A stretch of DNA of 64,000 nt from Candidatus Sulfotelmatobacter sp. (GTDB taxonomy: Bacteria; Acidobacteriota; Terriglobia; Terriglobales; Acidobacteriaceae). Within the stretch, counting starts at the first letter, position 1, and each line of letters begins with the position of its first letter. Positions 1-64,000 of the stretch are shown here, one piece after another. A program made the position numbers and the translations under genes. The notes under the pieces are model-generated. The model saw only the letters and a list, made by a program, of their open reading frames with translations, was not told the origin of the DNA and ran no database searches. The DNA lies in NCBI GenBank assembly GCA_025462865.1, contig JAOAPI010000130.1, positions 1-64,000 of the forward strand, written 5' to 3'.

Positions 1-1
1 C

Positions 2-715
2 ACTGCCCGGCAGCATCGAATCCTGAGCAACGAAGGTATCCGCACCGCTGTTTTACGTGCGAGCGTGGATACCTCGAAACGCGAAGCCTGGTATGCGCGA
101 CAAATTAAGGAAGGAATACAGGTCGTAATCTCCCATCCCAAGCTGGTTGAAACCGGACTCGATCTCCTAGACTTCCCTACCATCCTTTTCTACGAGTCGG
201 GATATTCGCTGCACACTTTGCGGCAAGCCAGCCGCCGTTCTTGGCGCATCGGACAGAGGCAACCGGTGCGGGTGAAGTTTCTTTGTTACGAAGGAACCAT
301 GCAGACGGCCTGTCTGCGCCTGATGGGAAAGAAACTTTTAGTGGCGCTCACCATGGAGGGCAAGTTCGCGGGCGAAGGATTACAGAACATCGACGAAGAC
401 GACGACATGCTCTCGGCGATGGCACGCGAACTGGTCGAGAGAAACGGAATCGGGGAGACGGCCGATGCCGTCTGGAAGTCCCTCAACGCGGAACACCAGA
501 AACTGTTTCCCGCAACCGCTCGTTCCGACGGAGATGTCTCCCCGATCGAAGCACCGGCTATCTTGCCGGGCGCTCAGCCTGAACACGCGGCCCTTGTCGG
601 AGCGGCCATCGCTGGGAGTTCGGTCTTGATCTTCGGGCAACGACCCGGTTCCCTGTCGGGCAGAAGGCCGCGGGGGAAGCCGGCTGTCCCGGAGCAAGCG
701 TCGCTGTTCGGATGA
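2..715 (+). CDS. Snf2-type helicase, C-terminal part (5' truncated by window)
   Basis: The reading frame is open to the left edge, so only the last ~237 residues are present. Superfamily 2 motifs are visible: a motif V-like stretch (VVISHPKLVETGLDLL) and a motif VI-like stretch (QASRRSWRIGQRQPVRVKFL), as in the helicase C-lobe of Snf2/RapA-like ATPases. The tail after about residue 140 is low-complexity and not recognised. Known role of the family: ATP-driven translocation on or remodelling of DNA-protein complexes. A Snf2 helicase followed by a DUF932 gene is an arrangement often seen on plasmids and integrated elements, which suggests an accessory origin. Codon 65 (GTG) is an internal valine, not a start. 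Confidence 0.8.
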   Translation, partial: TARQHRILSNEGIRTAVLRASVDTSKREAWYARQIKEGIQVVISHPKLVETGLDLLDFPTILFYESGYSLHTLRQASRRSWRIGQRQPVRVKFLCYEGTMQTACLRLMGKKLLVALTMEGKFAGEGLQNIDEDDDMLSAMARELVERNGIGETADAVWKSLNAEHQKLFPATARSDGDVSPIEAPAILPGAQPEHAALVGAAIAGSSVLIFGQRPGSLSGRRPRGKPAVPEQASLFG

Positions 716-797
716 TGTGAGCTGAGGTTGCGAACACGCCCCGCCTTTTTCCCGCCCTTCAGAAATCGCAGTTCAAATCAACAAGGAGGAAAGCAGT

Positions 798-1532
798 ATG
801 TCAGAAACGAGTACGCTCATTGGCTATAGCGGCCGAACGATTGGCCGCGAAGAACTAACCCTGGTGCCGACACCAGCCGCAACGGAAACGCACCGTCCGA
901 TCCCGCACCACGAGATCGTACGCGCCTTGGTCGAGACTCTTGGGTTTCGCCACATCGGAGTTGTCCATGACGAGTACGCAGTATCACCGGATGGCATGAA
1001 AGTCTTCGGTGTCCTCGATCTCGAAACCGAGATGCAAGGATGCCGCTTCTCCATCGGGCTGCGCAACTCGCATGACAAGAGCATGCGTCTGGCGATGACC
1101 TGTGGCTATCGCGTGTTCGTATGCTCGAACATGGCGTTTGCCGGAGACTTCACTCCGGTGCTCGCAAAACACTCAAAGTCGTTTTCGCTGATCGACTGCA
1201 TTTCGGTCGGGGTCGACCGGATGCAGCGAAACTTCGAGCCGATGCGAAAGCAGGTGGAAACCTGGCAGAGAAGTGAATTGACGGACGTCACCGCTAAAGT
1301 AGTCATCTACGAGGCGTTCGTGGAGGGTAGGCTGGAAGCTCCCAAACATCTTGCCCGCACCGTCCATGACCTGTATTTCGAGCCTAGGTACGAGGAATTC
1401 CGGCCGCGAACGATCTGGAGTCTCTCGAACGCGTTTACCTCCTCATTCAAGGAACTGGACGCCATCCCGCAATTCAAGGCTACGGCCAAGCTCGGGGAAT
1501 TCCTAGAAGCTCGGTTCTCAGGAGCGTTCTAG
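798..1532 (+). CDS. DUF932 (phage/plasmid-like) protein
   Basis: A 244-residue protein with the DUF932 core (HIGVVHDEYAVSPDGMKVFG and SKSFSLIDCISVGVDRMQR regions). The family is common on plasmids, phages and integrative elements and its biochemical role is unknown. The ATG follows a strong ribosome site (AAGGAGGA about 8 bases upstream). It lies 82 bp after the helicase gene and is probably cotranscribed with it. A shortened relic of the same gene lies at about 26.14 kb, with matching DNA around the conserved core and the downstream hairpin. Confidence 0.85.
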   Translation: MSETSTLIGYSGRTIGREELTLVPTPAATETHRPIPHHEIVRALVETLGFRHIGVVHDEYAVSPDGMKVFGVLDLETEMQGCRFSIGLRNSHDKSMRLAMTCGYRVFVCSNMAFAGDFTPVLAKHSKSFSLIDCISVGVDRMQRNFEPMRKQVETWQRSELTDVTAKVVIYEAFVEGRLEAPKHLARTVHDLYFEPRYEEFRPRTIWSLSNAFTSSFKELDAIPQFKATAKLGEFLEARFSGAF

Positions 1533-1538
1533 CTGGTA

Positions 1539-1566
1539 GGGCGGTTGCGGCGGCCGCCCCATTTTA
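1539..1566 (+). terminator. Hairpin after the DUF932 gene
   Basis: GGGCGG (1539-1544) pairs with CCGCCC (1554-1559), followed by a short T-rich run (ATTTTAT). It sits 7 bp after the DUF932 stop codon. The hairpin at 26241-26268 occupies the equivalent place in the relic copy, and its stem sequence differs while pairing is preserved, which supports a real structure. Confidence 0.6.
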
Positions 1567-1661
1567 TCAGCGAACATCGCGCGGAGGATCGAGGTTTCGC
1601 CCGAACTGCTGATTCCCCAAAACCGCGGGCTATTTGGTTCCCAACCCCATCACCACGGCAC

Positions 1662-3101
1662 TTACAGGCCGGGCTGCATTCGCGGCAACACGACTCTTGC
1701 ACGGCACCCTCTCTTTTTGCTCTGATTTAAAAGTTCAATCGAGCCTCCATGGGCCTCGGCAATCTGCCGGCAGAGAACCAAGCCAATGCCGCTGCCCGCA
1801 GGCTTGGTGGTGTAGAAGGGGACAAACGCGTTGCTGGGATTAAGAAACCCGGGCCCGTTGTCATCGATGCTGAAAACCAACTCCTTCTCAGTAACCTCCC
1901 ACTGCATCACCACTTGCGGATCAACGCGGGTAGGGAGCACACTCTCAACTTCTTCGCTCCCCCTTGCGGCATGCGGTGGTTCGAGAGCCGCTTCGACCGC
2001 ATTTCGGACCAGGTTGATGAGCATCTGCTCAAACTGATCGGAATCAATCATCAACTGCGCCTCGGTGCCGGGGATCACTTGCACTCTCAGCCTAGTCTCG
2101 AGGCCAGCAACCCGCTCTACAATCGGGGAGAGATCGGTCTTGCGGAAAACGGGTGGGGGCATCTGGGCCAGTCGACGGTACGCCTGCAAGAAGCGGTTCA
2201 GGGAATCAGCTCGTGTTCCAATAATGGTTAACCCGCGTTCAAAGTCCTGCCTCGCATTCGCATCGGACACGGTCTTGGAGACCTGCGCGTTCAGACTGCC
2301 AGCAATCGATTTAATGGGAGTAAGCGAATTATTGAGTTCGTGGCCAAGCACGCGAATCAGGCGCTGCCAGGCGCCACGTTCCTCTTCCCGCAGAGCACGG
2401 CTCACGTCCGACAGAACGATTAAAGTGTGCGGCACTCCCTTCTGCCGAAAGGAACTCCTCCGTACCAGCCAGCGGGCATTCGGATAGTGGAAGTGCAGTG
2501 GAACCAGGGTTTCGCTCTCCGCCGATAAGCACTTGTCCAGCCCGATCTCCTTCGCAGTCCGCCCCAGCAGTCTCACGGAAGGCTTCTGCAGCAGCTGTTC
2601 TCCAGCCGAGTTCACCAAACGAAGAACTTGATCCGGATCGAATGTGAACAGCGGCACTTCAATCTCTTCGACCACGCGCCGCAGCAGCGCCGTTGCTTCA
2701 ATGGCGCGAATACGCTGGTCGGCGAGCAAGTCGGCCAGGGCATTCACCTCGAGCGAGAGTTCACCGAGCGCATCATCGGTAGCCGCGCCGCGCGCTCGAA
2801 ACGAATAATCTTCTTCACGCAAGGCTGCGATCACATTAGACAGAGTCTGCAGCGGCCGCGTGGTTTGCTCCTGCAGAGCCATCGCCAGCAACCACCACAC
2901 GAACAATTCAGCGAAGGTCAGCGCTATCTTGGACTCTAACAACCAAGGTTGCAGCCACGTGAAGAAGCCGCTGACCAGCATGCCAGGGAGTGCGACAAAG
3001 AGTGAGAAGAGACTGACTCGCCGCTCATACAGCAGGCGAACCCGCTTGCGGGGGGCTTTCCGAAACGTTGGATCGGGTTTCCCTAAAGGGCTAGAGCCCA
3101 T
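1662..3101 (-). CDS. Sensor histidine kinase (NtrY-like)
   Basis: A 479-residue membrane kinase. Two membrane segments lie at about residues 31-53 and 59-77, followed by a HAMP-like linker, a PAS-like domain (~135-235), the H-box with phospho-acceptor His254 (VLGHELNNSLTPIKS), and a C-terminal ATPase with N-box (NLVRNAVEAAL), G1 (IDDNGPGF) and G2 (GSGIGLVLCRQIAEAHGG). It autophosphorylates and should pass phosphate to the response regulator encoded just upstream, whose stop codon it overlaps by 11 bp. It is the last gene of the efflux operon, so the system probably senses envelope or substrate stress and feeds back on its own operon. The signal is unknown. Confidence 0.92.
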   Translation of the reverse strand: MGSSPLGKPDPTFRKAPRKRVRLLYERRVSLFSLFVALPGMLVSGFFTWLQPWLLESKIALTFAELFVWWLLAMALQEQTTRPLQTLSNVIAALREEDYSFRARGAATDDALGELSLEVNALADLLADQRIRAIEATALLRRVVEEIEVPLFTFDPDQVLRLVNSAGEQLLQKPSVRLLGRTAKEIGLDKCLSAESETLVPLHFHYPNARWLVRRSSFRQKGVPHTLIVLSDVSRALREEERGAWQRLIRVLGHELNNSLTPIKSIAGSLNAQVSKTVSDANARQDFERGLTIIGTRADSLNRFLQAYRRLAQMPPPVFRKTDLSPIVERVAGLETRLRVQVIPGTEAQLMIDSDQFEQMLINLVRNAVEAALEPPHAARGSEEVESVLPTRVDPQVVMQWEVTEKELVFSIDDNGPGFLNPSNAFVPFYTTKPAGSGIGLVLCRQIAEAHGGSIELLNQSKKRGCRARVVLPRMQPGL

Positions 3102-4494
3102 ACTTTTCCATCCGCCGGTAAAGAGCTCCTCGACTGAGCCCTAACACTTCAGCGGCTTGGCTAATATTACCCTGACAACGCTGCAGCGCCTTCCGGATCA
3201 GAATGGCTTCCACGGATTCAAGGCTGAGTTCTTCGAGATTCTGGTTCGGCGGACGCAGCGCGTCTAATCCCAGGTCGGCACGCTGAATCTCAGTCCCACG
3301 GCACATCAACACAGCGCGCTCAAGCGTATGTTCCAGTTCGCGGACATTTCCCGGCCAGGCGTATTGCATGAGCAATTGCAAAGCCGAAGCCTCAAATCCC
3401 TGGACCGGGCGCCGGTAACGCGCAGCGTAGCGACAGAGAAAATGCACGGCGAGAACGGGAATGTCTCCCCGGCGCTCCCGCAATGCAGGCACGTGCATCT
3501 CAACCGTATTCAGCCGGAACAACAAGTCTTCGCGAAATTGACCAGATGCACACGCCGCTCTAAGGTCAGTGTTGGTAGCGGAGATTACGCGCACGTCGAT
3601 CCGGCGCGGCCGCGAGGATCCAACCCGCTCAACCTCACCGGCCTCCAGCACACGCAACAGCTTCGCCTGTTGAGGCAGCGGCACATTGCCAATCTCGTCC
3701 AGGAAGATCGTTCCACCGTCCGCCAGCTCGAAGCGTCCGATGCGATCGGAGCGTGCATCCGTGAACGAGCCTTTCACGTGTCCGAAGAGTTCGCTTTCAA
3801 ACAATCCCTCCGGCACAGCGCCCGTATTTACCGCGATCATTGGACGGGAAGCCCGCGCAGAAAGCGCATGCAGCGTCTGCGCCACCACCTCTTTGCCGGT
3901 CCCATGCTCGCCCGTGACCAGAACGTTCGCATCCGAAGGGCCGACGCGTGTCATGGCGTCAAGCAGCGGCTGCATTCCAGGCGCTGTCGCAATAAATTGA
4001 GGCCGCCCTTCCGTCTGCAGCAGTCGATTCTGCGCAGCCAGACGCTCCGCATCCCGGAGCGCGCGGTGCAACTCCACCTGCGTTCTCAAGATCGCCAGCA
4101 GCCGTTCATTTTCCCAGGGCTTCTGAATGAAGTCCCGAGCCCCCCGGCGCATGGCCTCCACTGCCAGATCGATATTGGCCCAAGCCGTCATCACAATCAC
4201 TGGCATCGTACTGTCCAGCGCAACGATCTCCGACAGTAAGTCGAGGCCCTCCCGTCCCGAAGTGGTGTCGCGCGTGTAGTTCAGGTCAATCAGCACGGAA
4301 TCGTAGGAGTTGGTGGCCAGCGCTTCCCGCGCCAGCACCGGCGATCTCGCCGTCTCCACCACATAACCCTGCGGACGAAGCAGCAGTTCGATGGCCTCGA
4401 GCACATGCTGCTGGTCATCGGCGGCCAGGATGCGGGGACGATCCTTCTTCGTCTTCGGCGCGATGGCGATCTCTTCCGGCCTGGCAATTTGCAT
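3091..4494 (-). CDS. Sigma-54-dependent response regulator (NtrC family)
   Basis: 467 residues, counted from the ATG at 4494; a TTG two codons earlier directly follows the TolC stop. The receiver domain has phospho-acceptor Asp70 and Lys125. The AAA+ domain has Walker A GEHGTGKE (195-202), Walker B TIFLDEI (262-268) and a sigma-54 contact loop reading GSFTDA (242-247) instead of the canonical GAFTGA. A Fis-type helix-turn-helix closes the protein (GNISQAAEVLGLSRGALYRR). Family knowledge: such proteins oligomerise on phosphorylation and remodel sigma-54 polymerase. It sits between the TolC-like gene and its cognate kinase and probably controls the efflux operon. The altered loop could weaken or change sigma-54 contact. 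Confidence 0.93.
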   Translation of the reverse strand: MQIARPEEIAIAPKTKKDRPRILAADDQQHVLEAIELLLRPQGYVVETARSPVLAREALATNSYDSVLIDLNYTRDTTSGREGLDLLSEIVALDSTMPVIVMTAWANIDLAVEAMRRGARDFIQKPWENERLLAILRTQVELHRALRDAERLAAQNRLLQTEGRPQFIATAPGMQPLLDAMTRVGPSDANVLVTGEHGTGKEVVAQTLHALSARASRPMIAVNTGAVPEGLFESELFGHVKGSFTDARSDRIGRFELADGGTIFLDEIGNVPLPQQAKLLRVLEAGEVERVGSSRPRRIDVRVISATNTDLRAACASGQFREDLLFRLNTVEMHVPALRERRGDIPVLAVHFLCRYAARYRRPVQGFEASALQLLMQYAWPGNVRELEHTLERAVLMCRGTEIQRADLGLDALRPPNQNLEELSLESVEAILIRKALQRCQGNISQAAEVLGLSRGALYRRMEKYGL

Positions 4495-4500
4495 GCTCAA

Positions 4501-6453
4501 TTATGGACTCGTCGCGCTGACGCTGCCATTCACCGCATCCTGCAGCAGGATGCCATTATGTTTCAACGTCGTTCCCGTGGCGCGATCCAGTTCCACCTTC
4601 GCCTTTTCGTGGATGGTCACGGCGCTCACCAGATCTAATGCAGCCAGTGAAAGATCACGCTGCGCTGTGAGTGTCTGATAACTCGATCCCGCTCCCAGTT
4701 CCTGTTCCTTCCCCGTGATTTCAAACGTGCGCTGCGCCAGGTCCCGCGCCTTGCGGGCGGCTTCCACTCTCGCACCGGTTTGTTCCAGCGCATACTGCGC
4801 ATTGCGAACCTCAATGCGGACCTGCTTTTTCAGCTGCTCCCGCCTCAGTTCCGCCTGGCGGTATTCGAGCTCGGAACGAAATTGATCAGCTTTCGCCACA
4901 CGGTTCCGGAGGGGAAGATTCAGGTTCAACCCGATATAGTAATCCGGGGATGAATTGTTGAACGTGTTTCCCATTGCTCCCGCGAAATCAACCGGCACAT
5001 TGGAAGTGCATCCTTGACACAGAGGATTCAGCGGCCCCGCCAGCCCTGAGCCGCCGTAGAACCCTACCAGTGAGAGCGATGGCAGCAATGCATTGCGTGC
5101 CGCTCTGCGGCTGATCTGGCGGTTGACCAGGTCTACGTCAGTCTCAGCCAGCTCGGGGCGGTGCTGCAAAGCTTCTGCAATCAAATCCTGAATCGGCGAA
5201 ACAATCTGGATTTGATCGGTCTTCGTGCGGTCCGTTGGAATAACCGGCATCGCTTCCAGAAGCGGATCGGACAAATTCTTGGTCACCGCATTCTTCATGA
5301 GGGTTTCTTGCAGTTCAAGGCTCGTCCGGGCGACAGTCAGATCCTGATCGCGCTTTGAAACTTCAGCTTCGGCTCGCATCACATCCAGCTGCGGAATGCT
5401 CTCCAGTTGTAGCTGTTTGCGCGCATTCCCCAGAGTCTGTCGAGCGAAAGCGGAAGATTGCTCGTTGACCTGCGTCTGCTCGTAGGCGCTGACCAGATCC
5501 CAATAAATATTCTCGATCTGCGTGACTGTGGCGATGACCTGATCTTTGAATGCGATATCGGAAATTTTCTTGTTATTGCGCGCGATGCGAAGATAGCGCA
5601 GGTTTGGCCCGAAGCCGAAGCCTGCCAGCAACTCCTGCTGGATCGTAAAGCGAAACATCCCGCTGGTGGCGGGCGACAGAAAAAGAAAAGGGCTATTGGT
5701 TGACTGGCGGTTATTGTTGAACTGGAAAGAAATGTTCGTCCCCGTCGAAAACGCCTGCAGGTAGCTAAAACTGAACTGGCCTGTATTCAATTGCAGCGAA
5801 GGCACGCCGTAAATTTGCAGGTTGGCCAGCGGTGTGGTCTGATGTTCCGCTCCCACCGAAGCAGTAATTGCCGGATCATACGATGACACCACAGTGCCGG
5901 CTCCCAAAGTGGATTGAACCAAACCAGAAGCGCCTGCCCCCGCGCCGCCCGCCCCGCTGGATGTTCCGCCGGCCCCGGCCCCTGGAGCTCCCGTGCCAAA
6001 GCCTCCCACACCACCACCTGGAGTTCCTTGCACCACTCCCGTATTCACACCGCGGAAAAACCCTCCTGCCTGGGTACGCAGAATATCGGTGTCGGCAATG
6101 GGCAAGTTGTAGCGGGCGATGGCCAAATCGAGATTGTTTTCCAGCGCAAGATCAATCGCATCTTTCAACGAAAGATAAAGCTTGCCATCCCGGACGAGTT
6201 GCAAAAGCCGCGTCGAGTTCGCGAGTTCAGGCTCTGGCACCGTGTTCGGCGAATACGCATCGAGTGGGTTATGAGATTTCGGCATCTCAAACTGAAGGCG
6301 CCCAGCGCTCTGTGGAACCGTGTCCGAGCCTTGTGTCTGGGATCGCGGCGGCGAAGGCATCGCCGCCTGCCCCCACCCGTTGCCCGCCAACATCCCCCCC
6401 ACACACAGAACGGCGATCCTCCGTTGCCACCAACCAGAACCCTGGAACCTCAC
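4501..6453 (-). CDS. TolC-family outer-membrane efflux protein
   Basis: About 650 residues with two OEP repeats of long helices, e.g. the RIEVRNAQYALEQTGARVEA region near the C-terminus. I choose the GTG at 6453 because it forms a GTGA overlap with the ATPase stop codon and places a signal peptide (RRIAVLCVGGMLAGNGWGQA) at the N-terminus; an upstream ATG at 6513 would put 20 charged residues before the signal. The protein is longer than a typical TolC (~450-500) owing to an N-terminal extension and a Gly/Ala/Ser-rich insert around residues 135-175. It provides the outer-membrane channel of the tripartite exporter encoded upstream. Confidence 0.9.
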   Translation of the reverse strand: MRFQGSGWWQRRIAVLCVGGMLAGNGWGQAAMPSPPRSQTQGSDTVPQSAGRLQFEMPKSHNPLDAYSPNTVPEPELANSTRLLQLVRDGKLYLSLKDAIDLALENNLDLAIARYNLPIADTDILRTQAGGFFRGVNTGVVQGTPGGGVGGFGTGAPGAGAGGTSSGAGGAGAGASGLVQSTLGAGTVVSSYDPAITASVGAEHQTTPLANLQIYGVPSLQLNTGQFSFSYLQAFSTGTNISFQFNNNRQSTNSPFLFLSPATSGMFRFTIQQELLAGFGFGPNLRYLRIARNNKKISDIAFKDQVIATVTQIENIYWDLVSAYEQTQVNEQSSAFARQTLGNARKQLQLESIPQLDVMRAEAEVSKRDQDLTVARTSLELQETLMKNAVTKNLSDPLLEAMPVIPTDRTKTDQIQIVSPIQDLIAEALQHRPELAETDVDLVNRQISRRAARNALLPSLSLVGFYGGSGLAGPLNPLCQGCTSNVPVDFAGAMGNTFNNSSPDYYIGLNLNLPLRNRVAKADQFRSELEYRQAELRREQLKKQVRIEVRNAQYALEQTGARVEAARKARDLAQRTFEITGKEQELGAGSSYQTLTAQRDLSLAALDLVSAVTIHEKAKVELDRATGTTLKHNGILLQDAVNGSVSATSP

Positions 6454-7190
6454 GATGCGCTTACCTCCACCGGTTGGGTAAGTACCGGATTGGCTGTATC
6501 TCCCACCAGCCATCCATCCCGCAATTGAATGGTGCGGCTGCCGTAAGCCGCGTTCGCTTCCGAGTGCGTAACCTGCACGATGGTTGTTCCCTGTTGGTTC
6601 AGCTCACGAAAGAGTTCCATAATCTCTTTGGCTTGGCTGGAATGCAGATTTCCAGTCGGCTCATCGGCCAGCACGAGCTGCGGCTTGTGAATCACGGCTC
6701 GTGCCACACCCACCAGCTGCTGTTGACCGCCCGAAAGCTGGCTGGGATACAGATCTTTTTTCGCCACAATCTGGAAGCGATCGAGCGTGTCCGCCACCAA
6801 ACTCTGCCGCTGCCCGCGCGGAATATCCTTATACGAAAGCGGCAGATCAATATTTTCCTCAACGGTCAGGTCGTCGAGCAGATGGTAGCTCTGGAACACC
6901 ATGCCCACATTCCGCTTCGCCACCTCGCCTCTCAGCTTGCGCTTCAGATGGTGAACCGCTTCCTCGCGAAACCAGTACTCCCCGGTCCACTGGTCGTCCA
7001 ATAGCGCGAGCACGTTAAGCAGCGACGACTTCCCTGCTCCCGATGGTCCCATCACGGTGATAAATTCTCCCTGCTGAATGGCGAGATTCACACGGCGCAA
7101 CACCCAGGTGTAGCCCGCGCCGGTCTTGTAATTGCGTTCGATATTTTTCAGTTGAATCATTTTCACTCTCAATTCAGAGGTCTTACTCAT
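6450..7190 (-). CDS. ABC transporter ATP-binding protein 2 (MacB/LolD type)
   Basis: 246 residues. Walker [10 protein letters not shown] (48-56), Q-loop VFQSYHLL, signature [15 protein letters not shown], Walker [11 protein letters not shown] and H-loop VTHSE are present. Two departures from the usual LolD/MacB pattern are visible: the residue after LSGGQQQ is Leu instead of Arg, and the D-loop reads GNLHS instead of GNLDS. Its ATG sits inside the stop region of the collapsed permease just upstream (TATGAGTAA), an ancestral translational coupling. It would energise FtsX/MacB-type permeases. Because its immediate permease partner is broken, it may serve the other ADOP permeases or be losing function. 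Confidence 0.9.
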
Positions 7191-7546
7191 ACCTCAGCGC
7201 CACCATGGGATCGACCTTCGCCGCCCGGTGCGCCGGGATATAACTCGCGGACATTCCGACCACAACAAATAGTATTGAGATACCGATAAACGTAGCCGGG
7301 TCGGTAGCTCTGACCTGGAACACCCGCCATCATTTCGTCGAATCGCACCGGCGTAGCTCCCTCGATGACAATTACCAGCCGTCCAAGCGCTTTGAGCAAG
7401 ACCGCGTGTACGACGGAAAAGATTGCGGTATTACTCCCAATTCCAAGGGTGAGCGTAAGCAATGCAACCGCAGTGAATCCTGGATTCTTCCGCAATTGCC
7501 GCAACGCATAACGAAGGTCTTGGAAGATGGCATTCATGTCATTCAC
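7183..7546 (-). pseudogene. Collapsed ADOP permease (internal deletion plus frameshift)
   Basis: The first ~70 codons from the ATG at 7546 encode a normal ADOP N-terminus ([20 protein letters not shown]). In another frame, the last ~45 codons encode a normal ADOP C-terminus: [17 protein letters not shown], then a membrane segment, then [13 protein letters not shown] and TAA at 7183. About 700 central residues are missing, and the junction near 7320-7350 shifts the frame. The ATG overlaps the stop of permease E by four bases (ATGA), so it was an ordinary member of the operon. The deletion probably arose by recombination or slippage among the tandem paralogues. Confidence 0.88.
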
Positions 7547-9972
7547 TCATTGCGTAGCGCAACCATGGGATTGACCCGGGTCGCGCGATACGCGGGAACA
7601 TAGCTCGCGAGCAGTACCGAGGTCATGAGCACCAGGCATACCCCTCCAAACGTAGTCGCGTCCGTCGGAGTAACACCGAACAGCAAGCTGGCAATCACTC
7701 GTCCGGCTGCCACTGCACCGGCAACTCCCAGGGCCGCCCCAATCACTGCCAGCCTCATACCGCTGTTGAGAATGAGGCGCAGAACATCTTTCTGCTGCGC
7801 GCCCAACGCCATGCGGAGTCCCAACTCCCGTGTCCGTTGCGCCACGGAATATGCCAGCAAGGCATAGAGACCCAGCACCGCCAGCAGCAAAGCCAAACCG
7901 GCAAACGCGCCCAGCAGGTATGCGGGATAGGAGCGCAGCAGGATCGTGGGGGATTCCGCGATGATCTGGGCCATACTGGCGATCGCGTAAACCGGCACAT
8001 CCGAGTCAATTTCCCTGACGGCATGGGTTATGGCGTTGGCTAGTGTCGCAGGAGCTTGCTGGGTTCGTACCACCACGCTGAAAGCGGCCGGCGGATCCTG
8101 CTCGAAGCTTTCATAAATCACAGGGCTGGGATTACGGTCCAACCAGCCAACATTTTCATTACCCACCACTCCCACGATTTGCCAGACGTTGGGATCGCTG
8201 GTGTAGGTGAAGTTGATCTGCTTGCCAAGCGGGTCTTGCCGGGGAAATACGGCGTCCGCAAGGGCCTGGTTGATCACGATGACATGAGTCGATCTCTCGG
8301 TGTCCGCGGCATTCAAGAAACGGCCTGCCCGCAATGGAATTCCCATCACCGAAAAATAATTCGTGGTAATGGAACGAGTATTCGCCTCATACTCCGTGCC
8401 ACCGCCACTCTTCGGGTGGTCAACCATATCGAACAGCGAAGTGTTGCCTCCTCCGCTTAGCGGGACAATAGTCACTGCCCCGGCTTCTTTCACTCCGGGG
8501 AGACTATTGATTCTTTGCAGCACCTGGTGCTGGAACCCCAGCTGGCGCGTGCCATCGGTATACGCCTTGTCCGGTAGGGATAGCGCCAGAGTCAGAAGGT
8601 TTTCTGTGTTAAAGCCGGGATCATTGTTCAAGACACGGTTCAGGCTCTTGAGCATCAGGCCCGCACTTACGAGCAGCACAACCGCCAGAGCCACTTCCGA
8701 GATCACCAGCACGCCCCTCAATCGGTGATGAAAGGATCCTGTCGCTGTGCGCCCGGCTTCCTGCAACGACTGGCGAAGATCGATCTTGAAGGTTTGCAGA
8801 ATCGGCGCCAAGCCAAACAGAATCCCTGTCAGCAGCGACAACGCCAGCGAAAACCACAGGATGTTTCCTTGCACTCTCAATCCCTGCAGGGCTGGCATCG
8901 CCAGAAGGTCGGTCTCTGGAACTGCGGCAACAATCGCCGGAACGGCCCAATAGGCGGCCACCAGACCCGCGACTCCGCCGGCAACCGACAGCAGCACGCT
9001 CTCTGTCAGCAGTTGACGGACAAGGCGAGCCCGGCCGGCGCCCAGCGCGCTGCGAATCGAGATCTCCTTTTGCCGAGGCACGGATCGTGCCAGCAGCAAG
9101 CCGGCAATGTTGGCGCACGTGATGAGAAGTACAAATCCTACCGTCGCCATCAGCACGATGACAACCAGCCTCACCGGTCCCAGGAGTTCGTCTCGCAAAG
9201 AGAAGAGCCGCACTGCTACTCCTGCATTGGAATCGGGGTATTGACTCTCCAACCGGTGGGTCACGCTCAACAATGCCGATTGCGCCTGCTGTAATGAAAC
9301 TCCGGACCTTAGCCGGCCAATGGGATACAGCCAATGCGCATTTCTTCGCAGCCTCCAACCTGAAACCTGCAGCGATTGCCAGAAGTCGGCAGAGTTCGTA
9401 GGGCCAAACTGGAATTCCTTGGGAAGCACTCCGACTATTGTGGAAGGCACTCCATCCAGCGTTAGAGTCTTCCCGACGATGATCGGATCGCTGCCGAAGC
9501 GTCTCCGCCATCCGCCATAGGAAAGCAGAACGGAGGCAGTCTTTTGTTCCGTTTCTTCCGATGGTACGAACGTCCGTCCCAAAACCGGGCGCACGCCAAG
9601 CGTCTCGAAGAACCCGGTGCTCGCTACCCCGACCGTCACTTGCACCGCTCCACTGGGCTGCGACAGCGTCATTGTGGTCCGCGAGTAGGCGCCGAGTTGC
9701 GCGAACACCTGGCTGTTTCGCATATCCACAAAGTCGGGATAGGACGCTTCCATCTGCTGAAAGACTCCTGAGGTCCGCGTCTCCCAGACCTGCACTAATT
9801 CCTCCGGCTTCTCGAAGGGAAGCGGTCGCAGCAAAGCCGCGCTGAGAACCGTGAAGACGGCCGTATTAGCGCCAATCCCCAAGGCCAGCATCAGCACGAT
9901 CACGAGGGCAAAGCCCGGACTCTTGCGCAACATGCGCCATCCATAACGGACATCCTGATAGATTGTTTCCAT
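7543..9972 (-). CDS. ADOP-type efflux permease E
   Basis: 809 residues with the duplicated MacB_PCD-FtsX architecture: N-terminal membrane helix (~18-42), periplasmic domain, three-helix FtsX block (~270-420) with [13 protein letters not shown], second periplasmic domain, and a terminal FtsX block with [13 protein letters not shown], ending [10 protein letters not shown]. Ribosome site GAGGT lies 5 bases before the ATG, 8 bp after permease D. This is the acidobacterial duplicated permease family. Such MacB-like permeases are thought to move substrates from the periplasm through MFP-TolC partners by mechanotransmission; no substrate can be deduced. Confidence 0.93.
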
Positions 9973-9980
9973 TTAGTACC

Positions 9981-12407
9981 TCACTCATATCTAAGCGCCA
10001 CCACCGGATTGACGGACGCGGCGCGCCACGCCGGAGCAACGCAGGCGACCACCGAGACAAGAACTAAAATGGCGGCCGCGCCCAGCAAAGTCAGGGGATC
10101 GCGGGGACTGCCCCCCGTCCACGCGCCGACCACGCGACTCAGCGCCACACTGAGCCCAAGCCCGACTACAATCCCTGCCGCAAGCATTAACGCCGTCGAA
10201 CTGATTACCAATCGCAGAATGCTGGTACGCGGAGCGCCCAAAGCCATCCGTATGCCAACCTCCTGTGTGCGTTGCGTCACCGCAAACGAGACAACGCTGT
10301 AAAGTCCGGTTGCAGCCAGCGCCAGGGCCAGAATCGCGAAGAGTGAGAATAGAGTTGCGATGAAACGTCCTTGCGCCCATCCTCGCGTTTCCAACATCCA
10401 CATGAGAGTGTGGTCCTGGCCTACAACGAAATCTGCATTGAGTTGCCGCAGCCGTTGCTTTACTGCCAGTAGTGCCGCCTCTGGATTGCCGGCGGAGCGC
10501 ACAAATAGCGATTCGTCCGGCGGCAAAACGAAGCTGTAGGGAAGAAACACGGCGGGCTTGGTCGGACGATCCAGCCCGTCATTAAGCGCATCGCCTACGA
10601 CTCCGATCACTTCGAGCCAATCGTCTGGAGCTCGCGTCAGCAGCAGGTCGGGCCGCTCCACTTTGAGCATGGAACTGCGCACTCCCTGGCCAATCGGGTT
10701 CTCGCCGCCCAGAAACTGCTTCACGAATGCCTGGTTCACCAGAGCCAAATGAGCCGCCCGACTTACTTCCAGATCGTTGAAGATTCGACCCGCCAGCAGC
10801 GGAACGCGCAACGTGGAAAATTCCTGTGGGCTCACCAGCCCCAGCAACGATTCCGCACCTGTCAGCGACGGTTTGCTCCGAATGTCGATTTTTGCGGTGA
10901 ATCCTCCAAAGGGCGGAAACCATGAAGTCGATATAGTGGCGCTCTCCACCCCCGGCACTTCGGCGATGGCCTTCCGAATTACTTCGTTTTCATTCAGACG
11001 TGCCTGCCATGTCGGATACGCTCCCTGCGGCATGGAAACATCCATCACAAAGACGTGGTCGGGGTCGTAGCCCAACGGCGTGTGTGTCAGGGCGACAAAT
11101 GCTTTCATCGCTCCGCCCGCGCCCGCCATCAACAGCAGAGTGAGGGCAACTTGTCCGGCGATCAGAATCCGATGCGTATTGCGGCTGCGCGCGCTTCCTG
11201 TGTGTTTCGTGCTGTTTGCCTGTATCAGCTCACTGATGGGTGGGCGCGAAAGCTGCCAGGCCGGCGAGATACCGAAAAGGATCCCAGTAATCACGGCAAC
11301 CGTCGCGCTGAAGACAAGCACAGTCCCATTCACGCGAATCGCCGCTTCATGCGGAAACGAGTACAGCGGAAGCATGGAAGATAGTGTTCCGACCCAACTG
11401 TAGGCCGCCAACACCCCAAGTCCCGCCCCGGCAACAGAAAGCAGCACCGACTCTGTAAGCAGTTGCCGAATCAGGCGCGAGCGGCTGGCGCCGATCGAAG
11501 CCCGAACCGCCAGTTCGTGTTGCCGCGCAATTCCTCGCGCCAGCAGCAGAATGGAAACATTGGCGCAACCGATCACCAGCAGCGCCAGCACTGCCGCGAA
11601 CAGCAGTACCAATTTCCCGGAAAAGCGGCCCAGTATCTCTTCGTTAAGCGTCACGATCGCGACTTTTTTATCGCGTCGAAAATCTCTGGGATCGTCCCTA
11701 CTGAAACGATCGACCAGCACCTGCAGCTCAGCAGCGGCAACCCCATGCTTCACACCCGGCTTCAACTTGATGAATGACATCCAGTAGTCGTGCGGATCCG
11801 CAGTCGGCGTACCCGGCACATATATATCGGAGTCGCCCCACGTGAAGCGGGGAGCGGCTACTCCGATGACGGAATAGAGAGCGTGGTCAAGCTCGATTGT
11901 CTGCCCCACCACATTGCGATTTCCCCCGAACTGCTGCTGCCAGAAAACGTAACTCAACACCGCGACCGGAGATACTTTGCCCCCAGGCGCATCCGACGGA
12001 GTGAACCCGCGTCCTACCGCAGCCGGCACCCCCATGTAGGTGAACAGATTGGGGGAATATTGACCGACTCTTACGGAGATCGGGAACTGCCGACCCGTCA
12101 GGGTTTCCTGCCGCTGATTCTGCAGAAAAACATCGTCTATCGAAGAGGCCCGCAGCAGTTCCTGATTTTCCGCGCCGTTGACGAAGAGCAAGTCTCCGCG
12201 GTCGCTCTTGTCCCGCATCTCCACATGCACCATGCGGTCTGCATCTCGATAAGGATAGGGATCGAACAGGACTCCGTACACCACGCTGAAGATCGCGGTA
12301 GTGGCCCCGATTCCCAGCGTGAGTGAAAGCAGCGTGGTAAACGCGAATCCCGGCGATTTCCGGATTTGCCGAAACGCATAACGAAGATCCTGAAGTACGC
12401 CGTTCAT
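9981..12407 (-). CDS. ADOP-type efflux permease D
   Basis: 808 residues, with the same layout as its neighbours. The N-terminus is DLRYAFRQIRKSPGFAFTTL; the coupling motifs are RQHELAVRASIGA in the first FtsX block and RTQEVGIRMALGA in the second; it ends VNPVVALRYE. A GAGGAGGAG ribosome site overlaps the stop of permease C, six bases before the ATG, so the two are translationally linked. The periplasmic domains differ from those of A, B, C and E far more than the membrane parts do, which suggests different substrates or hetero-oligomeric pairing within a single exporter family. Confidence 0.93.
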   Translation of the reverse strand: MNGVLQDLRYAFRQIRKSPGFAFTTLLSLTLGIGATTAIFSVVYGVLFDPYPYRDADRMVHVEMRDKSDRGDLLFVNGAENQELLRASSIDDVFLQNQRQETLTGRQFPISVRVGQYSPNLFTYMGVPAAVGRGFTPSDAPGGKVSPVAVLSYVFWQQQFGGNRNVVGQTIELDHALYSVIGVAAPRFTWGDSDIYVPGTPTADPHDYWMSFIKLKPGVKHGVAAAELQVLVDRFSRDDPRDFRRDKKVAIVTLNEEILGRFSGKLVLLFAAVLALLVIGCANVSILLLARGIARQHELAVRASIGASRSRLIRQLLTESVLLSVAGAGLGVLAAYSWVGTLSSMLPLYSFPHEAAIRVNGTVLVFSATVAVITGILFGISPAWQLSRPPISELIQANSTKHTGSARSRNTHRILIAGQVALTLLLMAGAGGAMKAFVALTHTPLGYDPDHVFVMDVSMPQGAYPTWQARLNENEVIRKAIAEVPGVESATISTSWFPPFGGFTAKIDIRSKPSLTGAESLLGLVSPQEFSTLRVPLLAGRIFNDLEVSRAAHLALVNQAFVKQFLGGENPIGQGVRSSMLKVERPDLLLTRAPDDWLEVIGVVGDALNDGLDRPTKPAVFLPYSFVLPPDESLFVRSAGNPEAALLAVKQRLRQLNADFVVGQDHTLMWMLETRGWAQGRFIATLFSLFAILALALAATGLYSVVSFAVTQRTQEVGIRMALGAPRTSILRLVISSTALMLAAGIVVGLGLSVALSRVVGAWTGGSPRDPLTLLGAAAILVLVSVVACVAPAWRAASVNPVVALRYE

Positions 12408-12420
12408 TTTCGACTCCTCC

Positions 12421-14868
12421 TCACTCGTATCTCAACGCCGTCATAGGATCTACCTTCGTCGCTCGATATGCGGGAATGACGCTGGCAAACAAAGCGATCG
12501 CCGCGAGCAGACCCGTTACCGCAAAGAAAGTAATGGGGTCGGCGGGCTTCACCTCGTAGATCAAACTCGACAACACACGACCCAAAGCCAGCGCTCCCGC
12601 CGCGCCGATCGCCATGCCCAGCAAGGCTGGCTTCAACCCCTCGACTACCACCATGCGCAGCACATCGCCCACCCGAGCTCCCAGAGCCAGCCGGATTCCA
12701 ATTTCTCTTACTCGCCGTCTTACGCTGTAAGACAGCACGCTGTAGATGCCCCCTCCCGCCAGCAACAGCGCAAGCCCGGCGAAAGCGCCCAACAGCAGCA
12801 TATTGAACCGCTGCTGCGAAAGAGAATTCGCCACCAAATCATCCATATTCAAAATGTCGCGCAGCGGCATCTCGCGATCAACATCGTGCACGGCATTCGA
12901 CACCGCAGTCGCCATCCCCGCCGAACCGGAAGCGGACCGCACCACCAGCGTCATCGGAAACGATTTCCATCCTCCATTCGCGGGCGCGGAAATTTGCTCC
13001 AGCGGAAAATAAAGAGTTGGGCTCGGGCGCGTCTGGTCGAGGCCGTCCATCTTCACATCGCCCACCACCCCCACTACTTCGCGCACCGCATCTGGAAAAA
13101 AAGTTAAAGTAAGCCGCTTGCCCAAAGCGTCTTCGTTCGGCCAAAACTGTCGAGCCATCGATTCGCTGATCAGCACCACCGTCGGTCTTCCCGCCAAATC
13201 GGTATCGCTGAAGTCGCGCCCACGCAAAATCGGAATCCGCAGCGCGCTCATGTAACCCGGCGTGCTCAGCCGTACATCAACCTCCGGCTGCTCCGACATC
13301 GGCAGGATCGGCCGCCCTTCGATCGCTACCGGTTGATGCGACCCTCCATTGTCCAGGGGAACGTCGTCGATCACGCCCGCGGATTCGACTCCCGGCAACC
13401 GTCGCACTCGCTGCAACACCTGTCTGAAGAAGCCTGCCTGCTGCGACGGCTCGGGGAATTTCGCCCGCGAGACCATCGCGCTCATCGTCAAAACATTGTG
13501 CGAATCAAATCCTGGATTCACAGCATGCAGTCTCTGAAAACTGCGGATCATCAAACCTGCGCCGACCAGCAGCATCAATGACAGAGCGACCTCCAGCACT
13601 ACCAGAATGCTGCGCGTGCCATGCCCGCTCGAATCCGCATCCGTGCGCCCCAGCCCTTGTTTCAGCGACTGGCTCACGTTCCCCCGGCTCAAACGAAGCG
13701 CCGGAAGAACTCCCGCCAGAATCCCTGCGACTACAGAAATGATGGCTGTGAAAGCGAGCACCTTGGCATCCAGCTTGACTTCAACCGAATGCGAAAGCTT
13801 GTCCGCCAGAAACGCCATGATCAGTCGGACCCCGGCATGCGCATAGGTCAGCCCCAACGCCCCTCCCGCCAGCGCGAGCAGCACAGACTCAGTAATCACT
13901 TGCCGCAGGATGCGTGCCGAACTGGCGCCCAGCGCGGTTCGAATCGCAATTTCCTTTTGGCGCCCGAACGTTCTCGCCAGTGCAAGGTTGGCCACATTCA
14001 CGCTGGCAATTAGAAGGACGAATGCCACCGCTCCCAGCAGCACCAGCAATGCCGGCCGCACATCGCTGACCAGATCGTCATGCAAAGGCACCACCACGGC
14101 GCCCCATCCCTTGTTATCCTCCGGATACTGTTGCTCCAGTCGGCTGGAGATCGTATTCATCGCCGCTTGCGCCTGCTTCAAATCAACACCCGGCTTGAGA
14201 CGGGCAACCACCACCGAGTGATGTTCTCCCCGCACCGCTCGTTCCTTGTCCGTCCAGGCCATCGGCGTCCACATCTGCGCGAAGTCGGGAAACTGAAAGC
14301 TCACCGGCATCACGCCCGCCACCAGATAGCTCTGGCCATCTAGGTTTATGTTGTGCCCCACAATGTCGCGATTTCCTCCGAAGCGTTCTTGCCAGAGTCG
14401 ATGACTCAGTACTACGACATTGGAGCGGCCGGCTTGATCTTCTTCGGGAGTAAACACACGCCCCAGCATCGGCTGAATTCCCAGCGTCGAAAAGAACCCG
14501 GACGACGCGCTACATGCATCGACCTGCTCTGGCTTATCGCTGCCTGTCAAAATGAATCCCCGGAAACTGTAGATCGCCATCCCTTCGAAAACCTGATTCT
14601 GCCGCTCCCAATCCAAATAATTCGCCGCGGAAACCGAGAAGGTCGGCATTCCCGGAAAACTTTTCGCCGGAGGAACATGCCACACCCGAACCAGCCGGCC
14701 AGCATCTTTGAACGCCAGCGGCCGCAGCAGCACCCCATTCACTACGCTGAAGATGGCGGTGTTCGCGCCAATCCCCAGCGCCAGCGTAACCACCGCCACC
14801 GCGGCGAAGCCCGGGCTCTTGCGAAACTGGCGTAGAGAAAAACGTATGTCCTGAAATATTCCCCTCAT
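12421..14868 (-). CDS. ADOP-type efflux permease C
   Basis: 815 residues from the ATG at 14868, chosen because GGAG lies 6 bases upstream and overlaps the TAG stop of permease B; an ATG at 14874 lies inside that ribosome site. Coupling motifs are RQKEIAIRTALGA and RVREIGIRLALGA, and the end is VDPMTALRYE. MacB_PCD and FtsX domains are duplicated as in its neighbours. It belongs to the same operon and is presumably energised by one of the two ABC ATPases encoded at either end of the permease block. Confidence 0.93.
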   Translation of the reverse strand: MRGIFQDIRFSLRQFRKSPGFAAVAVVTLALGIGANTAIFSVVNGVLLRPLAFKDAGRLVRVWHVPPAKSFPGMPTFSVSAANYLDWERQNQVFEGMAIYSFRGFILTGSDKPEQVDACSASSGFFSTLGIQPMLGRVFTPEEDQAGRSNVVVLSHRLWQERFGGNRDIVGHNINLDGQSYLVAGVMPVSFQFPDFAQMWTPMAWTDKERAVRGEHHSVVVARLKPGVDLKQAQAAMNTISSRLEQQYPEDNKGWGAVVVPLHDDLVSDVRPALLVLLGAVAFVLLIASVNVANLALARTFGRQKEIAIRTALGASSARILRQVITESVLLALAGGALGLTYAHAGVRLIMAFLADKLSHSVEVKLDAKVLAFTAIISVVAGILAGVLPALRLSRGNVSQSLKQGLGRTDADSSGHGTRSILVVLEVALSLMLLVGAGLMIRSFQRLHAVNPGFDSHNVLTMSAMVSRAKFPEPSQQAGFFRQVLQRVRRLPGVESAGVIDDVPLDNGGSHQPVAIEGRPILPMSEQPEVDVRLSTPGYMSALRIPILRGRDFSDTDLAGRPTVVLISESMARQFWPNEDALGKRLTLTFFPDAVREVVGVVGDVKMDGLDQTRPSPTLYFPLEQISAPANGGWKSFPMTLVVRSASGSAGMATAVSNAVHDVDREMPLRDILNMDDLVANSLSQQRFNMLLLGAFAGLALLLAGGGIYSVLSYSVRRRVREIGIRLALGARVGDVLRMVVVEGLKPALLGMAIGAAGALALGRVLSSLIYEVKPADPITFFAVTGLLAAIALFASVIPAYRATKVDPMTALRYE

Positions 14869-14877
14869 CACCATCTC

Positions 14878-17361
14878 CTACTCGTATCTCAGTGCCACCA
14901 TGGGATCGACGTTGGTTGCCCGCCTCGTCGGCAGATAAGTGGCCAGACACGCTACCGCAGCCAACAAAACCGAAACTCCCGCGTAAGTAATCGGATCACT
15001 GGACGTAACGCCCACGAGAAAATCGCTGACCATGCGGCCCACGGCGAACGCCGTTAGCAGGCCAACGGTCAAGCCGGATGCGATGATTACCGCGCCTTGG
15101 CGTCCGATCATCCGGAGGATGTCGCGCTTTTGCGCGCCCAGAGCGATGCGCAGACCAATCTCCTGCGTGCGCTGGCTCACGGCGTACGACATCACTCCGT
15201 ACACGCCAACAACTGCAAGAGTCAGCCCCAGCAATCCCAGCGTCGCAGCCAGACTCGCTCCAACTTCGAAAAACAATAAGCCGTTTCCTCCGTGCAGGGC
15301 TTGCGTCATGGTTCGTACGCCGTAGATTGGAACCGCCGGCGCCAGAGACTGCGCGACTTCTCTCACCTGTGGGACGATGGCCTGGGAGCCTTGCTCCGAG
15401 CGTATCTGCAGCGTTTCCGACGGCGCGTAACTCTGCGCGACCGGCAGATAGAAGATCGGTTCGAATGCCCCATAAAGCTGGCCCATTCGGCTGTTCTGCA
15501 CCACTCCGACAATGGTCGCGGGATGCTTGGGATCGGAAGTCACCGCAAAAGATTTGCCCAGGGCATCCTGGCCCGCCCAATAGCGTTCCGCCATCGCCTG
15601 GTTGATCGCGGCCACGTGAGGCGAGTTTTCATTGTCCTCGTCGCTGAAATCACGGCCGCGATTTAGCGGGATGCGCATAGTTCCGAAATAGTCCGGGGAC
15701 ACAGCATTGAATTCCGCATGAGGGGCCTCCTGGTTTGAGGAAGTTACGTAGCCCGGAATCGCCAGGTCGCTGCCTTGCACGGAATCGCTCAGCGGGACCA
15801 CCGAGGCAAGGCTCGCAGACCGTACTCCGGGGAGAGCTCGCGTACGCTCCAGCATCGCTCGATAGAAAGCCCGTCCCTGCACTTCCGTATAGCCGATCTC
15901 ATTCGGGTCGAGCGTCAAATTGAGGACACCCTGGGGATCGAACCCCAAATCACTACTCTGAACGCCGCGGAGACTGCGCACAAAAAGACCTGCGATGATC
16001 AGCAATGTCAACGATCCGCCAACCTGTACGGCGACCAGAATTCCGCGCAAACGCTGGCGTCCGCCGGTCGAGGTGCGTCCGCCTTCGTGCAGGACTTCGC
16101 GCAAGTTGCCTCGCCACACCCGGGCTGCAGGCATGACGACGACGAACATCCCGGTGAACACGGCGACGGCCAATGCATACACAAACACATGCCAGTTGAA
16201 ATCGAAATTCAAGACAATGGGCAACTCAGTTTGCAAAGAGACCGAGCCGAGTAATCGCGTTCCGCCCAGACCGAGCAGAAGTCCCAGGCCGCAACCGAGC
16301 GCAGCCACCACCAGACTCTCGGTGAACAGTTGGCGAACTAACCGGCCATTCCCTGCGCCCAGCGCGGCTCGCACGGCCATCTCACGTTGGCGTCCCGCCG
16401 CGCGGACTAGAAAGAGATTAGCGACGTTCATGCAAGCGAGAGCCAGAACCAGCGCGGCTAAAGTCATGAACAGAGCTGCCAGCTTGGGGAAAGGATTCGT
16501 ACTTCCCGAGATGATTCCCGCGGGCCCCAAGGGATTGGCGCGCAGGTCGCCAATTCCCCGGTCTCGGGGATATTGCTTCAGCAGGCGCTGGCCCACTACC
16601 GCCATCTCGGACTGGACTTGCTTCACTTTCGCGCCGGGTTTCATCCGCGCAATGGCGATCATGCTGCGTGTGCCGGGATTTGCCAGGAAGTCGGCGGCGA
16701 CTCCTCTCTCGATCAGAAACATGCTGAGCGGAAGATATGCCTGGATCTCAAGGATGGGCGTCGGCCCAAGAAACCCCTTGGGCGCGACTCCAACGACGGT
16801 AACGGGATGACCGTTAATCGAGGCGGCTTTCCCGACGATCGCGGGGCTGCCACCGAAGCGAGTCCGCCAATAGTCATAACTCAGAACGACTACCGGGTCC
16901 GCACTTACAACCTTGCCTTCCGTGCTCAGAATGAAGCGGCCGGCTGCCGGCGTAATGCCCAGCACTGAGAAGAAATCGCCGCCCACGTAAGCGGTCTGAA
17001 CCGACTCGGTGATCCCGTCCACACTCATGCCACTTTGAGAGTTTTGCGCGCCCGCCAGACCGCCGAAAACAAATGATGTTATTCCGGAAAAGACATCCGT
17101 AGTCTGCTTCTGAATCTCCGCAAACTCCGGATACGAGAATTGAACTTCGGAATTTCCGCCAGGCCTGGCAAAGGCCAGAAAATGCATCTGCTGCGGATCC
17201 TTGATGGGCAAAGAGCGCAGAACCAGCCAGTCCACCATGCTGAAAATCGTCGTGTTCGCCCCAATGCCGAGTCCAAGGGTCAACACGATAATCGCGAAAA
17301 AGCCGGGGCTATGGCGCAATTGGCGAATCGCGTAGCGAATGTCTTGTAACAGTCCGTTCAT
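14878..17361 (-). CDS. ADOP-type efflux permease B
   Basis: 827 residues from the ATG at 17361; a GTG three codons earlier (17370) is possible, and TAGGAG overlaps the stop of permease A. The N-terminus is DIRYAIRQLRHSPGFFAIIV; coupling motifs are RQREMAVRAALGA and RTQEIGLRIALGA; the end is [10 protein letters not shown]. The first periplasmic domain is the longest of the five paralogues. Family knowledge and limits are as for the other permeases; the substrate is unknown. Confidence 0.93.
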   Translation of the reverse strand: MNGLLQDIRYAIRQLRHSPGFFAIIVLTLGLGIGANTTIFSMVDWLVLRSLPIKDPQQMHFLAFARPGGNSEVQFSYPEFAEIQKQTTDVFSGITSFVFGGLAGAQNSQSGMSVDGITESVQTAYVGGDFFSVLGITPAAGRFILSTEGKVVSADPVVVLSYDYWRTRFGGSPAIVGKAASINGHPVTVVGVAPKGFLGPTPILEIQAYLPLSMFLIERGVAADFLANPGTRSMIAIARMKPGAKVKQVQSEMAVVGQRLLKQYPRDRGIGDLRANPLGPAGIISGSTNPFPKLAALFMTLAALVLALACMNVANLFLVRAAGRQREMAVRAALGAGNGRLVRQLFTESLVVAALGCGLGLLLGLGGTRLLGSVSLQTELPIVLNFDFNWHVFVYALAVAVFTGMFVVVMPAARVWRGNLREVLHEGGRTSTGGRQRLRGILVAVQVGGSLTLLIIAGLFVRSLRGVQSSDLGFDPQGVLNLTLDPNEIGYTEVQGRAFYRAMLERTRALPGVRSASLASVVPLSDSVQGSDLAIPGYVTSSNQEAPHAEFNAVSPDYFGTMRIPLNRGRDFSDEDNENSPHVAAINQAMAERYWAGQDALGKSFAVTSDPKHPATIVGVVQNSRMGQLYGAFEPIFYLPVAQSYAPSETLQIRSEQGSQAIVPQVREVAQSLAPAVPIYGVRTMTQALHGGNGLLFFEVGASLAATLGLLGLTLAVVGVYGVMSYAVSQRTQEIGLRIALGAQKRDILRMIGRQGAVIIASGLTVGLLTAFAVGRMVSDFLVGVTSSDPITYAGVSVLLAAVACLATYLPTRRATNVDPMVALRYE

Positions 17362-17376
17362 CCGAATCACCGTCTC

Positions 17377-19820
17377 CTACTCATACCTCAGTGCCACTAC
17401 CGGATCGACTTTCGTGGCGCGCCGCGCGGGAATCCACGCTCCCAGCAGCGCCACCGCCAGCAATAACAATGTGGCCTCGGCTAGAGTCTTGGCGTCAGTC
17501 GGCGCGATCCCAAATAACAGTGATCCCATCCAGCGCGCCGCTATCAATGCGCCCAGGATCCCTGCTACAGCTCCTACGCCAATCCACATCGATGTGCTCA
17601 AAACCATGAGCCGGGTCGCGCTACCGGGCGCTGCTCCCAAGGCCACGCGGATGCCGATTTCCTGCGTCCGCTGCGTCACCAGCAGCGAGACGACTCCATA
17701 GATACCGACCGCCGTCAACAGCAGTCCTGCAATCGCGAACTGCAATAGCAGCGCCGCTATGTAACGTGGTCGCTCTGCCAGCCGGGCCACGCTCTGTCCC
17801 AATGTGCTCACCTCTACCGGCAGCGTCGGATCAAGAGCCGCAACGGAATTCCGCAATTCCGTGGCCCACGTCGGCGCGTCAATCGCCGTGCGCGCAACCA
17901 CACTGATATGCTGAGAATCCGGATAACGAAACACGATGTCGTCGTCCCGGTGCTTGCGCACCACGTAGTATTCGGGAACCACCCGTCCCCCTAGTCCCTG
18001 ATTCTGCGTGTCTCCCGTAATTCCGATGACGGTGAATGCCACTCCGAGGTGTTGGTCGTCCGCCCGTAGCCGGACGATTTTCCCAATCGGCTCTTCTCCA
18101 GGGAACATGCGCCTTCCCATGGCTTCATTCAGGACGAGCGTGTTTGCAGCCGGGAGGCGATCTTGTTCTGCGAATGTTCGTCCCCGCAGGAGGCGGATGC
18201 CCAGCACTGAAAAATATTCGGGCGTCACCGCCCGCCATCCCACGACACCACCAATCCCTTCGCCCGGACTGAGCGGCGGATGGCCCTCTGCCTCCAGTGC
18301 TATAAGCGGCATGGTGCGCGCCGGTTCTTCAGGAGGAAGCGAATCGCTGAGCGCCGCCTCGCTCACCCCCGGAAGTTGCTTCACTCTCTGCTCCAGTACC
18401 TCGAAGAAGGCGCGTTGACGCCCGGCATCCGGATACTTTTGCTGCCCCAGGGAAAACTTCGCCACCAAAACGTTTTGCGTGTTCATCCCCAGAGGTTCGG
18501 TTTGAAGGTTGCGCAAGCTGCGAATCAGCAACAAAGCGCCAGAGAGCAGGACCACAGCGATGCCCACCTGCGTCACGATAAATAGTTGGCGCAACGCTGA
18601 GCGGCGGACGCCAAGCGTGTTCGCCACCACCAGCGTTTCCGTCGCCGGCTTTTCGAGCGCCGGCACTGTCCCGAATACCACGCCTGAAATGAGTGACACG
18701 ATCCCCGCGAAAACAAGAACGCGCCCATCCACGCTCGCCTCGGACAGATGCGGAATTCCTCCCGGCGACAGTGCAACAAACATTCGCACAATGAGCACCG
18801 CGATCCCACAACCCGCTGCGCCTCCGGCTAGCGCGAGGACGATGCTCTCCGTCAGCCTTTGCTGGAACAGGCGGCCGCGCCCCGCCCCCACCACGGCGCG
18901 GACAGCAAACTCCTTTCTTCGCCCCACACTCTGCGACAACACCAGGTTCCCCACGTTGGCGCAAGCGATCAGTAGTACCGCCCACCCTGATGCCAATAAC
19001 AGCCACGCACTTCGACGCGCGTCATGAACCTGCAAATCCTGAATGGTGTGCACTTGCAGGCGCAGCACCTTGCGAAATGGGGGCGGAGCCGACTGCACGA
19101 AGTCCTGAAACAGGGGCTGCAGCTTGGCTTTGGCTTGCTCGACGGTATCTCCCGGCTGCATCCGCCCGAACACTCGGATCACCGGCCCCATCAAGTTTCG
19201 CTGCACGATCGACTCGTCGAGCGCCTGCGGCACCAATACGCCAACATGCGCAAGCGTTGGAAACTCGAAATTGCCCGGTAAGACACCAACAATTCGCGTC
19301 GGCCGCCCGTCCAGTGAAATGCTGCGGCCTATCACCCCGCGGTCGCCTCCGAATCGGCTTTGCCACAACCCGTACGAAAGCAATGCGACCCTGGGAGCCT
19401 GTGGCTGGTCTTCAGCCGGAGTAAAGTTCCGCCCCGCCACCGGCTGGATTCCGAATGTTGGCAAAAACGTGGACTCCACCGCCCCACACGACACGCGCAC
19501 TGGATTCTCGTCGCTAAGATCGCAATCACTCACCCCCGATGACGATGTGAAGCCGCTGAACGCAGTCTGCTGATGCCTCCAGGTCAGGTACGAACGGGCG
19601 AAGAGAAACTCTCCCTCAATAATGGGTGCGATAACCCCGACGGAGACAAGTTGATCGCCAGCGGGATAAGGCACGCTGCGAAAAAGAATGCGGTCCACCA
19701 GGCTGAACATTGCGGTCGTTGCCCCAATTCCCAATGCCAGCGTGATCACCGCCACTGCGGTGAACCCCGGCTTCTTCCGAAGTTGGCGCAAAGAGTAGCG
19801 AACGTCCTGGACCAGCGCAC

Positions 19821-19824
<4 letters not shown>
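17377..19824 (-). CDS. ADOP-type efflux permease A
   Basis: 815 residues and first permease after ATPase 1, whose stop it overlaps by four bases (ATGA), the tightest coupling in the operon. The N-terminus is DVRYSLRQLRKKPGFTAVAV, then a periplasmic domain, an FtsX block with RRKEFAVRAVVGA, a second periplasmic domain, and an FtsX block with RTQEIGIRVALGA, ending VDPVVALRYE. The direct overlap makes it the most likely primary partner of ATPase 1. Confidence 0.93.
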
Positions 19825-20546
<722 letters not shown>

Positions 20547-20582
20547 AAGTTTTTCGCCTTCAAGTTGTGCTCTTGCGTCTGC

Positions 20583-21842
20583 CTACTCCAGCTGGATGCG
20601 ATCGGTCTTGTCCCAACGCGACATGTCGGAAAGAATCACCGTGTCGCCTTCGTGAAGACCCTCGAAAATCTGAATTGAATTCACCGACTCGCGTCCCACC
20701 TTCACTGGTACGCGCACCGCATCTTTCCCGTTCCCTTCCAGCCTGAAAAGGCTGATGGTGCTGTTTTCCTGCCCGAATGCCGGCCGTCCCACATAAAGCA
20801 CATTGTCCAGCCGCTCCAGGTCGATCGTTCCATCCACGCTCAGGTCCGGCCGCGCTCCCTTGGGCAGTTCGCCGGTTAGTTTCACGTCCACCGTCACCGT
20901 TCCGTTTTGTACTCCAGGATCGACTCGCATCACCGTGCCCGCGATCATGCCGTTGTGCGTGTCCACCGACGCGGGCTCGCCGAACTGCACATCGCGCGCT
21001 TGCGTCTCCGCGATCTTCAGCGTGGCCATCAAATGTTCCGGCTGCACCACTTTCGCCAGCATCGTTCCCGGCTGCACATGTTGTCCCACCTGTAATGGCA
21101 GCTCGACCAACACTCCGCTGATTCCCGCTCTCACTCTCAGCGCTTCCAGTTGCTTCCGCTTCAGATCCGCCAGAGTCCGGGCCTCATCTACTTTCGCCTG
21201 CTGCTGCGCGAGTTGCGTTTCAATCGCTTTCTGGTTAATCGTCAGCCTCTGCCCTTCGAGATCGTTTCTGGTGGTCAGCTCATCCGCTTTTCCCTTGGAC
21301 CCTTTGTAGGCAAGCCCTGAAATTACGCCCAGCTCGTAAAGCGCTTTGTCAGTATCCGCCTGTCGTTGCGCCTGACTGTAGTCCGCGGTCACGGTAGCCG
21401 CGCCGGCCTTCTGGGTCATCAGGTCGCTGTCCAGTCGTACTCTCACGCTTTGATATTCCGCCTCGGCCGCCTTCCACTGAAGCCCCGTATCAATCGCCGC
21501 CTGTTCGACCTGCGGATTGCTCATCTCGACCAGAATGGTGTCCGCTTGCACTTGCGAACCCGGCAACACACGGATGCGAACCACCGTTGCCTCGGTCTCC
21601 GCGGGAATCTGGCGAACCGCTTCCTGCGCTGGAATCAATGATCCCGGCCCTCGCACCTGCCGCAGCATGGGCCCTCTCTTCACCACATCGGTCCACACCG
21701 TTCCGCGTTCCACCGACGGAGCCGCCGGCTTCAGTCTCATCACCCCGATCGTCACCGCTACAACCACCACCGCCCCAATCCCAAACATCACAATCTGGCG
21801 GCGGCGTTTCTGCAGTTTCAATTCAGGTCGAGCGATGTCCAT
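20583..21842 (-). CDS. HlyD/MacA-type membrane-fusion (periplasmic adaptor) protein
   Basis: 419 residues. One N-terminal membrane anchor (~17-36), a biotinyl-lipoyl half-motif (RIRVLPGSQVQADTILVEMS), a long coiled coil (~105-235), the second lipoyl half (GISGVLVELPLQVGQHVQPG), then a beta-barrel and a membrane-proximal domain. It should bridge the inner-membrane permeases and the TolC-like channel. It is the first gene of the ~20-kb operon. No good ribosome site precedes the ATG, so the start is slightly uncertain. Confidence 0.92.
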   Translation of the reverse strand: MDIARPELKLQKRRRQIVMFGIGAVVVVAVTIGVMRLKPAAPSVERGTVWTDVVKRGPMLRQVRGPGSLIPAQEAVRQIPAETEATVVRIRVLPGSQVQADTILVEMSNPQVEQAAIDTGLQWKAAEAEYQSVRVRLDSDLMTQKAGAATVTADYSQAQRQADTDKALYELGVISGLAYKGSKGKADELTTRNDLEGQRLTINQKAIETQLAQQQAKVDEARTLADLKRKQLEALRVRAGISGVLVELPLQVGQHVQPGTMLAKVVQPEHLMATLKIAETQARDVQFGEPASVDTHNGMIAGTVMRVDPGVQNGTVTVDVKLTGELPKGARPDLSVDGTIDLERLDNVLYVGRPAFGQENSTISLFRLEGNGKDAVRVPVKVGRESVNSIQIFEGLHEGDTVILSDMSRWDKTDRIQLE

Positions 21843-21963
21843 CGATTCACTGCAAGCATGCGGTCAACCATTTTTCAGGTAGACCAACTGATGGGAAACA
21901 CAGCCAAATACCCGCGTCTCATTGCAGGTTCCGAAGTGCAAACTGTCCATTCCCGAAACACGG

Positions 21964-21979
21964 TGTCCGAAGCCGGACA
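21964..21979. promoter_or_regulatory. Perfect 6-bp inverted repeat upstream of the operon
   Basis: TGTCCG and CGGACA separated by AAGC, 122-137 bp before the membrane-fusion start codon. It could be a protein-binding site or a leader hairpin. Its position downstream of the sigma-54-like candidate argues against a classical enhancer. Confidence 0.3.
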
Positions 21980-22087
21980 ACACAATTCAGATCCACGGTG
22001 ATTTGTTTCCTTTAAGCAGCGCTTAGGAATGTAGCTAGACAAAATGAGGAAGATTGGTTGGAAAGGTGGTAGCCCGCCCGGTAATTC

Positions 22088-22102
22088 GCAAGCCCCGAAC
22101 CA
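22088..22102 (-). promoter_or_regulatory. Candidate sigma-54 promoter for the efflux operon
   Basis: On the minus strand TGGTTC is followed by five bases and TTGC, giving the invariant GG and GC with 10-bp spacing and a perfect -12 TTGC; the -24 box matches TGGCAC at 4 of 6 bases. It lies about 245 bp before the first gene. An operon-encoded sigma-54 activator makes it plausible, but single matches of this quality occur by chance. Confidence 0.35.
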
Positions 22103-22552
22103 TTGAAGAATGGCTGCCAAGGTAGGATTCGGGTAGTGGGCTGTTTTTGATCAGCCCACTACCAGGATTCGATCCCCTGTTCAATGTAAACACAAGCATT
22201 TACGGAGCACTCACGGCACTAAAATCACATGGAAGTATCCCGTAGTTTTACGCTAAATGATCGCCAACGGATTGCACAATCCCGGCGTCCCCGGCGCACG
22301 GACTTTACCCGCATCTCGCTACATTTCTCGATCGCCCGCTACGCTGACCATTGCCATATAGTTTTCTCAAGCCGAAGTAAGGCATCAACGAATGCGGGTA
22401 TGGCAAACAATCCTCCCACCTCTGATCGGGCGCCACGTGCAGAGACGTGCGTATGCGGCGCTCGTCCTCTCTGGATGCTATGAAGAGCGGGGAATTCTGG
22501 TCGTCATCGAGTGCAGGCCGGTAACCTGCTCTTGCACGATGCTGACCTGGGG

Positions 22553-22650
22553 AGAGTTCTTCCCAAAACGTAAAGAATGCCCGTGCCGGGAGTCAGCGCA
22601 AGTATCGTCGCCGCACTCACAAAAAGCGCGATGCGTGTTCCGTCGATCAC
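22553..22650 (-). pseudogene. LysE-family translocator relic (N-terminal fragment)
   Basis: From a GTG at 22650 the frame reads IDGTRIALFVSAATILALTP then GTGILYVLGRTL, the first membrane helix and PG-type turn of LysE/RhtB exporters (usually ~205 residues). Similarity stops after ~32 residues, so only the N-terminus remains. It lies just downstream of the TetR-controlled cluster, in the same orientation. Confidence 0.5.
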
Positions 22651-22714
22651 TGTGCTCCTCGCACGAAGTGTATTTGTCTGAAATCCGCGAGACACCCATC
22701 TCAACCAGGCTAAT

Positions 22715-23224
22715 TTAGGCTGCGTGCCGGCTTTGCCGTACTACGGATACCTTCTGATGTTGCAGAAGAATCCGGAAGCCAAGTCCATGCGTGATCAGCA
22801 GTAGGGGCACGATGAAGGTCGGAATGAAATAGGTGGCACCCAGTTGACCCGCCCTCAGCCCAGCATGATTGGCCTGGTAGAACGCGTTGAAGAGATCGGC
22901 TGTACCCCAGAGATTGAAGATCCATGCGATGACAACGCCGGATACACTGGGCAACGATATCAACGCAAGCAAGGCGAGTATCGCCGCTACCAAGTCCCCA
23001 TAGGCCGCGGAACGTGCGAAGGCAGATGGCAGGTCAGGCGAGACGACTCCTGGGATCAAAAACGCTAACCCGATGAAGCGGAAGCTGTGGAAGATGAGCA
23101 GAGGCCGCAACGCTTCGGCCTGTGGCCGGAGGCGGAGTTCCGGCCGGATGTACCGGGCGGCGACGATTCCCCAGGCGATTAAGCTGAATACAATGCTGAC
23201 GAAAAAAGCGAGTTGCGTTTGCAT
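22715..23224 (-). CDS. Small integral membrane protein
   Basis: 169 residues with four to five predicted membrane helices (about 5-25, 44-62, 78-95, 96-112, 132-150). No family is recognised. The start is firm: AGGAGGAATTT precedes the ATG. It is 9 bp downstream of the NmrA-like gene and is probably the last gene of the TetR-controlled operon. Confidence 0.75.
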   Translation of the reverse strand: MQTQLAFFVSIVFSLIAWGIVAARYIRPELRLRPQAEALRPLLIFHSFRFIGLAFLIPGVVSPDLPSAFARSAAYGDLVAAILALLALISLPSVSGVVIAWIFNLWGTADLFNAFYQANHAGLRAGQLGATYFIPTFIVPLLLITHGLGFRILLQHQKVSVVRQSRHAA

Positions 23225-23233
23225 AAATTCCTC

Positions 23234-24364
23234 CTATTGGGATTCCAACCATTTAGGGCGGCTGATGGCAGAAGGGGCCTGGTTGTGGAGCGACGCTGCC
23301 GGCTTGGCAGGGTCGCTGATACCGTGCTCACGCCGCCAGACTTTGGACTCGGGCGCGGACTGCGGCTCGAATGGGAATGGGCAGCGCAGCTCACCGTCGT
23401 AACGATCGAAATTGAAGCCAGGGCTGACAGGGGAGATCATGAACTCTGCGAACTCGCGAACCCAGTTGCCAATCGTGCGTTGATTGCGGGGCTGCGCAGC
23501 ATAACGCCGGGCGATTGTCTCGAAGTCCTCTGGGGAGCGCCCGGTCACATTGAGCACATCGGTCGTGGGTGCGCCCAGTTCAAAGCCGCCACGCTTGTGA
23601 TCGTCGATGTAGTACCTGACATTGCTCATCAGATCGATGGACATGCCGGCCATTCTGGCAGCCTTCATGAACAGCCACGTCGGCGTCGGCACAACCCTGA
23701 CCGATCGTCCAACGGCTCTGCCGATTGCCTGGGCCATGGCCTCCGCGCCAAGCAGTTCCGGTCCGGTGGGACGATAGCTCTGTCCGGCGTGTCGCGCCGG
23801 ATTCATCAGGGCCCCGAAGGCGACTCGCGCGATGTCCTCGTTCGAGGGTGGCGCGTTGCGGCTGTTTCCGTACATCCAGGGAAACACGCCGAGATGCGCG
23901 GCCAAACCAATCGTCACCAGGTAAGCGTCAGCAAAGAAGCCCGGGTTGACGATCGTATGCGCCACTCCCGGCGTCATTGAGAACAGCCGGTCCACGAGCC
24001 AACTCTGGGGTGTTGCAAGTGAGGGATGCGAGGGACTGGCCAGCCATTGGCTCAGGCCAACGATCTGTTCGAGCCGCGATCCCTTCGCGGCAACCGCGAA
24101 GGCGACCGCGCCCTGAATCATGTAGGGATCGTAAGGCGGACAATAATAGGCGCGCTGAACATCCCTTAACGCATCAGCGATGCGTTCGACATCGCTCATG
24201 TCGGAGACAACGATCTCGGCCCCCGCTGCCTTCAACCGCGCGCTGCGGCTATCTTCTCGGTGCACCATAGCGCGGACAGGATAACCGGCTTTCAGCAGTT
24301 CGGTGACCACGACGCTACCCGTCTTCCCGGTTGCGCCCGTCACAATAATTCTCGGCTTGTTCAT
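23234..24364 (-). CDS. NmrA-like NAD(P)-binding Rossmann protein
   Basis: 376 residues from the ATG at 24364 (GGAG nine bases upstream; a TTG at 24379 is upstream in frame). The N-terminus has the dinucleotide-binding motif GATGKTGSVV and the typical NmrA order (VVTELLKAGYPVRAMVHRED, then AEIVVSDMSD). Related proteins are atypical short-chain dehydrogenases acting as redox sensors or quinone/azo reductases. The last ~70 residues are proline-rich and divergent. Control by the adjacent TetR protein suggests a response to a small reactive or aromatic compound. Confidence 0.85.
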   Translation of the reverse strand: MNKPRIIVTGATGKTGSVVVTELLKAGYPVRAMVHREDSRSARLKAAGAEIVVSDMSDVERIADALRDVQRAYYCPPYDPYMIQGAVAFAVAAKGSRLEQIVGLSQWLASPSHPSLATPQSWLVDRLFSMTPGVAHTIVNPGFFADAYLVTIGLAAHLGVFPWMYGNSRNAPPSNEDIARVAFGALMNPARHAGQSYRPTGPELLGAEAMAQAIGRAVGRSVRVVPTPTWLFMKAARMAGMSIDLMSNVRYYIDDHKRGGFELGAPTTDVLNVTGRSPEDFETIARRYAAQPRNQRTIGNWVREFAEFMISPVSPGFNFDRYDGELRCPFPFEPQSAPESKVWRREHGISDPAKPAASLHNQAPSAISRPKWLESQ

Positions 24365-24412
24365 GAACGTTTTCTCCAAGAGGGTTCCCTCGCTGCAGTA
24401 GCGCGAGGAGGG

Positions 24413-24778
24413 TCACTGCTGCGCTACTGGGACCATCAATGCCCTAAGCGCCATCAACGGTCCGACGGGAATGTAGTCGTGATCGATCAACTCTTCCTTT
24501 GCCAGAGGCAGGGTCTCCATGATGGCTCGTGCCTCGTCCTCGGTCTTGGCATCGACTAGGAAGATGACGCCTTTGCCATCGCCGCGCGAATACCACTCGC
24601 GGATTTTCCCGTCTAGGTAAAGCTTCACAGTGGCCCGAATCTCCGCCGGTATGATGGCCATGATTTGTGGCGCGGTCACGCCCGGCTTCGCAGTCTCAAT
24701 GACCAGTACTGCTGTGGTTCTAGGTGTAGGAATGCTGGGCACGCCTGAAGCGGCCCCGGATTGTGTTTGTTGTGGCAT
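24413..24778 (-). CDS. Muconolactone-isomerase-like small protein (cytosolic copy)
   Basis: 121 residues from the ATG at 24778 (AAAGGAG nine bases upstream). The C-terminal 90 residues resemble dimeric ferredoxin-like alpha/beta-barrel proteins of the muconolactone isomerase/YciI type: DGKIREWYSRGDGKGVIFLV, then EARAIMETLPL and a PVGPL ending. Catalysis is not assured. It is a close paralogue of the next gene upstream (24927-25334) but lacks a signal peptide. Confidence 0.7.
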   Translation of the reverse strand: MPQQTQSGAASGVPSIPTPRTTAVLVIETAKPGVTAPQIMAIIPAEIRATVKLYLDGKIREWYSRGDGKGVIFLVDAKTEDEARAIMETLPLAKEELIDHDYIPVGPLMALRALMVPVAQQ

Positions 24779-24926
24779 GATCAATTTCTCCTTTCCAAAA
24801 TTCGAGCCAGTGATATAGCCCTGCTTCTTCTCTTAACAGATCGCGGCTGCGACAGGCTTCAGTCGCGGATCAGGACTGGGGATAGCACGCCGATCGTCCC
24901 TCCTGCAGCGGCGCCATTTCGAGGAG

Positions 24927-25334
24927 TCACTGGAAGGCAGCTGGGTTCAGGGCTCTCAGCGGCATCAGCGGCCCGACGGGAATGTACTCGTGATCCATCA
25001 GATGTGCTTTCGCGAGGGGCAGCGTTTCCATCAGGGCCCGCGCCTCGTCCTCGGTCTTCGCATCCACCAGCAAGATGACGCCTTTGCCATCGCCGCGCGA
25101 ATACCACTGCCGAATTTTCCCGTCGAGATAGAGCTTTACAGTCGCCTGAATCTCGTCCGGAATCACAGCCATGACTTGTTGAACGGTTACGCCCTCCCTG
25201 GGAGTCTGAATGACAAGCACTGCGGTGATTTTAGGTATGGCCCCGCTGGGCAAGCCTTGGCCAGCCTCGGGTCGCGATTGCGCGAAGGACAGGGCGGGAA
25301 GCACTGCCATGAGCAAAGGGATCATGAATTTCAT
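24927..25334 (-). CDS. Muconolactone-isomerase-like small protein with signal peptide
   Basis: 135 residues. The first 19 (MKFMIPLLMAVLPALSFAQ) form a signal peptide, and the rest is strongly similar to the neighbouring cytosolic paralogue (DGKIRQWYSRGDGKGVILLV, EARALMETLPLAK). GAGAGGAT precedes the ATG. A palindromic TetR-type operator lies ~40-60 bp upstream, so this is the first gene of the regulated operon. The pair arose by tandem duplication with gain or loss of an export signal. Confidence 0.75.
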   Translation of the reverse strand: MKFMIPLLMAVLPALSFAQSRPEAGQGLPSGAIPKITAVLVIQTPREGVTVQQVMAVIPDEIQATVKLYLDGKIRQWYSRGDGKGVILLVDAKTEDEARALMETLPLAKAHLMDHEYIPVGPLMPLRALNPAAFQ

Positions 25335-25372
25335 CGGATTATCCTCTCGATTCAGTTTGGTACCGTTTCTCT

Positions 25373-25396
25373 ATAAGAGTACGTTCGTACTTTTTA
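25373..25396. promoter_or_regulatory. TetR-type operator in front of the regulated operon
   Basis: ATAAGAGTAC and GTACTTTTTA arms around GTTC. The core AAGAGTAC-N4-GTACTTTT matches the site in front of the TetR gene (25998-26021) except for one arm base near the core and the outermost positions. It lies 39-62 bp upstream of the 24927-25334 start. Confidence 0.75.
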
Positions 25397-25409
25397 AACT
25401 TAAAAAAAT

Positions 25410-25994
25410 TTAGCCCGCAGCGAAGCACTTTACGAAAAATTCTCTCGCCTCCATCAGGATCTGCTCGCGCCTTTGAGCGTCCGGGCTAACGCGCGCCATC
25501 ATCAACACACCCGCCATGCTCGGAAACAACAACCTGATCTTCGCCTGTTTCTCTCCTCGCGTTCGACCCGGCATGAATGGCAGAATCCGCTCGCGATACG
25601 CTTCCAACAACGCCTCGATCCTTTTCCGCACGGCCACCGGTTTCCGTGCGAGTTCCGGCCCGAGAGCGGCGCGCACGCAACCGGTTCCCGGCGAATTCGC
25701 GTGGCCCACGCTTAGATAGCGCTCGATGACGGCCCGCAGAGCCTGACCCTCGGGAGCGGACTTGGCCACTTCCACCATGCCTCTTCCCGTTTCGTCGAGT
25801 GCCCGTGCCACCGCTTCGACGAACAGGTCGTCCTTGCTCTTGAAATGCCGGTAGAAGCCCCCTTTTTTCAGGCCCACCTTCTTCATCACCGTCCCGATGC
25901 CGCTCGTGTCCCCGCCCCGCTCCCGGAACGAGCGAGCGGCCGTGGAAAGAATCTTCTCGTGGTTCTGCGCTTTGTGTTCCAAGGAGTATCGCAT
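25410..25994 (-). CDS. TetR-family transcriptional repressor
   Basis: 194 residues from the ATG at 25994; an upstream in-frame start would run through the operator. The N-terminal helix-turn-helix is typical (TSGIGTVMKKVGLKKGGFYR followed by HFKSKDDLF). The C-terminal ligand domain resembles TetR proteins of the AcrR/YxaF kind; the ligand is unknown. A perfect palindrome begins 4 bp before the start codon and a near-identical one precedes the next gene, so it probably represses both itself and the downstream enzyme cluster. Confidence 0.92.
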   Translation of the reverse strand: MRYSLEHKAQNHEKILSTAARSFRERGGDTSGIGTVMKKVGLKKGGFYRHFKSKDDLFVEAVARALDETGRGMVEVAKSAPEGQALRAVIERYLSVGHANSPGTGCVRAALGPELARKPVAVRKRIEALLEAYRERILPFMPGRTRGEKQAKIRLLFPSMAGVLMMARVSPDAQRREQILMEAREFFVKCFAAG

Positions 25995-25997
25995 GCG

Positions 25998-26021
25998 ATA
26001 AGAGTACGATAGTACTCTTAT
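25998..26021. promoter_or_regulatory. TetR autoregulatory operator (perfect palindrome)
   Basis: Ten-base arms ATAAGAGTAC and GTACTCTTAT flank GATA. It sits directly upstream of the TetR start codon and shares its core with the second site at 25373-25396. Confidence 0.8.
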
Positions 26022-26129
26022 AACTGTCAAGACCAAAAATTGAACTTGGTAGCGCTCGCCGCAGCACGGTCGTGCCGAAGGTCGACTTCTCGAGAACCTA
26101 CTACGGGATCCAAATCTGGAAATATTGTC

Positions 26130-26240
26130 TCTGGCGCGTTACGCCGGTGTTGACAAAACACTCGAAGTCGTTCTCGCTCATCGACTGCATTTCGGTCGGG
26201 GTTGACCGAATGCAGCGAGGTCTCACGTTCTTTCTAGCAG
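26130..26240 (+). pseudogene. Relic of a DUF932 gene
   Basis: The frame encodes KHSKSFSLIDCISVGVDRMQ, identical to the core of the intact DUF932 protein at 798-1532, with closely matching DNA. The N-terminal half is gone. After the core, sequence jumps to the equivalent of the 3' end (TTCTAGC then the hairpin), so ~100 codons are deleted. Confidence 0.8.
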
Positions 26241-26268
26241 ATGGAGCGGTTCCGGCCGGCCGCTCCAT
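26241..26268 (+). terminator. Hairpin after the DUF932 relic
   Basis: Perfect 9-bp stem ATGGAGCGG / CCGCTCCAT with a 10-base loop. It is the counterpart of the hairpin at 1539-1559: a G-C pair there is an A-T pair here, a covariation. No U-run follows, so termination would be weak. Confidence 0.5.
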
Positions 26269-26341
26269 CATCCGTTCTGGTTTCGTAACAAAGCTCGAAC
26301 CGAGCGGCTGACCGCGCTGACGATGGGCCGATGCAGAAAAC

Positions 26342-26369
26342 AGGCCAGCGCCGGAAGTAGCGCTGGCCT
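26342..26369 (-). terminator. Terminator of the YXWGXW gene
   Basis: Ten-base stem AGGCCAGCGC / GCGCTGGCCT with an 8-base loop, followed on the minus strand by GTTTTC, 23 bp after the stop codon of the gene at 26392-27738. Confidence 0.7.
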
Positions 26370-26391
26370 TGGCAGGCGCGAAACTACGCGT

Positions 26392-27738
26392 TTAACGTTG
26401 TGTTCCTTTACCTTTCGGTGGATTCTCCCGCTTGGGCGGCTCGCTTTGTCTTTGCGGTCTCGGCGCACTGGCACTTGGCTTCGCCGTATTCTCCCTTGCC
26501 TGAGAAGCTGGGCGTGGTGACCTCTCTCGTGCCTGGGGTACGGGTCGCGGCGCGCTCTGAGGACGCGATTCATGCGATGTCCTCGTACCTTGTCCATTAG
26601 CCGGCCTTGATTCGCTTGACGGCCGCGCGTTCTGCATACGGGGCGCACTCTCCAAACGCTGCGTGTTCGACGTGTGCGAATTGGGCGGGGAGTACGGTTT
26701 CGCCGAATGGCTCTCGAACGGGCGGTTCGCACTCATCGTGCTATTGCTCTGCGGCCGATTCGCGCTTGGAGGCCGTTCCCATGTATTGCTCTTGGACGTA
26801 TTCCTTCCGTTGGTCGGCGTCACCGGATGGTAGTCCGCCTTCGAACCGTTCGACGATGAGCTCCGATTTTGAACAGGGCGGTTTGCCGCTCGATTTTCCG
26901 TAGGACCATTTCCGGATGAATGATTCTGCACCGCTCGACCTCCCGCCGGACCTGATACCCGCGCTTGCTTCGGCGACATCATCGGAGCGTGGTAAGTACC
27001 TCCAGCAGCTTTGGCAGCTACTACACCACGTCCTTTGAAGTCGGCCGGGCGCGCCGTGGCCGCCACTGGCGGTCGACCGTGGTTCTCCCGCGCAAACAAA
27101 GCACGGTTCCGGCTTGCAGCCTGCTGATGTTGCATCTGCGCCGCGACCGGCCCCCGATGCGATTCGTGCGCGTACGTTTGTTGTTGCGGCGTCGGGCGCG
27201 CGGCTATTCCGCCCTGTCCGCCGTTGTATGCCACGTGCGTATTATTGTTTACGATGACCGTCTTGTCATAGACATTGGTCACGTTCGTGACATTCACATT
27301 GGTCACAGACCGGTTGTAGAAGAAACGGCGGCCGCGCCATTCCCCGCCCTCGAAGCCTTCGCCGCCGTATCCGAACCCGTAATTAATGCCGCCGTAAAAT
27401 CCAATGTGCGGGCCCCAATAGCCTGCATTCCAAGCATAGAAGCCCTCGTTCCAGCGCCAATACCCGGGTGTCCACAGAAAGCCCACTTCGGGAGCTTCCA
27501 GCCAGGTGCCGGGCACCCAGTAGTAGCCGTCATCATCGCTCCACGCCCAATAGCCAGGCGTCCAGAGATAGCCAGGTCCGGGGCAAAGGGGCTGCCGGTA
27601 AATCGGCAATGGGGGCGGGCCGATGCGCACAGAAATGCCGATGCCGATTTGTGCCGCAGCCAAGGAAGAAAACGCCTCTGGAATTACTAACAGCAGAAGT
27701 CCGAATGCCAGGAAATGAACTACACGTGGCAGCTTCAT
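26392..27738 (-). CDS. YXWGXW-repeat secreted protein
   Basis: 448 residues from the ATG at 27738 (GAGGAAAATAAA ribosome site, then a signal peptide MKLPRVVHFLAFGLLLLVIP). An aromatic repeat block follows at about residues 50-125, with units such as GYLWTPGYWAW, GYYWVPGTW and GFLWTPGYWRW, then a Gly/Tyr-rich stretch. The remaining ~300 residues are low-complexity (Ser/Asn/Pro/Arg) and probably disordered. The repeat is common in secreted or outer-membrane-associated proteins of acidobacteria and proteobacteria with no assigned function. A clear terminator follows. Confidence 0.85.
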   Translation of the reverse strand: MKLPRVVHFLAFGLLLLVIPEAFSSLAAAQIGIGISVRIGPPPLPIYRQPLCPGPGYLWTPGYWAWSDDDGYYWVPGTWLEAPEVGFLWTPGYWRWNEGFYAWNAGYWGPHIGFYGGINYGFGYGGEGFEGGEWRGRRFFYNRSVTNVNVTNVTNVYDKTVIVNNNTHVAYNGGQGGIAARPTPQQQTYAHESHRGPVAAQMQHQQAASRNRALFARENHGRPPVAATARPADFKGRGVVAAKAAGGTYHAPMMSPKQARVSGPAGGRAVQNHSSGNGPTENRAANRPVQNRSSSSNGSKADYHPVTPTNGRNTSKSNTWERPPSANRPQSNSTMSANRPFESHSAKPYSPPNSHTSNTQRLESAPRMQNARPSSESRPANGQGTRTSHESRPQSAPRPVPQARERSPRPASQARENTAKPSASAPRPQRQSEPPKRENPPKGKGTQR

Positions 27739-27992
27739 TTTATTTTCCTCATGCCCGCTTGGGCTTGTCCCAAGGAATGCAGCAGCACCAAAGAGGGCCA
27801 ATTTGCCTCAAAACACTGGCGAGAATGAATCCGCAACCAGCAGTTTGTCCGGACAAAGGGCTTGTTCACTTAAACACTAAAGATTGGAGTATGTTGCTGG
27901 GCAGAAAGTTGTTTGGAATGCGGAACTTCCAATTCTCTCCGGGTGACAGCCCGGTCATAATTTCTCTCAATCATGGATCGGGTTTCCCCCGG

Positions 27993-28021
27993 TTGACAAA
28001 GTGCTTTCGCGATATCGCGAT
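27993..28021 (+). promoter_or_regulatory. TTGACA box plus 14-bp palindrome
   Basis: TTGACA (27993-27998) is followed by the perfect palindrome TCGCGATATCGCGA (28007-28020). It lies ~105 bp upstream of the small gene at 28124. The palindrome would cover the -10 region and could be an operator. The rest of 27739-28123 shows nothing recognisable. Confidence 0.4.
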
Positions 28022-28123
28022 GTAGGTCTCACAGCCCGGGGCTAAAGAAACACTTGATTGGCTCGACCGCTACCTTGGGCCGGTAACGTTAGCACAATTT
28101 CGACGAGCCAGTGATGTACGTTG

Positions 28124-28348
28124 ATGGCGTCGCCAAATAATATAGTTGTCGATTTGCGGCAAGCCAAAGAGCTCGCAGAAGAAATGGCAGCGCTATCTAA
28201 ACTACAATCCGAAGCATTACAAACCGCAGCATACGTTAGGATGTCTGAGCGACAGGCCGGAGAGTATGATCACCGCCGCCTGCGCATCGGCGAAGCTTGC
28301 GGACTCCTAGGGAAATTCAAGCCGAAAGCTTTTCAGGATGAGTCTTAA
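28124..28348 (+). CDS. Small hypothetical protein
   Basis: 74 residues, predicted mostly helical (AKELAEEMAALSKLQSEALQ). No family is recognised. The ATG at 28124 directly follows a TTG. It overlaps the end of the convergent small gene by four bases. Confidence 0.45.
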   Translation: MASPNNIVVDLRQAKELAEEMAALSKLQSEALQTAAYVRMSERQAGEYDHRRLRIGEACGLLGKFKPKAFQDES

Positions 28349-28515
28349 CCAACCTTCCGGTACTGTTCGTCCCGTTCTCGGTGGAGTGATTCCACGATCT
28401 TCTTAGCTTCTGAATCGTTGCAATTGGCAAGATCTTTCACGAGTTCTTTCGCTTGCGCGAGGCTCATCTCTTTTACTTTGGGGGGCAAGTAAGGCCGTTT
28501 CTTCTTTTCTTTCAT
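28345..28515 (-). CDS. Small conserved protein (intact copy of a duplicated family)
   Basis: 56 residues: a basic N-terminus (MKEKKKRPYLPPKVKEMSL), then helical sequence with KDLANCNDSEAKKIVESLHR. A homologue with a frameshift lies at 53970-54162 (PPKLTE ... NCSDSEALDNL), and similarity extends upstream of both starts (TTTTTTACGAAATC). Function unknown. Confidence 0.6.
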   Translation of the reverse strand: MKEKKKRPYLPPKVKEMSLAQAKELVKDLANCNDSEAKKIVESLHRERDEQYRKVG

Positions 28516-28934
28516 TTTCAAAGTATTTCATCGAGTACTTCTTCGCTAACAAGTCACTATTCTTTTTTTACGAAATCGAACAACTCCTACGGGATCATTC
28601 GACCCTAGACGAAGCCATGTATGCCCTTCGGGCATTGCGTGATACATACCGATGCCCTCGCCCAGCGCTGCCAGGCCGAGAGACATTCTGGACGGGGACG
28701 CTCATCGCTTACGCGGATGTCGATAAAAGGTCCTCCTCTTTCCATCAAGAACTGTCGCAACAGTCGGCAGGAATGAACTTCACGGCGCCAATCCGGTAAT
28801 TCGCTCGCGCACTTTGCGGCGAGTCACCTTCGACTGTGTTCGGCAGGTTGGGAATTGGAGTGGGTTTTAGAAATTGTATTTGACAAAAATCGTGGGACAC
28901 TACTTCCCGGCTGCGGAGCACGGTAGTGCCGCCA
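28516..28934. other. Upstream segment shared with the 54-kb copy; otherwise empty
   Basis: About 60 bp upstream of the small minus-strand gene resemble the DNA before its homologue at 54.16 kb. A minus-strand frame here (GHTWLRLGSNDPVG, then VRFRKKRIVTC and stop) may be a decayed relative of the intact gene at 54159-54335. Nothing else is recognised before the AsmA stop. Confidence 0.35.
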
Positions 28935-31169
28935 TTATTTTTGTGGCGGTTTTTGGCTCTGTTGCTTTTTCTTCCCGAATAGTCCAAGGACTTGCTCAAC
29001 AGGATTCGCTTGTTGTTGCTGTTGCGTTTGTTGTTGTCCTTCAGGCGGATTCTTTGGACCGCCAAGCAGATTCTGTAGTGTGCCCGCTATTGAGGCTGGG
29101 TTGTTCAGATCGGGTACCAGCCCTTTTAGCCTCATTTGCGCCATTTGCTGAACATCAGGTTCGAACCTGGGCTTGGAGAATGTCCCGGTAACGAGGGCCG
29201 GAATGACGAGCTCGCCCTGATTGTTGGCGAGTGCGGTTTTCATGAATCCGCCAACGTTCTGTCCCCCCACGCGCTGGCTGGACGCCTGCGAGAGCACTGC
29301 TGTAACGCGCAGGCTGAGTGCCTCACTCGCGAGATCCGCCGTTCCAACTACTCCAACGGTTCCCATGTCGAGGTGAGCTTGCAGGTCGTTGGTCTGGGCA
29401 ATTCCATTTTTCACAAGAATATGGCCGGTCATCTTTAGAATATTCGTGATGCCTTGCGTCGTCTGAGCATTTGAGTTTGCATTCAGGAATCCAGCAATTG
29501 AGGCGAGTTCGTGACTGACGTCGGCGCCTGAATACTTAACATTGCTGAAATCCAGATTCATATTGCCGTTTAGAGCTTTCATGATCTCGGCTGCTGTAAT
29601 CGACTTGATAGGTCCTGCGGCATGCATGTCGAGATTCATTGTTCCCGACCCGTTCACTTTATCCAGCGCTGTCACTCCGTAAGCCTTAGCCATCGCCAAA
29701 ATCGCCGGAAGCTGAGCGTTTGGCGCCCGTATAGTGGCATCCACCATGGGTGTTTGCGAACCATAATTGTGCAACGTGAATTGAGTGTTTAACGTGGTTG
29801 TACCCGAAACCACGTTGAAGGGAGTTGACCGGACTTCTGTAGGGGTCAGGTTCAAGTTCACGGATTGAATTTGCACGGGCTGTGCTATCTCTTTGCCGCT
29901 CGCCTGAAGGTTGCTGGCCGTCATCGTGCCATTCAGAGCTAACTTGTCCGCAGGACCGCGCGCCTGGATATTCACGTCGACGTTGCCCGTGACCACGGTT
30001 CCCTGCGATATTGCCACCCCGTAAGCCGCTGCCAGTTTTGCAGCTTCTGCAATCGAGACATTCGTCGCTCTAACGTTTAGATCGAGCTGCGCCGGTGTCG
30101 GTTTGGCATTTATGGCACCAGTCATTTCTAGCGGTGTCGAACCCAACTTCAAAGTGAACTTACGGATCGCGATCATGTCGACCGCTAAGTCGTCGGTCAT
30201 GTCGTATTGTGTGGTGATGGGATATCCGAGTTCCATCCCGTGCACTTTGGCATTCTGAACATTCGTTTCACCTTCCGCAGTCAGCTTCCCGGCATCGCTG
30301 CTGATTCGTATCTGCCCGGTCATCACGCCGCCGGTTCCATTCAGGCCAGGAGAATTCAGAAACTTTGCCAAGTCAGTAATCTGTACTTCTTTTACATCCA
30401 AAGTTCCATGGAACGGAGTTTTTGCCAGCTCCTGTTCGGCAAGAGGACCGCCTTGTCCCCGCAGGTGAATTTCTTGCACTCCCTTACCGGCCATGTGCGC
30501 GGCAGCGTCCACGGTAAATGGGCTATTAGGCGAGATGTTTTTCAGCATCACATCGATGTGGTCATACAAAGATGGCGTCTTGCTTTGCGTCTGATCGAGG
30601 AGAGAAATCTGCCCATCCTGAATCGTCAGTTCCCCAAGCGAGAATTGCTGTTCGGCCGACGGGCCCCGCTGATTCGACTCGTTCGTGGGCGTGTCGGACG
30701 GGCTTTTCGTGACCGGAGCCTGATTGCTTTTGGAAAGTTGCGTCGTTGACCGCCCAGCCCCAGAATCGCCAATTTCCGGAGGATGCCCGATAGAGGCGAA
30801 ATTCCACTGGGCTGCATCATTTTTTATGAGATTTACAGTCGGCTGGCGCAAATCCAGAGAATCAATCTCGATCTGTTTGTGTAGGAGCGGCAGCAGCTTG
30901 ACCGAGACATCCAACTCTTTGGCTTTCACGAAGGGCGAATCTGGGCTAAAACGTGGGTCATCTGCAATCGCCAGATCCTGTACCCCAAAGCGCGGGGGGA
31001 ACAGCTTCAGATGCATATCCCCGAGGTTTACAGGCCTGCCAAGTCGCTTCTCAAGCTCAGACTGAATCGTGCCGCGATACTTGTTGACATCGAAGGTGGC
31101 GGCAAAGACTGCAACACCGATGATGGCAATAAGGACCAGGGTGCCTAGCGCTATTCCAGTTTTTCGCAC
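28935..31169 (-). CDS. AsmA-family protein
   Basis: 744 residues from a GTG at 31169, chosen for its GGGAGGAG ribosome site and because it begins right at the membrane anchor (TGIALGTLVLIAIIGVAVFA). The N-terminal AsmA domain (VNKYRGTIQSELEKRLGRPV, then LHLKLFPP-like strands) and the C-terminal AsmA_2 repeats are typical. The tail is Gln-rich with positive charge (QQQTQQQQQANP). Family proteins are inner-membrane-anchored periplasmic bridges implicated in lipid transport to the outer membrane. It is divergent from the sortase-substrate gene with a ~295-bp shared upstream region. Confidence 0.88.
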   Translation of the reverse strand: MRKTGIALGTLVLIAIIGVAVFAATFDVNKYRGTIQSELEKRLGRPVNLGDMHLKLFPPRFGVQDLAIADDPRFSPDSPFVKAKELDVSVKLLPLLHKQIEIDSLDLRQPTVNLIKNDAAQWNFASIGHPPEIGDSGAGRSTTQLSKSNQAPVTKSPSDTPTNESNQRGPSAEQQFSLGELTIQDGQISLLDQTQSKTPSLYDHIDVMLKNISPNSPFTVDAAAHMAGKGVQEIHLRGQGGPLAEQELAKTPFHGTLDVKEVQITDLAKFLNSPGLNGTGGVMTGQIRISSDAGKLTAEGETNVQNAKVHGMELGYPITTQYDMTDDLAVDMIAIRKFTLKLGSTPLEMTGAINAKPTPAQLDLNVRATNVSIAEAAKLAAAYGVAISQGTVVTGNVDVNIQARGPADKLALNGTMTASNLQASGKEIAQPVQIQSVNLNLTPTEVRSTPFNVVSGTTTLNTQFTLHNYGSQTPMVDATIRAPNAQLPAILAMAKAYGVTALDKVNGSGTMNLDMHAAGPIKSITAAEIMKALNGNMNLDFSNVKYSGADVSHELASIAGFLNANSNAQTTQGITNILKMTGHILVKNGIAQTNDLQAHLDMGTVGVVGTADLASEALSLRVTAVLSQASSQRVGGQNVGGFMKTALANNQGELVIPALVTGTFSKPRFEPDVQQMAQMRLKGLVPDLNNPASIAGTLQNLLGGPKNPPEGQQQTQQQQQANPVEQVLGLFGKKKQQSQKPPQK

Positions 31170-31464
31170 AAAAAACTCCTCCCGCGCAGCTGCTTTTTGG
31201 ATGAAATCTGAGCTCGGGAGTTTGCCATGTCTAAGTGCTTGAGTCTGCAAAGCTTAATTCGTATAGCATCGGGCGCATACACACTTGGTCGAGACGCGTC
31301 GGAACGTCTGGCGGGTATTAGCGACTACAGTGCAGACCTCTTAAGTTTACTGTTTAAAGCTAATTCAAACGCGGTAATCAGTGTGTTGTTCTGTGGAATG
31401 GGAGCATGTTCTGTCTTTCGCTCACTAAAGCTCCCGCTATATCAACCGCGAAGGAGACACATCG

Positions 31465-32166
31465 ATGAAGATATTTCGAGCGCTCGCCATATTTTTCGGG
31501 CTAGCATTTTTGCTTCTCGGGAACTTGCCAGTAGCCCAGGCCGACGAATGGGACAAGACGACGAAAATCACTTTTAAGGAGCCGGTTCAAGTGCCGGGAA
31601 AGGTTCTGCCGGCGGGCACGTACGTTTTCAAATTATTAGACAGCACATCGAATCGCCACGTCGTACAAATATTTAACGAGGATCATACCTCGCTGATTAC
31701 AACAGTCATGGCGATCCCCAATGAGCGGCTGGAACCCGCTGGTAAAACTATTCTCACCTACGACGAACGTCCTGCCGATCAACCCATGGCCCTGGCTGCA
31801 TGGTTCTATCCAGGTGACAACTTCGGTCAGGAATTCGTATATCCGAAATCGGAGGCCGAGCAGCTTTCACGCCTGAACAAGAGAGAAGTCCCCGCCGGGG
31901 ATGAAGAGTATCCGAAGCTGCAAGAACGTAATACGGAGACTGCATCGGAGAAACCCGCTGCAACTCCTCCACCAGAGCAACCGAAGCCGGAACCGCAAAA
32001 TCCACCCGCCGCGGCCGCGAACCCAGCGCCTCCTGCGAACCCAGAAGTCGCTGCGCAGCACGAACCGCAACTGCCCCACACAGCGAGTTTCTTGCCGTTA
32101 CTTGGACTGGTCGGACTCGCTCTATTGGGCGTGGCTTTGGTTCTGAGGACGACTCTTCGAACCTAA
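31465..32166 (+). CDS. Secreted protein with sortase-type C-terminal sorting signal (LPHTA)
   Basis: 233 residues. A signal peptide (1-26) and a beta-rich domain (~30-130, PVQVPGKVLPAGTYVFKLLD) are followed by a Pro/Ala/Glu-rich stalk (~163-200) and a tripartite sorting signal: LPHTA at 203-207, a hydrophobic helix (PLLGLVGLALLGVALVL) and a basic end. GAAGGAGA precedes the ATG. A sortase gene follows 63 bp later, so this is its likely substrate. Class D sortases are known to favour LPNTA-like motifs. Confidence 0.85.
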   Translation: MKIFRALAIFFGLAFLLLGNLPVAQADEWDKTTKITFKEPVQVPGKVLPAGTYVFKLLDSTSNRHVVQIFNEDHTSLITTVMAIPNERLEPAGKTILTYDERPADQPMALAAWFYPGDNFGQEFVYPKSEAEQLSRLNKREVPAGDEEYPKLQERNTETASEKPAATPPPEQPKPEPQNPPAAAANPAPPANPEVAAQHEPQLPHTASFLPLLGLVGLALLGVALVLRTTLRT

Positions 32167-32229
32167 TCAATGGCTAGAGAATCTGGTGTCCGCCCCGGTG
32201 GGCACCAGCCCTTCAAGAGAATGTGACAA

Positions 32230-32892
32230 ATGAGTCTGGATCAGCAGTCAGTAAAACCCCGTAGCACTAGAAAGACGGCCAGGCGTGCCATTCTGCGCGC
32301 GGTCGAATTCCTGTGTTGGTTCGGTGGCATACTGGCGATCTTTTTCTTCCTGCTAGTCTCATTGTCGTCCAATACGTTCCAAGCCACGGAACAGAAACGA
32401 CTCGAAACGTTAGAGGGGCTCGCTGTCCAGCAGAGGGTGTCACAGCCGGGAGATCCGTTTGGTAAGATCTCAGTTCCCCGCATTGGAGTGTCGGCAATAG
32501 TCGCGGAGGGAGTCGACGAGAAAACGTTGCGGCACGCCGTGGGGCATTTTCCCGAAAGCGCCGCCCCAGATACTGCCGGCACGGTTGCCCTGGCTGGTCA
32601 TAGGGACACATTTTTTCGTGGGCTTAAAAACATTCGGATAAATGATCTGGTAACGCTGGAAACTCCTCGCGGGAAATACCGATATCACGTTATACACACG
32701 ACTGTCGTCGGCCCCGAGCATGTCGAACTGGTTCGCTCCTCGTCACAATCGGATCTCACCCTGGTGACATGTTTCCCGTTTCACTACATTGGATCGGCCC
32801 CGAAGCGATTCGTCGTACAAGCGATTCGCATACCTGCGGACAACAAACCGTCATCCTTCGTCGCAACTGGTTCGTTGCCCACAGAGCATTGA
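32230..32892 (+). CDS. Sortase (class D-like)
   Basis: 220 residues. One N-terminal membrane anchor (~25-47), then the sortase barrel with catalytic His124 (LAGHRDTFFRGL), Cys181 (LTLVTCFPFHYIGSAP) and Arg193. All three catalytic residues are present. The enzyme cleaves a sorting signal and joins the substrate to an amine acceptor; in a Gram-negative cell the acceptor is unclear. It lies 63 bp after its presumed substrate and 30 bp before a third, secreted protein, suggesting a three-gene operon. Confidence 0.88.
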   Translation: MSLDQQSVKPRSTRKTARRAILRAVEFLCWFGGILAIFFFLLVSLSSNTFQATEQKRLETLEGLAVQQRVSQPGDPFGKISVPRIGVSAIVAEGVDEKTLRHAVGHFPESAAPDTAGTVALAGHRDTFFRGLKNIRINDLVTLETPRGKYRYHVIHTTVVGPEHVELVRSSSQSDLTLVTCFPFHYIGSAPKRFVVQAIRIPADNKPSSFVATGSLPTEH

Positions 32893-32922
32893 ATTCCAGC
32901 CAACATCCCATATGAAAGGTCG

Positions 32923-33768
32923 ATGATGCGAGCAAATAACAGTCCCTTCCGCATGTTTGCGCCATGCGCGTTCCTGATGATCTCCATCGTTTTAGTCCCG
33001 CACCCGCTTACGGCCGAATCTATCGCGGTGCACCACCAGGAAGGAGTTTCACACGGGTTTCCGGTCATCCACTCGCTTGATGGAAAGATCCTCGCAACAG
33101 GCGAGATGATTCAGATAGCCGACGGTAATAAGGTCACCACAGAAATAGTGTTTCACTTTAAGGACGGTTCCCTCTACGACGAGAAAACCGTTTTTTCCCA
33201 GGACCGTACTTTTCGCTTACTCTCGGATCACTTGATTCAAAAAGGCCCCTTCTTTCCACATCCGATTGACATCGTCATTGATTGCTCGAAAAACGAAATC
33301 ACCCTCCATGCGAGCGACAAGGGTAAAGAGAAAGATTCAACTCAGCATATGGACCTTCCGGAAGATCTCGCCGATGGAATGATTCTTACCTTGTTACGAA
33401 ACCTTTCTCCTTCCACTTCTGAAACCAAAGTCTCCATGTTGACCACATCATCGAAACCTCGGCTCATTAAATTGTCTATCACTCCGAAGGGCGAGCGATC
33501 GTTCACAGCCGGCGGGACACCACACAAAGCCTGTGATTTTGCTATACACGCGGAGATTGGAGGTGTTGCCGGAGCCATCGCTCCCGTAATTGGCAAACAA
33601 CCCCCGGACACGCATATTTGGATGACCATCGGGGCAATTCCGACGTTCGTGAGATTCGAAGGCCCGCTATACGACGGGGGCCCGATCGTGAGGGCGGATC
33701 TTCCAACCCTTCGAGTACCTGATGGCACGAATCCGCACTCCACTCAGAAAAGGCTACAGAAACAATAG
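32923..33768 (+). CDS. Secreted hypothetical protein
   Basis: 281 residues with an N-terminal signal peptide (PCAFLMISIVLVPHPLTA); the mature part is beta-rich and not recognised. It follows the sortase by 30 bp. No sorting signal is visible, so it is a cotranscribed accessory protein rather than a substrate. Its end overlaps an integrase relic on the other strand. Confidence 0.7.
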   Translation: MMRANNSPFRMFAPCAFLMISIVLVPHPLTAESIAVHHQEGVSHGFPVIHSLDGKILATGEMIQIADGNKVTTEIVFHFKDGSLYDEKTVFSQDRTFRLLSDHLIQKGPFFPHPIDIVIDCSKNEITLHASDKGKEKDSTQHMDLPEDLADGMILTLLRNLSPSTSETKVSMLTTSSKPRLIKLSITPKGERSFTAGGTPHKACDFAIHAEIGGVAGAIAPVIGKQPPDTHIWMTIGAIPTFVRFEGPLYDGGPIVRADLPTLRVPDGTNPHSTQKRLQKQ

Positions 33769-34050
33769 GCTTTGCATTGCATTCAAGTCGGTGAGCTCCT
33801 GCCATGCCTGTTTCGTGTAGATCTTTCCGTGCTTTAAAGCTCTGGGCGTATCCTCTTTTTGCCACTTCATCGCAAACTCCCCGGAGTTGGCTGTTGGACG
33901 CGGTTTGTAATTGAGTGAGTTCAGCCCTGCTTCCGTGAGTCGCTGGTCCAGCGCTCGCTCCGCCAGGCGACGTGTTGGGTATTCTTTCTGCGCGCCCAAC
34001 ACTTGAGACCGTCGTTGCCGATGTCTGCCTCCGTCCGGTCGGAACTCCGC
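33754..34050 (-). pseudogene. Tyrosine-recombinase (integrase) relic
   Basis: The frame reads QRRSQVLGAQKEYPTRRLAE, then NSLNYKPRPTANSGEFAMKW, the N-terminal arm-binding and core-binding entry of acidobacterial phage-type integrases (full length usually ~400). The catalytic domain is absent. A trace of a mobile element inserted or removed next to the sortase cluster. Confidence 0.5.
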
Positions 34051-34287
34051 GGCGGATCAGATTGCGGAATGACTGCAACGCCATAAATCCGGCGTGGGCA
34101 AAGCCGCTTCAGTTGCCGCTATAGACTCTAAAATCCAGCCACCGCCTGCCTCGGCCATCGAACGTTCCGTTTGATTTGGATTAAACATCCCCTGGAAAAT
34201 AAGAATACACAGTAATATATCGCGCGGTAGGCGGTCGTTGAGCCTGTCATTGCCGATCGAGCGTGAAGACCGGAGGTAAACTAGAGT

Positions 34288-34758
34288 ATGCGCAAGCGCC
34301 TGATCACGCCCATTCCCCAAGCTGCAACGGCTCTCAACGAAGGTTGGCTCGACCTCGACGGTGCAGCCGTGGTCGAGGTCACATCGGAAGAGAGAGAATA
34401 TCCGGTTGAGTCTGCGCTGTTGGGAGAAATACGTGGCTGGCGTGCCGCCGAGTCCGGCACTCAGACCATCCGGCTAATCTTCGATCAGGGGCAAAACCTT
34501 AGACGTATCTCGCTCGTCTTCGAAGAAACTGAGACTGAGCGCACCCAAGAGTTCGTCTTGCGCTGGTCGGAAGATGGTGGACGCTCGTTTCGGGAAATTG
34601 TGCGCCAGCAATGGAATTTCAGTTTCCCTAACGCAATGCGGGAGATGGAAGAATACCGTGTTGAACTCTCGGATGTCACCGTTCTTGAATTGATCGTTGT
34701 GCCTGACGTCAGTCGAGGAACGGCTCGCGCCTCGCTCAAGAGTCTGCGACTGTCTTGA
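34288..34758 (+). CDS. Carbohydrate-binding-like (discoidin-type) protein
   Basis: 156 residues with no signal peptide. The beta-strand pattern (GTQTIRLIFDQGQNLRRISL, then LRWSEDGGRSFREIVRQQWN and LELIVVPD) suits a galactose-binding/F5-8 type C jelly-roll fold. Ligand and role are unknown. It stands alone. Confidence 0.6.
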   Translation: MRKRLITPIPQAATALNEGWLDLDGAAVVEVTSEEREYPVESALLGEIRGWRAAESGTQTIRLIFDQGQNLRRISLVFEETETERTQEFVLRWSEDGGRSFREIVRQQWNFSFPNAMREMEEYRVELSDVTVLELIVVPDVSRGTARASLKSLRLS

Positions 34759-34922
34759 GAGGCAGCTACCAACTGCCGGACGAATCGTCTCAGGACTGAG
34801 CAGTTTGGATCAGCAGAGCCAATGCTTCCCAGCCTATGCTTTAGTCAACAAACACATGAGAAGGCGAAGCAATAGCTGCTGAGGGGCAAACGGCAAGCTA
34901 TTTTTCGTCCTCCAAGGAGACT

Positions 34923-35162
34923 ATGAACAAAAAACCGAGTGCCGTCATGTCGGGAACAGTGGAAACGATTATCAAGTCCCCATTTCCGAATGTTTCGGAA
35001 AAAGCCGAGATACACGTCGTCGGGGCCGGTCCGCTTTACCGGGAGATACGCATCGATAACTCCCTGACCAATGAAAACGGTGAGAAGGTGAGTCTCAAGC
35101 TGGGGGCACAGGTCGAAGTTACTATCGAAGCGAAGGCAGTGTCCAAAATCGCCAACAAATAA
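34923..35162 (+). CDS. Small conserved acidobacterial protein
   Basis: 79 residues: MNKKPSAVMSGTVETIIKSP then EKAEIHVVGAGPLYREIRID and VEVTIEAKAVSK. It resembles small proteins I associate with acidobacteria, function unknown; the strand pattern suggests a compact beta domain. CAAGGAGACT precedes the ATG. Confidence 0.65.
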   Translation: MNKKPSAVMSGTVETIIKSPFPNVSEKAEIHVVGAGPLYREIRIDNSLTNENGEKVSLKLGAQVEVTIEAKAVSKIANK

Positions 35163-35245
35163 GGCGCAGACGCCTGGTCGCCAATCTCGAAGGATCGCGG
35201 ACTTAAGGAGAGCAGCGTGTCGAGGATTGGAAGAACTGATGGGCC

Positions 35246-35276
35246 GTCAATGAGTGTAATGGAGATTTGTCGACAG
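35246..35276 (+). repeat. REP-like repeat, copy 1 (degenerate)
   Basis: Shares TCAATGAGTGTAATGG with copies 2 and 3. The following hairpin half-sites have diverged here (GGAGATTTGTCGACAG). Confidence 0.55.
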
Positions 35277-35320
35277 CAATCCGCTGGCGCCTCAGATGCA
35301 TCTTACCCCCGTCCCTTCCG

Positions 35321-35509
35321 CTACAGCAGTCCGTCAGTCTGTACTGCCAGATCATTCAGCGCCATCTCCAGTTTCGTGATGGCCGCGCCGATTTCTGGAT
35401 GCTCTCCGATCTTCTCTTGCAGCGCCTTGAGAATCTGATGAGCACTTTTGATATGCGCTTCTGCCTCGGTGGGATTTGACTTGGGGTTACGTTTGTTCGG
35501 TATTTTCAT
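35321..35509 (-). CDS. Small hypothetical protein
   Basis: 62 residues from the ATG at 35509: a basic start (MKIPNKRNPKSNPTEAEAH), then amphipathic helices (ALQEKIGEHPEIGAAITKLE). No family is assigned. Confidence 0.45.
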   Translation of the reverse strand: MKIPNKRNPKSNPTEAEAHIKSAHQILKALQEKIGEHPEIGAAITKLEMALNDLAVQTDGLL

Positions 35510-35611
35510 GGCCACTCGCTCACCTGTGCCTTTCAATTCCCACAGCTTCTTCCCTTTATTTTACGCATTCGACGCTGGAGCCATGGGTGACGGAAATTTC
35601 GCTCAGACCCG

Positions 35612-35643
35612 ATCAATGAGTGTAATGGCGATGTTACGCCAAC
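35612..35643 (+). repeat. REP-like repeat, copy 2
   Basis: TCAATGAGTGTAATGG followed by GGCGA-type and CGCC hairpin arms (GGCGATGTTACGCC), ~100 bp upstream of the NTF2-like gene. Confidence 0.6.
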
Positions 35644-35742
35644 TATCAGTTAGAATGGCCGCCTCAAAGTAGTCGGGGTGACTCTCGTGTTGGCCGTTGT
35701 GGGTACGGCTGCCCTGGCGACAAGGAAAGGAGGAGACAGATC

Positions 35743-36492
35743 GTGAGCGACCGACGCTCGGCAGTATTCGCGTTACTATTGGCCCTGTGCTGCTCCGCGC
35801 AAGAGGCTCCTAAAACCGCTAACGCTGAACAGGAAATTCGGACTCTCGAAACAGTCCGCCTAGCATCCCCAACCAAAACGGAGCGGTGGTCCGGCAATGT
35901 AGCCAAAGGCGCACTCTTCCAGTTGGGAAACGGTACCGTCGCGAGCAAGCAGGACTTGCTTTCGCACATGCAGCATCAGGTGATGGAGGATTCGTTGGAA
36001 ATGTCGGACACAATGTTCAGCCAGATTGGCGACTCGGCCATCTTTTCCTATGTGTTCAGGCGGACCCACCATGAGGATGCCAGCGCAGTTACTCACCAGC
36101 ACATTCGACGAACATTGGTTTACCAGCGCACCGGGTCCGGCTGGCAAATGATTGCCTCCGCCGTTGCAATCATTCCTTTCGCCGATTTGGAAGCGAGGCC
36201 AGTCGATCCGAAGGTTCTCGACTCCTATCTCGGCGTCTGGACTGCTACGCCTGCCTCCCCGACAATCACGCTTACTCTTGAAGGCGACAAACTCATGGCA
36301 CAGGGATCGGATGAAAGTGAGAAGTACGAATTCTTAGCATTGTCCGACAGCACATTCGTGATTCGAGGAGATTCCAATCTAATCACGTTTGAGAAAGGAC
36401 CGGATGGCAAGGTAACGCGTATGCTCTTTCGCGATGTAGGTGGATCTGTTCAGGTGTATGACAGATCACTCACAGGCAGAAAATATCGATGA
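35743..36492 (+). CDS. Secreted SnoaL/NTF2-like (DUF4440-type) protein
   Basis: 249 residues from a GTG with a strong AAGGAGGA site. An N-terminal signal-like helix (SAVFALLLALCCSA) is followed by an NTF2-like fold (EQEIRTLETVRLASPTKTER to GSGWQMIASAVAII) and a C-terminal lipocalin-like strand domain (~165-245, YLGVWTATPASPTITLTLEG). Such proteins bind small ligands; this combination is common in acidobacterial secretomes. No reaction can be assigned. Confidence 0.7.
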   Translation: MSDRRSAVFALLLALCCSAQEAPKTANAEQEIRTLETVRLASPTKTERWSGNVAKGALFQLGNGTVASKQDLLSHMQHQVMEDSLEMSDTMFSQIGDSAIFSYVFRRTHHEDASAVTHQHIRRTLVYQRTGSGWQMIASAVAIIPFADLEARPVDPKVLDSYLGVWTATPASPTITLTLEGDKLMAQGSDESEKYEFLALSDSTFVIRGDSNLITFEKGPDGKVTRMLFRDVGGSVQVYDRSLTGRKYR

Positions 36493-36817
36493 CGAAGAGC
36501 TGAATTCCAGGAAGTAATTGACGAAAACAGGCCGTTACACTCAAAATTCCCGCCACGTTGACACTCAGAGAAGACTAAAAAGGACCAATTGCACGAGGTT
36601 CGACCATTCTCGATGGACAAAGAGTCCAGGCAATAAGCGGGGGATCGGGTTCTACTCCTACAGCCAATGCTCAAAGCAACTCATGGCGCGTGCCCCGGAT
36701 TTTTCGCGCACGAGGTAAGAAAGACAAGAACGCCTTAATTTCGATTACCCGCGTAATCTGTCGGGCATTAAGGTGCATGGTAGGCTGAGTCTCAACCTCA
36801 ACGTGGGGAAGTTGCTT

Positions 36818-38326
36818 ATGCGTGCTCGTTGGTGCGGACTAATCCTGATGTGCCTCTCGACGCTTTCTGCCTATCCCGTCACGGAGCGAAAGCAGTCGAC
36901 TGCTTCACAGGCGACCAACATAAGCATCACCACATCCCGCCCAGATGCCCGCACGCTGTTTGAATCCGGAATGGTGGAATTTGAAAACGAACACATCCAA
37001 AGAGCGTTGGAAAATTGGCAGACAGCAATCAAGAAAGATCCTTCATTTGCATTAGCACATCTTTTCATCTCGGAAGCATCCTCCGACCCCGTAGAGCAGA
37101 AGACCGAACGCCGCCGGGCGAAGGCGCTTGCTGGGACAGTGACCTCGGGTGAAAAACTCCTGATCAAATGGCTCATGGCAGTGCAGGAAGAGCAGTACGT
37201 GACCGCTATCGGGGCAATGAACGATCTACTAACCAAATATCCTGAAGACAAGCGGATAGCTTTTCTTGCAGGTCGATGGCTGAGCCTGCAAGAGCAATAC
37301 AAACCAGCGGCCAGGTTTCTCGAACGCGCCATAGCTCTGGACGCTTCTTATGCACCGGCATGGAACCGGCTGGCATACTGTCATGCATACAGCGGCGACT
37401 ACAGCAAAGCATTTGCAGCCATGGAGCGTTACGTCACCCTACTGCCCAGTGAGCCCAATCCGCAGAACTCTTATGCCGAAATCCTGCGCATGTCTGGCAA
37501 CTCTCGCGATGCACTCGAGCATTATAGTCAGGCCTTGAAAATCGATCCGGCGTTTCAACCGTCGCAGATCGGGATCGCTGATACCTATGCGCTCATGGGG
37601 GAGCAAGCAACAGCTCGGAGCGAATACGACAAGTCCATCCGCGGCGCCAGCGTGGCTGGCGACAAAATTCGTTATGCGCTGCAGTCCGCACTTACTTATG
37701 TCAGGGAGAAGAAGCAGGGAAAAGCCAACACCGCTCTGAATGCAGTTGCTAAACAGGCGCAAGACGCACGCCTCTCGGTTCCAGAAGCCGAGGCATTTCG
37801 TATCCTGGCTTTGTACGAGCGGGAGAACTCAGTGGCCTTCAAATATCTCGATACAGCGGAGGCCGCTCTGGCCGCAGACGCGAATGCTCCTCGTACTGAT
37901 CTCCACGAGGAGCAGGCGCAGATATTGCGTGTACGCGCTATCCGTGCTCAGGCCGCCGGACTAAAGCCAGCCTCAGACCAGGCCTTAAAGCAAATGGAAG
38001 GTCTTATGAATACGACTCATAGCGCAATTTTGCGACGTTCGTACTACGGCGCATTGGGTTCTGTTCTCCTGGCAGATCATAAGTATGCCGAGGCTATTGC
38101 CTATCTCCAGGAGGACTCTGGGAATCCGCTGTCAATCCAAGAACTGATCTTGGCCTACACTCAAACCGGTGCTAACGACAGAGCGCATGTCCTCGAGCTG
38201 AAGTTGGCAGCGACGAATCAGCCAACCGTCGAGCAAGCATTGGTTGTTCCGCAGTTGCGCATGAAACTCGCGGCGACCAAGGAGAAGCGCAGTTGGGTGC
38301 AGAAATTCACCAACCGAACCCAGTAG
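36818..38326 (+). CDS. Secreted TPR-repeat protein
   Basis: 502 residues from the ATG at 36818 (GGGGAAG six bases upstream, then signal peptide MRARWCGLILMCLSTLSA); an in-frame GTG at 36773 is less likely. At least six tetratricopeptide-like units follow, e.g. AARFLERAIALDASYAPAWN and ALEHYSQALKIDPAFQPSQI. A scaffold for protein interactions in the periplasm; partners unknown. Confidence 0.78.
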   Translation: MRARWCGLILMCLSTLSAYPVTERKQSTASQATNISITTSRPDARTLFESGMVEFENEHIQRALENWQTAIKKDPSFALAHLFISEASSDPVEQKTERRRAKALAGTVTSGEKLLIKWLMAVQEEQYVTAIGAMNDLLTKYPEDKRIAFLAGRWLSLQEQYKPAARFLERAIALDASYAPAWNRLAYCHAYSGDYSKAFAAMERYVTLLPSEPNPQNSYAEILRMSGNSRDALEHYSQALKIDPAFQPSQIGIADTYALMGEQATARSEYDKSIRGASVAGDKIRYALQSALTYVREKKQGKANTALNAVAKQAQDARLSVPEAEAFRILALYERENSVAFKYLDTAEAALAADANAPRTDLHEEQAQILRVRAIRAQAAGLKPASDQALKQMEGLMNTTHSAILRRSYYGALGSVLLADHKYAEAIAYLQEDSGNPLSIQELILAYTQTGANDRAHVLELKLAATNQPTVEQALVVPQLRMKLAATKEKRSWVQKFTNRTQ

Positions 38327-38339
38327 GCTAGGGCGGCTT

Positions 38340-38483
38340 TCATACGCGTGACGAGGTTGAGAGGTTGACCTCAAAAACAGCTTCTGTCGCACCTTCCTTA
38401 TTGCAGGCAATTTCCCACTCATCGTTTTCGGTCCCTGAGCGTTGCACCCAGAGCGACCCCTCGGACCCGGCTAGGTGTTGATA
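38340..38483 (-). pseudogene. 3' fragment of an unidentified gene
   Basis: About 47 codons with coding character and no start: SYQHLAGSEGSLWVQRSG then EWEIACNKEGATEAVFEV and TGA at 38340. It ends abruptly near the REP-like repeat. Parent family unknown. Confidence 0.35.
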
Positions 38484-38513
38484 AGAGGCCCTTACACTCT
38501 AATCCCATCACGA

Positions 38514-38545
38514 GTCAATGAGTGTAATGGCGATTTTTCGCCAAC
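38514..38545 (+). repeat. REP-like repeat, copy 3
   Basis: TCAATGAGTGTAATGG followed by the perfect hairpin GGCGATTTTTCGCC. An inverted half (TTACACTC) lies ~20 bp upstream, so GAGTGTAA also forms a longer-range inverted repeat. It sits ~35 bp from the tRNA 3'-end fragment. Confidence 0.6.
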
Positions 38546-38580
38546 GAAGAGTAGACATTTCTTATGTAAGGTGTTGAATT

Positions 38581-38608
38581 TGGCGCCCGGCGGGATTTGA
38601 ACCCGCGT
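38581..38608 (-). other. tRNA 3'-end fragment (possible attachment-site scar)
   Basis: On the minus strand GCGGGTTCAAATCCCGC forms a canonical T-arm, followed by CGGGCGCCA as an acceptor-like 3' end. No anticodon arm, D-arm or matching 5' acceptor lies upstream, so it is not a tRNA gene. Integrases commonly recombine into tRNA 3' ends, leaving such copies. Confidence 0.6.
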
Positions 38609-38682
38609 TTGCGGAGCGCTGACAGGCTGGATCAAGTTGTAAATTACGAGGGAGCGGTCGCTCTGAAATGCCCTATAAGGTA

Positions 38683-39018
38683 CTAAGGCGCATCTTTTGG
38701 CGGTGCCGTACCTTTGTCGGTGGTCCACAGAGATAGGATTGCAGAGCATAATTGCACCGAATCGTGAAGACGTGTAGGCCCGTCTTTGCTGACCGGCAAT
38801 GGAAATTGAGCAGTGAGTGCCGGTTCGCCGGTAATGGGATGCAACCCGGCAATAATCCCAATCGTTCGGACCGCATGAGCCAAATACGTCTGCAACTCAA
38901 TTCCAATGTCAGTTGAAGCAGGCAGACTCTTCTGTTTCAACGCAGCCCACAACTCTCTCATTCGCTTCAGTTCGTCCTTACTGGGTAAGCGGATTTGAGC
39001 GGCTACACCCTCGTTCAT
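38683..39018 (-). CDS. Hypothetical protein
   Basis: 111 residues from the ATG at 39018 (GAGAGGGA site). Sequence LPSKDELKRMRELWAALKQK then a helical middle (QTYLAHAVRTIGIIAGLHP). Not recognised. It adjoins the tRNA fragment, so it may be a remnant of integrated DNA. Confidence 0.45.
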   Translation of the reverse strand: MNEGVAAQIRLPSKDELKRMRELWAALKQKSLPASTDIGIELQTYLAHAVRTIGIIAGLHPITGEPALTAQFPLPVSKDGPTRLHDSVQLCSAILSLWTTDKGTAPPKDAP

Positions 39019-39255
39019 GGCGTCCCTCTCAAGATAAGTGTCATAGAGGCCTGCCAAGGCTCCATGATTTGTGGAAGGGTGCCCCCCATGGGTGCCCCCC
39101 GCGCAACAAAGAGCATTGGCTACGAAGAGTGGCTGGAGCCGCCGTCAGCGCGAATACACACTAATTTCAAGCCCACCATTTGCCCCGCTCCTTAACATCC
39201 AATGGAAAAAACCGCGCGTGATACCAAAGCAGAATATTCTTAGTTGAAGTGTCAC

Positions 39256-39278
39256 ATACATCGTACCGCGATATATAT
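39256..39278. promoter_or_regulatory. Second copy of the MarR-type operator-like motif
   Basis: TCGTACCGCGATATATAT here matches TCGTGCTACGATATATAT at 39531-39548 at 15 of 18 positions. Its palindrome is weaker (6 of 8). About 240 bp upstream of the 38683-39018 gene; 39019-39341 contains no gene. Confidence 0.35.
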
Positions 39279-39341
39279 CTGCGGACAACCTTACCTGCGC
39301 TTGGGTAGTGGGCGATTTTGAAATTTTAGGGTTTATCGTTC

Positions 39342-39510
39342 TTAGGCGGAAGGATTACCCAAGCGACGCTCTTTTTCTTCCAGCAGTCCGTTGATCTGTT
39401 CGAGTAACTTCATCAGCTTTTCGCCGTGTTGTTCGATCGGAGCCTGAGCGCAAAGTTCCATCCAGTGTTCTTTTCTTCTTGCCTTGAATGAGTGAGATGC
39501 GCTCTGACAT
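39342..39510 (-). pseudogene. Small conserved gene broken by a one-base insertion
   Basis: From the ATG at 39510 the frame reads MSERISLIQGKKK and then, after removing one A from a run of four, EHWMELCAQAPIEQHGEKLM, LEQINGLLEEKERRLG and a stop at 39342. The joined ~55-residue product resembles small helical proteins typical of acidobacteria. Divergent from the MarR gene with a palindromic operator between. Confidence 0.55.
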
Positions 39511-39524
39511 GGCTTTCGGGGAAG

Positions 39525-39547
39525 TATATGTCGTGCTACGATATATA
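39525..39547. promoter_or_regulatory. Palindromic operator between divergent small gene and MarR gene
   Basis: TATATGTCGT and ACGATATATA arms around GCT match as a palindrome at 9 of 10 positions. It lies 14 bp before the MarR start and 14 bp before the divergent start. Confidence 0.6.
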
Positions 39548-39561
39548 TTGGAGCATCTGAA

Positions 39562-39976
39562 TTGAGGCGAACAAATCTAAGCGTGCAAGACTATGCGGCG
39601 CTTGCGGAATTGCGCCATCAGATCCGCCGCTTTGTGCGCTTTAGCGAGGAAGTCTCCCGGAACACCGCTCTAAAGCCACAGCAGCATCAGCTAATGACGC
39701 TAAAAAGGGCTGCCCGAGGGCACTCGCCCTTCCGTCGAAATAGCGCGACGACTGCAGATAAAACACCACAGTACTGTCGAACTAGTCGACCGGCTCGCGG
39801 CGCGGGGGTATGTTCGGCGACATCGAGGAGAGGCGGACAAGCGGGAGGTGTTGCTTACTTTGGCCCGCAAGGGAGAGAGCGTACTCCGAAAGCTCTCACT
39901 CCAACATCTGGCCGAACTTCGCGTGCAAGGTCCCGCTCTCGTTACAGCCTTGGAACGCGTCACAAAACATGAATAG
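39562..39976 (+). pseudogene. MarR-family regulator with a +1 frameshift
   Basis: The first part reads FSEEVSRNTALKPQQHQLMT. Removing one A from the A5 run at 39702-39706 continues it as LKGLPEGTRPSVEIARRLQI, then KHHSTVELVDRLAARGYVRR, HRGEADKREVLLTLARKGE and a stop at 39974-39976, a complete MarR winged helix with wing and dimer helix. As it stands the gene cannot make a full protein unless a ribosome or polymerase slips. The ClC gene follows 43 bp downstream and might be its target. Confidence 0.75.
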
Positions 39977-40019
39977 CAGGATGTAGAACCCAATAAAACT
40001 GGAGAGAAAGTGCAAAGGC

Positions 40020-41864
40020 ATGGTAGAGAATAGGCGCAGCACCGGAGATTCGCGTCCCGCCACGATTGGAGCCAGCGGAGCCCAAATTGGAGACGTGAGG
40101 CTCGGCGAGCCCGCGCATTTCCGTATGGTCCTCGTCTCATTTCTGGCAGCCGGCATCGGCCTGCTTGCAGGCTTGATCGCCTTTGTGCTCTACAACCTGA
40201 TCGGATTGTTCACCAACATTTTCTTCTATCATCGGTTCTCGACGGCGTTCCTGAGCGCACGCCATAACCAGCTCGGTCTCTGGGTGATTCTGATCCCGGT
40301 CATTGGCGGAATTGTCGTTGGCTTTATGGCGAAATATGGGAGCTCCAAGATTAAGGGACACGGGATACCCGAGGCGATGGAGGCGGTGCTAATTAATCGC
40401 AGTCGTATCGAGCCGCGAGTCGCGCTCCTGAAGCCCATTTCCGCTGCGATAGCGATCGGCACAGGCGGTCCCTTCGGCGCAGAAGGCCCGATCATTCAGA
40501 CTGGGGGAGCAATTGGTTCGCTGGTGGGACAGGTTTTGCATACAACTGCTTCGGAACGGAAAGTGCTTCTGGCGTGCGGCGCCGCAGCGGGTATGTCTGC
40601 AACTTTCAACACGCCAATCGCGGGAGTGATTCTTGCGATCGAACTGCTGTTGTTTGAGTTCAAGGCGAGGTCGTTTATTCCTCTTGTGATTGCGAGCACC
40701 TTGGCTACTGCAGTGCATATGCAACTTCTGGGCGTAGGACCCATGTTCAAGGTTACGGCCATGGACTTCGGAATTCCCCACGCTCTGCCTTTTTACTTGA
40801 TCCTGGGACTCGTTTGTGGCTTGGCGGCGGTGGGATTCAGCAAATTGCTGTATTGGACCGAGGACCAATTCGAAAAATTGCCGGTGGACGAGCTCTGGTG
40901 GCCGGCAATAGGCGCTCTGGGTCTGGGAATCATCGGCTATTTCGTACCCAGGGTGTTGGGTGTGGGATATGACACCATCGGCGACATTCTGAACGCGAAT
41001 CTGGCTTGGAAAATACTCATTGTTGTCATGGTTGCCAAAGCGGTGGCGTTAGTGATCTCACTCGGTTCGGGTACCTCTGGGGGCTTGTTGGCGCCCATGT
41101 TCATGTCGAGCGCGGCACTTGGTGGAATATTCGCCATGGGGATCGATCGAATCTTTCCGGCTGCGAATTTGTCGGCTGGCGCGTTCGCACTGGTCGCGAT
41201 GGGAGCGGTCTTCGGCGCGGCTTCACGAGCCACGTTCTCATTTATTATCTTCGCCTTCGAGATCACCCGCGATTACAACTCGGTTCTGCCGTTGATGTTG
41301 GTCAGCGTAATTGCTGACGGTATTGCCATGCTGCTGATGCCTAGAGCTTCCATCATGACGGAGAAGCTGGCGCGTCGGGGACTCCACATTCACCAAGAAT
41401 ACGAAGCTGACGTATTGCATCAGATGATGGTCTCCGAAACCATGGATAAAGATGTGCCCAAAGTTCCTGCGGACATGAAGGTGGGCGAGTTAGCGGATCG
41501 CATCGCGCGCCGCGATCCCGAAGTATGCCATCATCAAGGAATGTTGATTTTAGATTCGGAAGGCAAGCTGGTCGGTGTCATTACTCGGGGCGATGTGGTA
41601 CGCGCGCTGGACAAAGATCCATCGGGGGAAGTAAGCGTGCTGGATGCCGGAACAGCCGATGTCGTCGTCACCTATCCGAACGAGTTGTTGCACGATGCTT
41701 CAGCCAAGATGCTGCGCAATAGTGTTGGACGCCTGCCAGTCGTGGATCGGGATGATCCGCGACGAGTGGTCGGCTACCTGGGCAGGCCTGGAATCATGGC
41801 AGCACGATTGAGAGGCTTAGAAGATGAACATGTTCGCGAGCCAGGCTGGATCAGACGCTTTTAG
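40020..41864 (+). CDS. ClC-family chloride channel/transporter with CBS domains
   Basis: 614 residues. About ten membrane segments carry the ClC signatures: GHGIPEA (113-119), GPFGAEGPIIQTGGAIGS with gating Glu155, and SGTSGGLLAPMFMSSAALGG. Two CBS domains (~455-600) form the cytosolic tail (VPADMKVGELADRIARRDPE; GMLILDSEGKLVGVITRGDV). It moves chloride or related anions, either as a channel or a proton antiporter. CBS pairs usually bind adenine nucleotides. The broken MarR gene lies just upstream on the same strand. Confidence 0.93.
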   Translation: MVENRRSTGDSRPATIGASGAQIGDVRLGEPAHFRMVLVSFLAAGIGLLAGLIAFVLYNLIGLFTNIFFYHRFSTAFLSARHNQLGLWVILIPVIGGIVVGFMAKYGSSKIKGHGIPEAMEAVLINRSRIEPRVALLKPISAAIAIGTGGPFGAEGPIIQTGGAIGSLVGQVLHTTASERKVLLACGAAAGMSATFNTPIAGVILAIELLLFEFKARSFIPLVIASTLATAVHMQLLGVGPMFKVTAMDFGIPHALPFYLILGLVCGLAAVGFSKLLYWTEDQFEKLPVDELWWPAIGALGLGIIGYFVPRVLGVGYDTIGDILNANLAWKILIVVMVAKAVALVISLGSGTSGGLLAPMFMSSAALGGIFAMGIDRIFPAANLSAGAFALVAMGAVFGAASRATFSFIIFAFEITRDYNSVLPLMLVSVIADGIAMLLMPRASIMTEKLARRGLHIHQEYEADVLHQMMVSETMDKDVPKVPADMKVGELADRIARRDPEVCHHQGMLILDSEGKLVGVITRGDVVRALDKDPSGEVSVLDAGTADVVVTYPNELLHDASAKMLRNSVGRLPVVDRDDPRRVVGYLGRPGIMAARLRGLEDEHVREPGWIRRF

Positions 41865-42052
41865 TTTGAACGGAGATGGTGCTCCGGAAACGCACTGACC
41901 ACATGCACTCGGGAAAGGCTCAACCGAAAGAGCCAAGCTACCCTTGAACAGTTTTGAGTCGTGGATCAACGGCGCGTAAGAGTATTCGCCGTCGGTTCCA
42001 CCGCTGAAGCAGAAACAACTGCGGCAAGCTAAGGGCGGTGAACTGATCGACC

Positions 42053-42150
42053 GTGGGCCCGAAACAGCGCATTTTTGTTAAGGAGTACCCGACCGACTTC
42101 AACGGCACACGAGCAGCTATTGCAGCGGGTTACAGCAAGAAGGTCTGTTG
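42053..42150 (+). pseudogene. Phage terminase small-subunit relic
   Basis: The frame from a GTG reads PKQRIFVKEYPTDFNGTRAA then IAAGYSKK, the N-terminal DNA-binding helix pattern of Terminase_2 small subunits (full length ~150-200). Similarity stops after ~32 residues. The rest of 41865-42298 shows nothing. Confidence 0.55.
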
Positions 42151-42298
42151 GGCTAAAAGTAGTTTGCTGCCTCCAGTCACGCTGACTTGCACGGAAACCG
42201 ACCGTGGCCCTGATTCCCCCGGGAATGTTGAATCGGAACTTCACTTCATGTCTCACTTGCGGCTGGACAGAGCCACCGAATAACTTCGGAGTAGAAGT

Positions 42299-42928
42299 CT
42301 AGATTTTCTGAACCAGAGCTTTCATTGCGAGGCTTTCGGGATTGTTGAGTTTTGTCAGTCCGTCTATTACACCGTTTCGCTCTCGCGTGGTTCGGTTTTG
42401 ACTTACCTTCCATTTTCCTTCGAGCTTTCGGATCGGTAGTTCCAGACCTACGATCCCTTTCAACTGAGATTTAATGAAGTCTTCCGGGGCATCGCTGACT
42501 TTCCAGGGAATTGGCGATGCTGATTCATGAATGTTCGTCAGTTTCTCCACGTTCGTCAGAAGCCAATGGTCGTCCTCGACTACTTTTAGTGGGCCATAGG
42601 CGTGCACAACGACATAATTCCAAGTTGGCACTTCTTTGCCATGCTCTTTTGTTTCGGGATACCAATTCGGTGAAATGTAGTGTTGATGGCCAGCAAAAAT
42701 CGCAAGCGCATCCACCGTAGGGACGAAATCCCGCCACTGCGTGTTTGCCCGGGAGATGTGGCCCTTCAGGATTCCGAATTGTGAGCCATCATTTTCCAAG
42801 ATCATCGGAATATGTGAAGCAAAAAGACCGGAACCCCCCAAAGTAATGAGCGTTCCAAGCGGTTCGGAAACGATCAGCGAGTGCATGACCGAGACGCGGT
42901 TCTCTTCGTTGTGCCTTGGAATATACAT
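42299..42928 (-). CDS. FMN-binding PaiB-family protein
   Basis: 209 residues starting MYIPRHNEEN, as in PaiB. A split-barrel flavin fold follows (LGTLITLGGSGLFASHIPMI; GHISRANTQW; GHQHYISPNWY; VPTWNYVVVHAYGPL). Known as a negative regulator of sporulation and degradative enzymes in Bacillus, and widespread as a probable flavoprotein elsewhere. It is monocistronic. Confidence 0.88.
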   Translation of the reverse strand: MYIPRHNEENRVSVMHSLIVSEPLGTLITLGGSGLFASHIPMILENDGSQFGILKGHISRANTQWRDFVPTVDALAIFAGHQHYISPNWYPETKEHGKEVPTWNYVVVHAYGPLKVVEDDHWLLTNVEKLTNIHESASPIPWKVSDAPEDFIKSQLKGIVGLELPIRKLEGKWKVSQNRTTRERNGVIDGLTKLNNPESLAMKALVQKI

Positions 42929-43056
42929 TTGCAGCCTCTCGGTTACATCCTAACCCACCAACAACTATGGCTGCTTCTTTTGCTGGGAATGCCTTGTGTA
43001 GCCTCTCATACGACTTCGTCCGTTTTCTTCAGGCCGGGGTTGCAACTTCGGGCAAG

Positions 43057-43179
43057 CTGCACGTTAACAAAGGTCACGATGCCACTGCGTTTCGCTAGTC
43101 CCTCAACAAACCAACGGAGGGCAGAAACCAAACCAACTTCGTCAGCAGTGGAGGATGAAGAACATGGGAAACAGTTCGG
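43057..43179 (-). pseudogene. Fragment of the REC-histidine kinase gene
   Basis: About 123 bp nearly identical, in the same orientation, to 51464-51587 inside the kinase gene (encoding the LLHPPLLDEVGLVSALRWFV region). Only a handful of substitutions and one missing base separate them, so the copying event is recent relative to other relics here. Confidence 0.8.
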
Positions 43180-43189
43180 GTCTTGTCCT

Positions 43190-43305
43190 TTTGCGATGCC
43201 TTCACTCGTCGTGATCTTCTCGCCATCAGGAACGACAGCGAGGGAAAGGCAGCTGTTAATGCGGCGACCATTTGCCAGGACCGTGCAGGCGCCCAGCCAG
43301 CCTAG
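43190..43305 (-). pseudogene. Relic of a xanthine-dehydrogenase-type 2Fe-2S subunit
   Basis: The minus frame encodes GACTVLANGRRINSCLSLAV then VPDGEKITTSEGIAKG, the cluster-binding and following strands of the YagT/CoxS family. Flanking cysteines and the C-terminal domain are absent. It lies directly beside the kinase fragment, forming a mosaic of unrelated gene pieces. Confidence 0.65.
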
Positions 43306-43422
43306 TTCCCAACCAGCGATAGATATTTGCTACGGCTTCAGCGTGACTATGCGGCCCATCAGAAGTTATTTCAGCAGCCCTACAGTTCATGATTGCATCT
43401 CATTACAAATAGGTTTCATGCC

Positions 43423-44412
43423 ATGCCATCTGCCGCTTGGAGGGGACATCTTCATTTCGGGCTTGTCCTGCTGCCGGTCCGGCTCCTGGTAGCCGCTCGG
43501 ACCAAGACGACGCGCTTCCGGAGGCTTTTCCGCAAACCGGTAAATGATGATCCCTCTATCATGTCTTTCCCTTCTTTTTCGCACGACGGCGAAGATCACG
43601 ATTCCGACCCCAACGAGGTAGTCCTAGAGACCCGATCCACACCCGAAGAAATGAATGGTCGACATGTGGCGCGACAGTATTCCACCGTTCGTCAAGTCCT
43701 CCAATCCGAAGAAACGGGCCAGGAAATCCGGCAAGACGAAGTGGTAAAGGGATATGAGATCGCGCCGAACGAATTCGCTGCTATCGATCCTCAGGAAATC
43801 GGAGCAGCAGAGATCGAGACTTCCCACACAATTGATCTATTTCACTTCGTCAAAGTGATAAACGTTGATCCGATTTACTTCGAGCGGTCGTACTACGTCG
43901 TTCCTGACTCTGGTGCAGAAAAAGTTTACGCGTTGCTGCTCGAAGTAATGCGCAAAGAGGAGTGCATCGGGATTGCCAGAATCGGGATGCACCGGCGGGA
44001 GCACATGCTGATTCTCCGGCCTTCGGAGGATTGCCTCGTTGCGCATACGATGTTCTATGCGAACGAAGTACGCCCGGCGCCACACTTGGAGTTAAGCACC
44101 GAATTCAGCGAAAAAGAGCTGTCTATGGCAACGGCGTTAGTCAAGGGTTATGAGGGAGAGTTTGATCCGACGCAATTTAAAGACTTATACCAAGAACGAA
44201 TACACGAAATCATCGATTCGGAAATGAGCAATCTTATCGAGACACGAAAGATGCCAACGAGTCCAAGAAGAGATGCTCCGGACCTGATAGAGCAGATTCG
44301 CTTGAGCTTGGCTCAAATTGAATCGAAGAAACCTCATGCCAAGCCATCCAAGAAGCCAGTACACAAGACGCCGACGTTTGCGAAAAAGAAACCCCAACGG
44401 GCACGCGCCTGA
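43423..44412 (+). CDS. ku: Ku-type DNA end-binding protein
   Basis: 329 residues from the ATG at 43423 (MPSAAWRGHLHFGLVLLPVR, the usual Ku start). Ku core features follow: VVKGYEIAPNEFAAIDPQEI, DPIYFERSYYVVPD, and MHRREHMLILRPSEDCLVAH. The C-terminus is Lys/Pro-rich, as in many bacterial Ku proteins that bind DNA through a basic tail. Homodimeric Ku threads onto DNA ends in non-homologous end joining with LigD. No ligD gene is in the window. A ~40-residue acidic insertion after the first strand distinguishes it from shorter homologues. Confidence 0.9.
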   Translation: MPSAAWRGHLHFGLVLLPVRLLVAARTKTTRFRRLFRKPVNDDPSIMSFPSFSHDGEDHDSDPNEVVLETRSTPEEMNGRHVARQYSTVRQVLQSEETGQEIRQDEVVKGYEIAPNEFAAIDPQEIGAAEIETSHTIDLFHFVKVINVDPIYFERSYYVVPDSGAEKVYALLLEVMRKEECIGIARIGMHRREHMLILRPSEDCLVAHTMFYANEVRPAPHLELSTEFSEKELSMATALVKGYEGEFDPTQFKDLYQERIHEIIDSEMSNLIETRKMPTSPRRDAPDLIEQIRLSLAQIESKKPHAKPSKKPVHKTPTFAKKKPQRARA

Positions 44413-44829
44413 GTATCGGACGATGCGCAAAGACCTCAATAATTTCCCAAGAGTGGCTTGACGCGGCGCCGGTCAGGTTTCGGCGACGCTAACGCCAGCG
44501 GTCAGGCGATGATAGGGGTCGACCGAGTGGGCAGCCGATCTGCATTTCCAAATGAGTTAGTACAGAATGAAACGTCCACACGAACGGGTAGCCGCTTGTC
44601 CATGGTGACACTTGGCATATCGGGTTGCTTATTCTGATAGCTGCTCAATCATTGGAATTGGAATTATCTCTTACCGCTATGACCTGACCAGCAAACTCAC
44701 CACAAGGGCTAGCCGTAGAATAACAGGAACCGCAAAGACGACGCACAACTCGCTCCAACACGAAAATGTCTGACTTCGTCCACACTTCCTGTGCTCTAAC
44801 AGTAGCAGCGTTCCACAGATATCAGGGTA

Positions 44830-44960
44830 AACACCATTATCCAGAGCAGGCCATAGCCGAATCGAGCTCCGACCTGCGAATAGGTCGCGATTCCGCTTGG
44901 ATCATCGTCGGATGCGCCTCTAATAAGGCCGGGGCCAAGCTTCTGGAGAAGACCTATGGC
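44830..44960 (-). pseudogene. NRAMP transporter relic (N-terminal piece)
   Basis: The minus frame encodes LLQKLGPGLIRGASDDDPSG then IATYSQVGARFGYGLLWIM, the first membrane helix and DPSG metal motif of NRAMP transporters, matching the truncated copy at 50355-50918 over ~40 residues. Surrounding sequence in 44413-45182 has no recognisable gene. Confidence 0.7.
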
Positions 44961-45182
44961 TGCACCGCGGCGTGTACCTTTGGCGGCGAAATGCGTTTTT
45001 GTCCTTGTGGCTTGAGGGTTCCCGCCGCGGTTCCCATCAAAATGCGCCTGGTGAATCTCACGCTGTACTCTCCTACCGCCCAAGATAGGGTTACAAGATT
45101 CGAATGCTGCGGCAACACGTAAAACCATGGACAAGGCCGGCCGCACGCTCCGTCCCTCGTCCATGCGAAATCTAACCAGAAA

Positions 45183-45722
45183 TCACGCAACCCGCTTGGC
45201 CTTTTTCTCCGCTCCTGCTGACTCTAACCGAACCGCCTTCCCGGCCTGCAAATTGATCTGTTTTGCGAGATCCGTCAGTTTTTCGTCGGTTTCCTTTTCT
45301 TCTTCCAGTGTTTCCTCGAGCAGGGAGACATGCTCAGAGTGTCCCAAGGTATCGGCGAAGGCCTTGACGGTGCCGTAAGCTGCGATCTCATAATGTTCGA
45401 CCCGCTGGGCCGCACCGATGAGACCGGCATCTTTGACGCTGTCCTCAAGATCCTCGTCGATAACCTCCGACCCCTCCTCGACCAAACCCTCCATTCCCTT
45501 GCACTTTTTGCCCTTGGGGCTTTCTCCCAGCGATTCGAATATCTGCTCCAAACGGCCCACATGCCCTTTAGTCTGTTCCAGATGCTGCTCGAATCCGGAG
45601 CGCAGTTCTTCCGACGCCGCGGCTTTTGCCATCTTGGGTAGGGCTTTAACCAACTGGTTTTCGGCGTTGTAAAGGTCTTTTAGCTCATCTATATACAGTT
45701 CTTTTAATCCCTTCTCCGACAT
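45183..45722 (-). CDS. DUF892 (YciE/YciF-like) ferritin-like protein
   Basis: 179 residues from the ATG at 45722 (GGGAGGAAGTT). A four-helix ferritin-like pattern: LYIDELKDLYNAENQLVKAL, EQTKGHVGRLEQIFESLG, and RVEHYEIAAYGTVKAFADTL, with Glu/His residues at likely metal positions. Family members are stress-induced, with possible rubrerythrin-like peroxide or iron roles. The C-terminus is Lys/Ala-rich. Monocistronic. Confidence 0.9.
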   Translation of the reverse strand: MSEKGLKELYIDELKDLYNAENQLVKALPKMAKAAASEELRSGFEQHLEQTKGHVGRLEQIFESLGESPKGKKCKGMEGLVEEGSEVIDEDLEDSVKDAGLIGAAQRVEHYEIAAYGTVKAFADTLGHSEHVSLLEETLEEEKETDEKLTDLAKQINLQAGKAVRLESAGAEKKAKRVA

Positions 45723-46101
45723 AACTTCCTCCCGCACTTGAATGTTTTTACGGCGAGGGTTGGATGCTCAAATATCTCAAAGCGTCACCGTTCAATTCGG
45801 GCAGAAGTGGGCCTTTCGTCGTCCGAGACGGACTGGAGGGCCTGAGATGACACTGGGAAGGTGTTGGACACGTCGGGAAAGCACGGAACTCAGGCGCCAA
45901 ATGATTCTGCTGAAATCGCGGAATGCCAAACGCGAACGGAATCTTTTCAATTCCGTCTGACACGACCTTCGTATCGCCTTTGATTGACGGTCGGCTAATT
46001 TGATATATAGACGTTCTACGTCAGACCGCCATAAAATCAGAATTCAATTGGAATGTTAAAGATGTTGAGTCCGCGCAGGAATCGGTTCGGCCGAATGCGG
46101 C
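45723..46101. other. Intergenic, nothing recognised
   Basis: No gene-like frame with family resemblance or ribosome site and no strong hairpin was seen between the DUF892 and DUF2252 genes. Confidence 0.5.
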
Positions 46102-47175
46102 TCAAGTACGATACTCCTTCCATTCCCGGAATGTGATCTTGGCCATTCGGCGAGCTGCCGCATGAAGCCAGTTGGAATTCCTTTTCCTTAAATCCTTCAA
46201 GATAGCCTTTGCGCATCGGTGTTGCCCCAGATGAACATTCGCAGCTTCGCTGCCCATTGCATGAAGCAGCGCTTCTTCGTCGCGCTTCGCCGATAGTTCA
46301 TCGATCTTGATGGGGTTAGAGTCTGGCGAAAGCCGCCGCAAGAGCCAGGACTTCCAGATTCTCTGGTATGGGTCCTGTGATCGCACAGCTGATGTCATCG
46401 CCTTTTGATAATACGTCTGGCGACAACTGATTCGCCCTTCAAGCCAGAGGCTAGCCGAAGGAACTATGCGTTTCGCTTCTCTGGCGACATATCCACCGTC
46501 ACAATGAGCAATAGCAACGAAACGCTGTTGACCCAGACTCCCCAGCCCGGCTTCTCTTTGGACAATTCGACACACGATGTCTTTCTTCGGAAGAGCATCC
46601 TTTAAACAATGCTTTGCTTCAAGAGGTACAGGTCCGCGGAACTTCGGTAGCTCACTGAGTTTTTGCCAGAAGTCCTTTGGGGTCTTCAGGGCTCTGATAC
46701 CCAACTTTTCCAAGTCTCTCTCCAACTCGGCAAGAACGAGAGGGCAGCCGTCATTTTTGAGACTTTGCCAGTATCCATCCAATATGACTTCGCAAGCCGT
46801 CCTCGTCGTTAAAGTCAGCAGCCCAAGCTTGCGCGCAATTTTTGCGCTTGCCGCCAGCCGCACCAAATCATTTGTGTAGGGCAAAAGATGGGCTTCGTCG
46901 AAGTCGTCCACGCCCCAGCACAGCCGACCTTCGGCATCCCGCCAAGTCCCATAGCTATCGACGTGAAGATCACCGACGCAAATAACCTGGGGCGCAGTGA
47001 CGCATTCGGGACATATTTCCGGCCACGTTTGCGCCCAGCGGTAATAAGTCCCCCTGAAGAATTGGAATGCATCTTCCTTCATCTTCCTGTGTTTGACTTG
47101 CAGATGTTATTCCACGACCGGTCCGCAATCGTGCATCCAGGCTTCGTAGCTTCGAGTCGCAACCTTGATCTCCAT
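46102..47175 (-). pseudogene. DUF2252 gene interrupted by a nonsense codon
   Basis: From the ATG at 47175 the frame reads MEIKVATRSYEAWMHDCGPV, VE, then TAA (47107-47109), then HLQVKHRKMKEDAFQFFRGT and onward to 46102. The N-terminal 22 residues before the stop fit the DUF2252 pattern, so the TAA replaces a sense codon. Downstream the kinase-like DUF2252 core is intact (VICVGDLHVDSYGTWRD; VDDFDEAHLLPY). Re-initiation at the ATG at 47082 could yield a 326-residue product. Function of the family unknown. Confidence 0.75.
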
Positions 47176-47240
47176 GGCCCATTCCCTGAGAATTTCTCAA
47201 AGTCCACTCCTAGCTCCCAAATTCTCTCGCGCGAGGTCAG

Positions 47241-47633
47241 TCATCCCTGCGTTTGAGCTTTTGTTGCTCCTGCCACGGCATCCGCGTTCGGTTCCCGACC
47301 CAAAGCTCGGAGAATGTTTTCCGGGCCGCTCGATTCGGGCACGGTAACATTTGCTTCGGCCGGCACTCTTTCATCGCCGGGCAACTCGGTTACAAATATG
47401 ATCTTTCCCTGCGGACAATAACTTCAAAACAACCTCGTCAACTCTCCCGTGTCTGTTGCGGATAGCCGATAACAGATCAGGAAAACCCCACACCTCCCCA
47501 TCTCGATCTCAAATCGGGCCTGGATAGGATTCATCACGGAGACGACTTTCATGCCGCCATTCCGTAGGGCAACTTCCCGGGATGCGAGCGCACGTTGATC
47601 CGAACTAAGCGAAAGAACAGTATTCTTGTCCAT
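47241..47633 (-). pseudogene. Receiver-like domain protein with an internal TGA
   Basis: Reading ALASREVALRNGGMKVVSVM, then GVFLICYRLSATDTGELTRLF, then TGA (47424-47426) where an Arg codon (CGA) is likely, then SYCPQGKIIFVTELPGDERV and a stop at 47241. With one C-to-T change reversed, a 130-residue receiver-like (CheY-fold) protein without a clear phospho-acceptor Asp is restored. Second nonsense-type lesion in a row after the DUF2252 gene. Confidence 0.6.
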
Positions 47634-47931
47634 AGACTTCTATCACTGCACCGACCTAAAGAGGAGCCGGCTCCATCAGCCCTTCGTGGCGAGTCCTCAG
47701 ACACGCCGTAGCGACATGCTAAAGATGTGCTAGGTTCGCGCAGGCTTGGTCGCCATCACAGCGGTGGGAAGTCAACATACGAGCCGCGGCGTTACGAACT
47801 CGAAGCCCGGTGCTCAGTACCAGCCGGATGCCGGTGGCCGCATCGAAGCGTCGGTAGGGCAATCGCCGCACCAAAATACAGTATGACCCGTACCGAACAG
47901 TCTCGGTGGTTTCGCGAACTCTGGTAATGTA

Positions 47932-48127
47932 TCAGTTTGAATTTTGAGGATAGTCTTCTTCTGGCTCTGACGACATATAAGCGACAAAGCAAATCATGGC
48001 AACCACACCGGAGACAGCCATCAGCGCCAATCCTGTATTCGTGAACGGAATAGAAAAAGAGTACGAATCCAGCGATGTAGCCTATAACTTTACTCACTAC
48101 TCGGATAATCCGCTTAAAAGTTTTCAT
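47932..48127 (-). pseudogene. Small two-helix membrane protein with frameshift
   Basis: From the ATG at 48127: VVSKVIGYIAGFVLFF (first helix). Removing one T from a T5 run gives SIPFTNTGLALMAVSGVVAM, ICFVAYMSSEPEEDYPQNSN and a stop at 47932, a second helix with an acidic tail. Family unknown. Confidence 0.45.
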
Positions 48128-48334
48128 GCAACTTGCTTTTTATGCGGGCCGCGCTTCGCAAGAGAGCCTTTTCCGCAAGTGTATTACCTACAAGATTAAA
48201 CCGACCTCTCGGGCGGAGAGAGCATCGCGCACGCAAGAAGTGATTCTCGGGCTGGGATTCCAGAATGAGTTGCGGGCTTTCCACGGCACACATAATGTCA
48301 CAAGGGTGATTCGGGAACAAGGCTTGCCAGCCTG

Positions 48335-48484
48335 TTAATTCTCTGAGGAGAGCGAGGACACCGGCGTCTCAACCGGCTCCATCTTTTCCAGTGATCGTTG
48401 AACAGATAGAAGCTCTTCGCGGATTCGCTCTACCTCGTCTAGTACCTCAGCGATTGTCTTGGGTGATTCATTGGCGTGCGCCAT
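48335..48484 (-). CDS. Small coiled-coil protein
   Basis: 49 residues: MAHANESPKTIAEVLDEVER, then IREELLSVQRSLEKMEPVE. AGGA lies close upstream of the ATG. Predicted single amphipathic helix; function unknown. Confidence 0.45.
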   Translation of the reverse strand: MAHANESPKTIAEVLDEVERIREELLSVQRSLEKMEPVETPVSSLSSEN

Positions 48485-49136
48485 GATCCTGGAAGGGTAG
48501 GCTTTTAATATGTCACTGTCGGTCCGCTAGCGCTCACAGCTTAATGCAACTATAGGACACAATAGTCGTGCGCTACCGCACAAACTGGACCGTCCCCGAT
48601 TACTCACGGTTCTGTTCAGGCTCGGTTTTCTTGCCGCGGGATGTTCTTCAGGCAAGTGATAAAGGCACCCGCCGAATCTTTCGCCGGGCTGCGATGAGGC
48701 TGCTGAGCCTCAGCTTGAGGACTGTCTGTTTCGACCGCCTTGTTGCACTGAAGCCTCTGCTTCGCTTTGGCAGACTGAGAACTTTTCCGGCGATCGCGCT
48801 GGCCTGAATTTCGCCTTGTAAGAGGGGAATCCGCCCTTCGCTCTTGCGTTATGTTCCGCACGTTCTTCTGGGAAGACCTCCAAAGACCTCGTCTTGCAGA
48901 GTTTTCCTTTGGTCTTTGCGGAGCCGCCTCAATTCTAATTCGGGCTTTTCCTTCACCACGATGAGACCTTAACGGCGAATCCAAGAATACTAATCGTGAT
49001 TGGTGGGGTACAAGTGTTCGGTCTACCCGTAGCGATTGGGAGACTCGTTTGTTCATACCACCCAAGCTAAGGTCGGGCTTTAGTCTTTGTTGTCCGTCTT
49101 CAGGATTGTGGGAGCGATAGAGTGCAAGGTTTCGCG
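48485..49136. other. Long non-coding or degraded stretch
   Basis: A long minus-strand open frame (48616-49065) exists, but it is Arg/Gln/Ser-rich with no family resemblance and no ribosome site. I do not support a gene here. Confidence 0.45.
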
Positions 49137-49452
49137 TTATTCCTCTTTGTCCTCACGCGACTCCTCCAGTTCCAAGAGACGCAGAGAGCTTAGCGCATCG
49201 GTAATCGCCTGGCGCTCATCAGCGTGCAATCCTGGCATGTTTCGCAGCTTTGCAACTCTGGCAAACAATTTCCGTCCGAGCATCTTTGATTCGGCCCGCT
49301 ATTTTTGCCTGCTCAAGCTCCACCAGAGCCGCTCTGTAAAGCGCAACCCAGTTTTCTTGATCGTGCGCAGTCAATTTCTTTGCTCCCCAGTTCCAAATAC
49401 GACGGGAGAATCTTGCAGCGTGCCGCAAAACCGGTAAGTCTACACCCTGCAA
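49137..49452 (-). pseudogene. Small helical protein gene with frameshift
   Basis: The frame reads DQENWVALYRAALVELEQAK, IAGRIKDARTEIV and, after removing one T from a T3 run, ARVAKLRNMPGLHADERQAI, TDALSSLRLLELEESREDKE and a stop at 49137. The restored product is ~104 residues, helical, not named. The only visible start is a TTG at 49452. Confidence 0.55.
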
Positions 49453-49561
49453 AGTTAGAACTTCGTTCGCAAACGAACACTACGCCAAAACATTAAAAAA
49501 GAAAAGCAAACGCGTCAAAACCCGCGCTGAGCGCCTAGAATGGAGGAACTTGGGGATAACC

Positions 49562-49600
49562 CGCTGCCAGCGTTTTCGGATTGCTCCGACGCTGGCAGCG
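49562..49600. repeat. Perfect 12-bp inverted repeat
   Basis: CGCTGCCAGCGT and ACGCTGGCAGCG with a 15-base spacer. No U-tract follows on either strand. Not within any supported gene. Confidence 0.6.
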
Positions 49601-49881
49601 CTGCTTAGTCACAATGAAGAAAACGGAATTGTTAATTGCTCTTAGACCGAGCGGTGACCCACTCTTGAGAGGAGTTGCTTTGCGTGTCGTAATGTCATCT
49701 CGCGTTCGTCGGGAATACAGTAAAAACTCGAAGGCTAATTCAACGTGCATTCGAGAAGCACGTTCGGAGAATGCACACTCAAGACGACTACAGCCAATCG
49801 GACTCCCCTATAATTCACAGAGGATAAGGGTCGAGCGCGGAAGGTCCAGTTTTTTGCGACGAGCAGGACCCCCAGGTATCA

Positions 49882-50046
49882 CTACACTTTTTTCGGCGTG
49901 AACTTCTCACCACAACGCGGACACTCCATCCGTTCAAAGTCAATACGCCGGATCTCCGCGGGCGGAATCGCGTAGCCGCACTTCGGGCAAGAGGTGTTAA
50001 GCGCGGCCAGCACCTTCTCGCGGTTAATTTTCTGTTTGCTTACCAT
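49882..50046 (-). CDS. Small zinc-ribbon protein
   Basis: 54 residues: MVSKQKINREKVLAALNTSC, PKCGYAIPPAEIRRID, then MECPRCGEKFTPKKV. Two CPxCG knuckles form a zinc ribbon. It resembles small zinc-ribbon proteins I associate with acidobacteria; role unknown, possibly nucleic-acid binding. Confidence 0.7.
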   Translation of the reverse strand: MVSKQKINREKVLAALNTSCPKCGYAIPPAEIRRIDFERMECPRCGEKFTPKKV

Positions 50047-50354
50047 CTGCCGACCAAAATCTAAATTCAGTGCAGGAACTCGAGTTGCTATTTAGCGTAT
50101 CAAGAAAAGTATTTGCCAGAAAAGAGCCGACCGTCCGACGGATTCTTATAGAAGTGGATTCACTGAGAACCGCGTCGGAGTAGGGGACGGAGGCAAGACG
50201 ATGAAAATCCCGATGGTGGGCATGAAAATAGAAAACGGGTTCGCTATATCTCGACGATCATCCAACCCAACCAACAGGTGCGGCAACTAATCGTTATCAA
50301 TCCGACAAGCCGGCCGTTGATGGCTGCTTGAGACTTACGCCAGGCAAAACGCCG

Positions 50355-50918
50355 ATGGAAACTCAAGCCGCCAAGCCGAAAACCGAACCGAAAAGCCCAG
50401 GGAGCGCTAATGGCAAACAAAGCGCACCGGGGAGTCCTCGATCCTTTTTTCGAAAGCTTGGCCCCGGATTGGTGACGGGTGCTTCCGATGACGATCCCAG
50501 CGGAATCGGCACCTATTCCCAAGTCGGGGCGCAATTTGGCTATGGAATGCTGTGGACGATGGTCTTGTCCTATCCGCTGATGGTCGCAATTCAAGAGATC
50601 AGCGCGCGGATTGGAAGAGTAACGGGTGTCGGTATTGCCGCAAATCTGCGAAAAAATTATCCGAAGCCTCTCCTTTATAGTGTGCTCGTTGTGGTTGCGA
50701 TTGCTAACGTGTTTAATCTCGGTGCTGATATCGGCGCAATGGGAGCAGCGGCTCAGCTCGTGTTGCCCGGAAAGATAAGCCTGTTCATTGTGATTTTTGG
50801 CGTTGCATCACTGGCGGGTGTCTTGCTGGTTCCCTATTCGACCTACGCGAAGTACCTTAAATGGTTGACGATTTCTCTCTTTTCTTATGTCGGAGCGAAT
50901 ATGACTGGACCAATATAG
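50355..50918 (+). pseudogene. Truncated NRAMP divalent-metal transporter
   Basis: 187 residues covering only the first half of a ~420-residue NRAMP: KLGPGLVTGASDDDPSGIGT with the DPSG metal-binding turn, TM2-TM5 (NVFNLGADIGAMGAAAQLVL), then an unrelated ending (YVGANMTGPI) and TAG. No continuation is found in the other frames before the kinase gene, so the 3' half is lost. A shorter relic of the same family is at 44.8-45.0 kb. Confidence 0.8.
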
Positions 50919-51022
50919 AAGCGCGACTCTGCCCCGGAGCTTGGAAACCCTTGAGGCGGGAACTTCGTCCAGGTTGTTAAGAAATTGCGGTGGAAAGATC
51001 TTTGCGCAAACGGAAGCGCTGT

Positions 51023-52216
51023 TTAAGGATTATTAACAGCTGCTGGCAATGCGGATATGGGACCGGTGATTGCCACCACCTCGACAGCTTTATCTGGCAA
51101 TGTGTCTTTCAAGAGAGGGACAACGGTCGGTTCTGCGTAAACCAAACTGCTGGAAGGGATAGTAATTTCCAGGAGCGTTCCGGGACTGGTATTTTCCAGT
51201 CGTAAAACGCCGCCAAATTCTTTGACGCGCTGCCGCATGCCTCCAAGGCCGACCCCGATGCTGCGAGACTTAAAGTCCGCTACACCTTTAGAAATACCCT
51301 TCCCGTCGTCGCGGATCGTGATGACCAGTTGGCCATCCTGTCGTTCTAGAGTGACCCAACCGTTCCTGGCACCCGAGTGCCGAAAGACGTTGGTCAGAGC
51401 CTCTTGAATGATTCGAAAGATTGCGGTTTCCAATGCGGGTGCGAGTCTTGGAAACTCGGCAGGCTGCACGTCAAGAAAGGTCACGATGCCACTGCGTTTC
51501 GTTAGTCCCTCAACAAACCAACGGAGGGCAGAAACCAAACCAACTTCGTCCAGCAATGGAGGATGAAGGAGATGGGAAACAGTTCGGAGCTGTTGAATCG
51601 CTCTGTCGAGCATTACACTCGCCTCGGTGGCGGCTAGTTTGCTTATGGAATCAGTCAGATGATCCGCTAGCAGAATTCCATCCACCGCCATTTTTGCCGC
51701 GGCGAGTTCCTGACCCAAACTATCGTGCAAATCGCGTGCAATGCGGCGACGTTCTTGATCTTGCGCTGCAATTAGACTGTTAGAGAGGCGACGAAGTTCT
51801 CCATTGAGAGTTTCTAACTGTTGAGCCCGGCGATGCAATTCGGCGAATATGGAGACCTTGGCCTGCAACAGTTCGGGGACAATCGGCACAGAAACATAGT
51901 CGACGGCTCCAGCTTGGTAGCCTTTGAGGCGGTCGAGGTCGGTTACAAGCAAAGCTGAGATAAAGATGATGGGGATCTGTTGAAAGCGAGGATGCTGGTG
52001 GATCATATCCGCCAACTCAAACCCGCTCATCTCGGGCATTTTCACATCTGTCAATACGACGGCTACATCATTTTTCAGTAACAGTTCGAGCGCTTCTTTG
52101 CCTGAATTGGCCTTGATGAGGTTTTCGCCCAGTTCACGCAGGATAACCTCATAGGTGAGCAACTTGCCCGGCTCATCATCAACCATGAGAATGTTGATTT
52201 TGCTAGTGGCGCTCAT
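51023..52216 (-). CDS. Receiver-histidine kinase hybrid (NarL-type HisKA_3)
   Basis: 397 residues. An N-terminal receiver domain has Asp57 (VVLTDVKMPEMSG), but its switch lysine position reads SVP (DYVSVPIVPELL) instead of SKP. A coiled linker follows, then a HisKA_3 domain with His164 (RRRIARDLHDSLGQELAAAK), and an ATPase domain (IQEALTNVFRHSGA; ITIRDDGKGI; GVGLGGMRQRV). Soluble. It may receive phosphate or be gated by the receiver and phosphorylate a NarL-type regulator not present here. Part of this gene is copied at 43057-43179. Confidence 0.92.
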   Translation of the reverse strand: MSATSKINILMVDDEPGKLLTYEVILRELGENLIKANSGKEALELLLKNDVAVVLTDVKMPEMSGFELADMIHQHPRFQQIPIIFISALLVTDLDRLKGYQAGAVDYVSVPIVPELLQAKVSIFAELHRRAQQLETLNGELRRLSNSLIAAQDQERRRIARDLHDSLGQELAAAKMAVDGILLADHLTDSISKLAATEASVMLDRAIQQLRTVSHLLHPPLLDEVGLVSALRWFVEGLTKRSGIVTFLDVQPAEFPRLAPALETAIFRIIQEALTNVFRHSGARNGWVTLERQDGQLVITIRDDGKGISKGVADFKSRSIGVGLGGMRQRVKEFGGVLRLENTSPGTLLEITIPSSSLVYAEPTVVPLLKDTLPDKAVEVVAITGPISALPAAVNNP

Positions 52217-52676
52217 TCGTTCTTAAAGCTCTTTGCTCACAAGCGGTTTCAGAAACCGTAACCGGTGACCTTAGAATTTATTATAAAGACCGATTTTGCT
52301 CTACGGTGTTTACCGTAGTTAGCTCCTCGCAGCTTTTAAAAAAGAGGTGAATCGTAGGACGGTTCCGCGTGCGATTGATGAGCTGAACCGCACTATCATC
52401 CCCGTCCGCGACGACTAATTGATTGGAGTCATAAGGCGATGCCCGAAGCCTTCAATATTAGGGTCCGTGCCCCCGACCGAAGGCCGAACACCTCGACAGT
52501 CTTATGTTCCTCAGCCGCGAGAAATAGACGGTTGCCCCCAGCTACTTGCCTTGGAGAGAACCCGCCCGTAAAAACGTCTTGGGGTTGGTGTCTTTGGCTT
52601 TTTCCCGAATGCGAGAAAGGACGGGGTGCCGATCCTCCGCAACGTCGCCTGGTTCATTCACTAGATCGACCAGCGT
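52217..52676. other. Intergenic, nothing recognised
   Basis: Region between the kinase start and the degraded helix-turn-helix gene. Short frames have no family resemblance. Confidence 0.4.
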
Positions 52677-52922
52677 CTATTTCAAGGTACACCGTGCGCC
52701 GCGACCTTTGCCGACTTGCATGAGGTAGTGATCGGCGGCCAGTTTCTTCACATGCACTTTGATGGTGTTGCGGTTCGCCCCGTCGAATCCTTATTTCCCT
52801 GACCGTGATTTCGTCGCCGGTATTAGCGAGCTCCGGTATCTGGCGCGAAAGGGCGGGCAAGGACGATCGCAGGGCCTGCTCCCCTCGACCTTGGCAGCAA
52901 TGTTGTCTTTTTGCTTCGCCAT
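52677..52922 (-). pseudogene. Degraded small winged-helix gene
   Basis: Three frames must be joined: MAKQKDNIAAKVEG, then EQALRSSLPALSRQIPELAN, TGDEITVREI, then DGANRNTIKVHVKKLAADHY, LMQVGKGRGARCTLK and TAG at 52677. The end resembles the winged-helix tail seen in Fic-type and small DNA-binding proteins. At least two indels separate the parts. Confidence 0.5.
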
Positions 52923-53028
52923 GGTCTTAAGAAAAAACACCTGCCAATATTCCCAGTTCTGCTTTCCTTACGGGCGGTCTGCTTCAAAGACAAACGGCCG
53001 GCTCTCCCGCATCCTAACGACGCTTCTA

Positions 53029-53223
53029 CTATTGGGTGCGGGGTAAGGTTACGTTCCTTATAGGGGAATCATCGAGGCAAACAAGGACAACTACTACCTC
53101 GCGCTGCGGCGCACTCAGGGGATGAATCACGAGAAATACCACGATAAAGATGCCAATCAATATCAGTCGATGGTTTCTTTCACCGCTGCCCGACTGATTG
53201 AACCAATCAACTGATTCCTCCAT
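53029..53223 (-). CDS. Possible small membrane protein
   Basis: 64 residues from the ATG at 53223 with one clear membrane helix (LILIGIFIVVFLVIHPL). No family; weak support. Confidence 0.3.
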   Translation of the reverse strand: MEESVDWFNQSGSGERNHRLILIGIFIVVFLVIHPLSAPQREVVVVLVCLDDSPIRNVTLPRTQ

Positions 53224-53405
53224 CCGCCGGGGTTTCAAAAGGCGTGGTGGTTTCAAATACAATACCCAGGCTCATGCCATCCGAACCAAAAGCCTCTACG
53301 TGGTTCGGCACCTTCTTGTAATGGCCATACGATTGAGAACATCACGCTTACCCCCGCAATCCTTCACGAGCGATATCCATTCTTACCCATTCTTACCGTT
53401 ATTGA

Positions 53406-53525
53406 GTGCAGCAAGCCGGGCGTAGAGGTGTCATGGCAGGTTACCGGAATACGTCACGATTCGTATGCCAACCAGCACCGCATCCCGGTGGAAGAAGCAA
53501 AACCCTTGTCCGTGCCGCATTGACG
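53406..53525 (+). pseudogene. Relic of a secreted/tail-fibre-like C-terminal domain
   Basis: The plus frame encodes PGVEVSWQVTGIRHDSYANQ then HRIPVEEAKP, a conserved C-terminal strand motif I associate with large acidobacterial secreted or tail-like proteins. The parent N-terminus is absent. Confidence 0.4.
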
Positions 53526-53666
53526 CGGCTTGGTTCTCAGCAATTTCTATTCAGATATCCGTCCTGGTCTCTTCCGCCTTTTGGGAGGGAAAGGGACCGG
53601 GGTCTTCATCGTCCCGTCCGGGCTTTAACCTTTATGCGGAAACACTTTCTAAGACTGAGGTTGATT

Positions 53667-53930
53667 TTAAGTTTTCCGTGTGTCAAACGCTTTGCACGCT
53701 GTGGCGAGGAACTGATCCATTTCTTGTTCAGTACCGAAACGCTTCACGGGGTTTGCACAGCCTTTATTTTGCCTGGGACACATTAGCATTGCGTCCTGTC
53801 CACGCTCAACCTGTTTATCCAGGACCTGATCGCAGTTCGGGCAGAGCGGGTCGCACACTGTCTGCCGCCCCTTATCGAACTTGATCCTGAAAGGAATTGC
53901 ATCAAAACTTGCCCTCAGCTCGCTTTGCAT
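53667..53930 (-). CDS. Small zinc-ribbon-like protein
   Basis: 87 residues. CPNCDQVLDKQVERG and MCPRQNKGCANPVKRF supply Cys pairs for one zinc site. GGAGTGGAAATTC precedes the ATG. Function unknown. Confidence 0.55.
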   Translation of the reverse strand: MQSELRASFDAIPFRIKFDKGRQTVCDPLCPNCDQVLDKQVERGQDAMLMCPRQNKGCANPVKRFGTEQEMDQFLATACKAFDTRKT

Positions 53931-53969
53931 GAATTTCCACTCCCGAAATATGCATCCCGTCGTGCTGAT

Positions 53970-54162
53970 CTAGCTTGCCTTTCGCACTTGTCCGTGAGTC
54001 TGCTTCCGGCGAAGCGTGTCCAGGTTGTCCAGGGCTTCTGAATCGCTGCAATTGATACGGTCTTTCAGAAACTCCTCTGCTTCCTCAGGGGGTCACTTCG
54101 GTTAGCTTCGGGGGAGAATAAGGATGTTTCCGTTTTGCGGAATTAGCCGTGCTTTCTTTCAT
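53970..54162 (-). pseudogene. Frameshifted copy of the small conserved gene at 28.4 kb
   Basis: From the ATG at 54162: KRKHPYSPPKLTEVTP, then, after removing one C from a C5 run, EEAEEFLKDRINCSDSEALD, NLDTLRRKQ and a stop at 53970. It aligns with the intact 28345-28515 product (PPKVKE ... NCNDSEA). Its ATG overlaps the stop of the upstream small gene (ATGA). Confidence 0.65.
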
Positions 54163-54335
54163 TGGCACAGTATTCCATCGAACCCGTCTGCCGGAAAACA
54201 CATGTCTGATTTTTTACGAAATCCGAAATACAATCCTTCGATAGTCAGCCCGTCAGAGCCGAGCAGTCGCGTGGCTCTGCTGCTCGCCTTTCCCCATTGA
54301 TCAAACTCTTCGATGAGGCGTGGTAAACCGATCAT
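54159..54335 (-). CDS. Small hypothetical protein coupled to the preceding pseudogene
   Basis: 58 residues: MIGLPRLIEEFDQWGKASSR, ATRLLGSDGLTIEGLYFGFR. Its stop overlaps the next ATG by four bases, so the two formed a translationally coupled pair. Family unknown. Confidence 0.5.
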   Translation of the reverse strand: MIGLPRLIEEFDQWGKASSRATRLLGSDGLTIEGLYFGFRKKSDMCFPADGFDGILCQ

Positions 54336-54420
54336 CGGCCTGTTCAGTCGAAGTCTTTAGCCGCTAGCTCTGGCAATCGCTCTCTGAGGCTCTCATCCCC
54401 TCGGCCTTGCAGCATTGGCC

Positions 54421-54609
54421 TCAACGCTCTATGAAGTACAACACCGCTAGGGTCACCAAAGCAATCGCGAGTATCTTCCACGAAAACTTTCGCAGCTTTC
54501 TCTCTTCATCCCATCCCATCGAGATAACATAACGCAATTTTCCCGGTTTACTGTGTCCGCCCCGCCCCCTTCCGATCCGATATTCGTATGAGCGCTTAGA
54601 TGGTGCCAT
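54421..54609 (-). CDS. Small single-helix membrane protein
   Basis: 62 residues: a basic N-terminus (KRSYEYRIGRGRGGHSKPGK) and a C-terminal membrane helix (ILAIALVTLAVLYFI) ending in ER. Tail-anchored type; function unknown. Confidence 0.45.
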   Translation of the reverse strand: MAPSKRSYEYRIGRGRGGHSKPGKLRYVISMGWDEERKLRKFSWKILAIALVTLAVLYFIER

Positions 54610-55155
54610 TCCGTTGCGGCGGTGATTCCCGGAGATCCCTGGGTCCGGGTCAGGGAGCGGATTTAGCTTTAACTTCGAGACGCTCTACAACAGCGACTTC
54701 GTGCCCTGCGGTGTGCGAATGCCTGATTTGCAAAATGAATCCCTATTGTCCGTTCCCCCGATAGTGGATTTCCGGAAAGGACATCAAGATAAAAACATCA
54801 AATTTTTTGTGAAGGTAAACCATGTCGCGCTCGCTTCCCTCAATATGTGCAGCGAGTTGATCCGACCCCAATCCACGTGACAAGCAACCGTAAATTCGCC
54901 CTCGTGATAGGAAAATTCACCGCCGAAGATGCGGTGAGATCTATCCAAACTCCGGGTGAGTCCCGGAGTTAGTGTCTGTACGGGCACGGGCCTGAAGCCT
55001 CGGAAGTACAACAATCTTGGCCAAGCGTACCCGCAAGCGAAAGCGATTCTGGCAAAGAAGGTAAACCTCTGTCGATTCATGCCACAGATCGCGGGCCAAC
55101 GGCTATCACTAGAAAATCAAAGGTAGTATCCTAACAATGTAGAGTCGGCGGTGTC
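54610..55155. other. No supported gene; one strong hairpin
   Basis: A minus-strand frame (54784-55080) has no family resemblance. A hairpin lies at 54948-54970. Confidence 0.4.
54948..54970. repeat. Perfect 9-bp inverted repeat
   Basis: AACTCCGGG and CCCGGAGTT with a 5-base loop (TGAGT), no U-run. Possible structured RNA or terminator remnant. Confidence 0.45.
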
Positions 55156-55365
55156 CTAAAAGTGCGTTGATGGAGGCCACTTTGCCTTCGTGTTTTCAAA
55201 AGACTTGATCCGTTCCGATAGCTGCTTCGATTCCTGGATTAATTTTTCAGCCTCAGAGATCAGACGGACAGTATTCTTGTTCAGTTCCTGGATCTTGCAT
55301 TGCAACGAGGCAGACTCTTCTTCATGTCTCGACCGGGGAATCACGTGCGTGCTGTTGAGCAGCAT
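55156..55365 (-). CDS. Small coiled-coil protein
   Basis: 69 residues from the ATG at 55365. The middle is a heptad-like helix (QCKIQELNKNTVRLISEAEK, LIQESKQLSERIKSF). No ribosome site is evident; function unknown. Confidence 0.4.
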   Translation of the reverse strand: MLLNSTHVIPRSRHEEESASLQCKIQELNKNTVRLISEAEKLIQESKQLSERIKSFENTKAKWPPSTHF

Positions 55366-56142
55366 AGTGTGGGCCCTAATGCGGATATCAAATTGCACAA
55401 GAGACCGACGCCCGGAACGGGCACGGCGGAGGCATGTGTAAAGGGACTCCCGGAGTCTAGCACTCGGACAGACGATAGCAAGCCCTAAATATAGTGCGTC
55501 GCTAGGGGCTCACATCTCCACAAGATCGGCTACATGCCCGAAGTTGCACGAGCAACGGCACTTCGACCTCCTGCGTGACCTCCCTCCGCTCCAGCGACAA
55601 CCGTGAAAAGTTTAAGGCGCGCTGCCCAGCCTAAATCGGATTAGTGTCAACTCCCCGCGTCTCATACGACCAATAATCCGTGGGGGTAAGTAAAACCGAA
55701 TCGGACATATTCGCGCTGAGTTCAAGGGCAGAGGGCATGATATCGATGAGCCAATGCAAGCGGAGCATCGTTGCAAGCTATGACAACCTACCTATGCCAT
55801 GGGATTTTCGAGCCGGAAAGAATGATCGCGATTGAACCGCGACGTGAGATTTGAACTCGGGGCTCTGCCACTACGATGAATCGCTCTTACGCCAGCAATG
55901 TGGTCGACAGGCTACGAGGATGGCACTGCCTGTCGTGACGGGAACCTTTCCCGTCGCCTCGCTCACGGATAGCGGACGTGATATCGCTCCATCTCAAGCG
56001 ACCATTTGCGTTGTTGCTCAGATGCGTTTCCTCGCCTGTATCCCGCCGTGTCGCAATGACCATTTTTCGTCTTGATGCTCGGCGATGGTCCGCAACAAGA
56101 GGTCAAGAGTCTTGCTACTAGGAAATCTCCAATTTATTCACT
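55366..56142. other. Empty stretch before the kinase pseudogene
   Basis: No coding or RNA gene is supported. A weak T-arm-like string at about 55848 was examined and dismissed. The natural start of the kinase gene seems eroded into this region. Confidence 0.45.
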
Positions 56143-57604
56143 TTGTATGCCCCAGTTCCCGAATCTCGGCGATCATCGCTTCCAGCGGCAGACGTGCCCC
56201 AAGAAAAGCAGAGAACTTTCGCCGAGGCGGCATGCGGCGACGATAAGGAACTCATTGTTGAGGTTCTGGCCATGCTTGATCAGGACGCCAACGGCCACTC
56301 GTTGCTGGATCGCAATCTAGCCGACATTGCAGAGGAGACGCTTGGCAAGTCTGTTCCCGCATCTCTGATCCTCAAAGAAGTCGGTCCATACCGAATCTTG
56401 CGATTGTTGGGTGAGGGAGGAATGGGAGTCGTTTATCTTGCTGAACGTACCGACCTTGGTACTCAAGTGGCGGTCAAGGTCCTACGTGACGCCTGGGTTT
56501 CCCCGGCCCGCCGCGAACGCTTTGCGACCGAACAGCGTACTCTCGCACAACTGAACCATCCGTCGATTGCGCGGCTCTATGACGCCGACATACTGGATGA
56601 CGGAACTCCCTGGTTTGTAATGGAGTACGTTGACGGCGCTCCGCTTACTCAGTATTGCCGAAAGCTTGATTGCTCGGTTGAACAGCGTATCCAGCTTTTT
56701 CGGTCAGTGTGTCAGGCAGTGCAGCACGCACACAGTCACGCAGTTATCCACCGCGATCTTAAACCGTCCAATATCCTCGTCAAGAAGGACGGCTCGGTCC
56801 GCCTGCTCGATTTCGGCATTGCTAAACAACTCGAAAGCCTGGATCTGCAAGTGGACCAAACCATGACTGGCTTCAGAATGATGACGCCGGCTTATGCGTC
56901 GCCCGAGCAGGTTCGCGGTGATCGTGTCGGAATCAGTACCGATGTCTATTCCCTTGGCGTCATTCTCTACGAGTTGTTGACGGGTCGGCTTCCCTTCGAC
57001 CTCTCAGGTCTGACGCCTGTAGAAGCCGCTACGGTCATCACAGAGCATGAGTCCGGCAAGCCATCTGCAGCGGTTACGGGGAATGCCGACTCCGGGGAGA
57101 ACTCCCGCGCGCTATCGTTAGGTAAAACCGCATGGGCTGATCTCGATGGCCTATGTCTCAGCGCTATGCACAAGGATCCTTTGCGGCGGTACCCGTCGGT
57201 TGAAGCTCTCATCCGCGACGTTGACCATTACCTGAGCAGTGAGCCATTGGAGGCACGGGCCGACTCGTGGCAGTACCGGGTAAACAAGTTTGTGCGGAGG
57301 CATCGACGCGCAGTTGCGGCAACCGCCACGAGTGTCATGCTGATGGTTGGACTGGTCATCTTCTTTACCCTGCGGCTGGCAAAGGCGCGCGACACCGCGC
57401 TGGACGAAGCCACACGCACCCTGCACATTCAGTAATTCATGACCAATCTGTTCCAAGGGGGAGATGCAGCGGTCGGACCCGCCGAGTCCTTGCGCGTAAT
57501 CACCGTCGTAGACAGGGGAGTACAGCAAGCAAGGAACCTTAATAATGACCCCAAAGTGCAAGCTGAGCTTTACCAGACTCTTGGGAGTATCTACCAGAAA
57601 CTTG
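56143..57604 (+). pseudogene. Ser/Thr protein kinase-TPR gene, 5' part (nonsense codon and IS insertion)
   Basis: The kinase domain is complete: Gly-loop GEGGMGVVYLA (90-100), Lys112, Glu130, HRD 203-205, DFG 223-225, and ASPEQV. A membrane helix follows (~391-411, TSVMLMVGLVIFFTL). The frame then meets TAA at 57433-57435, where related proteins read through IQ-x-FMTNLFQGG; beyond it the same frame continues (ELYQTLGSIYQKL) until a mobile element begins at 57605. No ATG or ribosome site is near the N-terminus (TTG at 56143), so the 5' end may also be eroded. The stop leaves a membrane-anchored kinase without its TPR sensor domain; whether that product is made is unknown. Confidence 0.85.
57595..57604 (+). 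repeat. Target-site duplication, left copy
   Basis: CAGAAACTTG, repeated at 61165-61174. Removing the element and one copy restores YQKLGRFEEAD of the TPR region. IS1595-type elements usually duplicate 8 bp; the extra two bases may be coincidental. Confidence 0.85.
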
Positions 57605-57641
57605 ATGATTATGCACTTGACACAGAAAAGGAGAATACGTA

Positions 57642-57881
57642 ATGTCTGATCACCGTGACAGGGTTGCGTTTGAAGTGGATGAGCACATGAAGGCTGTTTT
57701 GCAGTTCATGCAAGAAAACGTACCGACCTCAAAGCTAATCGGCGTGAGCGATTCGATCCCGCAAGTGGCAAGGCTCCTTTGGGGGTCTTTCCCGCAGGAG
57801 CCTTGTTGTTTTGTGACGTTGCGATCTCCGCTTCCAGAACCTAGTACTGTTTGTGCGACACCACTAGCCTCCAGAGAATAG
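57642..57881 (+). CDS. Small cargo protein of the element
   Basis: 79 residues. AAGGAG lies eight bases before the ATG, just inside the left inverted repeat. The first ~55 residues look coding (VDEHMKAVLQFMQENVPTSK); a hairpin (57770-57804) lies within the 3' part, so the natural end may be shorter. Family unknown. Confidence 0.45.
   Translation: MSDHRDRVAFEVDEHMKAVLQFMQENVPTSKLIGVSDSIPQVARLLWGSFPQEPCCFVTLRSPLPEPSTVCATPLASRE
57770..57804 (+). terminator. Terminator-like hairpin in the element
   Basis: Nine-base stem AAGGCTCCT / AGGAGCCTT followed by GTTGTTTTG, between the plus-strand cargo gene and the convergent zinc-ribbon gene. Confidence 0.55.
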
Positions 57882-58074
57882 GCCTTTGGTCCGGCCTATG
57901 TTGGTGGTGGTTCTGTGGCGGAAGGGTATGGTGTTGAGCAATTGCTATTTCGTGCCCACAAGCGTGGCAACGATAGATTCCCGGCCAGCGAGCAGTTGTG
58001 CTCGGATGGCTGAGTTGGTCAAACGCAGTGTCTTGGGAGGCTTCGATGTAAACAGCGTACTTGTAGAGCGCCAT
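57841..58074 (-). CDS. Zinc-ribbon-type small protein (cargo)
   Basis: 77 residues: MALYKYAVYIEASQDTAFDQ, then GIYRCHACGHEIAIAQHHTL, PPQNHHQH and RPILWRLVVSHK. The CxxC pair plus the His-rich stretch suggest a zinc-binding fold found in widely distributed short bacterial proteins of unknown role. Confidence 0.65.
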   Translation of the reverse strand: MALYKYAVYIEASQDTAFDQLSHPSTTARWPGIYRCHACGHEIAIAQHHTLPPQNHHQHRPDQRPILWRLVVSHKQY

Positions 58075-58123
58075 TTTGGACGCCTACCTTCCTGGGGGAA
58101 GGTCAACGTTATACCACAAGGGA

Positions 58124-58285
58124 TCACCTTTGCTTTAGGACAGCACCGCAGGTAGGACACCTGAGGGGAAGCACTTGCTTTTGTTTTGTGTTCTTTCGGG
58201 ATTTACGATTAGCAGCCATGCGCTTCAAGATTTTAGTTACGCGCTCTTCGCGACGTTTCGCCCATTCTGTCTTTTTGGTGGCCAT
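58124..58285 (-). CDS. Small basic protein with a Cys pair (cargo)
   Basis: 53 residues: MATKKTEWAKRREERVTKIL, KRMAANRKSRK, ending LRCPTCGAVLKQR. Strongly basic with a terminal CPTCG knuckle, hence probably nucleic-acid binding. Unrecognised family. Confidence 0.5.
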   Translation of the reverse strand: MATKKTEWAKRREERVTKILKRMAANRKSRKNTKQKQVLPLRCPTCGAVLKQR

Positions 58286-58301
58286 TGTGCCTGCACTATT
58301 T

Positions 58302-58457
58302 TTACTTCGGATTGGGATCAGAGGGAATGCACTGCAAAAAGAATGTCCTACGTTCGCTGGGGGTCATCTCGCGGCCGAACAGTTTTTTGAACCGCTGGAG
58401 GATTTCCTGATGAGACATCACTTCCTGCCGGGAGAGCGCTTCCGCCAATTCATCCAT
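58302..58457 (-). CDS. Small hypothetical protein (cargo)
   Basis: 51 residues from the ATG at 58457: MDELAEALSRQEVMSHQEIL, QRFKKLFGREMTPSERRTFF. The open frame extends further upstream (VPPRLVRWDTIFPV) without a start codon, so the true N-terminus may be longer or lost. Coding character is clear; function unknown. Confidence 0.45.
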   Translation of the reverse strand: MDELAEALSRQEVMSHQEILQRFKKLFGREMTPSERRTFFLQCIPSDPNPK

Positions 58458-58804
58458 AACGGGAAAAATGGTATCCCAACGAACGAGTCTTGGCGGTACG
58501 CTAGCGCACGACCAATTTCCCTCGCGGGATGCATGGTGAACAAAAGACGAATGAGATTTAGCGGGTACGGATAAAATGATGCCCCAGCACTAGGGCAGCC
58601 TAAAAACTGAGGTAATTTAATTTTGTCAAAGTATCATAAAGACTGTTAGTTCATAAGGTTAGGTGATACTAAAAAAATATTCTTGCTTTACGATTTCACT
58701 TGTGCTTACGAAGGTAATGGTAGATCATAATGACAGCTTTTCGCTCGGTGAGATTCCGAGCCTTCCCCTGGACCCGGGGCAAATTGGGCAAATAGCGGCC
58801 GCCG

Positions 58805-59410
58805 TCAAAGGCGGCTGTTATTTTTAGAAGGACAACTTCTGCAGTAGAGGGGGTTCTCTGCGCAATACTCTCCAATATTTGAAGCAGTATCCAGAAACGA
58901 TGTGATGATGGCCCTAGTCCCACCGGGCCGAATCGTGGTGAACACCAATTTTACGTCTGACAATTCCTTGTTGTATCGCTTAATATAGACCTCCTCCCCT
59001 TCGACCACCTGCGCACAGTTTGGATAAATCCCGTCCGGTTCCCTTATGACATCCTCAAGCCAAAAGAGGGTGCGGAGTCTAACATCTTGCCATGTGTACA
59101 GGTCTTGATTGAAAGTACCAGCGTGCAACAAAGGGATTACCACTTTCGCCCGCGCCTTGCGAGTTGGCAATTTGCCGCTTGGTTTTAGCCACAGCTTCAA
59201 CAATTTCGGGAAATTTTCCTCAAAAAGAGTAACGCAAATCTTCCTTGGATCTTCAACATCGCGATTGGCGCAACACTCACAGTACTTGCGAAAAGCGTTC
59301 AGAATGTCCAACTGGCAATAGGAGAGAGAGGCTGCGCCCTCTTTTGGCACCCATGGGTGCGGATGGCGGTCCGGGAAAATGCGGACAAGTTGTTCTTTAA
59401 GTTCGCCCAT
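58805..59410 (-). CDS. Cargo protein, possible BECR-fold nuclease/toxin
   Basis: 201 residues from the ATG at 59410 (alternatives at 59428 and 59500). The C-terminal half (VVIPLLHAGTFNQDLYTW, RLRTLFWLEDVIREPDGIYP, VVEGEEVYIKRYNKEL, KLVFTTIRPGGTRAIITSFL) follows the strand pattern of phage-associated Barnase/EndoU/ColicinE5/RelE-like domains, but no catalytic set can be confirmed. A TATATAT box lies ~35 bp upstream. An overlapping frame downstream (58696-58923, ending TERKAVIMIYHYLRKHK) also looks coding and could be a second small gene or an antitoxin; not resolved. Confidence 0.5.
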   Translation of the reverse strand: MGELKEQLVRIFPDRHPHPWVPKEGAASLSYCQLDILNAFRKYCECCANRDVEDPRKICVTLFEENFPKLLKLWLKPSGKLPTRKARAKVVIPLLHAGTFNQDLYTWQDVRLRTLFWLEDVIREPDGIYPNCAQVVEGEEVYIKRYNKELSDVKLVFTTIRPGGTRAIITSFLDTASNIGEYCAENPLYCRSCPSKNNSRL

Positions 59411-59572
59411 ATGGTGCTCGCGCTGCATAGTAGCCGAAATGTTATCCCTAGTGCATATATAATGGCGGAAGGTGGAGGGATCGGACCTCAGGCCCCGCAA
59501 GGGAAACTAACCGTGTATAAGACGGTTTTCTAGCAGCCAGCTAGTCACCTTCCGCTGAAAGAGCCTCACCAC

Positions 59573-59622
59573 GGCTCGAATCGCGTCCCGGCAAAGGACT
59601 CTGCGATTCGAGCCTTTTTATT
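59573..59622 (+). terminator. Strong intrinsic terminator
   Basis: Perfect 12-bp stem GGCTCGAATCGC / GCGATTCGAGCC (59573-59584, 59603-59614) followed by TTTTTATT. No plus-strand gene ends here, which suggests a short transcript starting in the ~100 bp upstream. Confidence 0.75.
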
Positions 59623-59742
59623 ATGGCTTCGCGCACGGCGAGTACAGTGATGCGCTCGGCTATGTCTTTATCTTCATCGGCTTTTCCAGTTCACACACAC
59701 TTCGGCGCACGCTTGTGGAGGATTTCCACAGCCTTTCCACTT

Positions 59743-59857
59743 GACTTGTTCAGGAGGAGTGACTAAGAATAGATCACGACATCTTAGAAACTTTCCCGAC
59801 CGAACCACTCAAACGGCGAAAGATTCTCGAAAGGGCAGCCTTGCCGGGCTGCCTTTT
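59743..59857 (+). ncRNA. Candidate small RNA with promoter and terminator
   Basis: TTGACT followed, 17 bases later, by TAAGAA gives a fair promoter; GGCAGCC / GGCTGCC with TTTT (59834-59857) gives a good terminator. The predicted transcript is ~75-80 nt with no open frame of note. It lies within the mobile element. Confidence 0.4.
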
Positions 59858-60051
59858 CAACTTTTACGCCAATGTCTATTGTAAGCACGGCGAGCACTGT
59901 GAATGCAATGGAGTTAGGTGAGTTTGCTGTGGAAATGTCTCATTTTCTGTGCATGATGTTGGAAAAGTAAACCCTAACTATTGCGCAAGGGTGGTGCTAA
60001 CTCCAGCATTGGCTATGGCTTTCAGGTAATAAGTGGTACTAACTGGTCAAG

Positions 60052-60192
60052 ATGAAAGTAGACAAACAAAAATTCGACGCAGTATTGAGTAGACTAATAG
60101 CGGCAGAGCCTCAGAAACGCTCGACAGTCAAGCCTGACCGAAAGCCTAGAAAGGCTCGGAAGTCTTCGGCTCGTGGCGCACGAAGGGCGTAA
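60052..60192 (+). CDS. Small basic protein convergent with the transposase
   Basis: 46 residues: MKVDKQKFDAVLSRLIAAEP, then a Lys/Arg-rich tail (KPDRKPRKARKSSARGARRA). Short proteins starting MxVDKxKFDxLL next to transposases are familiar to me from acidobacterial genomes. Overlaps the 3' end of the transposase gene by 47 bp. Role unknown. Confidence 0.55.
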   Translation: MKVDKQKFDAVLSRLIAAEPQKRSTVKPDRKPRKARKSSARGARRA

Positions 60193-61117
60193 AAGCGTGC
60201 TGCTCAATTAGCTTGCTGTACGGCATGGGCTTCACGCCAGCCATACGCGCCACTGTGGCCTCGAACATGTCCGCATCTTCCCGCCGATTGAACCTGTACG
60301 AAAACTCATTCAGATAGCGTTGCAGATGCTTTATCGAAAGCTGGTGGTACGTTCCTATCACAGCACGCTTGAGTAGTGAGAACGAGTTCTCCACGGTGTT
60401 CGTGTGGACTTCGCCCTTAACGTACTCGCCGCGAGTGTGGCGGATTTTCGAGTGCTTCGCAGCGAGGAATTTCGTAATCCGGAAATCGTAAGCTCCCGCA
60501 TCGTCGGTCATGATCTTGTCCACGCCCTTGTCAACGTGCTTTTCGATTGCGTCATAGAGCGTGCCTTGCTTGTTGTCTTTTACCTGCACCAGACGGAGAG
60601 GACCGCCGCGTTGCCGGATTCCGAGAACCACGTCCTTGTTGCGGAGTTTCCGAGCGTGGCCCTTTTGCTTTCCGCCGATGTAGGTCTCGTCGATCTCCAC
60701 GGTGCCTGTCAGCTTTAGCCCCTCTGGGTCGTCCATCGCTTCCCGAATGCGATGCGCCAAATACCAGGCGGTGCGGTAATTCACTTTCAGATGCCTTTGC
60801 AATTGCAGGGCAGACATTCCTTTTTTAGCATCCACAATCAGGGCGATAGCCATGTACCATTTATCTAGCGATAGGTGGGAGCCGTTAAAGATCGTGCCTG
60901 TAGTGGCGGAGAATTGAGCCTTGCAGGTCTTTTCGAGGCACTGATAGATTTGCGCCCGCTTGTTGTCGGATTTCTTCGTTACGGCGCGCGTGATGTGGGA
61001 GATTTCCTTAGAGCCGCAAGTGAGGCAGCGCACGCCGTTCGGCCATCGTTTAGCTTCAAGATAAGCTAAACACTGTTCCTCGGTAGCGAAAGCCTTTGTG
61101 ACTTCTATCAGTTTCAT
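60146..61117 (-). CDS. IS1595-family (ISXO2-like) transposase
   Basis: 323 residues from the ATG at 61117. An N-terminal zinc ribbon (Cys31, Cys34, Cys60, Cys65) and the ISXO2-type DDE core: Asp143 in VEIDETYIGGK, Asp205/206 in MTDDAGAY, and Glu243 in HTNTVENSFSLLKR. The open frame runs 88 codons further upstream through the inverted repeat into the TPR gene, but that is antisense and not part of the element. The coding region is intact, so the enzyme could be active. Confidence 0.93.
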   Translation of the reverse strand: MKLIEVTKAFATEEQCLAYLEAKRWPNGVRCLTCGSKEISHITRAVTKKSDNKRAQIYQCLEKTCKAQFSATTGTIFNGSHLSLDKWYMAIALIVDAKKGMSALQLQRHLKVNYRTAWYLAHRIREAMDDPEGLKLTGTVEIDETYIGGKQKGHARKLRNKDVVLGIRQRGGPLRLVQVKDNKQGTLYDAIEKHVDKGVDKIMTDDAGAYDFRITKFLAAKHSKIRHTRGEYVKGEVHTNTVENSFSLLKRAVIGTYHQLSIKHLQRYLNEFSYRFNRREDADMFEATVARMAGVKPMPYSKLIEQHAFTPFVRHEPKTSEPF

Positions 61118-61123
61118 GCTAAA

Positions 61124-61152
61124 ACTATAGCTGAGAACACATTCTGTGTCAA
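61124..61152 (-). promoter_or_regulatory. Transposase promoter partly within the right inverted repeat
   Basis: TTGACA (61147-61152), 17-bp spacer, TATAGT (61124-61129): a near-consensus sigma-70 promoter. Only six bases separate the -10 box from the transposase ATG, so the transcript would be leaderless or nearly so. Confidence 0.75.
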
Positions 61153-61164
61153 GTGCATAATGAT

Positions 61165-61174
61165 CAGAAACTTG
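61165..61174 (+). repeat. Target-site duplication, right copy
   Basis: CAGAAACTTG, identical to 57595-57604. Confidence 0.85.
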
Positions 61175-62387
61175 GCAGGTTCGAGGAAGCAGATGCACTA
61201 CTGCATTCTGCCCTCGATCAACACAAGTCGCTGTTCGGGGCAGATAGTCTCGAAGTAGCGGAGAGCCTGACCGCGCTAGGCTTACTGCGGTCCGATCAGG
61301 CGCGTTTAGAGGAGGCCGAGCAACTGGTTCGAGGGGGTCTCGCAATGACCGGGCGGCACGTGCCATCGCACCATCCGGCACTTGCGAAAGCCACTCTCGC
61401 CTTTGGAAAAGTGGAGGCGCAGCGCGGATTCTACGATCGAGCTATCGACGCTCTGAATGAGGCTGTGCGCCTGGAGTCGGCTCCGGGCGTGGCACCCGCC
61501 GACTTGGCCGCCAGCATCTCCACGCTGGCGGACGCCCACTACTCGGCCGGCCACTACGACGCCTGCCGTTCTTTGTACACTCGCGTCCTTGAGATGCATC
61601 GCCAAATCTACGATCCAAGGCACCCGCTGATCGCAGATGATCTCGGGAGTCTCGCCGCCGTCCAGCGCGATTTGGGTTATTACAGTGAAGCCGAGCAGTT
61701 GGACGGGCAAGCGCTCGAGATTGCTCAGTCATATTATGGCCACAACCACCCCCAGACCGCCGGCCGCTTGACCGCCCTCGCCGAGTCCCTAACGTATCAG
61801 AAGAAGTATGACGAAGCCGTCGCTGCCCTTGAGCAGGCTCTTGCGATTCAGCAGTCAGTTTATGGTCCGGTACATCCGTCCGTGGCTGAAACCTCAACGA
61901 ATTAGGAAACGTGGCCTCCATGCGTGACAAGCTCGATGAAGCAGAAGCACGATTCCGCCGAGCAGTTGATATCTATCGTGCCGTCTACGGCGATCACCAC
62001 TATCTGGTTGCGATAGCCCTGTCCAATCTGGCGGGCATCTCCAGGGACAAAAAGAACTATTCGCGTGCGGAGCAACTTTTTCGTGAAGTGATCCGCCGCT
62101 ATAAGGAAGCCCTCCCCGCTGACAATGTGAACCTCGGCATCGCGCATATCAAATTGGGTAGGACGCTTCTTCGCCATAATAAATATAAGGATGCGGCACC
62201 CGAGACTCTGGCCGGTTACGAAATCTTGATCAAGCAGAGCAGCCCATCCACGAGTTTCATGCGTGCTGCGCGAAAGGATCTCGCCGCCGAGTACGAAGCT
62301 TTGAATCAACCGCAGAAAGCCGCGCGATTTCGCGCTGAGCTGGCGGAGGTCACAGCAAATTCCTCCAGCACGATCCCCCCGCAGTGA
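61165..62387 (+). pseudogene. Ser/Thr kinase-TPR gene, 3' part (TPR domain with frameshift)
   Basis: Continues the kinase gene after the element: QKLGRFEEADALLHSALDQH and further TPR units of the NB-ARC-TPR type (SLFGADSLEVAESLTALGLL). At about 61890 one base is missing: PSVAET is followed by stop, whereas restoring a C gives LNELGNVASMRDKLDEAEAR and an open frame to 62387. Together with the 5' part this was a ~880-residue receptor-like kinase. Confidence 0.85.
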
Positions 62388-62729
62388 AATATCCCTCAGC
62401 CGGTTGGGAGACTCCTTTTCCAGGCACGGGCCGGTCACACGGAGCCAACCAAACGAGCCTCAACGGATTAGTAAGGGCAAGTCTTAGTGCTGTATCTGAA
62501 GCGCCCACGAGTGAAGATCTACCGTACCGATGCGCTCGGTACAGCGCTTCAGACACAGCGACCTGAGGGAAGCCGCCCCGAGGACTATGGGATTTGAGCC
62601 AGTTGTGATCGTTTGCGTGGTTGCCGTTGCTGTCGGTGCACTTGGGTTTCAGTTGGTGTTCGCAGAGAGAATGGTTGGCCACGGAAGTTATGCCCGGGCC
62701 GTCGGCCATATAGGTACTGAAGAGTCGGC
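62388..62729 (+). other. Intergenic with a possible small membrane protein
   Basis: A plus-strand frame from 62587 encodes 48 residues with one membrane helix (VVIVCVVAVAVGALGFQLVF) and overlaps the end of the phosphatase gene by four bases. No ribosome site; weak support. Confidence 0.25.
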
Positions 62730-63704
62730 TTAGCAGCGGCGCCGGATGGCCAACATAGTTAAGTCGTCCAGACGTGGACCGGCGCCGGCGAAGGCGCGCA
62801 GGTCGTCGAGGCAAGCGGCGATCAGATCGGCGGGGGGCCGCGCGGCCTGCTGGCGCACCAAGGTCATGACGCGGTCCACGCCGTATTCGTCGTCCTCATT
62901 GCGGGCTTCCGAAAGGCCGTCGGTGTAGAGGAAGAGGGTGTCGCCCACCTCCAGTTGCACGCGCGTAGCGGAGAACTCGCGTTCGCGGAACATCCCCAGC
63001 GGCAGACCAGTGGACTCGATGCGCAGCACGCCGCCATGCCCGACGACGATTGCGGGCCAGTGGCCGGCGTTATGGATTTCCACCTCCCCGGTAGGTTTAG
63101 CCTGGCCGCACACCACCGTGGCGTACTGCCCGGCCAGCGCGCTTTCACAGAATACGCGATTGGCCCGGGTGACCATTTGGCCGAGCGGCAGGGCCATACC
63201 GGTCAGGCTGCGAAACAAGGCGTGGAGTTGCGTCATTAGCATGGAGGCGGCCACACCTTTGCCTGAGACGTCGCCAAGCACGAAAAAAAGCTGTCCGTCG
63301 GAGGGGATCAAGTCGCAGTAGTCGCCGCTAACGGGACCGACAGGCGCGTAATGATAGCTGGTCTCCCAACCACCGGCGTGCAGGCCCGCTTGCGGCAAAA
63401 GGTTGCGCTGTACCTCAGAGGCCAGGTCGAGGTCACGCTGCAGCGCGGCCCGTTCCGGTACGGTTAGGTGGTCCAGACAATAGCGCACCAGCGGGTCGGC
63501 TAGCAGGCGGTCCTGTTCCACCGGTTCGTGGCACTCCTGGCATAGACCGTAGCTGCCTTTGGCCATACGTTCCAGAGCCGAATCCACTTGGTGCAGCAGT
63601 CCGGCCAAAGCCGCGTTCGGTGGTGCGACGGCAAGCGCCGCTTGCAACCGGCGCTTGCGTTCTTCCAGTTGGTCGTGCAGGAAAGCGGTCTCTAGCGTGG
63701 CCAT
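62730..63704 (-). CDS. DksA-type zinc finger-SpoIIE phosphatase fusion
   Basis: 324 residues. N-terminal helices and a TraR/DksA-like zinc finger (Cys55, Cys58, Cys76 and possibly His79: GLCQECHEPV ... RYCLDH) are followed by a SpoIIE/RsbU PP2C domain with metal-binding Asp128 (VSGDYCDL), GDVSGKGVAASML (144-156) and the terminal PRLDDLTMLAIRR. SpoIIE-type phosphatases dephosphorylate anti-sigma antagonists in partner-switching pathways. No cognate STAS or anti-sigma gene is in view. Confidence 0.9.
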   Translation of the reverse strand: MATLETAFLHDQLEERKRRLQAALAVAPPNAALAGLLHQVDSALERMAKGSYGLCQECHEPVEQDRLLADPLVRYCLDHLTVPERAALQRDLDLASEVQRNLLPQAGLHAGGWETSYHYAPVGPVSGDYCDLIPSDGQLFFVLGDVSGKGVAASMLMTQLHALFRSLTGMALPLGQMVTRANRVFCESALAGQYATVVCGQAKPTGEVEIHNAGHWPAIVVGHGGVLRIESTGLPLGMFREREFSATRVQLEVGDTLFLYTDGLSEARNEDDEYGVDRVMTLVRQQAARPPADLIAACLDDLRAFAGAGPRLDDLTMLAIRRRC

Positions 63705-63775
63705 CGCAATTTGTCCCAGACTGTTAAAAGATTCTTGCTATTGGATTCTGACAATGCTGCTTTCGATGCGCATCT

Positions 63776-63850
63776 CTATTGCAGGGTAACGGATTGCCAA
63801 CCCCCACCCAAAGCCTTGTACAAAGCAATCAGGTTGACGGTTTGTGTAGT
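63776..63850 (-). pseudogene. C-terminal end of a NodT/OprM-type efflux protein
   Basis: The minus frame reads TQTVNLIALYKALGGGWQSV, TLQ, stop, the conserved end of RND outer-membrane lipoproteins. Upstream (63851-64000) the frame no longer matches the family, so only ~22 codons appear to survive; the window edge prevents certainty. Confidence 0.55.
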
Positions 63851-63920
63851 GCGACTCTCGCCCGCGAATCCTCGTTCACCTTTACTCACGTTGAGCATCG
63901 AGTACCGCGAGGGACCAACT

Positions 63921-63942
63921 CCTGGATGTTCCGCCATCCAGG
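63921..63942. repeat. Perfect 8-bp inverted repeat near the window end
   Basis: CCTGGATG and CATCCAGG around TTCCGC. No U-run follows. It lies where the NodT-like gene should continue, so it may mark an insertion or rearrangement boundary. Confidence 0.4.
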
Positions 63943-64000
63943 TTAGGATTGGCCAGCATAGATATTTATATTTTCAAACGGCCTTACGCATTGCCTGCCC

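Follow-up and report, generated by a model that had tools for sequence, protein, structure and literature searches.

The ADOP permeases (TIGR03434) are named for the absence of ATP-binding partners, and we know of no engine that has been assigned to them. The exporter MacAB-TolC resembles the locus described here in its adaptor with HlyD-type domains, its TolC-type factor (OEP), its MacB_PCD and FtsX domains and its MacB-class ATPase, but this locus differs in having the ATPase as a protein of its own and in two kinds, each permease as a fused pair, and a single chassis alongside many permeases. The E. coli systems YbbAP and LolCDE similarly contain an ATPase that is a separate protein; however, they have one permease set per ATPase, and no adaptor–TolC chassis is known to us for YbbAP. 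Shared motors are familiar from importers (ECF transporters and MsiK-type sugar uptake), and we know of none for MacB-type export. YbbP, too, is described as apparently made of two fused MacB-type units (PMC5985334). In ECF transporters, membrane subunits compete for one energising module (PMC7755397), and this shared module is EcfAA'T (PMC4820897). These systems differ from the present one in having unrelated permeases, in importing, and in having no adaptor or outer membrane part, so the likeness is an analogy and not membership. Finally, the darobactin exporter DarBCD (NF038007, NF038008, NF038010) has a similar part list.

The locus lies on the minus strand, between 21842 and 1662, of the 64,000-nucleotide stretch that was analysed (the window), from contig JAOAPI010000130.1 of Candidatus Sulfotelmatobacter sp. 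Read 5' to 3', it encodes an adaptor, ATPase 1 (ATP1), ADOP permeases A–E, the remnant of a further ADOP, ATPase 2 (ATP2), a TolC-type factor, an NtrC-type regulator and an NtrY-like kinase (Table 1). The gene content, order and coordinates claimed in an earlier note are borne out, including five full ADOP permeases and one broken copy in one run, the ATGA overlap of ATPase 1 with permease A (four bases, 19824–19821) and a candidate ATG start for ATPase 2 at 7190, inside the stop region of the remnant (the other candidate is the ATG at 7160). Permeases A–E are presumed to be co-transcribed, with gene spacings of −4 to 13 bases. The remnant retains both ends of an ADOP in different frames (TIGR03434 positions 2–48 at 7385–7525 and 758–803 at 7186–7323) and thus represents a sixth permease with an internal deletion. 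For the TolC-type gene, inspection by eye makes a GTG start at 6453, overlapping the ATPase 2 stop, more likely than a start at 6513. When the gene order was surveyed in acidobacterial genomes, as the note had proposed, the same chassis was found again in relatives across the phylum, and the arrangement is therefore neither local nor due to chance. Outside the phylum, permease C is matched by the Verrucomicrobia records L060 and L063.

Table 1. Features of the ADOP locus in the window, in order of transcription.
Feature	Position	Strand	Profile matches
Periplasmic adaptor (membrane fusion protein), 419 aa	20583..21842	-	PF16576 E 1.2e-12, PF13437 E 2.8e-12
ATPase 1 (ATP1), 241 aa, tracks ADOP across the phylum	19821..20546	-	PF00005 E 9.5e-35
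ADOP permease A, 815 aa	17377..19824	-	TIGR03434 777.1 bits
ADOP permease B, 830 aa	14878..17370	-	TIGR03434 846.7 bits
ADOP permease C, 817 aa	12421..14874	-	TIGR03434 988.6 bits
ADOP permease D, 808 aa	9981..12407	-	TIGR03434 744.7 bits
ADOP permease E, 809 aa	7543..9972	-	TIGR03434 934.7 bits
Sixth-ADOP remnant, N- and C-terminal ends in different frames	7187..7546	-	partial TIGR03434 matches
ATPase 2 (ATP2), 236 aa from ATG 7160 or 246 aa from ATG 7190	6450..7190	-	PF00005 E 3.3e-29
TolC-type outer membrane factor, about 650 aa	4501..6453	-	PF02321 E 6e-40, two stretches
NtrC-type response regulator, 469 aa (receiver, AAA+, Fis-type HTH)	3091..4500	-	PF00158 E 4.8e-64, PF00072, PF02954
NtrY-like histidine kinase, 479 aa	1662..3101	-	PF02518 E 2e-15

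The five permeases are members of the ADOP family by score and by domain content. All exceed the TIGR03434 cut-off of 622.3 bits over their full length (744.7–988.6 bits), each chain contains two MacB_PCD and two FtsX stretches (Pfam), and pairwise identity among them is 32–42%. A better fit to single-unit MacB, which would have spoken against the note, was not found, the MacB model scores being at most 127.5 bits (equivalog cut-off 966). The curated cut-offs rule out MacB as the identity of the system and likewise DarBCD, where DarB reaches at most 29.7 bits against a cut-off of 700 and DarC 57.8 against 450; DarD is the best NCBIfam match of both ATPases, at 247.1 (ATP1) and 233.3 bits (ATP2) against 375. 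The locus departs from the family in one respect: an adjacent ATP-binding gene is present, as ATP1 overlaps permease A, and in many relatives too ATPase and adaptor are linked to ADOP in the same operon. The missing adjacent ATPase is a descriptive trait of ADOP, not a scoring criterion. As regards novelty, no prior description of ATPase-linked ADOP operons was found in the literature searched, with preprints and most subscription papers outside it. The phrase ‘ADOP family’ (as whole words) has no occurrence there, and ‘duplicated permease’ occurs only under unrelated titles. The Solibacter genome paper treats transporter paralogues in general terms, and neither ‘ADOP’ nor ‘ATP-binding’ occurs in its main text (PMC3174227).

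From these comparisons we propose, with a probability of about three in four, that a shared chassis (adaptor plus ATPase or ATPases) drives both operon-borne and orphan ADOP permeases in tripartite export, with five exchangeable permeases at this locus. On this view the locus would encode a chassis that both energises a tripartite exporter of the MacB type (type VII ABC) and provides its outlet, plus the permeases. Each ADOP, as a fused permease pair, would stand for a MacB dimer and need two ATPase domains. ATP1, with ATP2 where present, would bind a single ADOP at any time, docking at its coupling helices, and adaptor and TolC would then take periplasmic substrate over the outer membrane. 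Normally one chassis per genome would also serve ADOPs encoded elsewhere without an ATPase, and orphan permeases would thus be powered in trans. Permeases would enter, leave and decay in the operon while the chassis stays.

The presence of ADOP and ATP1 is concordant in 391 of 395 acidobacterial genomes (152 with both, 239 with neither, 3 with ADOP only and 1 with ATP1 only), a count for which Fisher's test ignores kinship. Presence was set at E <= 1e-140 for ADOP and E <= 1e-105 for ATP1, thresholds fixed after viewing two bimodal score distributions with gaps from 1e-98 to 1e-107 and from 1e-117 to 1e-146. Two candidates were scored per genome, so the survey shows presence and not number. 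Twenty families and 14 genera include genomes both with and without ADOP, and in all of them ATP1 varies along, with one discordant genome (G321 in family f31). In G061, G076 (many ADOP candidates) and G321, ADOPs are present and the best match to the ATP1 profile is at most 323 bits; the relatives G057 (100% complete), G023 and G050 contain ADOP with neither ATPase found. These exceptions speak against a shared chassis. By the concordance in 391 of 395 genomes, the suggestion in the note that the neighbouring genes energise the ADOP family and give it a route of export is supported more strongly than could be seen from the locus.

It is unlikely, in our estimation, that the locus is instead an ordinary self-contained exporter with five paralogous permeases, in which case orphans would use unlinked ATPases or no ATP and the co-occurrence would reflect ancestral linkage. 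Ordinary linkage accounts for part of the co-occurrence, since ADOP and ATP1 are linked at 19 of 40 phylum-wide loci. The genome of the window itself has its five full ADOPs inside the operon and none elsewhere; the ECF-like pattern of many permeases encoded apart is absent there and sharing in trans is not needed. In addition, the closed genome G384 contains two more MacB/LolD-class ATPases that exceed 170 bits against the ATP1 profile and for which no neighbouring FtsX permease is listed, and by position the same holds for two in G419. ATP1 is therefore not the sole unpaired ATPase of its class, and the idea that it is unique in this respect is refuted. One of the two extra G384 ATPases scores like the best ATPase match of most ADOP-free genomes. 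However, lower-scoring ATPases do not track ADOP: the best match falls at the next score level (1e-75 to 1e-84) in 192 of the 395 genomes, and among the 34 genomes with a best match at 1e-85 to 1e-99 only 2 contain ADOP. Furthermore, in 29 sampled genomes that bear ADOP the chain of an ATP1 locus lacks an ADOP, 27 of these loci having at least 5 kb downstream of ATP1 (L163 and L212 are cut sooner by contig ends). The concordance persists despite these chains, where linkage cannot explain it. The 29 were drawn from 33 non-edge ATP1 loci without ADOP by leaving out L161 (the second locus of G058), L201 and L206, which are near a contig end, and L042, in which a weak ADOP fragment is present that was initially filtered; in L098 too a weak ADOP fragment had been filtered out, so that its chain was read short. 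Weaker MacB/FtsX-like matches were absent from 28 of the 29 stretches, and five of the 29 carry an ADOP off the chain.

Orphan permeases are numerous in the relatives. Three one-contig genomes contain 38, 32 and 18 ADOPs at E <= 1e-140 (36, 31 and 18 over the TIGR03434 cut-off) and a single ATP1 each, which scores 439–451 bits where the next ATPase scores 273–282 bits. One ATPase set with many permeases encoded apart, as in ECF systems, is therefore found in these genomes at 38:1, 32:1 and 18:1. Across nine genomes, the positions of 108 of 131 ADOP matches (E <= 1e-100) put them outside the chassis operon; the 131 include G040:C12, which was left out of flank retrieval. No ADOP was found in G055, searched alongside. 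The copy numbers rest on scoring 56 of 67 first-look candidates in G011, 50 of 55 in G037 and 56 of 61 in G283. A MacB-class ATPase occurs in the retrieved flank of 1 of 109 orphan frames, a script count in which flanks are shorter at contig ends and border-split or doubly retrieved genes are repeated (L064/L065, L070/L071, L102/L103, L114/L115); because of this repetition the figure of 108 of 131 was taken from the search rows. One ‘orphan’ ADOP of G037 sits 780 bases upstream of the adaptor gene of that genome (L117). Taken together, permease-less ATPase–adaptor sets and many orphan ADOPs in the relatives point to sharing in trans. With somewhat less confidence than for the reading above, we think it probable that in Acidobacteriota one chassis, in many cases accompanied by an outlet and a two-component control of its own, successively energises as many as some forty interchangeable, scattered MacB-type permeases in an ECF-like mode of export.

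The permeases themselves appear to move between the two settings. On a tree of 122 rows, built without partial permeases and with local SH-like support values, and in which some of the long branches join each other, the label ‘operon’ or ‘orphan’ changes at least 16 times, with 12 changes forced by well supported branches. Two sister pairs with local support of 100 (L064_G010_11025 with L077_G011_7336, and L070_G011_13078 with L099_G018_7467) each join one chassis member to one orphan, and the sisters of permease D are two orphan permeases of G011. The coupling helices of MacB lie between TM2 and TM3 as well as at the C-terminus (PMC5985334). At the presumed docking sites of the ADOPs, a conserved cytoplasmic motif resembling EIGIRxALGA is retained by 85 of 96 orphans in the first half and by 92 of 96 in the second; among operon members the figure is 25 of 26 for either half. 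A strict split into prefix-bearing orphans and prefix-free operon members was rejected as too weak: with a home-made profile, 17 of 97 orphans and 0 of 21 operon members have a prefix-like N-terminus, and most orphans have no prefix.

That the five permeases form one hetero-oligomeric exporter appears very improbable. Their probable co-transcription and low pairwise identity speak for it, but both permease halves are already contained within each ADOP, and the number of ADOPs per chassis operon ranges from zero to ten with patchy content. Over the multi-substrate or hetero-oligomeric exporter suggested in the note, exchangeable single permeases are favoured because chassis operons with one ADOP exist (L047, L095, L178).

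The two ATPases differ in conserved detail. In ATP1 the D-loop is NLDS in all 14 aligned rows, whereas in ATP2 the D-loop NLHS and the post-signature QQQLV are invariant in 10 of 10 aligned rows. In the PDB, the best matches of the ATP1 profile include solved structures of MacB, YbbA and LolD. As the D-loop of ATP2 is variant yet conserved, ATP1 and ATP2 probably form a heterodimer. ATP2 shares a chain with ATP1 in at least 24 of 71 ATP1 loci (19 chains continue up to the stretch end), so the heterodimer cannot be general, and as a general rule it was rejected.

The kinase passes the Pfam cut-off with HATPase_c only, PAS_4 falling just under its cut-off. By eye, its H-box is GHELNNSLTPIK and its N-terminus contains two hydrophobic stretches separated by a very short loop. 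Exactly two such stretches, 5–11 residues apart, are found in 16 of the 30 kinases of relatives that were printed (of 31). BceS reads the state of BceAB, and by analogy the ADOP complex could be a mechanotransmission or sensing device and not an exporter, with the kinase reading ADOP state and the array acting as envelope-stress sensors. The form of the kinase would fit, as would the mechanical work across the membrane described for MacB-type transporters (PMC5985334). However, of the 71 ATP1 loci examined, 67 have an adaptor and 20 a TolC-type gene in the same-strand chain, which argues for an outlet, and we regard sensing as the least probable of the readings considered. Under the shared-chassis reading, the kinase, with almost no periplasmic part, and the NtrC-type regulator would probably tune the amount of chassis.

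The regulator has the full NtrC-type domain set, and its best NCBIfam match is TIGR02915 at 387.6 bits, under the cut-off of that model. Sigma-54 activators carry the loop motif GAFTGA. The sigma-54 control by an NtrC/NtrY pair suggested in the note is supported only in part: −24/−12 sites are enriched upstream of the adaptor gene of relatives (mean score 7.0 over 65 regions vs 5.28, sd 0.36, when shuffled), whereas in the window the loop reads GSFTDA and the upstream region has a weak match (8/11 at −260). The loop is GAFTDA in 32 of 36 regulators of relatives, and 4 did not fit the motif pattern. A sigma-54 regulon shared by orphans was rejected, as 76 single orphans show no clear enrichment (mean 5.93 vs 5.66, sd 0.27, shuffled); 4 of the 76 have a sigma-54-like site scoring >=9, vs 1.4 (sd 1.2) in shuffles.

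ADOP is a large permease family in many acidobacterial genomes, for which a candidate ATPase and adaptor can now be named. As ATP1 is single-copy in the closed genomes examined, the proposal becomes a question for a single knockout. If it is true, the system would combine tripartite export with a shared motor, which would explain the keeping and shuffling of so many permeases, and export specificities could be gained or lost one permease gene at a time.

The permeases of the exporter operon are ADOPs by score and by domains. All five full copies (A–E) exceed the 622.3-bit cut-off of the ADOP model TIGR03434 (777.1, 846.7, 988.6, 744.7 and 934.7 bits) and reach at most 127.5 bits against the single-unit MacB model, the cut-off of which is 966; ADOP is clearly the better match in each case, which bears out the assignment made in the earlier note. 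Pairwise identity is 32–42% among the five and 24–31% between the two halves within each. The named matches to permease C come from acidobacterial MAGs and reach 94% identity. The remnant represents a deleted sixth permease, because only model positions 2–48 and 758–803 are left. The genome search listed no further ADOP over the cut-off in the window's genome. Neighbouring operon genes overlap or lie no more than 36 bases apart. By analogy, the machine would work like MacAB-TolC, from which it differs in having a separate ATPase. DarBCD was ruled out as its identity by profile scores, and no account of an ADOP ATPase was found in the literature searched.

Elsewhere in the window lies a region, possibly of different origin, where G+C drops to about 52% (from about 58%) and long ORFs thin out. 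The tRNA-Ile called there by ARAGORN (anticodon tat, 91 bases) is probably false; no Rfam match over gathering score was obtained in the window.

Features of the window and of loci from relatives (L, locus; G, genome)
Sequence	Position	Strand	Feature
Window	21842 to 1662	minus	Exporter operon: adaptor, ATP1, five ADOP permeases, permease remnant, ATP2, TolC-type factor, NtrC-type regulator, NtrY-like kinase
Window	22120-22190		5' of adaptor gene: T-arm-like stretch (ggatcgaatcctgg), then inverted repeat agtgggctg...cagcccact (by eye)
Window	28000-62000		Lower G+C; contains AsmA-like protein, CLC channel, protein kinase
Window	59463-59553		tRNA-Ile call
Window	60146-61381		IS1595-type transposase
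L060 (Verrucomicrobia record)	1344-7256		ADOP-ATPase-ADOP
L082	6805-9669		Orphan ADOP with N-terminal 'permease prefix domain 1' (NF038403)
L098	9707-11443		Broken ADOP pieces adjoining intact ADOP in G018 chassis
L117 (G037)	7093-17500	all on same strand	ADOP 780 bases before adaptor-ATP1-TolC-ATP2-regulator
L179	15891-17378		Homoserine dehydrogenase directly 3' of permease-less chassis
L183	2356-3654		Homoserine dehydrogenase directly 3' of permease-less chassis
L221 (G384)	2525-4857		MacB-class ATPase adjoining its own, other adaptor gene

Related contigs and genomes show the gene order adaptor-ATP1-[ADOPs]-ATP2-TolC-regulator-kinase again, with from one (L047, L095) to ten (G011) ADOPs per operon. 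Where the stretch includes them, the chassis genes are well conserved, with identities of 78–90% (adaptor), 85–96% (ATP1) and 80–92% (ATP2); the permeases are patchy, any one of the window's being matched at 69–91% identity in one operon but at the paralogue level of 30–50% in the next. The chassis is thus stable and the permease deck shuffled. Same-strand chains with ATP1 (71 loci) include the adaptor in 67, an ADOP in 33, ATP2 in 24, TolC in 20, the regulator in 32 and the kinase in 26, the later-gene counts being lower bounds because 19 of the 71 chains run to the end of the stretch. The broken pieces in L098 compare with the window remnant, and the L117 layout is intermediate between linked and permease-less layouts. 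The ATPase of L060, from another phylum, resembles ATP2 (63% identity).

The two ATPases differ in fixed positions: the D-loop reads NLDS in all 14 ATP1 rows, and all ten ATP2 rows have NLHS together with QQQLV after the signature. Such asymmetry would suit a heterodimer beneath a permease with two unlike halves. Many loci, though, lack ATP2 beside ATP1, and in several relatives that have ATP1 nothing matches ATP2 at E <= 1e-60; ATP1 must therefore be capable of functioning by itself or with a different partner.

In the window the sigma-54 loop of the regulator reads GSFTDA; 32 of 36 relatives have GAFTDA there, the other four not being parsed. Across 65 loci, the region before the adaptor gene is enriched in sigma-54-like sites (mean score 7.0 vs 5.28 in shuffles, sd 0.36), and 16 of the 65 have a site scoring at least 8/11 at 20–50 bases before the first possible start; the window's best site, by contrast, is a weak one at a distance of 260 bases, and no clear enrichment was seen before single orphan ADOPs. 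The window kinase contains two hydrophobic stretches and next to no periplasmic part, and 16 of 30 relatives have exactly two such stretches 5–11 residues apart. In Bce systems the kinase reads the transporter; by analogy, this kinase may sense the transporter or the membrane.

Most ADOPs stand outside the chassis. In nine genomes surveyed at E <= 1e-100, with surroundings fetched for all but one hit, 23 of 131 hits lie inside a chassis operon by position (G010 9, G011 10, G013 1, G018 1, G053 2) and 108 are orphans (G010 5, G011 25, G013 2, G018 1, G037 34, G040 22, G058 18, G054 1); the G011 and G037 totals may be low because 56/67 and 50/55 candidates were scored. A tenth genome, G055, gave no ADOP at this threshold. 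One of 109 orphan frames (some genes counted twice) has a MacB-class ATPase within the flanking sequence retrieved. 'Permease prefix domain 1', found in one of seven proteins scanned, was detected by a home-made profile in 17/97 orphans and 0/21 operon members. A tree built from 122 ADOPs requires the chassis label to change at least 16 times, and well supported branches force 12 of these changes; the label is still clustered (0/500 shuffles as low; shuffled mean 23.7). Two pairs join an operon member to an orphan from a different genome of the same genus, and window permease D groups with two G011 orphans, all with local support of 100. ADOP permeases thus appear to move between operon-borne and orphan states. 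A conserved cytoplasmic motif is kept in 85/96 first and 92/96 second halves of orphans, and in 25/26 of each in operon members. By domain layout it would fall in the major coupling helix, which accounts of MacB place between TM2 and TM3, with a minor one at the C-terminus (PMC5985334, PMC5673888).

ATPase and ADOP occur together. Of 61 relatives, 48 have an ADOP over the cut-off, and 45 of these also carry ATP1 (E <= 1e-80) or else ATP2 (E <= 1e-60). So does one of the 13 others, G038, whose chassis includes a weaker ADOP. The three ADOP-bearing relatives lacking both ATPases are G023 (77% complete), G050 (54%) and G057 (100%). Among 395 acidobacterial genomes at least 90% complete, in which best-match distributions are bimodal for both proteins, 152 have both, 239 neither, three ADOP only (G061, G076, G321) and one ATP1 only (G281). 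ATP1 follows ADOP in all 20 families and 14 genera of mixed ADOP presence, apart from a single genome that disagrees in one family. Within the window's own family ATP1 is found in 36/36 ADOP-bearing and 0/14 ADOP-free genomes. Only two of 34 genomes with a best ATP1-profile match at 1e-85 to 1e-99 have ADOP, which argues that ATP1 in particular tracks it.

Single-contig genomes give ADOP:ATP1 ratios at E <= 1e-140 of 38:1 (G419), 32:1 (G283) and 18:1 (G384), with 36/38, 31/32 and 18/18 ADOPs over the cut-off and ATP1 at 439–451 bits vs 273–282 for the next ATPases. No ADOP stands in the ATP1 chain of 29 ADOP-bearing genomes; G040, G041, G043, G182 and G419 have adaptor-ATP1-ATP2-TolC-regulator-kinase with no gap for one. 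At least 5 kb 3' of ATP1 was in view in 27 of these loci (L163 and L212 are shorter). Five stretches have ADOP outside the chain (L167, L185, L189, L207, L213), those of L207 being directly divergent, and 28 of the 29 have no weaker MacB/FtsX-like match. Ten frames flanking four such loci contain no permease domain (further TolC-type gene 1, further ABC ATPase 1, homoserine dehydrogenase 2, racemase 1, DUF3037 1, no match 4); the dehydrogenases of L179 and L183 are from two genomes of one genus. With the permease missing from the operon, linkage cannot account for joint gain or loss of ATP1 and ADOP there.

The ADOP-only genomes run counter to a shared ATP1. G061 and G076, of one genus, have 235 and 145 ADOP candidates and no clear ATP1 (L217, L218, L219); the stretch with the closest ATPase of G061 has part of an ADOP and no recognised adaptor. 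No FtsX permease is listed near two other MacB/LolD-class ATPases of G384 or, by position, near two of G419; the G384 ATPase in L221 scores as the best match in most ADOP-free genomes does. Moreover, 19 of 40 phylum-wide loci have ADOP linked to ATP1. Given these contrary results, sharing of the ATP1 chassis in trans by orphan ADOPs is the best reading of the comparative data, its mechanism being inferred. The arrangement would resemble ECF systems, in which one engine serves many membrane subunits (PMC7755397).
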